Assembly: GCA_023078555.1 (NCBI GenBank)
Contig: CM041201.1
Span: 2,301,713-2,365,712 of the forward strand
Length of the DNA: 64,000 nt
Origin: Ulva prolifera
Taxonomy: Eukaryota > Chlorophyta > Ulvophyceae > Ulvales > Ulvaceae
Direction: 5' to 3'
The translations under genes and the position numbers were made by a program. The notes beneath the pieces were generated by a model, which saw only the letters and a list, made by a program, of their open reading frames with translations, was not told where the DNA came from and ran no database searches. Numbering within the stretch: position 1 is the first letter of the stretch; each line of letters opens with the position of its first letter. Positions 1 to 64,000 of this stretch are shown in pieces.

Positions 1-144
1 TGGCGGGGGCAGTAGGCGGCCCTTGCCAGCGGAACTGACTCGGCATCGTAGTGTGCATGCATGAGTGCATAATGACCATGTAAACTGTAAACGGTTCCAC
101 CCTGGAGCCCCAAGGTCCCAGGGCTGCGAGACTACAGCTACAAT

Positions 145-3100
145 TCAGCCGAAATTTGAGAGCGGCAGCATCTCTTTGTAAAATACACGGTCACACAACG
201 CGAGCAGTGCCTGCGCCGTCGGCCGCTTCTCAGGGTCGCGCTCCAGGCAAAGCAGTAGGGTATGCTTCATGCCCCGCAACTTCTCTAGCCGCGCCTCCAC
301 GCCCGGCGCCGCAGCCTCCCACGGCAACGGCGCCCTGCCGGCCAGCGCGGCCAGAACCGCGAGGTTGGGGCCGTCGCCGCTCTGCGGCGGCTCCACGGCG
401 GCCGGGAAGGCGCGCTCACCGGTGAGCAGCTCAAACCCTATCACCCCGATCGCCCATACGTCGGCTGCGGCGGCGGCGGGGGCTGAACGGGCTCCGGCTT
501 CGATGAGGTGTGCCACCTCCGGGGGGGCGTAACTGAGCGAGGGCGCCAGCGGTGCTGTTGTGCCTGCAGCATGCTCTACAGAATCCGGAGACTTGATTAT
601 ATCGAGATTCCACTAGCACTGTAGCTTTTACCTCTGGTTTGGTGCTACATGCCTTTCTTTTCTGTGACTGAATCAGCCATATGCACACCCTGCGTCGCAG
701 ATTCTATTGCGGATGTGACGATCCCGGGCTTTTGCGATGCAATGGCCTGTCACTTTGTGCTCAAACACCACCTCAGTCTGGCTCATCAACAGGAGTGGCG
801 ACACGGCCGCAGCCGCTACGACCTCACACTTCAGATCGAGACCCCGGCTGTTTTCAATGTGGAGGGGCGACGGAGCGCAGCCCGGGAGGCCGGGGGCGCA
901 CCAGTCCGGGCAGCGCAGCCAAAGTCTATGAGCGCCCAGTCATGCTGCTGGGGGCGGTGCAGGATGTTGCTGGGCTTGATGTCGCCGTGCGCCCAGCCCA
1001 TGGCATGCAGCTTCTCTAGCGCCCTGACGCAGTTCAACAGCACCTGCATGAAGCTCGACATGCGCGGACGGCCCTGGGCCTATTGCATGCATTGTTTGCA
1101 TTCGTGCGCAGCACGCAGCACGTCAGTCACACCCTGATCAGCCCTGCTTTGAGTGCACTTTGCAACATGGGCACAAGCAACGCACGGTCTGAAAGTATGG
1201 ACTTGCACGTGGGTCCTGTACGCAAACAGCCAATGGACCGAATCTCGCCTCAGATCGAGACTTCAAATTCCTTCACCACATGAGGCGACCGATTGACACA
1301 CGTGAGCAAATCGGTCATATACAAACGCTTATGGCCCCAGAACGCTCCATGTGGAGGGGCCCGGCTTCAACTACTGCCTGTCGAGCACACCGCAGCTCTC
1401 CCACAAACCACCGGCGAGGGGAGCATCGGTGCGGCAGGCACACAATCGCCGCCACATGTGTGTAGCAGACGCGCCGCAGGCGGGCCTTAGACACGCCCCC
1501 GCACCTGCAAGGCGGTGACAAAGGCGGTGCTATCCACACCCCACCGATGCATGAACCCAGCAAAATCGGCGAGGCTCTCGCCACGCTCCATGATGATGAA
1601 CGGCGGGAACACGTAGCCGTTCGGCGCCCGCCAGGCGCCCCCCGCATTGTCCTCCACCGCTATTGTCGCCATCATCACGCGTACCTGCGGCAGGTCATAC
1701 ATCGCGCGCTCTGCCTCGAACGCCGGCTGGTGCGTATAGAACTTCACAGCCACCTGCGGGCGTGGGCCAGGGTGTCAAATACAGCATTTTTCGTGGGTTC
1801 TGAGGACCGTTATTGGACTGACACGTGGGCCTCCGTGTTGGTGGCGGCATTCTGCAGGCTCCCGGACCAGCATAGCGGGAGCCATGGCGCTGGCATGAAA
1901 TCAAGACCATTTGAGTCGGCTGGGCAGTCGACAAGACGGCGGCTTGTCCGCAGTGCAGTATGTCTGAAGATCAAGTGAGGTTGGTATCCTGTAACCTGTC
2001 TTATCACCTGGGACAGGTGCACACCACAGTACACTGAGGCTGCTGCCCTCAGCCGCGGCACAAGCGGACAGAAGTTCCCTGCCCCACACACAGCAGCATG
2101 CGGCGGGCAGGAGGGGTATTCGCGTTCGTCTGAGCGACAGCACAAACGCACCACGCAGCGCACACCGCAACGCCCGCAGCTTCCGCGCCGGTTCTCGGGA
2201 CGGCGTGACGCAACTGTCATGGGTTCAGATACAATGCATGGGAGCCATGCATGTGTAGCGGGGGGCTCCGAGGGGCTCGCACCCAGTCCCGGGCGTTGTC
2301 GGCGTGTGCGAACTGCACGATGCCCTGGCCGCCGTTGCGGCGGTGCATGGAGGCGCCGAGGCGGTAACGGTTGTGGAAGAAGGGGGTCTGTGTGGAGTGC
2401 ATGGCGTCGAGGGCGGCCTCTAGATTCTCCAGCGCCGCCGACGGCGAATCCGCATCCCTGCGCCAGGCGTGGCAGTCAGTGACTGTCTTGGGTATGTCTC
2501 CCAGACATGTACAACAGCACAAGAAGAGACGTCTGGGGTTGATCACCGCTGCTTTGGGTGTGGGTGCAGAAACCTCCAGTGGTAGTGGCACGCTTTGAAT
2601 GGAGCTGTTCAAACTGCATGTGCTGATATGGTAGTCAGAGCGTGCGCACGTGCCGTGCATGGACAACGCACGTGGTGCGCATTGATGCACAGAGCACTCG
2701 TAGACATCAGGGCGCGGACAACCACGAAGTCGTGAAATGATCACCTACTTGATGCATAGAATGGAGCTGTACAATCTTCACTTGCAGATCTGCTCGTACG
2801 AGCGTGCGCACGTGCTGTGCATGGACACGTGGCGTCACGACGGGCGGGCGCGGGCGGAAGGGGGGCGCCGAAACAGGGGGTAGCAAGGGGCCTGCCTGGC
2901 GCGGCCCGATGGGTAGCAGCGGCTGGGCACGCGTTTTCCGGGGGCAGGTACGGCCGCGAACACATGCATGCATGCACGTGAGAAGGTGAAAGTGGCACCA
3001 AATCCTCGCAGACATGAGCAGCGATGCACTTCCTCTGGCGGTAAAGGCACGAGGACCTGGGGCAAGGCGCTGGTACGCCATATGCTGTTTCGCGCCAACA

Positions 3101-3333
3101 TGCATGTTCTGCAGCCCAACATGCACGCGCTGCACCCCCGGCCACTGGACCCAGAGGGACCTCTCCTCACTCAAGATGCATAGCGGAGCAGAGGCGCACG
3201 CCATCGAGCCGGAGGATGCGTCGGAGCCGAGCGGCGATGTGCCCGCCCTCGGCTGCTCCACTGCGGCGGCGCCGATGCGGGCCTGCGGCGCGGCCATGGC
3301 GTGTGCCCGGGATGCATCGCGTATACTGCTCAT
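145..3333 (-). CDS. protein kinase, non-RD type, multi-exon
   Basis: A protein kinase domain is spread over minus-strand exons with consistent phases. My model is about 3333-3162 (N-terminal linker, tentative start at ATG 3333-3331), 2457-2283, 1753-1505, 1079-902 and 563-145. The order of motifs is right: a glycine-rich loop (YRLGAS..RRNGGQGIVQFA), the ATP lysine in VAVKFY, the alpha-C glutamate in FEAERAMY, a hinge around PPFIIMERGE, the catalytic loop HGDIKPSN, DFG in LIDFGCAAR, YAPPE, DVWAIGVIGFELLTG and RDPEKRP. All residues needed for phosphotransfer are present. The catalytic loop is HGD rather than HRD, which makes it a non-RD kinase; in plants that class includes immune-linked kinases, but this one has no visible receptor or membrane segment. 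The protein is about 390 residues. Splice sites of the first exon are the least certain. Substrate is unknown. It is upstream of, and on the same strand as, NLR1. Confidence 0.75.
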
Positions 3334-3960
3334 GAAGGGAGCCACAAAGATGTGGGGTTCGTAGCAGGGGTCCAACCAGGGGATATCTAGCCTGCTAGCA
3401 TGCGCTGCGGCGGGCGGCGAGGCGGCGTGAACCTGTGGGAGCACAGATAGGTCGCTCTTTGGCTTGATGTATTTGTTTGCTATGCCATATAATGGCCCAA
3501 TATGTGTAACTTGATGAACAGCTGGGTTGCGGCGCTGCCTGCTTCTCCGCCGTTGTGCTTGTCATACAGATGGTCTGCATATGGACAACCAGAGCGCATG
3601 CTATGTCGATGACACACGGCATAGCCAAACGCAAATATGTGCACAGTGTCTGGAAGATGGGACCGAGGGGCACCCCTCGGGCGCGCCCAAGCTCTGGCGG
3701 CGTGCTGAGCGGTTCACATGCTGCTTGCCGCGAGGCAGCCGCATGCATTGCCGAACGCGGCTACGCTGTGGCAAATCTGGCAATAAAGCAAACAAGCCGC
3801 ACTGCAGCTGGTCCCGCGGTCCAGCCTGACAGCTGCACCTGCGATCGGAGCTGCACGGTGTTGCAAGCGCGGACACGGAGCTGCGGCCGTGCATGACATC
3901 GCTGGAATCAGAACATACTCCATGGAACAGTCAACAGCAGCAATGGCACGGACGTGACGG
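3334..3960. other. intergenic stretch, no gene recognised
   Basis: Between the kinase start and the conserved 3' flank of NLR1 I see no supportable coding exon. Open frames here lack recognisable motifs and overlap on both strands. Confidence 0.5.
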
Positions 3961-3962
3961 CC

Positions 3963-4199
3963 GTAAGGGCCCACACGGGGGGTGGGTACGTGTTGCTTGT
4001 AAAGCAGGCAGCAACTCAGACAGTCGGGTAGGATTGCTTGTGCCCCCTGGGTCACCCTCTGGCAGCAGCCTGCCGCGGCGCACCTCCACCAGCACAATGC
4101 CCGGCAACGCTCCTCGGCTCGATTGAAACCCATGCATGATTAAGAATGCAGCACAGGCTGATAGGTTAGCCACACCTTGCTGCTATTGGGAGTCCGGAT
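3963..4199 (-). repeat. conserved 3' flank of the NLR unit (copy 1)
   Basis: This stretch closely matches 23526-23730, downstream of NLR2. Shared landmarks are the run TGCTTGTAAAGCAGGCAGCA, the run CCTGGGTCACCCTCTGGCAG and the run CCTTGCTGCTATTGGGAGTC. It shows that the duplicated unit extends past the receptor open frame. The copies differ by small indels and scattered substitutions. Confidence 0.8.
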
Positions 4200-5864
4200 T
4201 CCGCTGAGCACTGAGCGGTGGTGCCGCTTGATTCCGCTTCCCATTTCAATGAAGTACCTGATGACCACTGGCAGTTGTGCAAGACTTGCGCACCAGCTGA
4301 GGTCGAGGTGCTGTAGCTGGCTGCAATGGCTAATGCCCTCTGGCAGGTGTGTCAGGCAATGGCAGCTGCTGAGGTCAAGGTGCTGTAGCTGGCTGCAACC
4401 GCTGATGCCCTCTGGCAGGTGTGTCAGGCAATGGCAGCAGCTGAGGTCGAGGTGCTGTAGCTGGCTGCAGCTGCTGATGCCCTCTGGCAGGTGTGTAAGA
4501 CTCCTGCACTCCCTGAGGTCGAGGTGCTGTAGCTGGCTGAAATGGCTGATGCCCTCTGGCAGGTGTGTCAAGCTCTCGCAGCAGCTAAGGTCAAGGTGCT
4601 GTAGCTGGCTGTAGCCGCTGATGCCCTCTGGCAGTTGTGTAAGGCTCTTGCAACCCCTGAGGTCGAGGTACTGTAGCTGGCTAAAATGGCTGATGCCCTC
4701 TGGCAGGTGTGTCAAGCTCTCGCAGCAGCTGAGGTTTAGGTGCTGTACCTGGCTGCAGCCGCTGATGCCCTCAGGCAGTTGTGTAAGACTCTCGCAGTGG
4801 CATAGGTAGGTCGAGGTGCTGTAGCTGGTTGCAGCAGCTGATGCCCTCAGGCACTTGGGTAAGACTCTCGCATGTGCTGAGGTTGAGGTGCTGTAGCTGG
4901 CTGCAGCTGCTGATGCCCTCTGGCAGGTGTGTAAGACTCCTGCACTCCCTGAGGTCGAGGTGCTGAAGCTGGCTGAAATGGCTGATGCCCTCTGGCAGGT
5001 GTGTCAGGCTCTCGCAGCAGCTAAGGTCAAGGTGCTGTAGCTGGCTGCAGGCGCTGATGCCCTCAGGCAGGTGTGTCAGGCAATGGCAGCAGCTGAGGTC
5101 GAGGTGCTGTAGCTGGCTGCAGCTGCTGATGCCCTCTGGCAGGTGTATAAGACTCCTGCACTCCCTGAGGTCCAGGTGCTGTAGCTGGCTGCAGCCACTG
5201 ATGCCCTCTGGCAGTTGTGCAAGACTCTTGCACCAGCTAAGGTCCAGGTGCTGTAGCTGGCTGCAGCCGCTGATGCCCTCTGGCAGCTGTGTCAGACTCT
5301 TGCACCAGCTGAGGTTGAGGTGCTGTAGCTGGCTGCAGCCGCTGATGCCCTCAGGCAGTTGTGTAAGACTCTCGCAGTGGCATAGGTAGGTCGAGGTGCT
5401 GTAGCTGGTTGCAGCAGCTGATGCCCTCAGGCACTTGGGTAAGACTCTCGCATGTGCTGAGGTTGAGGTGCTGTAGCTGGCTGCAGCTGCTGATGCCCTC
5501 TGGCAGGTGTGTAAGACTCCTGCACTCCCTGAGGTCGAGGTGCTGAAGCTGGCTGAAATGGCTGATGCCCTCTGGCAGGTGTGTCAGGCTCTCGCAGCAG
5601 CTAAGGTCAAGGTGCTGTAGCTGGCTGCAGGCGCTGATGCCCTCAGGCAGGTGTGTAAGACTCAGGCACCACCTGAGGTCAAGGTGCTGTAGCTGGCTGC
5701 AGGCGCTGATGCCCTCAGGCAGGTGTGTAAGACTCTCGCAGTGGCATAGGTCGAGGTGCTGTAGCTGGTTGCAGCCGCTGATGCCCTCAGGCACTTGTGT
5801 AAGACTCTTGCATGTGTTGAGGTTGAGGTACCGGTGCTGTAGCTGGTTGCAGCCGCTGATGCCC
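4140..5864 (-). pseudogene. continuation of the NLR1 LRR array, frame-broken
   Basis: LRR coding continues without a gap in DNA homology, but in changing frames. Segments 5794-5387, 5386-4807 and 4806-4140 each read as LPEGIS...LQHLDL repeats in a different frame. The breaks are the extra C near 5924 and two copies of a 4-bp AGGT insertion, in CATAGGTAGG at 4801-4810 and 5381-5390. Because 1+4+4 = 9, the last segment is back in the frame of the main open frame and ends in a tail (VVIRYFIEMGSG...) followed by a stop at 4140. Roughly twenty more repeats would be encoded here, making the ancestral array longer than that of NLR2. The plus-strand frames here are antisense shadows. Confidence 0.8.
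4741..5650 (-). repeat. 580-bp-offset internal duplication in the LRR array
   Basis: Positions 4741-5070 and 5321-5650 match almost base for base at an offset of 580 bp, which is eight 72-bp LRR units plus the 4-bp AGGT insertion. The AGGT insertion is in both copies, so the frame break predates the duplication. A second, shorter duplication links 5741-5935 with 5964-6160 at an offset of about 223 bp. Confidence 0.8.
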
Positions 5865-8800
5865 TCAGACAGTTGTAAAAGACGCCCGCATCTGCTGAGG
5901 TTTAGGTGCTGTAGCTGGCTGCAGCCCGCTGATGCCCTCTGGCAGCTGTGTAAGACTCTCGCAGTGGCATAGGTCGAGGTGCTGTAGCTGGTTGCAGCCG
6001 CTGATGCCCTCAGGCACTTGTGTAAGACTCTTGCATGTGTTGAGGTTGAGGTACCGGTGCTGTAGCTGGTTGCAGCCGCTGATGCCCTCAGACAGTTGTA
6101 AAAGACGCCCGCATCTGCTGAGGTTTAGGTGCTGTAGCTGGCTGCAGCCGCTGATGCCCTCTGGCAGCTGTGTAAGACGCTCGCAACCCCTGAGATCGAG
6201 GTACTGTAGCTGGCTGAAATGGCTGATGCCCTCTGGCAGTTGTGCAAGACTCTTGCACCAGCTAAGGTCCAGGTGCTGTAGCTGGCTGCAGCCGCTGATG
6301 CCCTCAGGCAGGTGTGTAAGACTCTCGCAGTGGCGTAGGTCGAGGTACTGTAGCTTGCTGCAGCTGCTGATGCCCTCAGGCAGGTGTGTAAGACTCTCGC
6401 AGATGCGTAGGTCAAGGTGCTGTAGCTGGCTGCAGCCGCTGATGCCCTCAGGCAGGTGTGTAAGACTCTCGCAGTGGCTTAGGTCAAGGTGCTGTAGCTG
6501 GCTACAGCCGCTGATGCCCTCAGGCAGGTGTGTAAGACTCTCGCAGTTGTGTAGGACAAGGTGCTGTAGCTGGCTGCAGCCGCTGATGCCCTCAGGCAGG
6601 TGTGTAAGACTCTCACACCAGCTAAGGTCAAGGTGCTGTAGCTGGCTGCAGCCGCTGATGCCCTCTGGCAGCTGTGTAAGACTGTTGCACCAGCTGAGGT
6701 CGAGGTGCTGTAGCTGGCTGCAGCCGCTGATGCCCTCTGGCAGCTGTCTTATGAACATGCTCCCACTGAGGTCAAGGTGCTCCAGCTTCCCCAGCTTCCC
6801 CAGTTGCTTCACTGGAACATCGGACAATGTTCGCATCCTGAGGAACCTGAGCATGGGCCAGCAGCCAAGGTACTGCACAGCCCTTTCCCGCACAAATCCG
6901 TGAGATTCCAGCCATAGCCACTGCAGCCTTGGCGCGTATAAGCATCGCCACTGCTTGATCCAGTGCGAACGGGCCCCATCAACCACTATGCAGGCTCGCA
7001 ACCGCCTCCCATCGACCTTCAACTTTGAATCAATCGATGCATCCGCGACATGACCTGCCGGCTGGTGCGAGCTGATGTACTGCAACGATGAGGATGCATG
7101 GCTGTGTGCACTGCCTGAGATGCAGCGCTCCTGGTCCTTCATTGACAGTCGCAGCGCAATGTCCCGCAGGATGTCGTGCATGTAGTATTCATGCGTATGA
7201 TGGTGACGCAATTTGACGGAATCTGGTGCCACAGCCCTGGACACGAGGCTGCGGCTGACGAGTTGCTCGAGCTTGGCGGCGGCTGCCTTCACGCTGGCGG
7301 GCGTGTGCCAGGGCGCGTGCGTCGCAAAGAGGTGCAGCAGAGCCTCCTCCCTCACCCTCGTATCCTCGGGAAACATCGTAAAGTCCATGAAGCACTCCTT
7401 CAGTGACGGCGGCAAGATTTCAACGCTCGTTGCACAGGTCTGCGTGACAGCATCATCACGTGCACCTGCTGCCCTCTGCGCCTTCTGCACTTCCAGGCGC
7501 TCCTCCCAAGCCTCCGCTGTTCTGCAGTGCCGCAGCGCGCTGCCGAGCACTTCCAGCGCGAGGGGATTGCCGTCGCAGCTCTGCAGCAGCTCTGAGCAGG
7601 CAGCAGCAGGCACATACCCTGGTGGATCCGCATCGGCCGACCCAAAGGCATGGTGGTAGAACAGCTGCTTTGCAGGCCCTTCTTTGAGGAGACCAGGCTT
7701 ATGAATGCGCAGCTCGCGCATGCGCGTGACTTCACCTGTGCTTGGATCGCGGGGAAGGTAAGACAGAGTCTCTTCGCTCCTCGTCGTAACAATGAGCCTG
7801 CTTCCGTCATGCCGCAGACTGGGCTGCGTGGCAAAGTTCAAAGCCGCCAGCTGCAGCGGGCGGCCCTGCGACCATGGCCACAAGTCATCTAGCACCAGGA
7901 GCACTGCCCGACCCCGCTCATCTCCGCCGTGCGTCAGCCGGGCCAGTGCCTGCAGTCCCTCAGCCGCGGTTGCGAAGGGAACACTCTGGCGGGGATACAG
8001 CTTGACAAATGCCGCCTCGAGAAGGCGCAGCATTTCTCTGTCGTTTGCATCTTTCCCGACTGTCAGCCACACAGCATCGTCAAAGCGCGACCTGGCGTGC
8101 TCAAACACTGCGCGGGCGATGGTCGTCTTGCCGATGCCGCCAGCCCCGACGATGCCGATGTTGCGGTTGTCCTTGAGCTGCTCGTCAATAAGGGGCACGA
8201 GGTCGTCGCATTGCTGGAAGACGTGCTTCGGCAGGGCAGGCTCACTGCACTGCGGCAGCTCGCTCGATGGGCCTCTGTGGGGATGCATAGACGGTAACCT
8301 GCCGAAGCGGATGCGGGGCGCTGTGGGCACAGGCCCCGCCATGCGCTTCAGCGTTGAGAACAGCTGCATACTCGTGTCCAGCTTGCAGAACTTCTGCAGT
8401 GAGCAGCGCAGTTCCTTCGGCTTGCTACTGTACACAAGTCGCTGCCACCATCTTTGTGGATTGTGTTGCACGTGCAGCAGGAGCACCTCGGCCTCCTGCA
8501 GAGTGTCACACAGGTCCTGATACTGGGGCCGGTGGCTCTGAAAGTCAGGCAGATCTGTCAGCTGGTCAAGGGCATGTGCGGCTGTCAGGAGGGCCTCGTT
8601 GCTCAGCTGATCGAGCAGCTTCTGGCATTGCTTCGGGTGGCCAGCGATCATTATCGCTCGATCCACCAGCCACTGAATTGACTCCTCAACAGCCCAGCCT
8701 GCGGCATCGCTGACGATCGGCAGGGGGATGACTGTCTTCACGGCGGTGCCAGCTGCCTTTCCCGCAGCCTTGCCTGCATTCTCGCCTGCTTTCTTGCGTG

Positions 8801-8894
8801 CTTCCTTCCCATAAAACATCACCTGCAGGGCATCTGCTTTCAGATCGAGGTGCATCCTAGTATGCATGGCCACACGTGTGTGTATGCACCACAC
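5865..8894 (-). CDS. NLR1: NB-ARC-LRR receptor-like protein, C-terminally truncated
   Basis: A single open frame of 1009 residues encodes a nucleotide-binding leucine-rich-repeat protein, the class that acts as intracellular immune receptors in plants. Residues about 70-185 are helical and resemble RPW8/CC-R domains (pattern EAEVLLLHV..., SLQKFCKLD). NB-ARC follows: P-loop GIVGAGGIGKTT at about 247-258, kinase-2 VLLVLDDLW at 331-339, RNBS-B GSRLIVTTR at 364-372, a GLPL-type GNPLAL at 442-447, and MHD at 572-574. From about residue 720 there are eleven 24-residue LRRs of the type LPEGISGCSQLQHLDLS. The frame stops early because of an extra C near 5924, so the last residues (GLQPATAPKPQ...) are out of frame, and the array continues at lower coordinates. 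The start is uncertain: the shared Met in MHLDLKADALQVMF is as good as the first Met. It may give a short receptor or be a pseudogene. Confidence 0.85.
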   Translation of the reverse strand: MWCIHTRVAMHTRMHLDLKADALQVMFYGKEARKKAGENAGKAAGKAAGTAVKTVIPLPIVSDAAGWAVEESIQWLVDRAIMIAGHPKQCQKLLDQLSNEALLTAAHALDQLTDLPDFQSHRPQYQDLCDTLQEAEVLLLHVQHNPQRWWQRLVYSSKPKELRCSLQKFCKLDTSMQLFSTLKRMAGPVPTAPRIRFGRLPSMHPHRGPSSELPQCSEPALPKHVFQQCDDLVPLIDEQLKDNRNIGIVGAGGIGKTTIARAVFEHARSRFDDAVWLTVGKDANDREMLRLLEAAFVKLYPRQSVPFATAAEGLQALARLTHGGDERGRAVLLVLDDLWPWSQGRPLQLAALNFATQPSLRHDGSRLIVTTRSEETLSYLPRDPSTGEVTRMRELRIHKPGLLKEGPAKQLFYHHAFGSADADPPGYVPAAACSELLQSCDGNPLALEVLGSALRHCRTAEAWEERLEVQKAQRAAGARDDAVTQTCATSVEILPPSLKECFMDFTMFPEDTRVREEALLHLFATHAPWHTPASVKAAAAKLEQLVSRSLVSRAVAPDSVKLRHHHTHEYYMHDILRDIALRLSMKDQERCISGSAHSHASSSLQYISSHQPAGHVADASIDSKLKVDGRRLRACIVVDGARSHWIKQWRCLYAPRLQWLWLESHGFVRERAVQYLGCWPMLRFLRMRTLSDVPVKQLGKLGKLEHLDLSGSMFIRQLPEGISGCSQLQHLDLSWCNSLTQLPEGISGCSQLQHLDLSWCESLTHLPEGISGCSQLQHLVLHNCESLTHLPEGISGCSQLQHLDLSHCESLTHLPEGISGCSQLQHLDLRICESLTHLPEGISSCSKLQYLDLRHCESLTHLPEGISGCSQLQHLDLSWCKSLAQLPEGISHFSQLQYLDLRGCERLTQLPEGISGCSQLQHLNLSRCGRLLQLSEGISGCNQLQHRYLNLNTCKSLTQVPEGISGCNQLQHLDLCHCESLTQLPEGISGLQPATAPKPQQMRASFTTV

Positions 8895-8959
8895 GACCTG
8901 GCAGTCAAGCAGATCGCTCAGCAGCCTGACTCATGTTTGGGACATTGGACAAAGTCAGT

Positions 8960-11797
8960 ACAATTCGGCGTGCGGAGTGTGCTGCGAAACACCATTGGCG
9001 ATGCTGGCAATGCTGGCGATGAGAAGAATCTGGGCCGGCGAGGTTACAAATGCCTGTACTGTCACCTTAACACTGAAGCATTGCACATGTACTACTATGA
9101 TACGAGGCAGGGTATTCGTAGCTAGTCGTAGGTTGGTGCTGCCATTGTACAATCAGTGCTGCATCGCGGTCGGCGCACGTGGTCAGAACGTACACACAGC
9201 CTGCTCTGCTATGTGCAGAGCCATGCGAGAGGGTCAGCTGGCTGCACAGTCCCGTGGCGTGGTGCCACCCTGAGCCTACGCCCGCAGCGGCAGTACATGG
9301 TGCACGCATGTGTGGAGAACACACCTCACGCTACAGCTGGGGCCTCGGTCAAGCGCGGCAGTGTCCACAACCCGCGCGGCGGTGCCAGAGGCGGCAGCCC
9401 GGCTCTGTGCGCACTTGGGGCGTGGCTCCCGCTAGGGAAGGCGGGTGTGGGTGGGGGGTGGGGTTGGGGGCGGGAGAGGTTTGGGTGGGGCGCCACTCAG
9501 GAGGCGGTAGCGGCAGATGCAGGACCAAGTAGTTAAGTGCAATTGGGGTTTGAGAGGGCCTGCACACGCTGCGGCGGTCAGGGGCACCCCCGGCGCCGTT
9601 GCACAGCAGGATCGAATCTAGCAATGCGGTTTTCCACCACATTTGGCATCTCAATGCATCATGGCAGATCCACATCCCAATTGCTACATGGATTGCACGC
9701 TGCAGCGAGCCCCTGGCGCCATGGCACAGCTGCATTGGCTGGCGCCACAACTGCAATCTCATTCCTGCGCCATTCAAAGTCATCCAGTGGCCTATTTACA
9801 AGTACACACAACACACTATGCCATTTTGCGGGCACATGGGATGTAGCATTGCACACCTGGAAATTGGTGTCTTCCAATTGACCAAAAACGTGGCCGCAGA
9901 ACGGATTGAAGCGCTGTTGTCTCGGTGTGGCGCGAAAACGGGAGGGGCGGTTTGGATAGGATCGGCACAGTCAAGGAACGGAGACAGGCCCCGGTGGGCT
10001 CTGAGATGGCCTAACCAAGCAGCCGCAGTCCTGCAGCATCACACTCTCGAGTGACACTGTGTGGCAGTCTAGGGATGTGCCCTCTGTCGTGATGTATTCT
10101 TGCACGTCTCGCCGTGGTTCGCCACATCACCAATACATCGACAGCGCCGCCGGCACTGCAAGAGCAACGCTGCTGCAGCGCGGACGTGACAGGCACTCGT
10201 CGACCGGGCCAGTGTGAACATGCATGAATCGGACAACAAACAGGCAGGCGCCCTAGCACCCTGAGTGACATGCAGATGCTGTAGCGATCGCGACACATCC
10301 ACATCCTGGAGCTCCGCTGTGACTCAAGGGGACACACTCAGCGGAGGTGCTGACTCACTGCTAGGGGTGCTCAACTCACTGCTGAGCAGCAACATTGCAA
10401 GGTGCAGATCGCAGGTGTACGATGCGGACATGGTTGGTTGTGATGTCGGCAGACAAGGCTAAAAATAGGGTCGATGCATATGCGGATTCAAAATTATATT
10501 TGGCATGTGGAAAGCAGTGTAGGACAAGCAGAGGTGGTCACGAGTGGAGCGTGTGCCATGCGTAGTTGGCTCAACACGCTCGTGCACGACGTGAAAGCTT
10601 CCCTCACAAGGCAGCTGAACTTGCTGATCATCCCGTCAAGGCGCTGTCTATGTCCTGTGAATCAAGTTTTCGTCTGAACCGAATCTGTCGACCTGGATTC
10701 GCGATCGGCCTCTGGAAAGCCAGCGAAATGTAGCAGAAGCCCGTGCGCGAATGAAGGTATACATAAATATACAAGAAAGGCAGGCAAGATGAATGTTCCC
10801 GTGAGAAGTTTTACAAGGCAAAAGTGAGAAGTGTCATAAGCGGGGCCCCGTGAGAAGTGTGCCTGTCCCGCGCTACACCCGACGCTGGCCGTTTGGATCT
10901 GCTTTGGCTCCGCAGAGCAATCGACAGAACAGCGTTCTATAGTCTGTTTCTGCCCAGCTTTGCAAGCTTTACAAAGAGGTACAGGGTGCTCGTCGTTCTT
11001 GACAAGCCAGAGTCCAAGGAACGCTGGACCAAATACCGCGGACCCATACACATCAGGTCTCGATGTCTACGCAACTTAACAGTGCTGCACGATGACGGGA
11101 CTGGGGGCGTATCAGGAACGAGGCTTTGCGCGCGTGAAATGCAGCTGCAGACACAGCGACATGTCAACAGCATGTGCATGCCATACCGGGAGCGCGTCCC
11201 GAGGTCGCCAGGCAAGTTCAGAAATCGTACCTCGATCAATTTTGAAGGCACAAAGCTCACTCAGTGCGAGAGATCATCCGATCGGGCCCGAGCCACAGCC
11301 ATCTGCGCGACACATGGCTCGACGACGTCAGTAGACAATGGGCGAGAGAACGCCGCTGCGTGGAGGAGCGAACGAGATGTTCATGCATATGGGGCTCGTG
11401 CACCCGATACAGCCACACTTGTGCAGCAGGGATAGCGTCGAAGCCGACGTCGGGCAAGAGACAACTACGCTTGCGCCCTCAAGCGCGGTAACGCGGTGTG
11501 AAGCAACGCCACAGTGCATGCATCGCGCTGACAGGAAGCTGTGCCCTGCTGAGTGATCGCGGCAGGCTGCGTCAGCGTTGTCCCATGCAATGGCTGGAGC
11601 TTGTTTGCATTACAAAAGAGTGAACGGGAGAAGACAAACACCAAAACCGAATCTCATCCGAAGCATCAGGAGCACATACACACACGATCACACTACAACC
11701 GCACCAACACCTCAGTCCGGCTAGAGCTCATGTGATTCTTTTGCAGGTGGAAGTCCGACTGAGTCTGCTGCTTGCTCAGCGGCTCCATTTGTGTGTA
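8960..11797. repeat. R block, copy 1
   Basis: A long non-coding repeat shared with 46980-52170 and 60265-62600, and in part with 27430-28140 and 44700-46970. Landmarks are GCAATTGGGGTTTGAGAGGG (about 9540), the run CATTTGGCATCTCAATGCAT (9641), CTTCCAATTGACCAAAAACG (9871), the run CTCACTGCTGAGCAGCAACA (10374) and the run AGAAGTGTGCCTGTCCCGCG (10854). Copies are highly similar over long stretches and differ by clean insertions. I see no coding exon: the open frames are short and not conserved in phase between copies. It adjoins the 5' side of each NLR gene. Confidence 0.8.
11598..11745 (+). repeat. about 140-bp insertion in R block copy 1, shares a motif with 37934-37986
   Basis: Where copies 2 and 3 read GGAGCTCAGGACATTTGTTTGCAGG, copy 1 has about 140 extra bases. 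The first half (11611-11661, starting TACAAAAGAGTGAACGGGAG) matches 37934-37986 inside the TNP2-like transposon region with only a few substitutions. The family is not recognised. Confidence 0.6.
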
Positions 11798-12711
11798 TTA
11801 CAAGGACAAAGGCAGCAAGGTGGGCAGCGCCGCGAAAGAAGCAAACAGACGAAGCAAACACACAGACACCAATGCACGCGACACCCACCACGCCCAAAAA
11901 AAAAACCCCAGCACCGGCGCAGCAAAAGACACAGATCTGTAGCGGCCTCTCGGCGGCGTTTCCTGGAGAACGCAATGCGCGATCTCTCGACGACGCTCTG
12001 TCGTGCAGTGGCGCGCCAGGTGCGCGCCGCAGCTCCGCTGATGGCACGTCACGCGGGCAAGGCAGTTTTGGCGGGACTCACAGTCCCGTCTGATGACCTC
12101 TCGCCGCTTACAGGCCATCCGGCCTGAGCGGTGGGGTGCCCCTTGGGCGCCCCGTCCGCTTGACGCCACCGACCTCTGACCTTTGACTCCAGCTGGGCCG
12201 GGTCCGATGGGTGTGCGGGATGCCTTCGTTGGCATGTGCGGGGACTGCGGAACGGCGTGGGCGATGCAGTGTCCTGGGTGCGGTGCGGCGTGGGCCGGCG
12301 GGGCTGCGCGGCGGTGTGCCGGGCTGGCGTGGTATGCTGTGGCTTGGTGGGGTGGGGGTGGGTCTTGGGGCCAGGGCGGCCCCCGGCAATCGGGCGGCCA
12401 TGATGGGCGGCCTCAGGCAGCAGTGTGTTGGGTTTGGCCCTGTCGTACGGCGGCGGGCGTTGTGGTGCTGGTGGTTGTGATGTTGTGTGTCGGCCGTGGG
12501 GTTTGTGCGTGCGCGTGTGTGGGTTTGGGTTTGTGGGCGTGTGGGGTCTGTGCGTGTGTGTGCTGGTGTGTGGGTGTGTACTTGGCGGTCTTCGGATCTG
12601 TGTCGCTTGCTACGCCGGTGATGGGTGAGATGTTCGTGGGTGTCTTGGTGTTTGCTTCGTCTGCTTGCTCCTTTCGCGGTGCTGCCCGCCATGCTGCCTT
12701 TGTCCTTGTAA
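11798..12711. mobile_element. inverted-repeat element, copy 1
   Basis: The two ends are inverted copies of about 130-150 bp: the left end starts TTACAAGGACAAAGGCAGC at 11798 and the right end finishes with its reverse complement at 12711. The element is flanked by the direct repeat CTCCATTTGTGTG at 11783-11795 and 12727-12739. R-block copies 2 and 3 have a single uninterrupted site (TTCCATTCGTGTG). The left part encodes, in plus orientation to a stop near 12127, a fragment ENAMRDLSTTLCRAVARQV that also occurs in the element at 52436-53824. It could be two head-to-head retroelement fragments or a non-autonomous element with long inverted ends. Confidence 0.6.
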
Positions 12712-12739
12712 CACAGATCTGTAGACCTCCATTTGTGTG

Positions 12740-13988
12740 CTAGCGCTACACCAAGATCATGGAAAGCCCCACGCAGCACTGCCACCTGAGCAGCCATTGT
12801 GGCAGGCGCACCGATGAAGCACGTTCACCCAGGCCATAGCAACACCATGAACAGCCACCGGCAACATTCTGGAAACACGTGGACGTGCATCCACAAAAGA
12901 AGGACAGTAATGCATGCGCAAGGCGTGCGCCCCCTGGCCCACACGCAGCTTGCAATCATGGCTTCAGCGCACTGCAGGATGGGGAATACACGTACCTGCA
13001 CATGCGCCGGGTGGTGGTATCGGGTGGCTGTTGATTCCGTGTCGGGTTCTGGTCGTGCCCAAGGCACTAGTGAGTTGCCTGGCGGGAATTTGAAACGTCG
13101 ATCCATATGGCTTGCCCGCCAATGTGTCCGACACCGTGAGACCTGCCAGGGGTGAGATGTGATTGGGTCAGCTTTGCTGACCAGGACTAATACATCGCCG
13201 AGCCGTTTAGGAAATCTTGACATCACAGGACGGGGACACGTCCATGTGGCACTTGTATCAATCAATGACAGCCAGACCTTAACAGGCAGGCTCAGACGTA
13301 GGCAGAGTCTCAGAGCAGGCTTTCGTACGTGACCACAGGTGACGAGCAATGCAGGCTGTGCACATGGTGTGGAATAGCATGACTCTGCATCATTTGACTA
13401 GTTCCTACCAACGGTGCGTGACCAGCTCCACGCCATGAATCACGAACACGCCCACTGACACTACCTTGAATACTCACACACCACGCGAGTGGTGCATGCC
13501 TGGCTTTGCCCGCCCCGGTTCGGCAAGCCAGTGCTGGCCATCAGGTCTGTGAATGCACCACAAAAGAAGAAAAGAACAAAGGAAATGAGGGCTCTCATAC
13601 TTGACTGAAAACCATGCCGGCCTCTGCTCAGCATAGCCAACCATCAGGCACCCATACAACCATACAGCGGCGCACAGAGGAAAATCGAATCCATTGAAAA
13701 ATTCTCTCGGAAAGCTCGCAGTCATCCAATACATGGCACAACCCTGGCAATGCAGTCTGGGAGTCCTGGCCACAGGCCGGTCACAGGCCGGTGAGCGCAT
13801 CAACACGGTGAGCGCATCCTTGTGGCGACGGTGGTAGGCAATGGCAGACTCATCAAGCCAGCGCCAGCGGCAGCCACCGCCCCGGCATGCGCCACTCGCG
13901 CCGCCGTCACAGGCCCCAAGCCAGGCCACTGGCGCATGAACCGTGCATACCAACACGCTGAGGCTGTCCTGCCGTGGGCGCTCACCCC
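12740..13988. repeat. duplicated non-coding segment between R block and GT5, copy 1
   Basis: Matches 53825-54831 and the earlier 52300-52430 of the second unit. It ends in the flank of the starch-synthase remnant, with the shared run GCAATGCAGTCTGGGAGTCC and CGACGGTGGTAGGCAATGGC. It carries no recognisable gene. At about 12937-12950 it holds the empty site (CACACGCAGCTTGC) for the insertion found at 52436-53824. Confidence 0.65.
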
Positions 13989-15330
13989 TCAGCGCTGCCC
14001 CTCGCAATCAACAGCCTCCGGCCCCTGTGTTTGCGCCGGCGCGTCCGCATCATCGACGCGCTCCGCTGCTACCGGCGGCCCCTCCCCGCCGTCATCATCG
14101 GAGCTCTCTGGGAAGCCCTCGGCGACGGAGGTGATGAGCTCGTGCCAGCTCGCGGCGGGCGCGTCCCAGCCGACGTCCGTGCGCATGCCCCCCTGCTGCA
14201 TGCGGCGGAACCGCGCGGAGCCGACCTCGGCGATCGCGCGGTCGAGTGCGCGGCGCAGGCGCATCACGCTCGCGGCCACCTCGCTCGCGTGTCCGCCGAT
14301 GCTGATGCGGCCGGCCTCGTAGCCAAAGGCGCGCGCGGCGGGCTTGTCCACCGGCACCGGCAGCGGCGCACCCAGGGGCCCCTGGACAGACCCAACCCTC
14401 ACAACGACACAAGTTGAGCGGCCGCGCTGAAGCATTATCGCATGCATGAGTTTGCCACCATTCTCACGGTACACCAATCACATGCGGACTGCTGCTTTCC
14501 CGGAGCTGCCCGCCTTGCCATTTATCTCCTTGCAACACCAATCACATGCAGATCAAGTCACGATTGACCCACAAACAGCACACAGTATGGCACAGCACGG
14601 CGGCCATACCTGGCCGCGGCTAGTGCCGGATAGAAGGAAGCGCCCGGCGACGATGTCGCGGAGGCCCCCGGTCGACGCGACCACCGGCACCGCGCCGTAG
14701 CGCAGCGCGGCCAGTGCGACGAGGCCGCACGGCTCGAAGCGCGACGGCACAACCAGGATGTCGGCGGCGGCCACGAGGCGGTGCGCGAGGCGCTCGTCGA
14801 AGCGCACGACGGCCGCCGCGCGCCGCAGCAGCGCCCGCGGCAGGAACCGCAGCTCCCGCTCCAGCTGCTCGTCGCCGGTGCCCATCAGCACGACCTGCCA
14901 CCGCGCCTCCTGCGCCGCAGCGTCCCCGCCCGCGACGGCCGCTGCGTCCGCACCCTGCACCACAACAGCATCAGCCATGGCGGCCCGATCTCCCCTCGCC
15001 AACAAGCTCTCCATGCATAAGATCACGGGTCGTCGCGGCTCAGAGGCTCTGTGTATCTCACGCCGGCATGCAAAACGCGGACTTTCCTGACTGCAGGGGT
15101 CACATGCAGAGATGCACAGCACAGCGTACAAAGCACGAGCGTCTCCCGCGCAAGCTCCTCCGGCCCGACGCAGCTGTGCAGCGCCTTGAGCAGCACGTCC
15201 ACGCCCTTCTGGTGCGTGAGGCGGCCGACGTACGCTATCTGGGTTGAGCGGCAGGCCCGCCATACACATGTTGAACACTGCCTCGCCGCGCTGCCTCCCG
15301 ATGGTCTCCACATCAGGGGCCCCGGCACAA
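13989..15330 (-). pseudogene. GT5 starch synthase, C-terminal half only (copy 1)
   Basis: Starch synthases of family GT5 transfer glucose from ADP-glucose to alpha-glucan in plastids. Three minus-strand exons fit: 15238-15137 (IAYVGRLTHQKGVDVLLKAL), 14954-14610 (VLMGTGDEQ, then [10 protein letters not shown] with the catalytic Glu, and STGGLRD at the ADP site) and 14381-13989 (C-terminal domain, ending GMRTDVGWDAPAASWHEL, comparable to the granule-bound enzyme's tail, then an acidic extension). Phases agree between these exons. Just upstream (15240-15330) a run with GLPLNPD looks like the linker expected before the VGRLTHQKG strand, but it is in another frame, off by one base. The whole N-terminal lobe, including the KxGG region, is missing. 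I read it as a truncated pseudogene. Confidence 0.75.
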
Positions 15331-15430
15331 GATGTGACCGGTGATTGCCGCTGCCGTTGCCGACCCAAGCCCCCAGACCCCAACCCGCCCCCCCTTCCGC
15401 AGCCGTTTCCACCTCAATCCCCGCGTCCGA
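15331..15430. other. junction region upstream of the GT5 remnant
   Basis: The C-rich run GACCCAAGCCCCCAGACCCC (about 15362) recurs at 55692 next to the second GT5 fragment and the SDR exon. It marks a rearrangement junction rather than a gene. Confidence 0.4.
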
Positions 15431-15777
15431 TCAGGTCAGCCCCGAGCGGCAGGGCGCCACGGCAGCGTCTTCATCCGCCTGCCTAGGCCAATGCACGCCC
15501 AAGCCACGGCACCCTGGGGACGTGCCCGGGCGCTGGATCACGCGGAACAGGCGGCGCGCGACGGCCGGCAAAGTACTCCCACCGGAAACCAACGGCGAGC
15601 AACGGGAGATGCACCTCACACATGTGTGTGCAGTGGCCTCGGTGAGTGCTGATGTGTTCGGTTGCATGGGTGTGTTGGTCTGTGCTGCGTGTTGCTGGTA
15701 GTGTGGGTGTGAGATTCGCCTGCTTGTTGCCTGCGGTGGTACGTGCCGCGCTTGCTTTGTCTTTGTATCACATGTGT
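15431..15777 (-). mobile_element. diverged relative of the TTACAAGGAC element end
   Basis: On the minus strand the stretch begins TGATACAAAGACAAAGCAAG near 15777, recalling the TTACAAGGACAAAGGCAGC end of the elements at 11798 and 53824, with a similar CACACCCAC-rich leader after it. No second end was found. Confidence 0.3.
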
Positions 15778-16172
15778 GTACGATGCTACGCCAAGCATGA
15801 CAGCAGAGCTGGCTTCTGAACATGTAGTCACTCCTGGCTCAAAGCAGCTGCCTGGAAGAGAGGATCCCCTGCATCACCGAAAGAATGACGCTGATACACA
15901 GCCGTCAAGCTTGTACATGTGGCATAGACGTTTTGATGTTTGTTTCAGTGTCCGAAAGCATTGAGCGAGCGCCTGCATGTACACCATATGTGGCGCGGGG
16001 AGAGGAACGTCAGAAGAGGAAGCAGCGCATTCGAGACCAAACCCCGCCTCCATGTGTACCTTCTGTCATTAATAATGTCAAGGCTTCCGAGGCAAGGTCG
16101 AGTACCGCACTGCTGAAGAGTCACAGAGGAGCATGTGTGGAATGAATCTCACCTGAACTGAAGCGCGGTACG
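15778..16172. other. intergenic stretch upstream of SDR1
   Basis: No coding exon or RNA gene is recognised. It holds the presumed promoter of the first SDR copy. Confidence 0.4.
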
Positions 16173-18352
16173 ATGGCTGACCACACATTTGAACGTTGCT
16201 GACTGGATACAAAATGTGTTCTGGTCACTGGAGTCTCGAAAGGTGTGTTCATGATGACGATAGCGTCGCTGCCATAGCTAAGCATGTCAGTGCACAGTGT
16301 CTACGGGAACAGCAGTGTCGGGCTTGATCACGTTTTCGTCGGCAATCTCTTGAACGTTTACACAAGCACAGCGCGTGCCAAGACTTTGAAAGCAATTATC
16401 GGGTGAGATTATTCGCACGTCTCGACCTAGTTGGCTTTCATTACGTTGAAGGTGCAACCGGCGTGTCGATCAGTGGTAAATTCGACGCACCGGGCCGTTC
16501 ATTTCCTCGAGCGCTGAGCCACGAGCCTCGCTGTAAGAGGCGTCTTTGAAAATTCATGCTGATCAGGTGACTCATGGCGTTGCACCTCTGCAGGTATTGG
16601 CAAAGCTACTGTCAAGGAATCTGCTGCGGTAGGAGCTCGAGTGTATCCATGCTCGAGAGACGAGGCGGAGCTAGACACTGTGCTGCAGCCTCTGAAGGCC
16701 AGAGGTCTACCAGTGGAAGGCTTCCGGGCTGAATTCACTGACACAGGCGCAGCTGGGCATCTGGTCAGTCAAGCTCTTGCCTTCTTCAGAGGTGTGTCAC
16801 AGACCACTGCCCGCCTTGCCACCTTCTTCCTTGTCACGTAGACTACTTCTGAGCACCAGAAGTAACATCTGCTGGCACCGAATGCCATACCACTCTCATC
16901 AGCAAGCCTGCTGCTGGCCAGCTGGCACAGTCACCTGCTCACGACGTTTGCCAAATGCAGCTTCGACGTGGAAGGCAATGTGTATGTCGCTAAGCTAGTA
17001 GATCATGAGTGTTTGTCACCACATGCCCAAGGCCCGACCTCACGCTAGTGGCATGCCGTGTCCTTGAGATTCTATGATATGCCGGGATTTCATCAGCTGT
17101 CCGTACATGGAAGGTGAGGGCACAACCAATCGAACTTCGCTTGAAATTCCAACACTCACGCAGCTGGCATTGATCCCGTATCTCCTGGGAGCTCCTGCAC
17201 CAGTCATTTACATATACATCACCTCAGTTGCAAACGGGCTCAACAATATCCATGATTCCAGGGCAGCTGGATGTTCTCGTCAACAATGTCGGCACGAACC
17301 GCCGCCGCCAGGCTGAGGATGCGAGCGCAAAGGACTTTGACGTGATGACGGCACCCAACGTGCGCTCTGCGCTGCACCTCTGCCAGCTCCAGCTCACCAT
17401 CGATCATCTTCAACTCCTCCGTGGCTGGCGGCCCGCTGGCCCTGTGGAGCGGGTGCGTCTATGGCACGAAGAAAGGTATGCCCTTCGCGCGTTGTCAACA
17501 TCCAGGCTTTCATTGACGTTTACCTCCCAGGCCTACATGCATCGGAATCGTCAACCACATCAAAGAAATGCTGCTCACGGCGGGTTGCATAGAATCTGAT
17601 GTGCACCGAGGCACCAGGGCAGCGCACTGTTCAACAGCCTTTGCCAGCCCAGCGGGATGCATGCAGCGGCGCTGAACCAGCTGACTCGGAGCCTTGCGTT
17701 GGGTGCGGGATCCGCGTCAACACGGTCACGCCACATGGTTCACCGCGACGACGCTCGTGCGGCAGGCGCTGCAGGACAACCGCTTCCGGCAGGGTTTGCT
17801 GGCGCGGATGCCGCTCGGCCGCAGCAGCCGGAGGAGACGTTAGGCGCGCCCCACCCCGTGTCTAGCTGCCCATGCGAGCCAGCTCATGTGCCGGCACCTG
17901 CGATGCCACTTCATGTTGCGGTGCCGTTGTGCGGGGTCACCGCGCTGTGTGTTTCTGCTGGTCCTGTTGCCGCCCGGCTGCAGACTTCATCCTGAGGTTT
18001 ACAACGATATCGATGGCCCCATGTTGGGCTGCAGCCTGAGTCCAGATAGCTTTGGCATGTCGTACTCAACATCGATCCTGAGAGACTCCATACAGCTATG
18101 AAGTCGGGGAGAACGACACTGCAGCTGAGGGTCTACCACACCCATCTGCTGCCACCATGATGTAGTTCTGCCACTGATTCACTCCTGTGTGCCGTGTGTG
18201 CCGGCCGGTGCTTGAGGAGGGCAGTGTGTGCAGGTGTGATGGTGTTTCTCGCTTCGGCTGCGGCGTCCTTTATCACCGGGCATGTGCTGCCCATTGACGG
18301 CGGCATGTCCAGCAACGGCTTCCATGTGGCCGCAGACTACCAGCCATGCTAG
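16173..18352 (+). pseudogene. SDR1: tropinone-reductase-like dehydrogenase, decayed copy
   Basis: Same five-exon plan as the intact copy at 19450. Exon 1 is 16173-16242 (start MADHTFER, then CVLVTGVSKG), exon 2 16594-16791 (198 nt, as in SDR2), exon 3 17262-17475 (LDVLVNNVGTNRR ... NSSVAGGP), exon 4 from 17667 to about 17840 (AALNQLTRSLAL ... IRVNTVTP), exon 5 18234-18352 (VMVFLASAAASFITGHVLPI, DGGMSSNGF, stop). It is broken: an in-frame TGA at 16200-16202 where a Trp codon is expected, exon 3 shorter by 20 nt than in SDR2 so the SIIFNSS segment is in another frame, and exon 4 reading in at least two frames. The catalytic Tyr-x3-Lys position reads YGTKKG. The family reduces ketones or aldehydes with NADPH; this copy cannot make a full protein. 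Confidence 0.8.
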
Positions 18353-19449
18353 CGCAAGTCACGACAGCGGTCACTTGGACCCTGCCGCGCTGCAAGTCGC
18401 TGCATGGGCCCATTCGCATGTCTGCAAACAAGAAACACTTCTTTATCCGCACATGTTGACATTTCCGTAACATTTCTGTAACAAACAAGGGCCCGGTCGC
18501 ATGTAGGATCAACACGACCATGGAAGGCCTGTCCCCTTCAGTCCAGGGCAGGCTCACGTGGTTCAACATGGGAGATCCAAAAGATAGCCAACGCGACCGG
18601 TCATGTGCTGCATCGGAGCAATGTGAGTGCATCTCTGTTGATGTATGATCTATGGAACCATGGGCAGAATACTTGAATCAGCGATTCAAAGTTGTGTGTG
18701 ATCACAGAATGATAGATTCATCATACCAGCAGTTTGATAATATATCGTCATACCAGGAGTTTGATAATAGATCCATATGATCTGACGGCGGTCCACTCCA
18801 GCATGCTGTGACGGTAGAGCTGTGCACAGGAGGCACCACTGGCAAGCACAGCTGCAGTACCCCTGCAAACTGCAGCTTCCACGTAAGGCTACACAAGCAT
18901 CCCAAAGCGTAGCCAGGTCACTTTCAAATCAATGTTGCTGCACATGGGCTATGATCTGCATCCACCTCGTCAGTGTGACATGCACACTGCATGCTCGTTC
19001 ACAGCACCTCTGCTGATTTCGCCGGAAAACCGACTGAATCGAGAGCTCTCAGCGGCCAGCGCCACATCGTCAATCACTTGCGTCACGTCATGTCAGTCAC
19101 TCACATAGACTTGCAAGACCGAGGTTGTGCATATCACTCTTTGCATTCCCTACCGTGGCTATTGGTACCCCGACACATGTTCATGCGCTACACAGTTCTG
19201 CATATTCCGGGATCCTGAGCGCGGCAGAACTACCTGAAGAGCACTGGCAACTTGTGCATGAGATATTTTGCTGGTTTGACGATGGTGTTGCGTACGTGAA
19301 GTAGCCGCGTTTTACTTTGCACACCCGTCGTTTGCGATTGCGACAGCGACGCTTTCTCAGGCATATCTACAGCTCTTCTCATGTAGATCGTCAGTGATAT
19401 ACGAAGTGGACTTTCTTTCCTCTTCTACATCGTCATATGTATCTTGACC
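18353..19449. other. spacer between the two SDR copies
   Basis: No gene recognised. It holds a 27-bp direct repeat at 18721-18747 and 18748-18774 (unit starting TCATACCAGCAGTTTGATAA) and presumably the promoter of SDR2 just before 19450. Confidence 0.5.
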
Positions 19450-22174
19450 ATGGCAGGTGCAGCCAGCTACACGTCCAAGCTGTTTGGCATGGAAGGCAGG
19501 TGCATCCTGGTGACCGGTGGCACGTCAGGTACGTCAACATGGGATAATCGCCTGCCACTGATAAAGCAAATCAAACTGGGAAGATATAGATCTTGCACCC
19601 AAGTTTCCTGAGAATGAGCTACAAATGAAGCCATGTGCTTGGTGAAGCCACGATGGTACCGTCATGCAGCCGATGCTGGTCAACGCAATCAGCTATGAAT
19701 CATATAAGTACATGGACAGCCTTGTGAAAACCTGTTGCATTCATGAGCTTACGAGCATGTGTCAAATGTCAGCCAGCTTCAGTCATGTGCTGTAGGCGAC
19801 CTGAGCTGATGCCCACCTTTCAATGGTTGGGCGAGATCATGCATCCGGGTGCAGGCGGTGTACATTTTCAAAAGCAAACCACGACTATGGTCATGCGGGA
19901 CAGACGTCAAGACATACCACTCTGACGCCTTGGCATGGTATCTTGCACAGTGGTAGTCTACCTTTGTGACGCCAGGCCCGTTTGGGAACAGCACTTCAGG
20001 GCCTCTAAATGAGCATCGCCCACTGGTGCAGAGTTCAGTGACAGTTCTACGGCGATTCAGGCATAGGCAAGGCTGTCGTTGAGGAGTTTGCAAAGCTCGG
20101 GGCGAGAGTCTACACATGTGCCCGAGACGAGCAGAAGCTGAGCGAGACCGTCGCCGACCTCAGCGACCAAGGCCATGTCGTCGGAGGCTCCCCGGCAGAT
20201 GTTTGCGACCTCAAAGATGCCAAGGACTTGGTGGCGAAAGCAACAACATTCCTTGACGGTATGAATTCAGTGACATGTGATCATCCAAGGTGTTGCTGTC
20301 ATCAGTGCAGATTCCACTGTCCATCCCACTGGCGGGCAGAACTGTTTTTCAGTACATCCGCTTGTTGCGATAATCAGGCAGCAGAGCCCATCGACATCGC
20401 TAACTGGCATCCTTAGAGCGACTGCATACTGACACCCAAAACCAAATCACCATGGTCTGTCCGGACCATGGTGGAATCAGCATGTTCCCGTGGATGTCTG
20501 GTCAGCTCTGCCACACCTGTACCCGGGTGGCATTTCATTCCATGCATCATCATGCAACTCCCAACTAGCACAACAATAACGCAGGGCATCAGGGCCCATC
20601 AGCGTTGACATAGCTTGCTAGCTGCCCTGTCTTCTTGCGGACAAGTGCATACTGAACTGTAGCAACAGCCCACTACGGTTTCTCTTGACTGCAGTGGAGT
20701 CCCGGTCAGCTGTGTCACACTTGTGCCTGGGCAGCAGTAGGTTCGAACTCCTTGCATCATCATGCCACTCCCACACAAGGGAAACAATCGGCTCTGTCAC
20801 GTGGACACATGTAATCCCTCCACAGCAGCGTGCTGCAGGTGGTGGAGGCCCATGATAGCTCACACTGTGTTACTGTGTTGCACACCGCTTCACGTACATC
20901 CCGTGTGCTTGCCTGTTGAGCGTGTTCTTGTTGTAGTGCCAAACTCCTTTGATGCGTTCCATTTTGGCATCACATCTGCACTGTTGCGCAGCATGGCCGC
21001 ATCAGTTTTGAGCACATGTGCTTGTCTACGCAGGCAGGCTGGACGTGCTGATCAACAATGTGGGCACCAACCGCCGCAAGGCCGCCCTCGACGCCACGGC
21101 GGAGGACCTCGCGTTCCTGATGGCCACCAACGTGCAGTCCGCGCTGCAGCTGAGCCAGCTGTGCCACCCGGCGCTGGCCAAGGCGGGCGGAAGCATCGTG
21201 CTCAACTCGTCCGTGGCGGGCGGGCCGCAGGCGATGAAGAGCGGCTGCATGTACGCCATGACCAAAGGTGAGGCTTTTTCACCTTTGATCAAATGGCAGA
21301 CTTGGCAGGGCTCCTGCAAACGTGAGCGAGTGAGCGTGCATGCATGTGTGCGAACTGGCCGCTGTGCTGCCGCGGGTGACGGAGGTGTTGATCACCAGGC
21401 CTCACGTGGCCCCTGCGCCACACAGTTTTTGCAGTTTAGCCTGCTGCATTGCAGAGTCACTTGCACCCCTGTTAGGCCTGCCGAGGCCGCTCACAGCACA
21501 TCGACCATTTTCCAGAATTGCAGCGGGAATCTGTGGTACATAGTGTGTTTGCATAGTGCTGAGACACCAGACCCCTTGCACGCTGCCCCAGCCTGGATGG
21601 CCCCCCCCCCTCTCTTCCACCGTGATCACAACAGCCCACACCCGGGCCCCCCTCAAGCGTGTCACCCCAAGTACGTGGGAGCCACTTGGTGCTTTGGAAC
21701 TTTGCTGAACCCGTCAGCCACAGATGCCTCGCACAAACACCGTGCCAGCGCTGCTGCAGCCTCACTGAACCAGCTGACCAAGAACCTCGCGTGTGAGTGG
21801 GCGCGGGACGGCATCCGCGTCAACGCCGCCGCCGCCGCGCTGCACGCCGACCCGCAGTACGAGGCCGTCGTGCTCGGCCGCACGCCGCTCGGCCGCATCG
21901 GCCACCCCGCCGAGATCGCCGGTGCGCCCACCCCTCTTCCGGCGTGCACACATGCCACTGACACCGAGGAACCCAAACATGGCCACGTGTATGGCACCTC
22001 AGCGCCCATGCGATAGCGACAGCGGCGGCGGGTGCAGCGGTGATGGCCTTCCTGGCGTCGCCGGCGGCGGCGTACATGACGGGGCAGACGCTCGCCGTTG
22101 ACGGTGGCCACAGCATGATGGGCATCTATGCCGAGGCCCAGGGGGATGCCGCCTCCAGCGGCGCCCGCTTCTAG
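19450..22174 (+). CDS. SDR2: tropinone-reductase-like short-chain dehydrogenase
   Basis: Five exons with GT-AG introns join cleanly: 19450-19528, 20061-20258, 21034-21267, 21760-21921 and 22038-22174. They sum to 810 nt, a 269-residue protein, and every intron is in phase 1. The length is normal for classical SDRs. Motifs in order: the cofactor loop TGGTSGIGKAVV, a CARDE stretch after the second strand (typical of NADP-binding tropinone reductases), NNVGTNRR (the NNAG motif), NSSVAGG with the catalytic Ser, YAMTK with catalytic Tyr and Lys, then LACEWARDGIRVN and a C-terminal VDGGHS. The plant family called tropinone-reductase-like is broad; in an alga the real substrate is unlikely to be tropinone and cannot be told. 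The acceptor of exon 4 was placed at 21760 because the CAG a few bases earlier would bring a stop. The stretch VNAAAAALHADP is alanine-rich where relatives have a PWF-type loop. Confidence 0.9.
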
Positions 22175-23751
22175 TGCCGCATCTGACGCTCCTCCAACAA
22201 GCAATCGCAGGATTTTGCGGACCTGGCATCTCTGCAGCTACTGCGTCGGGGTCACAGGCACGCTGAGCAGGGTCGCTGCTTGGATCGCACGAGGCTCGCA
22301 CCTTGCCCGCCTGTGGATGCTAGCTCTCCTTTCTTGCACATGCTGTTGGCAATTGGTCATGCTTGCAAGCGCGAGCGTGCATTCCGGGCGGCTGCCGACA
22401 GGCAGCACCGGGGCTCGTTTGCGTGCCACGCACCGCTAGCGCTGCTGTGTTCACGTGTGGAGGCGACCAGATGCCATAGTTTTGCGGCACCTGATCGGAC
22501 CATGGGGCCTTCGGGTGCTGAGTGTCAGCGCTGGTCCAGGTGTGGGAGGGACTGTTGCTTTGGGATACACTCGTGAACATGCAAGATAGCAGTAGGAGGA
22601 CATCCTGTCGAAGGGGCAGTCTGGCCATGATGGGGTGTAAGGCAATGCCAACTGACATGACATGCACCACCCGGAATGCCACGCAATTACGTTGATAATA
22701 CAGATATTCTGAACAGCCTTACGTCGCAATGTGGCGGCAAAGCCTCCAACTGGGCCCACCGCACAATCATTGCAGAGCATCTCAACTCTGAACAACACGT
22801 CAGACTTATGCCCCTAACAGGCACTGTCGTTCGAGAAGTGCTGCCACAGGCCTGTGCAGAGGAATAGGGAGCCAAAGAGGGCTAACGTACATGTATTCTG
22901 TCATGCTGCAGCTACACATGTGTACGCGCCACACACAACGATGGTCGGAACGGGAAACCCCTGGTATAGAGTGGGACTTGGTACCCTGTTGCTGAAAGCT
23001 CGAGCCTGAGTTGTATTGTAATTTGTTCTTACCGATGATTGACACAGGCATAGACAAACACAACAAAAGAAGCTCTTCCCAGTCAGCATACACACAGCCA
23101 TACTGCAGCACTTCTGTGTTGTGATGTAATGACTGATGTGCTTCTTGAGTGGCAACATTCGTGCTGTGCCTGTTTCATGCTGCTTTGACTACTCTCTGAT
23201 GTTCGGCATCAGCATGCCATCCAGCGGTCTACGCTAATGGCTCAGCTAATGGCTCAGCTAATGGCTCAGCATGCTTACACCGGCAGCGGCCAGCTTCAAC
23301 AGTTGCGGATCCCATGAAAGGTTGCTCCACTAGCTTGCACACAGTCAAAATTGAACTGCTCTACAACGTCTGCAACATGCGCACAGACTGTCAACATGTC
23401 TGTGAAAACGAGCCTTGCACAGTGTTGCTGCATGCTCTGCACTGGAGACAATGCTCTAGAATTGGTTGCAGCATGACCTTGGCCACAAGTCTGAGCGTCG
23501 ACAACTCGCCGGGCACATGCAGCGGGGTACATGTTGCTTGTAAAGCAGGCAGCAGCTCAGACAGTTTGGCAGGATGGCTTGTGCCCCCTGGGTCACCCTC
23601 TGGCAGCACCTCCACCAGCACAATGCCCGACAACGCTCCTCAACTCTATTGAAACCCATGCATGAGCAAGGATGCAGCACAAGCAGATAGGTCAGCCACA
23701 CCTTGCTGCTATTGGGAGTCCCGTGCTGCCGCTTGAGTCCGTCAGTCTTTG
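22175..23751. repeat. downstream SDR flank and NLR2 3' flank, duplicated at 56700-57700
   Basis: From about 22590 on, this matches 56750-57720 (for example GCAGTCTGGCCATGATGGGG and the run TTGCTCCAC near 23320). From 23526 it matches the NLR1 3' flank at 3963. No gene is recognised; the open frames here are not preserved in the duplicate. Confidence 0.7.
23233..23270 (+). repeat. three 12-bp tandem units
   Basis: CTAATGGCTCAG is repeated three times. The duplicate near 57450 has a single diverged unit, so the expansion is recent. Confidence 0.8.
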
Positions 23752-26700
23752 TCAGTCTTTTAAATGAAGTACGATGCCGCTGATGCCCTGTGGCAGTTGT
23801 GTAAGATTCTTGCAACCAAGGAGGTCGAGATCCTGTAGCTGGCTGCAGCCGCTGATGCCCTCTGGCAGGTGTGTAAGGCTCTCGCATCTGCTGAGGTTGA
23901 GGTACTGTAGCTGGCTGCAGCTGCTGATGCCCTCTGGCAGGTGTGTAAGGCTCTCGCACCAGTTGAGGTGGAGGTGCTGTAGCTGGCTGCAGCCGCTGAT
24001 GCCCTCTGGCAGTTGTGTAAGACTAATGCAACCGCTGAGGTGGAGGTGCTGTAGCTGGCTGCAGCCGCTGATGCCCTGAGGCAGTTGTGTCAGATTCTCG
24101 CACAAGCAGAGGTCGAGGTGCTGTAGCTGGCTGCAGCCGCTGATGCCCTCTGGCAGGTGTGTAAGGCACTCGCATCTGCTGAGGTCGAGGTACTGTAGCT
24201 GGCTGCAGCCGCTGATGCCCTCTGGCAGGTGTGTAAGGCTCCCGCATTCGCTGAGGTTGAGGTGCTGTAGCTGGCTGCAGCTGCTGATGCCCTCTGGCAG
24301 ATGTGTAAGGCTCTTGCAATAGCTGAGGTTGAGGTGCTGTAGCTGGCTGCAGCCGCAGATGCCCTCTGGCAGGTGTGTTAGACTCCCGCATTCGCTGAGG
24401 TTGAGGTGCTGTAGCTGGCTGCAGCTGCTGATGCCCTCTGGCAGATGTGTAAGGCTCTTGCAATAGCTGAGGTTGAGGTGCTGTAGCTGGCTGCAGCCGC
24501 AGATGCCCTCTGGCAGGTGTGTTAGACTCCCGCATTCGCTGAGGTTGAGGTGCTGTAGCTGGCTGCAGCTGCTGATGCCCTCTGGCAGATGTGTAAGACT
24601 CTTGCAATAGCTGAGGTCGAGGTGCTGTAGCTGGCTGCAGCTGCTGATGCCCTCTGGCAGGTGTGTAAGGCTCTCGCATCTGCTGAGGTTGAGGTACTGT
24701 AGCTGGCTGCAGCTGCTGATGCCCTCTGGCAGGTGTGTAAGGCTCTCGCACCAGTTGAGGTGGAGGTGCTGTAGCTGGCTGCAGCCGCTGATGCCCTCTG
24801 GCAGTTGTGTAAGACTAATGCAACCGCTGAGGTCGAGGTGCTGTAGCTGGCTGCAGCCGCTGATGCCCTGAGGCAGTTGTGTCAGATTCTCGCACAAGCA
24901 GAGGTCGAGGTGCTGTAGCTGGCTGCAGCCGCTGATGCCCTCAGGCAGTTGTGTAAGACTCTCGCACCAGGTAAGGTTGAGGTGCTGTAGCTGGCTGCAG
25001 CCGCTGATGCCCTCTGGCAGTTGTGTAAGACTCTCACACCACCTCAGGTCGAGGTGCTGTAGCTGGCTGCAGCCGCTGATGCCCTCTGGCAGTTGTGTAA
25101 GACTCTTGCAATTGCTGAGGTTGAGGTGCTGTAGCTGGCTGCAGCTGCTGATGCTGACTGGCAGTTGTGCAAGACTCTTGCAACTGCTGAGGTTGAGGTG
25201 CTGTAGCTGGCTGCAGCTGCTGATTCCCTGCGGCAGCTGAGGGATGAAAGTGCTCCCACTGAGGTCAAGGTGCTCCAGCTTCCCCAGCTTCCCCAGCTGT
25301 TCCACTGGAACATTGGACGATGTTCGCATCCTGAGGAACCTGAGCATGGGCCAGCAGCAACGGTACTCACCAGCCGTTTCCTCCGCACATCCGTGAAGTT
25401 CCAGCCATAGCCACTGCAGCCTTGGCGCGTATAGGCATCGCCACTGCTTGTCCCAGTGCGAACGGACCCCATCGACCACTACGCCGGCGAGTAGCCGCCT
25501 CCCATCGACCTTCAACTTTGGATCAATCGATGCATCCGCGACATGACCTGCCGCCTGGTGCGAGCTGATGTACCGCAACGATGAGGATGCATGGCTGTTT
25601 GCACTGCCTGAGATGCAGCGCTCTTGGTCCTCCATCGACAGTCGCAGCGCAATGTCTCGCAGGATGTCGTGCATGTAGTACTCACGCGTATGACGGTGAA
25701 GTATTGTGACGGAATCTGGTGCCACAGCCCTGGACACGAGGCTGCGGCTGACGAGTTGCTTGAGCTTGGCGGCGGCTGCCTTCACGCTGGCGGGCGTGTG
25801 CAGGGGCGCGTGCGTCGCAAAGAGGTGCAGCAAAGCCTCCTCCCCCACCCTCGCATCCTCGGGGAACATCGCGAAGTCCATGAAGCACTCCTTCAGGGAT
25901 GGCGGCAAGATTTCAACGCTCGTAGCACAGACCTGCGTGACAGCATCATCACGTGCACCTGCTGCCCTCTGCGCCTTCTGCACTTCCAGGTACTCCTCCC
26001 AAGCCTCCGCTGTCATGCATTGCCGCAGTGCGCCGCCGAGCACTGTCAGAGCGAGGGGATTGCGGCCGCAGCTCTGCAGCAGCTCTGAGCAGGCAGCAGC
26101 AGGCACATACTCTGGCGGATCCGCATCGGCCGACCCAAAGGCATGGTGGTAGAACAGCTGCTTTGCAGGCCCTTCTTTGAGGAGACCAGGCTTATGCATG
26201 CGCAGCTCGCGCATGAGCGTGACTTGATCGCGGGGAAGGTAAGACAGAGTCTCTTCGCTCCTCGTCGTAACAATGAGCCTGCTTCCGTCATGCCGCAGAT
26301 TGGGCTGCGTGGCAAAGTTCAAAGCCGCCAGCTGCAGCGCACTGTCCTGCAACCTTGGCCACAAGTCATCCAGCACCAGGAGCACCGCCCGACCCCGCTC
26401 ATCTCCGCCGTGCGTCAGCCGGGCCAGAGCCTGCAGTCCCTCAGCCGCGGTTGCGAAGGGAACAGCCTTGCGGGGATACAGCTTGACAAATGCCGCCTCG
26501 AGAAGGCGCAGCATTTCTCTATCATCAGCATCTCTCCCGACCGTCAGCCACACAGCATCGTCAAAGCGCGACCTGGCGCGCGCAAACACTGCGCGGGCGA
26601 TGGTCGTCTTGCCGATGCCGCCAGCCCCGACGATGCCGATGTTGCGGTTGTCCTTGAGCTGCTCGTCAATAAGGGGCACGAGGTCGTCGCTATGCTGGAA

Positions 26701-27384
26701 GACGTGCTTCGGCAGGGCAGGCTCACTGCACTGCGGCAGCTCGCTCGATGGGCCTCTGTGGGGATGCATAGATGGTAACCTGCCGAAGCGGATGCGGGGC
26801 GCTGTGGGCACAGACTCTGCCTTGCTCTTCAGCGCTTGGTACAGCTTCAAGGCTGTGTCCAGATCACAGACTTCCTGTAGCGAAGAGCGTAATTCCTTGG
26901 GCCTGCTGCTGTAGAACACTCGCTGCCACATCCTCTGCGACCTGGATTGCACGTGCAGCAGCAGCACCTCAGCCTCCTGCAGAGTGTCACACAGGGCACG
27001 ATACTTGGGCCGGTGGTCCGCAAATTCAGGCAGATCCGTCAGCTGGTCGAGGGCATGTGCGGCTTTCAGGAGCGCCTTGTCCCTCAGCTGATCGAGCAGC
27101 TTCCGGCACTGCTTCGGGTGGCCAGCGATCGTTATCGCTCGATCCACCAGCCACTGAATGGACTCTTCAGCAGCCCAGCCGGCAACATCGCTGACGATCG
27201 GCAGAGAAATGACAGTCTTCAGGGTGGCGCCCGCTGCCTTTCCCGCAGCCTTGCCTGCATTCTCGCCTGCTTTCTTGCGTGCTTCCTTCCCACAAAACAT
27301 CACCTGCAGAGCATCGGCTTTCAGATCGAGGTGCATCCTTGGATGCATGGCCACACGTGTGTGTATGCACGACCTGGCAGTCAA
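23752..27384 (-). CDS. NLR2: intact NB-ARC-LRR receptor-like protein
   Basis: An uninterrupted 1210-residue frame, the most complete receptor in the window. Layout: a basic Gly/Ala/Lys N-terminal stretch (KKAGENAGKAAGKAAG), a helical RPW8/CC-R-like region (about 70-185), NB-ARC with GIVGAGGIGKTTIA, VLLVLDDLW, SRLIVTTRSEE, RNPLAL and YMHDILRD, a linker, then twenty full 24-residue LRRs and a part repeat before the tail GISGIVLHLKD. The LRRs are nearly uniform (LPEGISxCSQLQHLxLSxC.SLT), with variation concentrated at the residue after LS and at the x before QLQ. Blocks of repeats are themselves duplicated. The true start may be the Met of MHLDLKADALQVMF, which is shared with NLR1; the codons before it sit in a TGCATG-rich stretch. 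Function as a pathogen or symbiont sensor is inference from the plant family; algal NLR function is not established. Confidence 0.9.
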   Translation of the reverse strand: MTARSCIHTRVAMHPRMHLDLKADALQVMFCGKEARKKAGENAGKAAGKAAGATLKTVISLPIVSDVAGWAAEESIQWLVDRAITIAGHPKQCRKLLDQLRDKALLKAAHALDQLTDLPEFADHRPKYRALCDTLQEAEVLLLHVQSRSQRMWQRVFYSSRPKELRSSLQEVCDLDTALKLYQALKSKAESVPTAPRIRFGRLPSMHPHRGPSSELPQCSEPALPKHVFQHSDDLVPLIDEQLKDNRNIGIVGAGGIGKTTIARAVFARARSRFDDAVWLTVGRDADDREMLRLLEAAFVKLYPRKAVPFATAAEGLQALARLTHGGDERGRAVLLVLDDLWPRLQDSALQLAALNFATQPNLRHDGSRLIVTTRSEETLSYLPRDQVTLMRELRMHKPGLLKEGPAKQLFYHHAFGSADADPPEYVPAAACSELLQSCGRNPLALTVLGGALRQCMTAEAWEEYLEVQKAQRAAGARDDAVTQVCATSVEILPPSLKECFMDFAMFPEDARVGEEALLHLFATHAPLHTPASVKAAAAKLKQLVSRSLVSRAVAPDSVTILHRHTREYYMHDILRDIALRLSMEDQERCISGSANSHASSSLRYISSHQAAGHVADASIDPKLKVDGRRLLAGVVVDGVRSHWDKQWRCLYAPRLQWLWLELHGCAEETAGEYRCCWPMLRFLRMRTSSNVPVEQLGKLGKLEHLDLSGSTFIPQLPQGISSCSQLQHLNLSSCKSLAQLPVSISSCSQLQHLNLSNCKSLTQLPEGISGCSQLQHLDLRWCESLTQLPEGISGCSQLQHLNLTWCESLTQLPEGISGCSQLQHLDLCLCENLTQLPQGISGCSQLQHLDLSGCISLTQLPEGISGCSQLQHLHLNWCESLTHLPEGISSCSQLQYLNLSRCESLTHLPEGISSCSQLQHLDLSYCKSLTHLPEGISSCSQLQHLNLSECGSLTHLPEGICGCSQLQHLNLSYCKSLTHLPEGISSCSQLQHLNLSECGSLTHLPEGICGCSQLQHLNLSYCKSLTHLPEGISSCSQLQHLNLSECGSLTHLPEGISGCSQLQYLDLSRCECLTHLPEGISGCSQLQHLDLCLCENLTQLPQGISGCSQLQHLHLSGCISLTQLPEGISGCSQLQHLHLNWCESLTHLPEGISSCSQLQYLNLSRCESLTHLPEGISGCSQLQDLDLLGCKNLTQLPQGISGIVLHLKD
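24270..24560 (-). repeat. 144-bp tandem block inside the NLR2 LRR array
   Basis: A two-LRR block (CKSLTHLPEGISSC..., ECGSLTHLPEGICGC) recurs about three times with almost no base changes. A further block of five LRRs beginning CENLTQLPQGISGC appears near 24865 and again near 24090. These show very recent unequal exchange within the array. Confidence 0.8.
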
Positions 27385-27429
27385 GCAGTGTCTTCACCAG
27401 CCTGTCTCAGGTTCGGGATATCGGGCGAA

Positions 27430-28140
27430 TTGGCATTGACGCGATCTATCTAACGTGCGATGCGTGCTGCGCTCGAAGCACCATCAGCGATGCAAAGAAT
27501 CTGGGCGAGTGAGGTGACAAACGAATGTACTGTCAGCCTGACACTTGACGCAGCTGGGTTGCTGGGTTCGTTGAGACAGATCAGAGATTCCGTGGCGTAG
27601 TGCAATAGCTCCGTCATGGATCTGTCGGCTACCTACTAGCTGATGGCAAGTTACAGATCCCGTTGCACTGCATGATGTGATTGTGTCACGTATTTCGCAA
27701 ACTGCAGCATCAACTCAACGCGCATGCATGCGAGGCAGGGTACTCGTAGCTAGTCTTAAGGTGGCGCTGCCATTGTACAATCAGTGCTGCCATCGCGGTC
27801 AGAATGTACACACAGCCTGCCCTGCCTATGTGCAGAGCCATGCGAGAGGGTCAGATGGCTGCATGCCACCCTGAGCCTACGCCCGCAGCGGCACGGTGCA
27901 CGCATGCATGGAGAACAAAACTCACGCTGGGGCCTCGGTCAAGCGCAGCAGTATCCACAACCCGGGGGGGGGGAGGAGCCCAGCTCAGTGTGCAGTTGGT
28001 GTGTGGCTCCCTCTAGGGAAGGCGGGTGTGGGTGGGGGCGGTAGCGGCAGATGCAGGACCAATTACTTAAGTGCAATTGGGGTTTTAGAGGGCCTGCACA
28101 CGCTGCGGCGGTCAGGGGCACCCCAGCTTGGCACAATCGC
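27430..28140. repeat. R block, partial copy upstream of NLR2
   Basis: Matches the upstream flank of NLR1 (8960-9600) and 46980-47960. It stops after GCAATTGGGGTTTTAGAGGG at about 28072-28110, just past the point where NLR3 is cut in the other unit. Confidence 0.75.
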
Positions 28141-28798
28141 ATAGTCATGACTGTTGGTGTGTAGTTATAGTGAGCCACACTCCCTGAAGCACGATCCTCG
28201 CGCAGTTGCAAACCGGGGTCTGAAGGAAGCAGGGAGCAGAGCCTGCGGAGGTTGTGGTCATGTGATCATGAGATGCAGTCATACCATAAGCGTCCAGCTA
28301 AATCATGTTCAAAAGCCATCTACACGCATAACGATGATTGAATCGATGATGTGCATGCATGTAGAGCACACCTGACGTTGGGAATCCACCGCGATGGTTG
28401 ACGCCCAAGCCCTGGTGTCTAAGATACGTTTCGGTGTGACTGCAGGGGCAGTGGCGACTTGGAGGGGGGCTGAGGGAGGGGATGAGGGAAGGGTGTGAGG
28501 GGTCTGAGCTCGTCCAAGCTTGTTCAGCTGGCCTGTAGGGGGGGGGGGTTGAGGGGGGGGGTTGAGGGGTTGGGGGGGGGGGGGGGGGGGGGCAGTGAGT
28601 GTGGGGTCGGCTGCCTGACAGACAGGGGCCAGGCTCCGGACGTCCTGCAAACAGGTTCAGCAGTCAGCACTCTGTTGATAACTATGCCGGCACACATTGT
28701 GAGCAAACCTGCTGGCACGTGCATGCTGGTGCTGCCGTCGCCACAAGCACACCTACCAGATGCGTGGCATGCCCACTAAACTAAATTTCATGGATCTG
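28141..28798. other. spacer with long G tracts
   Basis: No gene recognised. G runs of 10-21 bases lie at 28538-28592 with short spacers, a strong candidate for G-quadruplex formation or an assembly-error hot spot. Confidence 0.6.
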
Positions 28799-29344
28799 TG
28801 TGAAAGAACACAGCTGCTGTGAGTGTATCTCCCTCTAGAGTACTCACTGATTCATGCAGCCTGTGTTTAACTCCAATAGACAAGATTACAGAGGTATACA
28901 CTAAGTAGAAGTATACCTGTGAAAGAACACAGCTGCTGTGAGTGTATCTCCCTCTAGAGTACTCACTGATTCATGCAGCCTGCATTCAACATGATGAGTT
29001 ATACCAACTCAGCAGACTATGTGTCCACAAGCACAAACCAACCACATATCCATGCATGTCAGCTAGAGGACACCATACCTGTGTTTAACTCCAATAGACA
29101 AGATGTCCTACTGGAGTCAACACAAGGCTTATATGCAAACAAGCACACAGACACATAATGTCTACCTATGTGCAAAACAACAAACGCTCCCGCTTTCTGA
29201 GTCCCTTTATCTCAAGGATCGCGTCGAGCACGTGTACAGCAACCATGCGTACAACCACCTCTTGATATCCTAGCTTCTAGCTCCCTCACACAGCAGTCTC
29301 CTATTGAGCCATGCTTATGATTCTCCTGAAAACTCCTGGTTTCA
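28799..29344 (-). repeat. copia 3' LTR
   Basis: Near-identical to 32323-32869. The LTR holds an internal direct repeat: the run starting TGTGAAAGAACACAGCTGCT is at 28799 and again at 28918. A purine-rich tract (CAGGGGGGCTGTGG on the minus strand, 29345-29358) adjoins it at the position expected for second-strand priming. Confidence 0.9.
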
Positions 29345-29373
29345 CCACAGCCCCCCTGAATCATCAGACTGAT

Positions 29374-31593
29374 TCAATTTGAGAGATCTGCATTCCCAAC
29401 GCCTTTGCTCCAGCCTCCTGCTTCGGGAGTATGCTGCTTCATCAAAACAAGGGCGGACTGGTTGTCCCCATACAGCCGAATACGCTGCATCTGCCCACTC
29501 AGCTCAGCCATGAGCTTGCGAACCCACAACACCTCCTTCACCGCTGCAGCTGCTGCCATATACTCAGCCTCACATGTTGAGCAAGCTACCACAGTCTGCA
29601 ACTTGGATTTCCAGACCACAGGACCACCATGCATGAGTACAACTGCACCTGAGGTGCTCTTTCTAGAGTCAGGCTCACCAGCGTAATCAGCATCTGTGTA
29701 TGCCTCTACAGCGGGCATACCACGCTGATACACAATGCCCCTATCAAGCGTACCAGCAATGTACCGCAGCACACGCTTGGCAGCTTTCCAATGCACATCA
29801 GTTGCAGTTGCCACAAAACGACTCAGTACACCACATGCATATGCAAGATCAGGCCGATTGTTCACAGTCAGATACAGCAAGGACCCAACAAGCTCAGCGT
29901 ATGGAGTCTCATCACCGAGAGGAGTGCCTTCATGTCGCCCCAGATGTGTGTTTGCCTCCAGCGGTGTGGTGACCGCTTTGCTGTCAGACATGCCGAAACG
30001 CTCCAGCACATCACGGGCATACTTCGGCTGACCCAACCAGATCTGCCCTAGCTCACGGTCCCTCCGAAGCTGCAGACCCAGGAAGTAGGTGACCTTCCCG
30101 ATGTCCTTGATCTCAAAGGCGCCGGCGATTGCCGCCAAGGCTGCCTGAACCATCTGCTTCCTGCCGATGATTATACCGTCGTCCACGTAGATCAGAATGT
30201 AGACTCGCTGTTGCCCTTCACCTTTGTAGAACATGCATGGGTCCGACTCCGATGCAGTGAATCCGAGACGGGTGAGCTCGCTTAGCAGCTTGGCGTGCCA
30301 GGCACGCGCAGCCTGCTTCAGCCCATACAGAGCTTTCCGCAGTCTGTATGTGCGGCCGCCGAATGCCTCCGGCATCCGAACGTACACCTCGTCGGTCGGG
30401 TCAAGCTCCCCATTCAGGAAAGCTGTTGCCACATCAAACTGATGCAGCTCAAAATCATGCTCCGCAGCGTGTGCGAGCATGACTCGAAATGTCGCTTGCT
30501 GAGCAGTGGGAGCAAAAATTTCTTCGAAGTCCATGCCCTTGCGCTGCAAGCACCCCAGCACCACCAGCCGGGTCTTGTACTTGTCAACTGCTCCAAACGC
30601 ATCGCGCTTGATTTTGTAGACTGGTTTCATCGGCAGAACCCTCTTTCCCATTGGTACTTCAGTCACGAGGTCCAGAACCCCCTTCTCAATGATGGATGCC
30701 CACTCTGCCTCCATAGATGCACGCCAGAGCTCCGCATCAGGTCGGCCAAGCGCCTCCGCAGTCGTCTTCGGTTCATCTGTCAGCCCGTCCGAAGCGTACG
30801 CATACGCATGGGGTTGAAATGCATCAGGTGCACGCCGCTCCCGTCTGGGGTACCTGTGTGCTGGTATCTCTTCTACGGGTGGCGCGCCCGCATCACCGTC
30901 ATTGCCGGGGTCTTCACCACCATCGGCGTTGCCGTCATCACCAGCATCACCACCGCCATCGTCGCCAGCATCTTCATTGCCGTCATCACCAGCATCGTCG
31001 TCGGAGTCTTCACCGTCCGAGTCCTCGGCGTCACTGGCAGCTTCCAGTGGTGGCATGTCCGCATACATGTCTGGCTCTCCAAGATCAGGAGTCATCAGGT
31101 CTTCATCGGACGCTGAGCCCACCGGCTCTGCATACGCGGGCATCATCTCGCAGTTCATTTCATACACACGCCCACGCTTGCGTCCTGTGAGGATGATGCC
31201 TCCTTTAGCGTCCATGATCTGACATCTGTCACCCTTCTGGGTGCACTCATGAGCTGCTTCAGTTGCCAGGAACCCTGATAGAAGGTTCACTGTCATGCTC
31301 GGTACCCATAGCACCGAACGCAGCAGCACCAGGCCCGCTGGGCCTCCATCCAGCCACACTTCTCCTTCTCCCATCACATCGTGGCACTCACCACCTCCCA
31401 GAACCACTCGCTTGGTGCTGCTAGGTCTCATGTCACGAATCACATTGCGATTGTGTACAATGTGGTGAGAAGATCCGCTGTCGTAGAGCAGAGCATCAGT
31501 GCTTGCCCCGGCGGCCATTGCCATCCCCTCGGATGGATGTGCAGCTTGTGCAACCATTGCTGCTGCCGGCCGCGGGCGATCCTCGGGCTTCAC
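29374..31593 (-). CDS. copia protease, reverse transcriptase and RNase H region
   Basis: A 739-residue frame with the protease motif DSGSSHHI near residue 38, an acidic Asp/Gly/Glu-rich stretch in the middle, the copia reverse transcriptase (QFDVATAFLNGEL, YGLKQAARAWH, YVDDGIIIG) and RNase H (YTDADYAGEPDSRKSTSG, STCEAEYMA, YGDNQSAL). Treated as part of a fossil-type element; the plus-strand frames over it are shadows. Confidence 0.9.
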   Translation of the reverse strand: MKPEDRPRPAAAMVAQAAHPSEGMAMAAGASTDALLYDSGSSHHIVHNRNVIRDMRPSSTKRVVLGGGECHDVMGEGEVWLDGGPAGLVLLRSVLWVPSMTVNLLSGFLATEAAHECTQKGDRCQIMDAKGGIILTGRKRGRVYEMNCEMMPAYAEPVGSASDEDLMTPDLGEPDMYADMPPLEAASDAEDSDGEDSDDDAGDDGNEDAGDDGGGDAGDDGNADGGEDPGNDGDAGAPPVEEIPAHRYPRRERRAPDAFQPHAYAYASDGLTDEPKTTAEALGRPDAELWRASMEAEWASIIEKGVLDLVTEVPMGKRVLPMKPVYKIKRDAFGAVDKYKTRLVVLGCLQRKGMDFEEIFAPTAQQATFRVMLAHAAEHDFELHQFDVATAFLNGELDPTDEVYVRMPEAFGGRTYRLRKALYGLKQAARAWHAKLLSELTRLGFTASESDPCMFYKGEGQQRVYILIYVDDGIIIGRKQMVQAALAAIAGAFEIKDIGKVTYFLGLQLRRDRELGQIWLGQPKYARDVLERFGMSDSKAVTTPLEANTHLGRHEGTPLGDETPYAELVGSLLYLTVNNRPDLAYACGVLSRFVATATDVHWKAAKRVLRYIAGTLDRGIVYQRGMPAVEAYTDADYAGEPDSRKSTSGAVVLMHGGPVVWKSKLQTVVACSTCEAEYMAAAAAVKEVLWVRKLMAELSGQMQRIRLYGDNQSALVLMKQHTPEAGGWSKGVGNADLSN

Positions 31594-32295
31594 CTTCGGT
31601 TGCCGACAGTCCTTCTGGATGTGGCCTACCTTCCCGCAGTTGAAACATTTCCGCGTCTATTTCCGCTTCTTCTGGCCCTCGGCGTTCATCGCCTTGCCAT
31701 CTCTGTTCCCAGCACTCTGCTGAGAACTCTCCACCAGTCTGACGGCAGCCTTCAGCTCCTTCATGACCTGGTTGAAGCCTGTGCTCACATGCTGTGTAAG
31801 CATCATGACCAGGGACCCCCTCTCTGGAGCCTCCTTTAGTCCACGCACGAGCGCATTCGCGGCCAGCTGATCCGCTGCCGCGAAGTCGGTGTCTTGAAGC
31901 TTCTCAAGAACCTCAAGCACCCTCTCTGCATACCGCGTGTATGCCTCCGATGAGCCTTGCCGAATGTCATTCAGCTCGCTCACCAAGAGCGGTTGCCGAA
32001 GCTCCTGCTCCGCCTCGTATTCAGCACGCACTTGCTGCCACGCCGCCATGGTGGTGGCTGCACGGTCAATGATGCGCGCCAGACCTCTGTCTTCGACGCA
32101 GAGCAGCATCCTGCTCCGGACCTTCGCGTCCGCCATCACTTCCTGTTGTGCAGCCATGTCTGGCTCCTCTGTGAGCCAGCCCTCCACTCCCATAGTAGTC
32201 AAGGATGCCCGGAACTGTGCAGCCCACAGCCGGTAGTCCCCACCCCGCTTCAGCTTGCGGACGGCATGGAGAGTGCTGCTTCGTTGATCTTCCAT
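31594..32295 (-). CDS. copia gag with zinc knuckle
   Basis: Begins MEDQRSSTLHAVRKLKRGG just inside the 5' LTR and has the UBN2/gag pattern (YRLWAAQFRASLTTMG, WLTEEP, AWQQVRAEYE, LVRGLKEAPERG). A CCHC zinc knuckle (CFNCGKVGHIQKDC) is encoded just downstream near 31600-31650. Packages element RNA in family members. Confidence 0.85.
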
Positions 32296-32310
32296 TGCGC
32301 TTAACACAAT

Positions 32311-32322
32311 GAGCCCATAACC
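32311..32322 (-). promoter_or_regulatory. copia primer-binding site, initiator-tRNA-Met anticodon-loop type
   Basis: Directly inside the 5' LTR the minus strand reads GGTTATGGGCTC; its complement GAGCCCATAACC matches the anticodon arm of eukaryotic initiator tRNA-Met (GGGCYCAUAACC). This implies priming by an internal cut of the tRNA, as known for Drosophila copia, rather than by its 3' end. Confidence 0.75.
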
Positions 32323-32869
32323 TGTGAAAGAACACATGCTGCTGTGAGTGTATCTCCCTCTAGAGTACTCACTGATTCATGCAGCCTGTGTTTAACTCCA
32401 ATAGACAAGATTACAGAGGTATACACTAAGTAGAAGTATACCTGTGAAAGAACACAGCTGCTGTGAGTGTATCTCCCTCTAGAGTACTCACTGATTCATG
32501 CAGCCTGCATTCAACATGATGAGTTATACCAACTCAGCAGACTATGTGTCCACAAGCACAAACCAACCACATATCCATGCATGTCAGCTAGAGGACACCA
32601 TACCTGTGTTTAACTCCAATAGACAAGATGTCCTACTGGAGTCAACACAAGGCTTATATGCAAACAAGCACACAGACACATAATGTCTACCTATGTGCAA
32701 AACAACAAACGCTCCCGCTTTCTGAGTCCCTTTATCTCAAGGATCGCGTCGAGCACGTGTACAGCAACCATGCGTACAACCACCTCTTGATATCCTAGCT
32801 TCTAGCTCCCTCACACAGCAGTCTCCTATTGAGCCATGCTTATGATTCTCCTGAAAACTCCTGGTTTCA
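32323..32869 (-). repeat. copia 5' LTR
   Basis: Same sequence as 28799-29344 apart from one extra base near 32338 (ACACATGCTG against ACACAGCTG). It lies upstream of gag on the minus strand and is expected to hold the element promoter. Confidence 0.9.
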
Positions 32870-34556
32870 CAGGGAGTACCGCTGCACCGCTCACCCGGGG
32901 TGCGCCATCCGGGTGAGCCACAAAGGTTGGTTTCCCAAAGTTGCTAGAAACATGGCCATATGGCCTGATTCAGCGTCTATAGACATGCCTAAACTCTTTC
33001 GAATGCTATACAATCGTTCCGGGGGCGATAGGTGCCCAGGGCGTGCTGCTGTGCGTGCCTCTGTGTCTCTCCTCGCCATCGCAGCGCTTCCCAAAGTCAC
33101 TCACTCGGTCCACTGGGACCGCGAGCGATTGTCATTCTGGAGTCAATGGTCCTTTATATGGTGTGTATTGGTGTCCGCCCGCTTCAATCTCTGTGATTTA
33201 TGGCTTATTGACGTGTTCGCGCCATACCACTGCGGGCGACCTACATGGGTATATACACCGCAGGAGCGTGCAGACTGCTACCAGAGCGCCCGAGACACGA
33301 CCTACTTGCTTATAGTGTCGTTATGTCTCTGTTACGATGATGTGTGACTGCAGGCTTGACTCCAGGCCCGGGCCAAGTACCGACTGTACGTGAGCTTCCC
33401 GCGGACAATTTTTACGAATCATAGCCGCGCACTCATAGTTGGAGCTGCCACGACTCTTATAATTGAATTGTTTGCGTCACGTGGCTCCTCCTCGCCCTGT
33501 GACTTGGTACCGGCGTTTTCCTGAGGTTTCGTATGGTTGACGTGCCATGGGACACCGTCGGCACGTTTGGCTGCATGGTCCATCTGAGGTAAGGGGATCG
33601 ATGCTGTTAAAGATACGTGTGCAACTATGCGCCATTTGGGGCTTTGTTTGTTAGCGATCGGCATGGACTATGATGCTTTCCTTGCTGAAAGTGCTCTTCA
33701 CTGGTGGGCTTCTACGCATGCTCTGGATTCCACTCCGCGCCCGGCCATCACCAGGCCGTTGTGGCGTCAATATATTCTTCTATTGCTGCATTTTGCGCGT
33801 TGGGAAGGCTGTGTGTCGGCCATCGCTTGCTCTTAGCCGTGCTGCTGTCCATTCTGCGGTTGACCGTCGTCGCCGGGCCTCTCTTCGTGGACGCATCGCC
33901 CGCACGTAGATGAATCATGTGGAACGTAATGGCAATTCCGACTGGTTCTAGCGCGATTTGGATTGTCTCAAGCAGTGTTGCCGGCTGGCTCACCCTGCAC
34001 TGGCACATGCACCGGGTCTGCCTTCCTCCCTGATTGGAGGGTGAGTGGGCAGGGGTGGGCCACCTCCGCAAGCGTGAGCGGATCAGGTGTGTAACATCGC
34101 ACAGGCCATTCTCGCACTGGATGATCAGCTAGCTATATTCACGGTTCTGCATGTAGTGGTGATGATATGAATTACAAAGACTGTAGTGGTGATTGCACAA
34201 CCACATGGAGCACTACACAGTGCTCGTGCCGACCCACCTAGCTACGTCTGTGCATGTAGCAACCTACATCTGGCCTCTGACCTCTCCTCCTGAACTGTAT
34301 CTTGATGACATGCGGAGTTGTGAAAAAAAATATGTTCAGTCTTGTCTGGAACTGGCAAGTCCATATCAAATCTGCATGCACGAGATTCAGTGAAGTGCCA
34401 GTAATGCCGTTCACAGTCAGAGCAGTTGTTCACCTGTGTTGGCAGCATGCCCCATACCGGGACACGCTGTGTACATGCAACATAATCAAAACCTGAAGTT
34501 GTTGTATCTGTTGTGGGGCCAAATCATGTGGAAGCAGTGACAGCATACCAACCATC
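32870..34556. other. spacer between copia element and TNP2-like transposon genes
   Basis: No gene recognised. AT content rises compared with the flanking units. The outer end of the TNP2-like transposon probably lies here, but I could not find a terminal inverted repeat matching the 43.5-44.7 kb side. Confidence 0.4.
32889..32918. other. perfect 8-bp stem, 14-nt loop hairpin
   Basis: GCTCACCC at 32889-32896 pairs with GGGTGAGC at 32911-32918. It starts 20 bases outside the 5' LTR. Role unknown; it could be the preferred landing site of the element or a piece of an older repeat end. Confidence 0.6.
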
Positions 34557-37242
34557 AGTTGTGCGATTTCTTGCATCGTTTCTTGGTACCTTTCTTGGCC
34601 TTTGATTGCTGCTTCCTTTTTGTTGCAGGCACTGCTGCATCAATCGTCGCGGTAGCCAGACTCGGTTCTGGGGGGTCATTCTCCTGCACAGAGCTGCCCT
34701 TTAACCTAGTCACTAACTTTAAGCAGGGTGACACCGTCTACAGACCTATTCATTGGCAGCATACGGTGTGCAGCAAGTGTGGCAAACCTGATCGTTGGCG
34801 ACGCTTTCAACATTGGATGGACATGCCTCTGCCTGAAGAGTAGTTGTCACGGTGTCGTCATGACCACCTGCACTGGCCGCGGTAGCAGAGGATCCTTGCA
34901 GTGTCTGGCATGCGGTTGCGGTCCTGCCAGCACCTCTGCGTCGGGTGCGCTCCGCTCTGGCACTTGTGCCTGCAGGAGCAGCCTGCCGTTGACAGTCTCC
35001 ATCCAGAGCATTTGAGTCAAGGTCTTCGTCTGATGGGGCGACATCTTCGTCATCATCTGCTTCGTCCCGCACCACCGGGCCTGGCTTCAGTGGTGTTGTG
35101 TGGCCCATCATGCTGCAGAAATGCTGCAAGTTGAGCGGTGGCTGCATCCCATGCGTGGCGAACAGCACCTCCTGCAACCATTTTCCCTTGGTGGTTGGAC
35201 AGCATGGCAATGCCATATGCAGTCAATGTGGGACAGCGATACACTGTTCATGGACACGCAATCAGTTCGGGATCTTACCACGAATGGTAGGATACTGGAC
35301 AACATCAGGACTCCTGCAACATTGAGGTAGCCGCATCGAGGGCCCACGATCTCCGCATCAATGGTCGTCTTCGGCACTTGGTCAGCCAGCTGCAGACTGG
35401 CATCCTCCGTTGCTTCCTCATCAGCCTCGGAGCAAGGATCCTCCACTGCGTCCTCTTCTGCTGCTTTGCTCTTGTCGCTTGGAGCTTCACAGGATTCAGG
35501 CAGTGGCACTCTCCACACCATGAGGTTGTGCAAATCTCTGTAAGCCAGAAAACCTGCAGCAGCGGTGTCACCCAGTGCGGCAAACAACTTATCGAGGCAA
35601 CATGTATCGTAGTTGGAAAGAAGCTGCTTGTCGTCTTGATCCTTCTGAGGCTGCAGTACCCGAATATCATGCCAGAAAGACATCGGAGACTCGCGTGAGT
35701 TGTCCCCGGGTACACCCCATGTAGGGCACCAGGACTCGAGATCTTCGAATACCTGGGACACCTCTGCAGCAGGCTTCTGGACATCCTCCACCAATCGATG
35801 GTTCGCTCGGTATGTCTCCAGGGAATCATCAATCAGTAGAGTTTTGGCCCACTCGATTGACACAGCTCGTAGCGCCTGCGGCAAGCAACTTTAAGCCGAC
35901 ATACTCCCATTGGATGACAGCTTCAACACAGTGTCAGGGCGACGTCAGTGGGGTGTCAGCGGGATAGCTGTCCCCATCGAAGACACATAGGTAGGGCGCA
36001 CCAGGTCTGTCGACTCGGACATGATCAATCCATGCAGAGCCTTCCGCATTTCAATTCGAACCTGCAACGCTGGCTCTGACTCTCCGACCTCTTTGACTTT
36101 GTCGAATGAGGCCTGGAGACCGGTCATGATGGCATCTTGTGCGTCTGCGTCCATCTCCCAGGGCTCCGTCGAGAGCATGTCTTTAAGCAGGCCAGCCTCC
36201 TTTTGGAGGCGGGCCCACGACAACAACAGTAGATCTCCTGCTGATCTCACCTTGCGGCCGTTGTTGGTATCATGGGACTTCGAAACGTGTCTGAAGGCTG
36301 CCTTTGCCTGTTCGGCTGCCTTTGGCGTGTTCGACAACTCGCAGACGCGCTTAATGTAGCTGTACACCAAGCGAATCACATCACTCTTTCCTTTCTTCAC
36401 CATAAAAGCATTCCGTAGCTGCTTGAGGCCCTCGAGGTCCTGCAAACGCCACCGTAACTGATCAATCAGATATGTCTGCCAAGCAGGTTGTACGTATGAA
36501 CACAGAGATCAATACACACGTCATCTCCGACGATAAGGCGCCACGCATCTACATTTATGTCGCGAAGCAAAGCTCGAATGCGGGTCGATATCACGGCGCC
36601 GAGGGCGAGTGACGGGCCATGCTTCAGGAACGCCACTCCCATGTTGGTCGCGACGTAAATAAATGCCTCTGGTGTCATACGGGGCATCAATAATCCCAGT
36701 TCATGGTGCATCCGTTTCTCTGCCTGCATGGTGGACACTTTGATCGGAGTGTTTCCGAAATGTTACCGATTGACTTGAAATAGAAGCCACATTCTGGGAG
36801 TTCCATTACGAAGCCGATGGCGGCTGTAGTTCGGACACACCGGTGTGATGACTCTCATCACTTTGGAGCCCTTACCCTTCTTGGAGCTGGTGCCGGTTGG
36901 AGGCGCCGTACCGGATCGTGCAGGCTCCAGGCGTATGATGCCGGTTGAACCTGACGAGACGCCAATCCAGGACTCTTTTGCCTCATAGGGAACCACATAG
37001 AGATCTTCGAAGATGCGCTGGGCCTTGTCGTCACTGAGCGCCGGAATGCCTGCGACGCTGTGGAATCTGCGGCTGGTAGCTTTATTCACCTTACGCTCGA
37101 AGTCTTCTAGTCGATCGTCAAAATACTGTTTACAGGTCTCGCTGGCCTTCTTTCGCAACGTGACCTGGATTTCTGTGTCGTCAATCACTACAGCTAGAGC
37201 GGTCAGGTTGCGCACAGGGATAGGTGCTTTCTGGTCTGTCAT
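34557..37242 (-). CDS. uncharacterised multi-exon gene downstream of the transposase
   Basis: Minus-strand coding segments follow one another in the right order: 37242-36763 (starts MTDQKAPIPVRNLTALAVVI), 36760-36470 (MSTMQAEKRMHHELGLL..., LRDINVDAWRLIVGD), 36445-35945 (helical, MQDLEGLKQLRNAFMVKKGK), 35884-35310 (ESWCPTWGVP, then an Asp/Glu-rich stretch), 35216-34840 (second acidic stretch, DEADDDEDVAPSDED) and a last exon near 34640-34557 encoding a lysine/arginine-rich tail (KRKQQSKAKKGTKKRCKK) that looks like a nuclear localisation signal. I do not recognise a family. Acidic middle plus basic tail suggests a nuclear protein. Same strand as the transposase and 1.4 kb downstream, so an accessory protein of the transposon is possible; a host gene is the alternative. 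Exon borders are approximate. Confidence 0.55.
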
Positions 37243-38647
37243 CGCTACTGGTGCAGTATACGGAACGGCAACTAACCTCTTACGGCTTCGGTCCGCCGGT
37301 CTATACTGGCAGAAGCGCTACACACTGCCATCGAGAGTATAGCTTTTCGAATTCCTAAAATTCGCTGTCTCGTGGCGCGAACAGCCCATGTAGACACTAA
37401 CGGCGGTATCCTCGCTGTGTGCACACCTGGATCCCGCCCGGAAATCTATTTCCCATACGAAGTATGCAGACTTCCGTCAGAAGTATGGGAATCATTTCAG
37501 CCTCAAGTCAGACTTCTATTCGCTACCGGGTCTTGAAACAGCCATCATCTGATTGACATGTGCCTCGGCGAGAGCTACCCACACGATTCGTTTATTAATG
37601 CACACCATATAGATTTGACGTCTTTGTTTGAGACGGTGATGAGCTTTCCAACACAGGCGAGTACGTCGTATGCACTGAGTCCCGCCCAACGTGATGAAGT
37701 AGCTAAGAGAGCCAGCTACTCTTCTTACCGCTTCTCCAGACAGCGGGTATGTGGCTGTAATGGTTTCCTTTCAGATCTGCAGCTTTCAGATCTGGTTTCC
37801 TTTCAGCCCTGCGGAAAGATGAGGAAGCACATGATGGTGTCTGCTTATTGTGTTGTGGTACTGCAGAGTATCACTCAAGAATATGGATCCTCCGCAAGTG
37901 CACCGGTAATGTCGCCGTGTTCCAAAAGGCATTTACAAAAGAGTGAACGGGAGAAAACAAATACTGAAACCGAACCTCGTCCGAATTAGGCTCCAAAAGG
38001 TAGTTGAAAGCTTTGAAAGCCTAGGCTACAAGTCTTGGCAGGTGCTCGCATGCACCCGTAAAGGATGTAAGCTCAATATCTTCAGTCATGTATTTTGTGT
38101 CTATTGGGCGGCCAGTCTACTTGGTTGCCAAACATGTAAGCCACAGGTGCACTGTTCACTATTGCTTGTGCAAATCCGAACCATTTGAAGTCCAACGGAA
38201 AGTGCAAAATGGCTTTGCTGCCATTGGATGTGTTATCGATATAGAGTCTTTTATTACCCGGACCGCTACATTTCTTTTGGATGACCAGCTGGGCCTGTTG
38301 GAGCTGGCTGTCACTCCAGTGCCCGAAAATAATGCAGCTGTCCGGATTCAATCAATCACTGCTCTTATTTAATGGCATTTTTCGTGCTGCCCGGGACACG
38401 ATGGCAAAGTGCAAAGTGGTACTAGCTTAGTCACCCGCTGTGCAGGCCTACTTGTGTGATGCGGAAGTGTGCCATCCTATACTGTCATTCTGATCTATAA
38501 TCAAGGCAGTTTTATTGGTGCCCTAGATTATGCATCGTGCCATGCTTTCCATGCAAAACTTTCACGAACAGCTACATAGGGCCAAATTGGTGTGACATCG
38601 AAGTTACCAAGCTACCTACAATCTTTGTAGTGGATGGACCGGTGCCC
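37243..38647. other. spacer between the two transposon genes, with a repeated 53-bp motif
   Basis: No gene recognised. At 37934-37986 (TACAAAAGAGTGAACGGGAG...) it shares a motif with 11611-11661 in the first R block. In the plus frame both copies read LQKSEREKTNT, which may be chance or a trace of a coding piece. Confidence 0.5.
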
Positions 38648-41600
38648 TCACGTTGGTGATCGACTGTCATCTGTACCGTCTTCTGCCTGGGACACCCCCG
38701 CATCAAACATCATGTCAAGCCTACCATGGAAACCCATTTTGCTGAGGGTGATGAACATGTCTCCATCGGGATCAGGAACATACACACAAGGACAGTGCAA
38801 TTGATGCAGATGCACAGCGTAAGGATACCCCAGCCTCCGACGAGAGGCACTCCGAAGCAACACCCTGGGAACGCTACATGCTCCCAATCTCGGATCGTCG
38901 TTGAAACATGTCTCTAGCCCCACACCACGACCAATGCCCAGGTGGTCCCATAAAGTTCCCACTGCAAGTCTAGCCTCATCGTCAGGCCACCCCATACCCT
39001 CACGCCTAACCACCACCAGCTGCTTTATCTTCATCACACAAGGATTTTGAGTCCGTCCTGATCTGAAAGGAACATACACATACTGATCAGTATGTGTCTG
39101 TCCATGCGCGACCGTCCCCGCAGCAGTGCGGACTACAAACGAGCCATAGTGGATGGTGGCAGCATGAGAATGAAAAACCTCTGGCGCCTTTGTTATACCC
39201 TCGTGTACAAACGTGCCAGTAGCGGCGTGCCTTTCGCCTCTAATATGCTTTCCAGTCAGTCTGCCCGCAAGTTCCAGTCCTCCCTGGACGCGATGGCTTC
39301 GAACCGACTTTGCTGCCATGGCGTCCAAAACTCTGATCAGCCTGCTGACCTGAACACCACGGCCACAGTCGGAATTCACCGCCATAGGGTAATCTTCGGT
39401 GACTGATAACATGCACTATGTAAACAAACATTGCACTAGCAGGAGCATGCGTGCACGTACTTCATCGCCATCGTCTCCCGTGTGGGCAGGTAAGAGCTGA
39501 TGCAACATAGATCCATAAGCATCGCCTGTGTCAGACGGTCTTGATCTTGGCGGTGGACGAATTCTCAACAGGGGTGCATCGATACCGGGCTGCTCGTGCT
39601 GGTTGACACGCAGCCCCATCTCTGCGAGGCAGACGGCAGCTGATGCCCTTGCCGCCTGCTTCGTGGAATGCCCTGTGATCCGGCTTTTTGTCCGGCGCAC
39701 AAGTCTCTCTCCCCAATCTTCTCTGAGGAATGCACCAGGCAATGTGGCCATGACATGGTGCGGTATGTGTGCAAAACATCGGTGAACCAGACAAGTCAGT
39801 GTTTTGCACTGCAGGTGCTTCTCTGCATACTCACCAAACTGAAAGATCTCACGCTGGGCTTCCAACACTTGTTCATGTGTGTGTTGGCCTGGTCGATAGT
39901 GCAAAAAATACAGAGTGAATGTGCGCAAGTGACTCCACATCTTCAGAATGCCTGGGTGCACCTCGTTCCTAGCAACGTAGAATGACACGGCCCCGGTGAC
40001 TTCAACGAATGTATTCACTTCTTCAAAAAGCCACTTTGATATGGGAACACCCCTGCATTGCGAGAGTATCACTTGGCAGACTAAAGGTCGGTGAACTGCA
40101 GCGCTACACGACTCGACGTACAGGGTTCACTCAATGCGGCCCGAATTGATAGATGCATAGGTATCTGGCAGATTTGGATGCCTACCTACGCAGCTTCGGC
40201 GGACGCCGATTGAATGCACTCGGGTATTGGATCTTGTCAGAGAAAATATCCAGTCGGTCTTGGACATCGGGTGACAGGGAAAACTTCTGGCCGTCTACAA
40301 TGTATCCATTGGAAGAATGACAGATCAAATCCAAGAAACCACGCACGAGACTGTACAAGATGGAATGAGATAGCGGCTCAACAAACGTATTTTGAAAACT
40401 GCAAAACAATGCCTAGTCATTGCATATATGTCATTCACCCCCTAGCTCCCGCACACGCCAACCACAGCAAGGGTCAAGGCGCACTCGTAGGATAACAGGC
40501 CACTGGCCTGGAACGGGTTGATGCCCCGACAACCTATCTCCAAGTGTCCATCATTAGCTCGTTTATATCGTGAGGCCCACGCAATCTCGCACTCTGTAAC
40601 CATGGCAACAGGCTGGTATACGTCCATGACATCATCAAATTACCATCCCAGTATCATATCAGCTCGTAAACATGGTATCACGTCCGCAGGTGGGCATGGA
40701 TGCGGCGAGACTCACCTCGGGTCAGTCGTCGCTGCTCTTTGGTGTTTGGATCACTGGAAAGAGCACCTCCAGCACGTGCTGCAGCTGGCAGTTTCACCGC
40801 CATCTGCGTACCAGCAGTGATCTCCTCAGCCCGCACACTTCTCGCGCGGTGCTTCTTGTCGGTGATCAGAATACGTGCCAGGGCAGCCTGGTCTGGTTGC
40901 CCATTCTTACCCAACTGGATGGAGATCTCATCCCAATCCTGCACAAGTCCCACAGTGGTTGTAGTCAATTCGGCAGCTGCTCACAGTGCTACTATGCCGT
41001 GCATATCCAAGGGCGTGTGATGAGCTGTGTGAATCGCAACATGGATGGAACAGTGCTGTGAATTCGGACCTTCTCGTTCGCATTTAAGATGACAGCCTTG
41101 CATGGTCGTACGTAGCCTATGAAAGTTGTCCAGTTCAGCTCCACGTCGTCTGGAAGTTGTCTGGTCCCCCGAATGCCACACTTGTCACAACCGCTGCCAC
41201 CAGTCGCACCGCACGTCAAGTTCCAGCTTCGCCTCGCTGGGGTGTCTGCAAAAGCGAATACGAAGACCGGGAACACAGTCCTTGTCTTCTTTCTGAAACT
41301 GTCCCACACTTTAATCGGATCACCCTTGACCTCAATCTTCCCTGCAGCATTTCAAATTGTGGGGACATGGTGTACATCATGCATGCCAACACCAAAAGCG
41401 CAGCTGCATAGCTTCGCAGTCGAGCATACACGAAACATATGCATAGCAGACAGCAGACACGATCATGCACAAGAGCAGAATGTGTTGTCACAATGAGAGT
41501 GATGAGCTTGTGAAACGGCGCACCATCTGCAGCAGCGCATCCAGTGGGCTCATGCTTCTTGAATTGGAGCAGTATGACAGACATGATCTCAGACAGATTA

Positions 41601-43501
41601 GTGGGCTCCTTGGACCCGCCGATAAATGCCAGTGCATAGCACGACAGGTCAGTATTTACTAGAAATCCAGGCAAATCCATGCATTTCAGGCCAACCACAG
41701 TCGTCGTCGCCCTCCCGTGGGCGTGCAGCTGCACTCCATCAACAAAGAGTGCAAACAACAAGGTAAGCGTGTCTCCATCCCCTGTCATGATCTCATCACT
41801 TGGGTCTGCGTCCACTGAATCATCCTGGGCGTGTGCCCCTGATGACTGTGCCCGCATGGGGGACCCCCCCATTCCTGCGCCTGCATCTGCCAGAGCCTCT
41901 GCTTCAGGTTTTTGCATCGCAGATATGGCTCCACCGTGTTTGCCGTCTAGGTGATGATAGAAATCCGAGTCCAGAAATGCTCGTGTACGGGTCCCAGCAA
42001 ACCTTGCGAATGTTTCAACTCCAAACAAATGATTGATGACATCCTCCAACTTCAAGACGTAGGCACTGCACACCAAGCGGCACAGACTGCACAAGCTGAT
42101 AGAGTCCCGATCACCTTGCGTCAGATTTACATGAGACAGTACTATGCACACGTGAGTCGTCCGAGACAACACACCTTCGGGCAGCTTGCAACTGCCGGTT
42201 GCGCTTCAAATACCTGAAGTTCCCGCACCGTTTGCATCTTTCGCCTTGCCTCTTCAAGCGGTCCCCCGGTGGAAGCTGGGGCCCATACAGAGATGGACAT
42301 TGACCATTGTTGCACATATCCCAGGCATATGCATCTGGACTCTGAATGCAAAGTAGCCCATCGACAATGTGTTGGGACCTGCAGAGGAGGTCGTGGATGT
42401 GCCCGTGAGAGGCATGATACATGCAAAAGTTGCGCAGATTACAGCACTAGCACAGTAGTGGCGCACTTGGGCATATGATTGACGGCACCGCCCAGTAGTC
42501 CTCCGTAAGACAGCAGCCTGCAAATGTCGTCCATGCACCGGCCAGTCATCCCACCACGCAGCTTCAAAGACGCAAGACAGAAGCAAGCTTGGCGGATCGT
42601 CATGTCGCTGCCTGTAGTGACAAGTTCATCAGCATTAGCTTGGTACCACCTCACTGTGTGCATACGCGGTGCCGGTTTGCCCTCTCCCTCTTGTTCAGCC
42701 TTCATCAAAGCCATGCGATCCCGGAGCTCTTCGCCCAGAACCTCCAAAGACATATCGGAAGATATCTGCAAGCCCGAGTCCAAGGCGGCCCGCAACACGC
42801 CACCAACATCATCACCACCTCGGAGGCGGCCATCAACATCACTTAATGCCAGTAGGTCGGCAATGGTCTGCATGATAGCGAGAATGCAGTCGCTTGAAAT
42901 GAAGTGCACAGGCCGGATTTTACAGACCACTGCAGAATACAAAGGAGAGCCATCAGTAACACACCGCAGTGATGCTGCCCTCCTCCGACGCGGTCAATGA
43001 TGAACTGCTGTACTGATCCACCTCATCTTCCTCATCAACCTCCCAGACGTACGTTTTCACGTCAATGACATCAGCATCAGACTGTTCAGACAGAGTGACT
43101 GTGGGAGGAGGCAAGAGTGGCCCCTCTGCTTCGTCTTCATTGTGCACTGCAGCTGGCGGAGTTTCCAACCGAAAAACACATTGGTCCTGGGGACTCCTGT
43201 GGATGTCGACACCAAGTGCATCTGTTCCACCGGACGGTGAGCGCTCTGCCACACCCGTGGTCTGTGTTGCAGCACCGACTGGGCTCGGCGGCACCCACTT
43301 GCATACCCTCGGTGTAATCACATTTGGCAGTGGATACGGGTTGCATCCGTTAGCAAGGCCCGCAACATTTTCGGCGTGGTAACCAGCCCTCAGATGCCGA
43401 GTGAGATTCTTCGTATACTTCAGCGGTATCCCGCACGCCTCACAGAAAAACCAGCCGTGATCTAACTCTACGAACGCGTCTCGAGCGCGTTTTTCAGACA
43501 T
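38648..43501 (-). CDS. TNP2-superfamily DDE transposase with N-terminal C2H2 finger
   Basis: Exons in order on the minus strand. 43501 to about 42967: a zinc finger with C20, C23, H36 and H42, then an acidic stretch. 42930-42480: TIRQACFCLASLKLRGG..., the 'few hunters' segment seen before the catalytic core in this superfamily. About 42420-42190: a CxxC pair (GERCKRCGNFRY). 42092-41540: LFVDGVQLHAHGRATTTVVG, with the first catalytic Asp, followed by CMDLPGF and GGSKEPTN. 41343-41060: FAFADTPARRSWNL with the second Asp and GCDKCG. About 40960-40440: less clear. 40409-40182: HSILYSLVRGFLDLI and PSAFNRRPPKL. 40072-39450: MWSHLRTFTLYFLHY and EDWGERLVRRTKSRI with the likely third acid. 39412-38648: the C-terminal region (HYGSFVVRT..., PCVYVPDPDGDMFI). 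It cuts and pastes its own element. Exon joins look plausible, so it may be intact, but several borders are approximate. Family choice among CACTA, KDZ and Plavaka is open. Confidence 0.75.
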
Positions 43502-44699
43502 TCGGCCCAGCTATATTGGCGATGACAGTTCACGCGATGAGCCCATGCAGTGGGTTAAACTATGGAGCATACTCCGGGGTCCCTGACCAGACACACTGTA
43601 GCACGAGGACGACGTCGACGAAATTTAAGGGGTTAAATATTAACGAGGCCATCATGTGCATACTATTATACGAGCAGCATTTCCCCTCAGAGAGATGGTT
43701 CGAGATGCACGCCCATCAAATCCATGCATCGAGAGTTATCAAGACACTTGAAGTCATGCGGACACCAATCCAAGGCTACAGATTCAATTCGACATGAGCG
43801 TGCTGAACGAATCTGATCGCAGTCAATCGTAGCAGCAGATCGTCAAAACTGCAACTGCGTAAAAACACTCAGGTTGACTAACGTCTGCGGCTGATGAGTG
43901 AGTACGTGAATAGACGTGCAGACGGCAAGGCCGAGTTTACGCCAGGCATCCAGGTCAATCGTACAAACGCATTCCTAAGCATGCCAAGCAGCTGAAACGG
44001 ATGTCAAAGATCCACGTCCACATGCTGCTCACGATTAAACGTGGCTCACGACGCGAAATGTGCACCTTCTTTGTCCCTGCATGGTCTGATACTCGATAGC
44101 GCTCGCCGAGGAGCCCATGTAATACGCACTTGGGCTTGATCACATCGGGAATGCACTAGAGCATATATACGGCCATTCAGAAACCTCCCGCGGCAGTGAT
44201 CAAGCTCACCATGCCCACCACAATGCCCCACACCTCCCAGCTGCACTCACCCATCCACGTGGGTCACTTCGGACACCCACGCGGCAACCGACCACTTAAG
44301 TGTCCCCAGCACGTGTCCATTGGGGCACATGTTGGTGTCTGGCATTCAGGATCCTGTATAATGCGAAGTTGGTCGACAGGTGCTGGGGTTTCCGGCCGGG
44401 CCCACCCACAAGACGCTCACCCCCGGATCTGGCTCACTCACAGCATGGGCCATTGACACCCCTCACAACACCTGAAACACCCACCAACGCACATCAGCGG
44501 TGTCTACAATAAATCTACGCACCTATTAGCACCCAAAGGGCATGGGAATAGCATTAAATCAAGCATTACACACTCAACACAGAAGTTGCCATATGGCACA
44601 CCCGCAAACGGCTCACCCACTTATATGGCCCACCTGGATGAGCACAAAGTGGCATATGCCCTGTGTTCACCACAATCTGTCAGCTAGCTACTAGCTGAA
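43502..44699. other. spacer upstream of the transposase
   Basis: Presumed promoter and outer end of the transposon. No gene recognised; no CACTA-type end was found by eye. Confidence 0.4.
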
Positions 44700-46970
44700 C
44701 TGCAGATCCCATGGCACTGCGCAACTCGACGATACATAATGCAGTACAACATGAATCCTTGTTGAGACGCGCAGTGTCATGGATTCCGAGTGCCGCATCA
44801 TGTCAGTGCAGCTTCAACACGCACGCATGAGACACAGGGCGACACATGCAACCACATGGACAAAACACGGAAATGTTCTACCCTGCCATGCACAAGGCCA
44901 TGCGCCCAGATGGCTTGATGGTGCCGTGCCTTGATGTGGCCCTGGCCCTATGGATGCTGGGGCAGTCCATGGCAAACGCCGCATGCACGCAGAACGCACC
45001 TGCCGCTGGTGCCCGAGCCGAGCGCGGCAGTGGCCGCAACTCACGCAGGGGCGCCTGAATGGACTGCCCGGCTTCGTGTGCACTTGGAGGTGGCTCCCTC
45101 TGGGTAAGGGGGCGTCGGTGGGGGCGGGAGTGTGTTGGGTGGAGCGCCTGTCAGACAGTGGCTATAGATGGAGGATCAACTGCAAGTGGGGCTGGAGGGG
45201 ACCTGCAGGGCACCAGATGGACGAATGTGGCACGGCCTGTCACCATCACCACCACATTTGGCATCAGCATACATCATAGCGGATGCCGATTCTTAGATGG
45301 ATCCACTGAGCCTTTGATGCCGTGGCTGAGTTGCCAAGACTTTGCCTTGGAGACTTTGCACTTCAGATGCATGCGCATGTGGCGAATGTACACACACCTG
45401 CCAGCGGGCGTCTTCAGGAAGACCAAATGTGGCTGAAACGTAGACTGTGGTTGTGGCTGCCTCAGTCTGGCACGAGGGCCTGCACGGGCAGCTGCAGTCA
45501 CCAGCTGCACAGCCCGATGCATCACAAATGCAACTGACATTGTGTTGCAATGTAGTGAGAAGCCCAAAAAGTATCGACCCCTTGCAAATCTCGCCTTGCC
45601 GCCGCACCGGTATAGTGTTAAAAGTCAGAACTGTCAGCGTTGCATATCTCACAGATGATAGATGTCCTATGCCAATGCCAGTGGGTGTTTTTGGTACATG
45701 CATGTGCATATGCAGACTTGGCCAAAGCTCCAACAAGACCTTTGCTGCCATCGTGATGCATGGGGACGTGCTGGGAGGGGCAGGGTCAACATGATTTGGG
45801 CAGCAAACACTGGGGCAGGCAGCCGCCCAAGCAGCCTGAGCGACACACAGTGAGGGGCACATCTTGGGCACATCTTGGGAGCGGCCGCGTAAATACTACT
45901 TGGACAGTGACCGAGCAGCTGCACAAGCCGCCTGAGCAACAAGCAGATGCCCCAGCAAACACAACACAGCCGTGCATCTTGGGAACTGCAACGGACCGCA
46001 GGCAAACCAGCCTGAGCTGCTGAGCAACAATATCGCAGGGTAAAGGCTGAATGATGCGAGCTATGATGCGGTGGTGTGATGCAGGCACCACCGTTTCTGA
46101 CATTGGCAGGATAGGTCAGGAGTGAGCTGAAGGCGGATTGAGAGTCTCGATTTTAGACCTGCTTTGTCATGTGGAAAGCAGTGCAGAAGAGGCGGTCACG
46201 CATGCATATATATCATGCCACCAGAGTTCAAGGGTCAATGAGTCAATCACCGCAGATCGGTATGCGCAAGGACTCGCTGAGCGGGCAAACTGTGGAATGA
46301 GTGTGAGGGCGCGCCCTGCGGCTTACCTCACCGCGGGTTGAGCGCGGTGCATGCGCGCGTGAATCAGCTCTCGACAAAATATACATCAGATATCCGAGAG
46401 ATGAAAGCAGTCACTCTGGCGCGTCATTCGCATGACTCCCATGCTCGCGGCAGACCTGCTGTACAGAGCTCTGTAGGCTCGAGCCTACTACAGACAGAGC
46501 GACATCATCCGAGATCGATCGAGACCCACGACCGTCGGACACGTTTGCAAGCTCACCTTGGTCACTTGCAACGGCACAAAGCTCGCTCAGCGTGTGACAG
46601 CACCCCGCGGTGTGGAGTCCTGGCCATGTGCATGCCAATGTTCAAGTTGTCGACGCGACGATGATGCTCCAGCCGGCAGTGAGTGAGAGTGCGCATATAC
46701 AGAAGCGAACACGGGGAACAAACTTGTGGAGCTCAGCTGATACTGAGCTCAGGAAACACGGTGTACCCAGCTATGGTGCCACAGGGATGAGACTGTGGAC
46801 GCCGTCAACGTCGTGCAAGAGGTCATCAAGGCAGGTGTGACGTGGCGCGCCGAACTTGAAGTAGCCTGGCCTAATGAGCTTGGTTGGCAGCTGTCTACTG
46901 AGCCTGCGGAATGTGCTTCCATATGAGCTGCATTGACGCATGCATGGTGTTCCACCGTGTGCCATGGTCA
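44700..46970. repeat. R block, old diverged copy
   Basis: Short islands keep the R-block order: ACATTTGGCATCAGCATACA near 45260, GTGGCTGAAACG near 45430, the run TCATGTGGAAAGCAGTGCAG near 46168, GGCACAAAGCTCGCTCAG near 46572. Similarity is far lower than among the other copies, so this is the oldest copy seen. No gene. Confidence 0.55.
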
Positions 46971-46979
46971 ATCATGATG

Positions 46980-48470
46980 TCAGTGCACACCTGCTGGGTT
47001 TTTTGAGACAGATCAGAGATTCCGTGGTGTATAGCATAGTGCATTATAATTAGTTAGCTGCAACATGGATCTGTCAGCCACCTACTAGCTGACGTCAAGT
47101 TACAGATCCCATTGTACTGCGCTACACTCTACGACTTCACTATCCTGTACTCAGTAGGCTATACCGTGGATCCATCGCAGGTCGCGCCATGATGCGATTG
47201 TGCCACGCATTTTGCAACTGCAGCACGAGCTCAACGCGAATGCACGCGAGGCAGTGTTTTCGTAGCTAGTCGTAAGTTAGTGCTGCCATCGCTGCAGTTA
47301 GTGCTGCCACAACATACACAGTCCAATGGATTGAGGACGGATTAAAAGCTACCCCCTGCGTTTCAGGAGGTCGTGGGTTCGATTCTCCGTGCGCTTTGGG
47401 GAATCGAAACAGCCGTACGTGACCACCTCGCTTAGCACAGGAGGAGGCCCTGTGAGTTGCGTATGGTCGTCTGAGGGGGGTTTCCAGGTGGTTTACCCCT
47501 TCGGCATATGTGGTCCCGTTAACTCGGAGTTGTAAATGTCCAATAGGATACGGCTCAGTAAATTCATATTTACTTTACTTTTACACATAGCCTGCCCTGC
47601 CATGTGCAGAGCCATGCATGATGACCAGATGGCTGCACGTTCCCGTGGTGTGATGCCACCCTGAGCCTAGTCCCGCTGCGGCAGTCCACCGTGCACGCAT
47701 GCGTGGAGAACACACCTCACGCTGGGGCCTTGGTTAAGCGCGGCAGTATCCAGAACTCGCGCAGCGGTGCGGGGGGGGGGGGGGGGGGGTGGGAGCCCAG
47801 CTCAGTGTGCACTGGGGATGTGGCTCCCTCTAGGGAACGCGGGTGTGGGCGGGGGCAGGAGAGCTTGGCGTGGGGCGCCTCTTGAGGCGGTACTACGCTA
47901 GTAGCGGCAGATGCAAGACCAATTACTTATGTGCAATTGGGGTTTGAGAGGGCCTGCACACACTGCGGCAGTCAGCGGCACCCCCGGCGCCGTGGCACAG
48001 ACATGTGTCACAGTGTCTGCAAAACAAACACTTGTGGCACCGTGCTTCGCCACCACATCTGGCATCTCACAATATCATGGCGGATGCATATCCCAATTGC
48101 AAGATGGATTGCACGCTGCAGCGAGCCCCTGACACCGTGGCATATCTCCAATGGCTGGCGGCACGTCTCCAATGGATGGCAGCAGCACTGCAACGACTCA
48201 TTCCTGCGCAATTCAAAGTCATGGCGTAGCATGTTAGCAAATACACTATGCCGCTTTGCAGACACACGTGCGCATGTGGCGGATGCATGCACACCTGATA
48301 ATCGTCGTCTTCCAGTTGACCAAAGTTGTGGTGGAAACACGTCTTAAAGCGCTGTTGTTTCAGTGTGGCATGTGGGGGAGGTTGGGGTTCAGATTGGCTC
48401 ACCGCAGTCAAGGGACAGAGGCTGGCACTGGTGGGCTCTGGAGGCAGTAGCTGCAGGTGCAGGACCACGT
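46980..48470. repeat. R block, second unit, first part
   Basis: Starts with the same run as 27553 (TTGAGACAGATCAGAGATTC). It carries a SINE at 47321-47582, a G run of about 19 at 47771-47789, and a partial extra copy of the CATCTGGCATCTCAC segment (47930-48350) in tandem with the next part. No gene. Confidence 0.7.
47321..47582 (+). mobile_element. tRNA-derived SINE insertion
   Basis: About 262 bp interrupt the R block exactly where copies at 27806 and 9193 read straight through (TACACACAGCCTGC). The insert is flanked by TACACAG (47315-47321) and TACACATAG (47582-47590), a likely target duplication. It has an A-box-like TGGATTGAGG at 47328 and a B box GGTTCGATTCT at 47376, the spacing of a tRNA gene, and a tail TTTACTTTACTTTTA. 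It does not fold as a proper tRNA, so it is called a SINE. Confidence 0.6.
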
Positions 48471-49350
48471 GCGAGTTGGGGTTTGAGAGGGCCTGCACAC
48501 GCTGCGGCGGTCAGGGGCACCCCGGCCGCCGTTGCACAGAAGAATCGAATCTGGCAATGCGGTTTTCCGCCACATTTGGCATCTCAATGCATCATGGCGG
48601 ATGCACATCCCAATTGCTAGATGGATTGCACGCTGCAGCGAGCCCCTGGCGCCATGGCACAGCTGCATTGACTGGCGCCACCACTGCAATCTCATTCCTG
48701 CGCCATTCAAAGTCATCCAGTGGCCTATTTACAAGTACACACAACACACTATGCCATTTTGCGGGCACATGGGATGTAGCATTGCACACCTGGAAATTGG
48801 TGTCTTCCAATTGACCAAAAACGTGGCCGCAGCACGGATTGAAGCGCTGTTGTCTCGGTGTGGCGCGAAAACGGGAGGGGCGGTTCGGAAAGGGTCGGCA
48901 CAGTCAAGGAACGGAGACAGGCCCCGGTGGGCTCTGAGATGGCCTAGCCAGGCAGCCGCAGTCCTGCAGCATCACACTCTCGAGTGACACTGTGTGGCAG
49001 TCTAGGGACGTGCCCTCTGTTGCGTTGCATTCTTGCAAGTCTCGCGGTGGTGCGCCGCATCACCGATACATCGACAGCGCCGCCGGCACTGCAAGAGGAA
49101 CGCTGCAGCGCGGACGTGACAGGCACACGGCGATCGGGCCAGAGTGAACATGCATGAATCGGACAGCAAACAGGCAGGCGCCCTAGCACCCTGAGCGACA
49201 TGCAGATGCTGTAGCAATCGCGACACATCCACATCCTGGGGCTCCGTTGTGACTGAATTCGAAGGGGACACACTCAGCGGAGGTGCTGACTCACTGCTAG
49301 GGGTTCTCAACTCACTGCTGAGCAGCAACATTGCAGGGCCCAGATCGCAG
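48471..49350. repeat. R block, second unit, core part
   Basis: Near-identical to 9540-10400 and 60290-61150, including CTTCCAATTGACCAAAAACG and GCAGCATCACACTCTCGA. No gene. Confidence 0.85.
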
Positions 49351-50810
49351 TTGCATGCGTCTACACAGGTCGTCGCTCATGCGTATGAGCGCCTCCGTAT
49401 GAGCGGCCATATGAGCGATACGTTCACCATGTTTGGGTCGAACAGCTGACCTGGAGAATGTGGCATCACTGGAAGCACGACAGAAGCTGGCTTGTGCGGA
49501 TGGTTTCGTTGTGGTCACGACCTGGTCCTGGCTAGCATTTGGCTTGGCATGTATCTCGTGGACGTCGCAGGCTCCTGAACAGCCTGTGCAAAAATACCTG
49601 ACTGCCGCTGCGCACTACAAGAACGACTGTTGCAGGAACAGGCCTCCGGAACGCTATTTTGGGAGCTGTTCCGGGGGCAAAGTGTCGTGTTCAGCGACTC
49701 TCAAACAAAGTGTGGGAAAGTGCCCTGCAGTGGTGTCGGCGTGAGAACATCGTGGGAGGTTGTTGCAGTTGTATGCTGCACGCCCGCATGAGAATTCTTG
49801 TAGCATGCGTGACTGCCGCTTTGTTCGCGGTGCCATCTACCGACTCTCACGACCGCATCCAGACCTGACTGATGTGAATCTTGCGGTAGGAAGTGTGATC
49901 TACGAGACGCAGAATACAACCGTTGCTGGTCAGCAGGGGGGTGGGCACTCGGTCTGCATGCACGTCCACCGGGAACGCGGGCAACTCAGAACGCTCTGGA
50001 ACACGCTTTAAAGAGCCATAGACTGAGTAGAACAACCTGAATCGGTCTGAAGCATTCTGGGTTAAACAGATTTGAATGCCCGTCGAAACGAGGGGTGTTT
50101 GATGAAAAGTGCTGTTTTGCCCAGCGCGGCTCAAATGACGTCAAATGGCGCCCAGCGCATGCCCAGTGTGCTTGGTGGGCCGAGAACACCTCGAAAACAC
50201 GATAATATGTGTCACTGGTGATGATTGATAAAGCAGCTAGTTGTCGAGTGTCCGTCTGACTTGACAGCACGACTCGCGACGACTCGCCAGCGTAGCCACG
50301 GCGAGCGACCAGCTCGCTGGGGCTGATCACCACGATATGGCATGTGTTGCTGAACAACATGTATGTTATCCAGTCTACAAAGCATTTGTGTCAATCGGCC
50401 GGAACAGGTTGATGAAGACACCATCCTGGCTTCGAGGTGAAAGCTCGATATCCAGACTCAACCAGCGCGAATTTTACCTGTCACTTTCCGATCAGTACCT
50501 GGTCTCTAGGCAAGAAGCAGTCCATTACTGGCCGTGGACCACTGGTTCTGAATTCACAAGACGCACAGGCCAAGCCTTCATCGTTGATCTGGCATGCAGT
50601 GCACAATGCCATGAGAGTGACGCACAACGCATGCAACTTTGGTGTTCCCATACCATAAGGTAAAACCTCTGTCACACTGCGATACATCACCCGTTGCACC
50701 AGAGCCATGTCTTGTGACCGTGCACAAACATGTCAGCACGCCTACATGTGCTCACACCTGGGGTTCTCAACTCACTGCTGAGCAGCAACATTGCAAGGTG
50801 CAGATCGCAG
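49300..50810. repeat. 1.4-kb insertion bounded by a 51-bp direct repeat
   Basis: GGGTTCTCAACTCACTGCTG... occurs at 49300-49350 and again at 50760-50810, whereas copies 1 and 3 of the R block have it once (10370 and 61112). The 1409 bp between hold no recognised gene, and neither inverted ends nor a tail were seen. Confidence 0.7.
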
Positions 50811-52425
50811 GTGTGTGATGCGGACATGGTTGGTTGTGATGTCGGCAGACAAGGCTAAAATCAGGGTCGATGCGGATTCAAAACTATATTTGGCATGTGG
50901 GAAGCAGTGTAGGACAAGCAGAGGTGGTCACGAGTGGAGCGTGTGCCATGCGTAGTTGGCTCTACACGCTCGTGCACGACGTGAAAGATTCCCTCGCAAG
51001 GCAGCTGAAGTTTGATCATCCGGTCAAGGCGGTGTCTATGTCCTGTAAAGCAAGTTTTCGTCTGAACCGAATCTGTCGACCTGGATTCGCGATCGGCCTC
51101 TGGAAAGCCAGCGAAATGTAGCAGAAGCCCGTGCGCGAATGAAGGTGTACATACATATACAAGAAAGGCAGCTAAGATGAGTGTTCCCGTGAGAAGTGTT
51201 ACAAGGGCAAAAGTGAGAAGTGTCATAAGCGGGGCCCCGTGAGAAGTGTGCCTGTCCCGCGCTACACCCGACGCTGGCCGTTTGGATCTGCTTTGGCTCC
51301 GCACAGCAATCGACAGAACAGCGTTGGATAGTCTGTTTCTGCCCAGCTTTGCAAGCTTTACAAAGAGGCACAGGGTGCTCGTCGTTCGTGACAAGCCAGA
51401 GTCCAAGGAACGCTGGACCAAATACCGCGGACCCATACACGTCAGGGCTCGATGTCTACGCAACTAAACAGTGCTGCACGATGACGGGACTGGGGGCGTA
51501 TCAGGAACGAGGCTTTGCGCGCGTGAAACCTCCGACAGAAGTTTAGCAGCTCAGCATACAACCTAAGAACAAGAGGAGCCATTGCTATATATGGGTCTGT
51601 TTTAAAGCTGTCACGCTTTATGCAGGGCTGCCGCGTGCACAGCTGCAGACACAGCGACAGCATATGCATACCATATGTACCGGGAGCGAGTCCCGCGGTC
51701 GCCAGGCAAGTTCAGAAATCGTACCTCGGTCAGTGTTGAAGGCACAAAGCTCACTCAGTGCGAGAGATCATCCCATCGGCCCAGAGCCACAGCCATCTGC
51801 GTGCCACTTTCCTCGACGATGTCAGTCGACAATGGGCGAGAGATAGAGCGCTCTAGAGCGCCGCTGCGTGAAGGAGCGAATAAGAAGTTTATGCATATGT
51901 AGCTGGTGAACACGGCACAGCCACATTTATGATGCAGCAGGGACGGCGTCGAAGCCGACGGCAACAGCCAAGTACGCTTGCGCCCTCAAGACGGGTTACG
52001 CCGCGTAAGTTACCAACTGACGCGGTGTGAAGTAGCGCCACAGTGCATGCATTGCGCTGACAGGAAGCTGTGCACTGTTGAGCGATCGCGGCAGGCTGCG
52101 TTGGCGTTGTGCCATGCAATGGCTGGAGCTCAGGACATTTGTTTGCAGGTGGAAGTCTGCTGCATGCTCCGCGGTTCCATTCGTGTGCTACACCAAGATC
52201 TTGAAACGTCCCAAGAATGCTGCAGCACTGCCAGCTGCATAGCCAGAATCGAAGTCTGGTCGGCTTCAAACTCATGTCACCCATTGCAATTGTGTGCACC
52301 GGTAAGGCACGTTCACCCAGGGCATAGCAACACCACCAACAGCCACCGACAACAAGGTTCGGGAAGTGACGTGCGTGCACAAAAGAAGGACATCAATGCA
52401 TGCACACAGCATGCGGCGCCTGGCC
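50811..52425. repeat. R block, second unit, distal part
   Basis: Matches 10440-11600 and 61190-62810. Relative to copy 1 it contains about 100 extra bases at 51530-51640 (CTCCGACAGAAGTTTAGCAG...) that are shared with copy 3, so copies 2 and 3 are closer relatives. No gene. Confidence 0.8.
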
Positions 52426-52435
52426 CACACGCAGC

Positions 52436-53824
52436 CTGGGTACGGTGCGGCGTGGGCCGGCGGGGCTGCGCGGCGGTGTGCCGGGCTGGCGTGGTGTGCT
52501 GTGGCTCGGGGGGGTGGGGGTGGGGTTTGGGGCTAGGGCGGCCCCGGCAATCGGGCGGCCAGGATGGGCGGCCTCAGGCAGCAGTGTGGTGGGCGTGGCC
52601 CTGTCGTACGGCGACGGGCGTTGTGGTGTTGGCGGTTGTGTTGTTGTGTTACAAAGGAAAAAGCCGGAGGGGCCGGTAGCACCGCCAGGACCGAAAGGGA
52701 GAGCACAAGAAACGCAATGCGCACGCAGCAGGAGAGTAACAGCCAACGCCAAGGCTCAACAAGCACCCCCACACTCCGACACACTACCACACGAACCAAC
52801 CCCCACACGCACCTCCACACGCACCCACCCCCAAACGCACCGACACCCTGACACCCACGCACCCACGCACCCGCCCGCGGCCCAGACCCAACCCCCAACA
52901 CACACACCCACACGCCAACACGCTACACGACCCCGCCGCCCGCGCGGCAGCGGCAGCCCCATGCAGCGGCCCGGCCGGCGCCCGCCCCACACGGAAACCG
53001 CCGGGGGCCTCCAGGACCCCCGCCCCAATGCCCCGACCAGGCCAGCCCCGAGCGCCGGAACAACACACACGGGGGCGCCCCCATCCGCGGACCCACCCGG
53101 AACGGAGCCCGCCCGAGGCGCGCCGTGTTCGGGGGTTGGGGCACACGGCAGAGGCATCACACGCCGCGTATCAGCGCGTCCGAGCCTGGGACGGAGCCCG
53201 GCCCGCGAGAGAGCGGCGAGGACGCCGCGGGCGGCTCGCCGCTCAGGCCGGATGGCCAGTGAGCGGCGAGAGATCATCACATGGGACCGTAAGTCCCGTC
53301 AGTACAGCCTTTCCCGCGTGACGCGCCATCAGCGGGGCAGCGGCGTGAACCTGGCGCGCAACGGCGCGGCAGAGCGTCGTGGAGATGTCGCGCATCGCAT
53401 TCTCCAGGTAGAGCCGCCGAGAGACCGCACCTGCCCCTGCAGCCACATCGGCGAGCCTGTTCAGGAATGCGAACGCCGCCGGGCCCACACGCCCGTATGT
53501 TTCATGCGACAGCGGGACCAAGCTGAGCCCTCCGACTCCCGAGCGGCCGTACTTGTCGCGCTTCCGCCGGTCGGCGGCTTCCGCCGAGGCGCCGTCGCGC
53601 AGCGCAGCCGCGCGAACGTTGGAACCAACGTCGTGTTGTTGTGTGTGGGCCGTGGGGTCTGTGCGTGCGTGTATGGGTGTGTGCTTGGCGGTCTGCAGGT
53701 CTGTGTCGTTTGCTGCGCCGGTGATGGGTTTTCTGGGCGTGGTGGGTGTCGCATGCGTGGGTGTCTACTTCGTCTGTTTGCATCTTTCGTGGTGCTGCCC
53801 GCCTTGCTGCCTTTGTCCTTGTAA
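52436..53824. mobile_element. inverted-repeat element, copy 2, with a retroelement-like coding fragment
   Basis: Flanked by CACACGCAGC at 52426-52435 and 53825-53834; the first unit has the empty site. The right end is the reverse complement of TTACAAGGACAAAGGCAGC; a related end in the other direction (TTACAAAGGAAAAAGCCGG) lies at 52648. The part at 52436-52647 corresponds to the inner part of copy 1 (12262-12490). On the minus strand, about 53640-53243, a frame reads RKRDKYGRSG, VPLSHETYGRVGPAAFAFLN, ENAMRDISTTLCRAVARQV, then a stop. The ETYG/'R.L..LCR.NA'-like pattern recalls the tail of non-LTR retrotransposon polyproteins in protists and algae; this is weak family evidence. Low-complexity plus-strand frames here are not genes. 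Confidence 0.5.
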
Positions 53825-53834
53825 CACACGCAGC

Positions 53835-54831
53835 TTGCAACCATGGCTGCAGCGCACTGCACCCTGGGGAACACACGTTGTGCCATGCACACGCGCCAGG
53901 TGGTCGGGTGGCTGTTGACTCCGTTTGGATTGTTGATTGTGCCGGTTGGCTGTTGATTCCGTGTGGATTGTTGATTGTGGCGTTGGAGAGCTGTCTGGCG
54001 GGAATTCGAAACATGCGATCTATCTGCCATGCTCGCCGAGCCGTGTAGGAAATCTTGACGTCACTTCATTACAGGATGGACCCAGGTGGCACTGGTATCA
54101 GTGAACGACAGCCAGAGCTTAGCAGGCAGGCTCGGACGTGGGCAGAATCTCAGGGCAGGCTTTCATACGTGACCACAGGTGACGAGCAATGCACACCGTG
54201 CACATGGTGTTGAACAGCATGACTCTGCATCATTTGACTAGCTCCTACCAACGGTGCGTGTCCAGCTCCACGCCATGGATCACGAGCGCGCCCACTGACA
54301 CTGCCTTGAATACTCACAGACATCGCGCGAGTGGTGCATGCCTGGCTTTGCCCGCGTCGGTTCGGCAAGCCAGTGCTGGCCATCAGGTCTGGGAATGCAC
54401 CACAAAAGAAGAAAAGAAAAAAGGAAATGAGGGCTCTCATGCTTGACTGAAAACAATGCCGGCCTCTGCTCAGCATAGCCAACCATCAGGCACACACACA
54501 CACAACCATACCGCAACGCACAGAAGAAAATCGAAACGATTTGTCCATTGAAAACTTCTCTCGGAAAGCTCGCAGTCATCCAATACATGGCACAGCCCTG
54601 GCAATGCAGTCTGGGAGTCCTGGCCACAGGCCGGTGAGCGCATCAACACAGTGAGTGCATTCTTGTGGCGACGGTGGTAGGCAATGGCAGACTCATCAGG
54701 CCAGCGCCAGCGGCAGCCACAGGCTCGGCATGCGCCACTCGCGCCGCCGTCACAGGCCCCAAGCCAGACCACTGGCGCATGAACCGTGCATACCAACACG
54801 CTGAGGCTGTCCTGCCGTGGGCGCTCACCCC
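53835..54831. repeat. duplicated non-coding segment before GT5, copy 2
   Basis: Matches 12937-13988, with a few indels (for example the longer CA run at 54493-54508). No gene. Confidence 0.7.
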
Positions 54832-55662
54832 TCAGCGCTGCCCCTCGCAATCAACAGCCTCCGGCCCCTGTGTTTGCGCCGGCGCGTCCGCATCATCGAC
54901 GCGCTCCGCTACTACCGGTGGCCCCTCCCCGCCGTCATCATCGGAGCTCTCTGGGAAGCCCTCGGCGACAGAGGTGATGAGCTCGTGCCAGCTCGCGGCG
55001 GGCGCGTCCCAGCCGACGTCGGCGCGCATGCCCCCCTGCTGCATGCGGCGGAACCGCGCGGTGCCGACCTCGGCGATCGCGCGGTCGAGGGCGCGGCGCA
55101 GGCGCATCACGCTCGCGGCCGCCTCGCTCGCGTCGCCGCCGATGCTGATGCGGCCGGCCTCGTATCCAAAGGCACGCGCGGCGGGCTTGTCTACCGGCAC
55201 CGGCAGCGGTGCTCCGAGGGGCCCCTGGACAGACCCAACCCTAACATCGACACAAGATGAGCGGCCGCGCTGAAGCATTATCGCATGCATGAGTTTGCCA
55301 CCATTCTCCAGGTACACCGAGCACATGCGGACTGCTGCTTTCCCGGTGCTGCCCGCCTTGCCATTCACATTCTTGCAACACCAATCACATGCAGATCAAG
55401 TCACGATTGACGCACAAGCAGCACACAGAATGGCGCAGCACAGCGGCCGTACCTGGCCGCGGTTAGTACCTGATAGAAGGAAGCGCCCGGCGAGGATGTC
55501 CCGGAGGCCCCCGGTCGAAGCGACCACCGGCACCGCACCGTAGCGCAGCGCGGCCAGCGCGACAAGGCCGCACGGCTCGAAGCGCGACGGCACAACCAGG
55601 ATGTCGGCGGCGGCCACGAGGCGGTGCGCGAGGCGCTCGTCGAAGCGCACGACGGCCGCCGC
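54832..55662 (-). pseudogene. GT5 starch synthase fragment (copy 2), shorter than copy 1
   Basis: Keeps the last exon 55224-54832 and most of the middle exon, 55662-55453, from [11 protein letters not shown] through [16 protein letters not shown] and STGGLRDIL. Compared with copy 1 it has lost the VLMGTGDEQ strand and the VGRLTHQKG exon: homology ends at GACGGCCGCCGC (55651-55662), where unrelated C-rich sequence takes over. It cannot be a working enzyme. Confidence 0.8.
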
Positions 55663-55716
55663 CGGCCCGACGCGCAAGTCGCCGGGGGCCCCCGACCCAA
55701 GCCCCCAGACCCCAAC

Positions 55717-55755
55717 CTGGACAGGAAGTGTGTTCTGATCACCGGAGGCTCGAAA
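55717..55755 (+). pseudogene. orphan SDR exon 1
   Basis: [14 protein letters not shown] followed by GTGTGTTCATG, the same exon end and intron start as SDR1 at 16203-16250. Similarity to the SDR1 intron continues to about 55990 (GTCGATCAG) and then stops. No further SDR exons follow in this unit. Confidence 0.75.
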
Positions 55756-56043
55756 GGTGTGTTCATGCCGACGGCAGCGTCGCTGCTCGTGCCAAGTACG
55801 TCAATGCACAGGTCTTTCATGAACAGAAGTGTCGTGCACGCTCACGTTTGCGTCTGCAATGTCGTTGTCCCATTCATGCAAGCACAACGCGCGTGCCAAG
55901 ACTGTGGAAAAAATTTTAAGGAGTCATCAGCTGGCATGTAACGACCTGAATATTTTTTATTATGTTGGAGGTTCAATCGGTGTCGATCAGAGCGCCAGCG
56001 GGGAATGTCACGCCCAGGACCGGCCAATGTCTAGAACGCCCAG

Positions 56044-56565
56044 CGCGATGGTCACGGAGTACGGCTTCAGCAACCGTGTCGGACCGCAGTCGCTCACCGT
56101 GTGCCCTCTCCCACCTCTGTACTTCGTAATAGGCTGTGTCCGAGAAACTTATGGAGAGCTGCGTCGAGATTGCAGCGATGGCCTCTTCCTTGTGCTTGTA
56201 GGCCAGTGCATGCACGAGTGGATATGAACGGGCTTTCATGTGTAATTTTGCTGCTGATGAATGAGCTGGTCCCATTACAGCATTGGACAGGCTACATTTT
56301 TTCAGTGCACATGGTTTCAATTGCGCATGGCTTCAATTCTGGGTTGAGTATGCAGTATGAAGACAGCTCGCTGTCTCCGGGAACGCGTGCGATCGTCGAG
56401 GAGGAGGTGCAGCTTCTTGTACAAGATGCATACGACCGGGCAAAGAGCTTGATAAAGGCGAATGAGGACAAACTCCACAAGCTAGCAACTGCCCTCGTGG
56501 AGCACGAGACGATGTCCGGTGATCAGATTAGCGAATTGTTGGGTCTCCCAACCCGGAAAGCATGA
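56044..56565 (+). pseudogene. C-terminal fragment of an FtsH/YME1-type AAA metalloprotease
   Basis: Two exons fit the end of peptidase family M41. Exon 56044-56098 reads AMVTEYGFSNRVGPQSLT. Exon 56356-56565 reads YEDSSLSPGTRAIVEEEVQ..., AYDRAKSLIKANEDKLHKLA, HETMSGDQISELLG and a stop, a close match in pattern to the C-terminal helix bundle of organellar FtsH. Both exons are in phase across a GT-AG intron. The AAA domain and the HExxH zinc site are absent from the window, and the fragment sits where the SDR pair lies in the first unit, so it is a translocated gene end. Confidence 0.8.
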
Positions 56566-57774
56566 TGCAGTAGTAGAACGACAGTGGTGTCCCAGTAAAA
56601 TTGTGTTCAATCGCTTGGAGAGGACCTGTTTCCAAGTGGCATCGAGCCTGAAGTTGAGTCGGCCTGTGAGTTTCATACTGTTTATTTCGAGTCCCAGGTG
56701 TGCATGGTCCCATGTGTCACGGGGTCCCAGGTGTGCATGTGCAAAGTAGCGCCAGGAGGACATCCTGTCAAAGAGGCAGTCTGGCCATGATGGGGTGTAA
56801 GGCAATGCCAACTGACATGACATGCGACACCCGGAATGCCACGCAATTGTGTCGATAATATAGAAATTCGGAACAGCCTTGCGATCTCACTGCGGCGGCA
56901 GAGCCTCCAACTGGGCCCACTGCACAATCATTGCAGAGCATCTCGACTCTGAACAACACGTGAGACTCATGCACAGGATGCCCCTGACAGGCACTGTCAT
57001 TCGAGCAGGTGCTGGCGCAGGCTTGTGTCGTTGAACAGGGAGTCAAAGGGCTGAAGTACATGCATCATGTCATGCTGCAGCTACACATGCCACGCACAAC
57101 GATGGCCGGAACGGAAACCCCCTGGTACAGAGTGGGACATAGTACCCTGTTGCTGGAAGCTTGAGCCTGAGCTGCAAAGCAGTGTATCTAGTCTAGCTGT
57201 ATTGTAATATGTTCTTACAGAAGACTGACACGGGCATATAGAAACCCAAAACAAAGAAGAAGCTTTCTAAGTCAACATTTGTACACACAGCGACACTACA
57301 GCACTTCTGTGCTGTGATGTAATGACTGATGTGCTGTTCGAGTAGCAACATTTGTGCATGCTTCACGCTGCTTTGACTACTCTCCGAGGTTTGGCATCAG
57401 CATGGTAGCCTCGATGCGTGCCATCCAGTGGCCGCCCTGGCTGCCTACGCTGATGTCCGGCTCAGCATGCTTGGCGTTGGCAGTGGCCAGCTTCAATCAT
57501 TGCGGATCCCATGACAGGTTGCTCCACCGGCTTGAACACAGTCAAAGTTGGACTGCTCTACAATGTCTGCAACATGCGCACAGGCTGTCAACATGTCTGT
57601 GAAAAGGCGCCTTGCACAGTGCTGCTGCATGCTCTGCACTGGAGCCGATGCTCTGGAATTGGTTGCACCTTCTCCACACGTCCGAACGTCGACAACTCTA
57701 CACGCAGCGCTGCTTCATGAAACAGCGGGAGGGGGGTATGCCAGACGCTGCAGTGGTGGCACACGCACCTTGAA
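56566..57774. repeat. NLR3 3' flank, duplicate of 22590-23560
   Basis: From about 56750 the sequence follows the first unit again (GCAGTCTGGCCATGATGGGG) as far as the NLR 3' end. No gene recognised. Confidence 0.75.
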
Positions 57775-60264
57775 TCAGAAATGCCCAGACCATTGCACTT
57801 TGATGCCCTCTGGAACAGCTGCTAGACTCATGCATCCACTGAGGTCGAGGTGCTGTAGCTGGCTACAACCGCTGATGGTGTCTGGCAGGTGTGTAAGTCT
57901 CCTGCATCTGCTGAGGTCGAGGTGCTGTAGCTGGCTGCAGCCGCTGATGCCCTCTGGCAGGTGTGTGAGGCTCTCGCACTGGCTGAGGTCAAGGTGCTGT
58001 AGCTGGCTGCAGCCGCTGATGCCCTCTGGCAGGTGTGTGAGGCTCTCGCACTGGCTGAGGTCAAGGTGCTGTAGCTGGCTGCAGCCGCTGATGCCCTCTA
58101 ACAGTTGTGAAAGACTCTTGCAACCCCTCAGGTTGAGGTGCTGTAGCTGGCTGCAGCTGCTGATGCCCTCTGGCAGTTGTGTCAGGATCTCGCACCAGCT
58201 GAGGTCGAGGTGCTGTAGCTGGCTGCAACCGCTGATGCCCTCTGGCAGCTGTTCTAGACTCTTGCTCCCACTGAGGTCAAGGTGCTCCAGCCTCCCCAGT
58301 CCCTCCATTCGAACCTCGGAGGCCAAGACATGGTCAAGTCGCATCCTGAGGAACCTGAGCATGGGCCAGCAGCAACGGTACTGAACAGCCGTTTCCTCCG
58401 CACGTCCGTGAAACTCCAGCCATAGCCACTGCAGCCTTGGCGCGCATAAGCATCGCCACTGCTTGTCCCAGTGCGAACGGGCCCCATCGATCACTACGCC
58501 GGCGAGTAGCCGCCTCCCATCGACCTTCAACTTTGGATCAATTGATGCATCCGCGACGTGACCTGCCGCCTGGTGCGAGCTGATGTACCGCAACATTGAG
58601 GATGCATGGCTGTGTGCACTGCCTGAGATGCAGCGCTCTTGGTCCTCCATCGACAGACGCAGCGCAATGTCTCGCAGGATGTCGTGCATGTAGTATTCAT
58701 GCGTATGATGGTGACACATTGTGACGGAATCTGGTGCCACAGCCCTGGACACGAGGCTGCGGCTGACGAGTTGCTCGAGCTTGGCGGCGGCTGCCTTCAC
58801 GCTGGCGGGCGTGTGCAGGGGCGCGTGCGTCGCAAAGAGGTGCAACAGAGCCTCCTCCCCCACCCTCGCATCCTCGGGGAACATCGCAAAGTCCATGAAG
58901 CACTCCTTCAGGGATGGCGGCAAGATTTCAACGCTCGTAGCACAGGTCCGGGTGACAGCATCATCACGTGCACCTGCTGCCCTCTGCGCCTTCTGCACTT
59001 CCAGGCGCTCCTTCCAAGCCTCCGCTGTCCTGCAGTGCCGCAGTTCGCCGCCGAGCACTACAAGCGCGAGGGCATTGCCGCCGCAGCTCTGCAGCAGCTC
59101 TGAGCAGGCAGCAGCAGGCACATACTCTGGCGGATCCGCATCGGCTGACCCAAAGGCATGGTGGTAGAACAGCTGCTTTGCAGGTCCTTCGTTGAGGGGA
59201 CCAGGCTGATAAATGCGCGTGGCATCCCCTGTGATTGGATCGCGGGGAAGGAAAGACAGAGTCTCTTCGCTCCTCGTCGTAACAATGAGCCTGCTTCCGT
59301 CATGCCGCAGACTGGGCTGCGTGGCAAAGTTCAAAGCCGCCAGCTGCAGCGGACTGCCCTGCGACCATGGCCACAAGTCATCCAGGACCAGGAGCACCGC
59401 CCGACCCCGCTCATCTCCGCCGTGCGTCAGCCGGGCCAGTGCCTGCAGTCCCTCAGCCGCGGTTGCGAATGTAACACTCTGGCGGGGATACAGCTTGACA
59501 AATGCCGCCTCGAGAAGGCGCAGCATTTCTCTGTCGTTTGCATCTTTCCCGACCGTCAGCCACACAGCATCGTCAAAGCGCGACCTGGCGCGCGCAAACA
59601 CCGCGCGGGCGATGGTCGTCTTGCCGATGCCGCCAGCCCCGACGATGCCGATGTTGCGGTTGTCCTTGAGCTGCTCGTCAAGAAGGCGCACGAGGTCGTC
59701 GCTATGCTGGAAGACGTGCTTCGGCAGGGCAGGCTCACTGCACTGCGGCAGCTCGCTCGGTGGGCCTCTGTGGGGCTGCATAGACGGTAACCTGCCGAAG
59801 GTGATGCGGGGCGCTGTGGGCACAGACTCTGCCTTGCTCTTCAGCGCTGGGTACAGCTTCAAGGCTGTGTCCAGATCACAGAACTTCTGCAGAGAGCAGC
59901 GCAGTTCCTTGGGCTTGCTACCATGCACAAGTCGCTGCCACCATCTTTGTGGCTCGTGTTGCACGTGGAGCAGGAGCAACTCGGCCTCCTGCAGAGTGTC
60001 ACACAGGGCCCGATAATCTGACCGGAGGCCCGCAAATTCAGGCAGATCCGTCAGCTGGTCGAGGGCATGTGCGGCTTTCAGGAGCGCCTCGTCGCTCAGC
60101 TGATCGAGCAGCTTCCGGCTCTGCTTCGGGTGGCCGCCGATGGCTATTCCACGTTCTACCAGCCACTGAATGGACTCTTCAGCAGCCCAGCCGGCGACAT
60201 CGCTGACGATCGGCAGAGGAATGGCTTTCGTCAAGGTGGCGCCTGCTGCCGTTCCCGCAGCCAT
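57775..60264 (-). CDS. NLR3: NB-ARC-LRR protein, N-terminally cut
   Basis: An 829-residue frame, a close paralogue of NLR1 and NLR2. NB-ARC is complete (GIVGAGGIGKTTIA, VLLVLDDLWPWSQG, SRLIVTTRSEE, GNALALVVLG, YMHDILRD) and the RPW8-like helices are mostly present (EAELLLLHV, SLQKFCDLD). It has only six LRRs plus a part repeat and ends VPEGIKVQWSGHF. At the 5' end the match to the paralogues stops at the codons for MAAGTAAGATL; upstream the DNA turns into R-block sequence at GCAGGACCAATTACTCAAGT (60270). About 40 residues of the paralogues' N-terminal stretch are therefore missing, though a Met codon happens to remain. GNALAL replaces GNPLAL. It may be expressed as a short form or be dead for lack of its promoter. 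Confidence 0.85.
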   Translation of the reverse strand: MAAGTAAGATLTKAIPLPIVSDVAGWAAEESIQWLVERGIAIGGHPKQSRKLLDQLSDEALLKAAHALDQLTDLPEFAGLRSDYRALCDTLQEAELLLLHVQHEPQRWWQRLVHGSKPKELRCSLQKFCDLDTALKLYPALKSKAESVPTAPRITFGRLPSMQPHRGPPSELPQCSEPALPKHVFQHSDDLVRLLDEQLKDNRNIGIVGAGGIGKTTIARAVFARARSRFDDAVWLTVGKDANDREMLRLLEAAFVKLYPRQSVTFATAAEGLQALARLTHGGDERGRAVLLVLDDLWPWSQGSPLQLAALNFATQPSLRHDGSRLIVTTRSEETLSFLPRDPITGDATRIYQPGPLNEGPAKQLFYHHAFGSADADPPEYVPAAACSELLQSCGGNALALVVLGGELRHCRTAEAWKERLEVQKAQRAAGARDDAVTRTCATSVEILPPSLKECFMDFAMFPEDARVGEEALLHLFATHAPLHTPASVKAAAAKLEQLVSRSLVSRAVAPDSVTMCHHHTHEYYMHDILRDIALRLSMEDQERCISGSAHSHASSMLRYISSHQAAGHVADASIDPKLKVDGRRLLAGVVIDGARSHWDKQWRCLCAPRLQWLWLEFHGRAEETAVQYRCCWPMLRFLRMRLDHVLASEVRMEGLGRLEHLDLSGSKSLEQLPEGISGCSQLQHLDLSWCEILTQLPEGISSCSQLQHLNLRGCKSLSQLLEGISGCSQLQHLDLSQCESLTHLPEGISGCSQLQHLDLSQCESLTHLPEGISGCSQLQHLDLSRCRRLTHLPDTISGCSQLQHLDLSGCMSLAAVPEGIKVQWSGHF

Positions 60265-62871
60265 GCCTGCAGGACCAATTACTCAAGTGCAATTGGGGTT
60301 TTAGAGGGCCTGCACACGCTGCGGCGGTCAGCGACACCCAGCCGCCGTTGCACAGAAGGATCGAATTTAGCAATGCGGTTTTCCGCCACATTTGGCATCT
60401 CAATGCATCATGGCGGATGCACATCCCAATTGCTAGATGGATTGCACGCTGCAGCGAGCCCCTGGCGCCATGGCACAGCTGCATTGGCTGGCGCCACAAC
60501 TGCAATCTCATTCCTGCGCCATTCAAAGTCATCCAGTGGCCTACTTACAAGTACACACAACACACTATGCCGTTTTGCGGACACATGGGATGTAGCATTG
60601 CACACCTGGAAATTGGTGTCTTCCAATTGACCAAAAACGTGGCCGCAGCACGGATTGAAGCGCTGTTGTCTCGGTGTGGCGCGAAAACGGGAGGGGCGGT
60701 TCGGATAGGGTCGGCACAGTCAAGGGACGGAGACAGGCACCGGCGGGCTCTGAGATGGCCTGGCCAGGCAGCCGCAGTCCTGCAGCATCACACTCTCGAT
60801 TGACACTGTGTGGCAGTCTAGGGACATGCCCTCTGTTGTGATGCATTCTTGCACGTCTCGCGGTGGCGCGCCGCATCAGCGATACATCGACAGCGCCGCC
60901 GGCACTGCAAGAGGAACACTGCAGCGCGGACGTGACAGGCACACGTCGACCGGGCCAGTGTGAACATGCATGAATCGGACAGCAAACAGGCAGGCGCCCT
61001 AGCACCCTGAGTGACATGCAGATGCTGTAGCAATCGCGACACATCCACATCCTGGGGCTCCATTGTGACTGAAGGGGACACACTCAGCGAGGTGCTGACT
61101 CACTGCTAGGGGTTCTCAACTCACTGCTGAGCAGCAACATTGCAAGGTGCAGATCGCAGGAGTGTGATGCGGACATGCCATCAGTGATTGGTTGTGATGT
61201 CGGCAGACAAGGCTAAAAATAGGGTCGATGCGGATTCAAAACTATATTTGGCATGTGGAAAGCCTTTCCACTGAGCAGTGTAGGACAAGCAGAGGTGGTC
61301 ACGAGTGCAGCGTGTGCCATGCGTAGTTGGCTCGACACGCTCGTGCACGACGTGAAAGCTTCCCTCACAAGGCAGCTGAACTTGCTGATCATCCCGTCAA
61401 GGCGCTGTCTATGTCCTGTGAATCAAGTTTTCGTCTGAACCGAATCTGTCGACCTGGATTCGCGATCGGCCTCTGGAAAGCCAGCGAAATGTAGGAGAAG
61501 CCCGTGCGCGAATGAAGGTGTACATAAATATACAAGAAAGGCAGCTAAGATGAGTGTTCCCGTGAGAAGTGTTACAAGGGCAAAAGTGAGAAGTGTCATA
61601 AGCGGGGTCCCGTGAGAAGTGTGCCTGTCCCGCGCTACACCCGACGCTGGCCGTTTGGATCTGCTTTGGCTCCGCACAGCAATCGACAGAACAGCGTTGG
61701 ATAGTCTGTTTCTGCCTAGCTTTGCAAGCTTTACAAAGAGGCACAGGGTGCTCGTCGTTCTTGACAAGCCAGAGTCCAAGGAACGCTAGACCAAATACCG
61801 GGGACCCATAGACGTCAGGGCTCGATGTCTACGCAACTCAACAGTGCTGCACGATGACGGGACGGGGGCGTGTCAGGAACGAGGCTCTGCGCGCGTGAAA
61901 CCTCCGACAGAAGTTTAGCAGCTCAGCATACAACCTAAGAACAAGAGGAGCCATTGCTATGGGTCTGTTTTGTAGCTCTCACGCTTTGTGCAGGCAGGCC
62001 TGCCGCGTGCGCAGCTGCAGACAACATGTGCATACCATACCGGGATCCGGAGCGGGATCCGGAGCGAGTCCCGCGGTCGCCAGGCACGCGCTTCAGAAAT
62101 CGTACCTCGATCACTTTTGAAGGCAAAGCTCACTCAGTGCGAGAGATCATCCCATCGGGCCCGAGCCACAGCCATCTGCGTGCCACTTTCCTCGACGAAG
62201 TCAGGTCGACAATAGGTGAGAGAGCGCTAGCGCCGCTGCGTGCAGGAGCAAACAAGGAGTTTATGCATGTGCAGCTCGTGAACCCGGTGCAGCCGCATTT
62301 ATGATGCAGCAGGGACGGCGTCGAAGCCGACGGCAACATGTGCAGCCAACTACGCTTGCGCCCTCAAGACGGGTTACGCCGCGTAAGTTACCAACTGACG
62401 CGGTGTGAAGTAGCGCTACAGTGCAAGCATCGCGCTGACAGGAAGCTGTGCACTAGTACTGTTGAGCGATCGCGGCAGGCTGCGTTGGCGTTGTGCCATG
62501 CAATGGCTGGAGCTCAGGACATTTGTTTGCAGGTGGAAGTCTGCTGCATGCTCCGCGGTTCCATTCGTGTGCTACACCAAGATCTTGAAACGTCCCAAGC
62601 ATGCTGCAGCACTGCCAGCTGCATAGCCAGAATCGAAGTCTGGTCGGCTTCAAACTCCTGCACATGTCACATAAGGTAACCCAACGTGTGCAACCCAGGC
62701 CATAGCAACACCACCAACAGCCGCCGACAACATGGTCCGGGAAGTGACGTGCGTGCACAAAAGAAGGACATCAATGCATGCACACAGCATGCGGCGCCTG
62801 GCCCACACGCAGCCTGGGTACGGTGCGGCGTGGGTCGGCGGGGCTGCGCGGCGGTGTGCCGGGCTGGCGTA
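60265..62871. repeat. R block, copy 3
   Basis: Follows copies 1 and 2 closely from GCAATTGGGGTTTTAGAGGG to the CACACGCAGCCTGGG junction near 62814, which is the same left junction as the element at 52436. The copy ends at GGGCTGGCGTACAC near 62871, inside that element. It carries a duplicated CGGGATCCGGAG (62041-62065) not seen in the others. No gene. Confidence 0.8.
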
Positions 62872-64000
62872 CACTACAAGGATGGTAGGCAGGTGATGCT
62901 GTACATTATCAGTGACACATTGCCGGCTGAACAGAAGGCAAACAGTGTCCAGATGTGTATGAACTGTATGGCGATCGACGCACGAGTGGCCGTGTGATGT
63001 ACAGCTACCGTGCTGTCTGACCGGGATGTGAACGGTGCTGTTGCACGGTCGACGCGCTGCGAGTGTAGCGAATGTACACTTCTGCGCTACGAGTGCGCGA
63101 GCTGTCCATTCAATCCTCTGAAATGTTCACGAGTGGCTGGGTGATGTGCACTTCGAATTCGGCCTGTGTCATGCAGTGCACGTGGACCGGCAAGATGCGC
63201 TCGTCGTGAACATTCCCCGCATGGAGAGTTCACGTCCATAAACATCGGCGCATTGCTGACATTCTTTCATGAATAATGTACTCGTCAGACGTAGGCTACG
63301 AGTGCTGTTATACCACAATGATGTACAGTTGGTGGACGCGACATGCGATAGCAGATACCCGGTCATGCGGTCCGTGTGTAGGCTGCAGCTGCTTAACATG
63401 ATCTTCTATTGTACGTACAATAGTTATTGCCGATCATATCAGGCCACTCTGGCACTAGTGTCCGTGCCGTCGCACTGGCATCCGCTGAGGTACCCGGCTC
63501 TCCGGAACATGGCACAGTCAACACAGGTATACATTATGTGCACTTACTAACGCTAAACATGTGGAGCAGCTATGCAGAGTGTTTGGCACGCTGCGCAGGC
63601 AGCTGCACTGCGCGTGCCAACACGGCATCAGAGTTTTTTACCACGGCACGACGAAACAGCAGCGACACCGACAACTAACCAGACAAATTGCTGCTGAATA
63701 AGCTTGTTGTGCTTGATGATGTTCTTGAGCAAGGCTGAGCATGAGGATGTGTACACTGCGGACAAGACGGAACGTACAGCTGCAGGTACAATGTCTGCAT
63801 ATGCACGATATCGTGCATCCCCAGTCACAGTGCAGCAAAGTATTGATTTTTGTCAGCTGCTACCAGTGCAGCAGCACATATGTGCATTGTGCCTTCCACA
63901 GCACTACCGACGGCGTGTAGCCGTACGTCGCAGATCGACACTGCACGATCACAAGCATTCGACATTATGCTATGCCTACCGCAAGAGGACTAGCTGTAGA
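62872..64000. other. terminal stretch, nothing recognised
   Basis: Less GC-rich than the units before it; short open frames on both strands without motifs. No repeat of the rest of the window was noticed. Confidence 0.5.

Follow-up and report, generated by a model that had tools for sequence, protein, structure and literature searches.

The three NLR genes described here raise the question of whether an RPW8/CC-R-type N-terminus, as found in plant helper NLRs, exists in a chlorophyte. A 2016 survey found no RPW8 in eight algae and proposed that it arose de novo in land plants (PMC5039405). A first-pass annotation of the window (the whole 64,000-nucleotide stretch of DNA that was analyzed) had recognized three NLRs with textbook NB-ARC motifs in what looked like a green alga, and had noted by eye that the helical region ahead of the NB-ARC recalls RPW8.

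Gene organization

Three long ORFs are found in the window, all on the minus strand, with a 72-bp LRR array behind the NB-ARC in each gene:

5865..8894, minus strand: NLR1 ORF of 1009 aa with its first ATG at position 8867 (residue 10); its product comprises a helical N-terminal region followed by NB-ARC, winged helix and LRR
23752..27384, minus strand: NLR2 ORF of 1210 aa with its first ATG at position 27348 (residue 13)
57775..60264, minus strand: NLR3 ORF, 829 aa
4258..6747, minus strand: NLR1 LRR array with 34.3 repeats of 72 bp
23776..25236, minus strand: NLR2 LRR array, 20.3 units, in frame
57801..58286, minus strand: NLR3 LRR array, 6.8 units

Compared with NLR1, the NLR3 ORF is missing about 40 codons at its 5' end, and the DNA adjoining those codons is absent too. 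LRR_8 exceeds its Pfam cut-off in all three proteins, and several LRR cut-offs are passed by all of them. The NLR1 array continues past the ORF end at 5865, with LRR units going on in other frames through three frame changes; the left edge drawn in the first-pass annotation (4140) falls inside this part of the array. Matches to bacterial effectors in NCBIfam are LRR cross-hits below cut-off and were read as repeat similarity only, not as kinship.

The N-terminal/NB-ARC regions of the three paralogues share 84–88% identity (tblastn rows). The dN/dS is below 1 in both the N-terminal domain and the NB-ARC, with values of 0.40–0.58 for the N-terminal domain in all three pairs (ratios only). When the N-terminal 690 residues of each NLR were used to search the window, nothing came up besides the three genes and LRR units, and no relatives were detected in two scans of viral contigs and one of genome contigs (viral and prokaryotic collections).

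NB-ARC domain and motifs

The NB-ARC domains score far above the Pfam cut-off of 23.5 bits:

7467..8171, minus strand: NLR1 NB-ARC, 74.7 bits
25960..26652, minus strand: NLR2 NB-ARC, 73.0 bits
58978..59691, minus strand: NLR3 NB-ARC, 70.4 bits

The P-loop (GAGGIGKTT), kinase-2 (LLVLDDLW), RNBS-D (CFMDF[AT]MFPED) and MHD motifs are intact, and GLPL reads GNPLAL, RNPLAL or GNALAL. By these motifs and the C-terminal LRR array the three genes are plant-type NLRs (NB-ARC-LRR), which confirms the first-pass observation of three NLRs. The final W of kinase-2, present in all nine RNL and CNL references and in 0 of the 4 TNLs, is found in the algal proteins, and no TIR domain was matched in any of the three at E≤10.

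According to PMC6691002, RNLs are marked by QHD instead of MHD and by an RNBS-D of the form CFLDLGxFP with Gly at position 6. All three algal NLRs have MHD and not QHD; their RNBS-D retains Asp4 but has Ala or Thr at position 6, without Gly6 and with no Cys at positions 5–7. The absence of both RNL hallmarks speaks against the first-pass interpretation.

The N-terminal helical region

The regions compared with RPW8 and CC-R are as follows:

8319..8774, minus strand: NLR1 CC-R/RPW8-like region, residues 41-192; scores 17.9 bits with Pfam RPW8 (E 0.0025), under the cut-off
26808..27261, minus strand: NLR2 CC-R/RPW8-like region; Pfam RPW8 15.7 bits, E 0.012, below cut-off
59812..60264, minus strand: NLR3 CC-R/RPW8-like region; no Pfam RPW8 match, SW score against NRG1A 57

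None of the three regions reaches the curated RPW8 gathering cut-off of 30.4 bits, and a genuine RNL fragment (8zf0 residues 9-138) itself scores just 17.5 bits with this profile. Among Pfam families, RPW8 ranks first for NLR1, where DUF2397 (E 0.072) is the sole other match, and it is the sole family at E≤10 for NLR2. The two RPW8 matches are collinear over 95–99 of the 139 profile positions and the consensus matches too, while none of four controls (two shuffled, two reversed) does. For NLR3 the top Pfam match is SLH and the top PDB match an S-layer protein (E 0.031). When NLR1 was compared with 177,635 PDB sequences, the first three matches were the NRG1 chains 7l7w, 7l7v and 8yl6 (E 0.051, 0.14 and 0.37), headed by the CC-R domain of Arabidopsis NRG1. 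SW scores against NRG1A were 70 for NLR1 and 57 for NLR3, neither equaled in 1000 shuffles, hydrophobic-pattern-keeping shuffles included; the NLR2 score was not significant (149 of 1000 shuffles), and against ADR1, ADR1-L2 and 8zf0 no significant match came from any of the three. A three-sequence profile of the region matched no NLR in the PDB at E≤10.

The N-terminus could instead be a generic CC (Rx_N-like, CC-G10-like or of the Cbl-N/MAEPL type of non-flowering plants) whose likeness to RPW8 reflects the shared descent of all such four-helix bundles, an explanation that we regard as rather unlikely. The RPW8 match is not specific, because the CC of the CNL control ZAR1 also obtains 16.6 bits with this profile, near the score of NLR1. 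With a local four-sequence CC-R profile, pattern-keeping shuffles equaled the scores of NLR1, NLR2 and NLR3 in 2, 63 and 6 of 2000 cases, versus 39, 7 and 118 of 2000 with a CC profile, and NLR2 thus leans toward CC. By hhalign, the score against four CC-R domains is 26.2 (maximum of 100 column shuffles 21.9; hhalign's own probability 18%), and that against three CC domains, 19.6, is also slightly above its shuffles (maximum 18.7). MHD in the place where RNLs have QHD likewise suits a generic CC. Against it, Rx_N is silent at E≤10 in all three NLRs and in their consensus, whereas ZAR1, NRC2 and NRC3 match it at 63–73 bits; the acidic EDVID-type stretch is missing by eye, with EAEVLLLHV at the site; and it is NRG1 that leads the PDB search of NLR1.

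A helical domain of separate origin (specific to algae, HeLo/MLKL-like or a membrane anchor) that matches RPW8 by chance would accommodate the fact that every profile score is under its cut-off and that NLR3 has none, as well as the low confidence of the fold models. AlphaFold gave a 686-residue model with pLDDT 35 and an all-helical 152-residue model with pLDDT 47, both too weak for use, and in a Foldseek search with the low-confidence model the best E was 1.3 and no CC-R appeared among the best 50 of 98 matches. Such a chance match is nonetheless improbable given the collinear matches in two paralogues and the consensus, the two SW comparisons unequaled by shuffles and the NRG1 chains heading an unbiased PDB search, and neither MLKL_N nor HeLo was matched in the N-terminal regions by Pfam at E≤10.

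The resemblance to RPW8 seen by eye in the first-pass annotation therefore stands in part. It is carried by sub-threshold RPW8 matches in two of the three paralogues with Rx_N silent and by NRG1 as the top PDB match of NLR1, but not by a score at the cut-off, not by NLR3, and not to the exclusion of ZAR1; structure prediction returned the helices but no confident four-helix bundle. The peptides quoted for it, EAEVLLLHV and SLQKFC.LD, are present, the second reading SLQEVCDLD in NLR2 and the first EAELLLLHV in NLR3.

Winged helix and NB-ARC phylogeny

The winged-helix regions match WH_DRP below its cut-off:

7155..7376, minus strand: NLR1 winged helix, WH_DRP 15.3 bits; RNL-leaning by pairwise score
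25648..25869, minus strand: NLR2 winged helix, WH_DRP 14.2 bits
58663..58884, minus strand: NLR3 winged helix, WH_DRP 14.9 bits

Across the three NLRs, pairwise Z was 12.9–20.8 against four RNLs, 6.8–13.7 against four CNLs and 0.1–2.8 against four TNLs (12.9–19.7, 8.2–13.7 and 0.3–2.3 for NLR1). These higher scores against RNLs speak for the first-pass interpretation and count against a generic CC N-terminus, while the winged-helix tree, in which TNLs (100/99) stand apart from alga, RNLs and CNLs, favors it by placing the alga weakly beside CNLs (75/76); the grouping of alga with RNLs is not rejected for this region (p-AU 0.25). The NB-ARC part before the winged helix does not lean toward RNLs, its best pairwise scores being to N (NLR1) and MLA13 (NLR3) in a comparison of these two NLRs with references other than NRG1A. 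In the PDB, the profile of the whole N-terminal/NB-ARC region finds the CNL MLA13 first and an RNL after it, which again fits a generic CC.

In the main NB-ARC tree (13 references), each land-plant class is monophyletic at 99/98 or better without the alga (RNL 99/99, CNL 99/98), and the algal NB-ARCs form their own long branch outside each class. The phylogeny suggested in the first-pass annotation thus does not join them to the RNL clade, though alga+RNL is not rejected (p-AU 0.19; 0.171 without NRG1A) and neither is alga+CNL (0.449; 0.179 without NRG1A). The tree sets the alga beside TNLs at 64/54, or 83/83 without NRG1A.

That these are ordinary land-plant NLRs, or come from a source other than a green alga, is very unlikely given their place outside every land-plant class, a G+C of 51–66% (2-kb steps) with 0.70–0.72 at third positions of the NLRs, values unusual for land plants, and a neighboring ORF whose best PDB match is a plant starch synthase with bacterial-type glycogen synthases close behind, which is weak evidence for the green lineage and none for chlorophytes in particular.

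Classification and proposed mechanism

We class the genes among the non-TIR NLRs of plant type, with an N-terminus of the CC/RPW8 superfamily. They are not filed as RNLs because QHD and the RNBS-D Gly6 are missing and the RPW8 scores are below cut-off; a TNL assignment was ruled out by the missing TIR and the kinase-2 W, despite the position beside TNLs in the NB-ARC tree. The reading that we favor, and hold to be probable, is a segmentally duplicated cluster of such NLRs in which a helical N-terminus of the CC/CC-R (RPW8) superfamily, probably nearer RPW8 than Rx-type CC, precedes an NB-ARC whose winged helix scores nearest RNLs and an LRR array of unequal length. In their clustered copies and unequal LRR arrays the genes look more like sensors or singletons than conserved low-copy helpers. 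For the question of EDS1/PAD4/SAG101, one simple lipase-motif pattern had no match within the window.

Under the favored reading, the resting protein would hold ADP in its NB-ARC and the LRR array would sense a pathogen-derived or disturbed-self ligand. Exchange of ADP for ATP may then drive oligomerization, after which the N-terminal four-helix bundles could enter the membrane as a cation (Ca2+) channel, and the cell would be killed or alarmed.

Possible implications for the origin of helper NLRs

A more far-reaching idea, possible but on balance doubtful, is that these are pre-RNL receptors of a chlorophyte, in which an RPW8-type executioner and an RNL-type winged helix were joined before the chlorophyte-streptophyte split and before QHD and the RNBS-D Gly6 arose. 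If so, RPW8 would not be a de novo land-plant invention, contrary to the proposal in PMC5039405. Helper NLRs would then descend from sensor-like clustered RPW8 receptors. Should the source be a chlorophyte and the N-terminus a true CC-R, the channel-forming arm of plant immunity would be far older than land plants, and one could test, from transitional motifs such as MHD and the missing Gly6, in what order the steps toward helper NLRs were taken. The abstract of Feng et al. 2024, a study of algal NLRs, reportedly names green-algal proteins of the RNL and TNL types; if it does, the genes here would be a further member and not the first. PMC12856790 cites the same study both for chlorophyte NLRs and for the finding that NLRs of algae trigger immune responses in Nicotiana benthamiana.

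Comparison with known receptors

With the RNL helpers NRG1 and ADR1 the algal NLRs share a weak CC-R/RPW8 similarity of the N-terminus, strongest to NRG1, the winged helix that is nearest by pairwise score, the stretches CF.D..FPED and HD.LRD.AL..S, and the terminal W of kinase-2. Unlike those helpers, they have MHD and an Ala/Thr6 in RNBS-D, lie outside the RNL clade, and come as clustered copies with long repetitive LRR arrays. The CNLs (ZAR1, Sr35, MLA, NRCs) resemble them in the non-TIR NB-ARC, the helical N-terminus, the hydrophobic residue before HD, an RNBS-B near that of MLA/Sr35 and the weak winged-helix tree affinity, but differ in the Rx_N match and EDVID-type stretch (by eye) that the algal NLRs lack and in winged-helix raw scores, which are lower than against RNLs.

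Among chlorophytes, NB-LRR genes are mentioned for Chromochloris zofingiensis (TIR type), Botryococcus braunii and Ulva in PMC7145615, PMC10952240 and PMC8891106. These are likewise NB-ARC-LRR genes of green algae, and those of C. zofingiensis are clustered too, but by description the latter are TIR-NLRs whereas the genes here have no TIR. The RPW8-NLRs of mosses and a liverwort described in PMC6691002 have a CNL-type NB-ARC; by that description they are alike in joining an RPW8-like N-terminus to an NB-ARC without the full RNL signatures, and unlike in that the winged helix here is nearer RNLs than CNLs by score.

NLR genes and their LRR arrays

Three genes encoding NB-ARC/LRR proteins lie in the window:

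5865-8894, minus strand, NLR1 ORF, 1009 aa
23752-27384, minus strand, NLR2 ORF, 1210 aa
57775-60264, minus strand, NLR3 ORF, 829 aa

The first-pass annotation of three NLR genes with good NB-ARC motifs is confirmed, since NB-ARC and LRR_8 exceed the Pfam cut-offs in all three proteins by profile scan and the NB-ARC motifs are intact. A tblastn search using residues 1-690 of every protein as queries returned no further NLR pieces in the window beyond the three genes and LRR units. The 72-bp LRR units amount to 34.3 copies in NLR1, 20.3 in NLR2 and 6.8 in NLR3. The ORFs of NLR2 and NLR3 stay open through their arrays, whereas that of NLR1 stops within its own array and the units carry on out of frame at 4258-5865, where the reading frame shifts three times. 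This out-of-frame tail is either decay or an assembly error.

Affinity of the N-terminal region

The N-terminal region, previously likened to RPW8 by eye, was scanned against Pfam with matches listed to E ≤ 10 and an RPW8 cut-off of 30.4 bits. RPW8 was found in NLR1 only when whole proteins were scanned (13.0 bits, E 0.08) and in two of the three members over residues 1 to about 230 (NLR2 14.2 bits, E 0.035; best E 0.0065). With a core of 151-152 residues, RPW8 ranked first among families for NLR1 (17.9 bits, E 0.0025) and was the sole family for NLR2 (15.7 bits, E 0.012) and the core consensus (14.9 bits, E 0.021), all below the cut-off, and was absent from the NLR3 core at E ≤ 10. Rx_N was absent at E ≤ 10 from every Pfam scan of the algal sequences (whole protein, N-terminal region, core and consensus). 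The RPW8 positive controls ADR1 and NRG1A reached 46.2 and 92.6 bits, and the 8zf0 fragment, titled 'RPW8 domain-containing protein', just 17.5 bits. Among three CNL controls, NRC2 and NRC3 had no RPW8 match and ZAR1 scored 16.6 bits with RPW8 and 72.8 with Rx_N; shuffled or reversed copies matched RPW8 in 0 of 4 cases. In these scans the proposed likeness is partly supported: NLR1 and NLR2 match RPW8 and not Rx_N, at sub-threshold scores like that of the CNL ZAR1, and NLR3 matches neither.

Using phmmer against 177,635 PDB sequences (E ≤ 10), the NLR1 region had four matches. The top three were chains of NRG1 (At5g66900), including two short N-terminal-domain constructs (E 0.051 and 0.14). 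Neither the NLR3 region in phmmer against the same 177,635 sequences nor a three-sequence profile of the region against PDB returned an NLR. Smith-Waterman scores were obtained for 3 × 7 comparisons and then for 3 × 9 with shuffles keeping the hydrophobic pattern; the only pairs whose score 0/1000 shuffles reached in both sets were NLR1-NRG1A and NLR3-NRG1A, and for NLR2-NRG1A 149/1000 did so in the second. The hhalign score was 26.2 against a CC-R alignment (probability 18%, shuffles up to 21.9) and 19.6 against a CC alignment (2%, shuffles up to 18.7), and small local profiles gave NLR1 and NLR3 a preference for CC-R, and NLR2 one for CC. AlphaFold2, run on an alignment of only three sequences, gave pLDDT 35 for 686 aa and, for 152 aa, an all-helical model with seven helical stretches at pLDDT 47; a Foldseek search with the low-pLDDT model had no significant match. 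From these sequence comparisons, we read the N-terminus as a probable member of the CC/CC-R superfamily leaning towards RPW8, with its class not proven.

Placement relative to land-plant classes

Van Ghelder et al. (PMC6691002) describe RNLs as having RNBS-D CFLDLGxFP with Gly6, plus QHD, and RPW8-NLRs of mosses and a liverwort as having CNL signatures instead. The algal RNBS-D is CFMDF[AT]MFPED, resembling RNLs in Asp4 and in having no cysteine. It differs at position 6, which is not Gly, and MHD stands in place of QHD, with M for the first residue. Because both of these defining features are absent, we do not call the algal proteins RNLs. The mixed motif states might fit a sister or precursor of RNLs.

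In an NB-ARC tree of 16 sequences (3 algal, 4 RNL, 5 CNL and 4 TNL), each land-plant class was monophyletic at 99/98 or better, and the algal proteins formed a separate long branch beside TNLs at 64/54 (83/83 without NRG1A). In this tree they fall outside each class; neither alga+RNL (p-AU 0.19) nor alga+CNL (p-AU 0.449) was rejected. The final kinase-2 residue is W, as in 9/9 RNL/CNL references and 0/4 TNLs. A winged-helix-only tree (15 sequences) split off TNLs at 100/99, kept RNLs together at 81/80 and put the alga beside CNLs at 75/76, with alga+RNL not rejected (p-AU 0.25). Pairwise winged-helix raw scores were highest with RNLs for all three paralogues; the CNL pieces are shorter, most so those other than ZAR1, which depresses their scores, yet even ZAR1 had a lower raw score than any of the four RNLs with every paralogue. 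Z values show a slight overlap between the classes (NLR1 with ZAR1 13.7 vs ADR1 12.9). Before the winged helix, pairwise scores without NRG1A were best with N (176) and ADR2 (160) for NLR1 (8zf0 149, ADR1 86) and with MLA13 (191) and N (176) for NLR3 (8zf0 144, ADR1 67); this region has no RNL lean in NLR1 and NLR3, the two proteins compared. In PDB the top match of the whole N-terminal/NB-ARC profile was MLA13 (E 1.6e-15), followed by RNL 8zf0 (2.6e-14) and ZAR1.

Published studies report no RPW8 in eight algae, with the proposal that it arose de novo in early land plants (PMC5039405), TIR-NLRs in C. zofingiensis and CC/RPW8-like bundles in streptophyte algae (PMC10952240), clusters of NLRs near EDS1 genes in C. 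zofingiensis (PMC7145615), NB-LRRs in Botryococcus and Ulva (PMC8891106) and a CC/RPW8 lineage spanning algae to angiosperms (PMC11218826). Because of this literature, including Feng et al. 2024 on algal NLRs as cited in PMC12856790 and PMC12787737, we do not claim priority.

Cluster origin and possible role

The three genes sit inside duplicated blocks, self-comparison giving 88% over 3.7 kb for NLR1 and NLR2, 90% over 2.5 kb for NLR1 and NLR3, and 93% between 9.5-11.1 kb and 60.3-61.9 kb. NLR3 coding sequence at 60264-60300 abuts DNA found ~740 bp further upstream in NLR1, so roughly 40 codons from the start of the NLR1 ORF, with adjoining DNA, are missing from NLR3; its 5′ region was therefore lost or exchanged. 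Across the three pairs, the N-terminal domain has dN/dS point estimates of 0.40-0.58, the NB-ARC and winged helix of 0.42-0.80, and residues 600-690 of 0.70-1.10. In the N-terminal domain dS is 0.27-0.38, against 0.07-0.10 in the NB-ARC, a difference of about three- to four-and-a-half-fold. This suggests that the copies have recombined or undergone conversion.

If these proteins work like the CNL and RNL resistosomes described in PMC10952240 and PMC12856790, the LRR array would sense, nucleotide exchange and then oligomerisation would follow, and the helical bundle would insert into the membrane and conduct Ca2+. The part directly established is the anatomy. Gene clustering and LRR arrays of differing size speak more for sensors than for helpers.

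Surroundings in the window

G+C ranges from 51-66% in 2-kb steps. Together with the starch-synthase match and the interrupted dehydrogenase ORF described below, this is compatible with a green alga, without being proof of one. Other features are:

28799-32870, minus strand, Copia-type LTR retrotransposon with gag and RVT_2 domains
13195-16391 and 54033-55910, duplicated segments
14553-15413, minus strand, within 13195-16391, C-terminal fragment of starch/glycogen synthase (GT5)
21012-22016 and about 17174-17596, plus strand, short-chain dehydrogenase pieces containing INNVGTN / VNNVGTN
834-1079, minus strand, protein-kinase catalytic-loop motif HGDIKPSN

The LTRs of the Copia-type element (28799-29345 and 32323-32870) are 99.8% identical, and it was therefore inserted recently. 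The best PDB match of the GT5 ORF is a plant starch synthase, with glycogen synthases close behind. The dehydrogenase piece at 21012-22016 is Pfam-confirmed and, by inspection, looks intron-interrupted.
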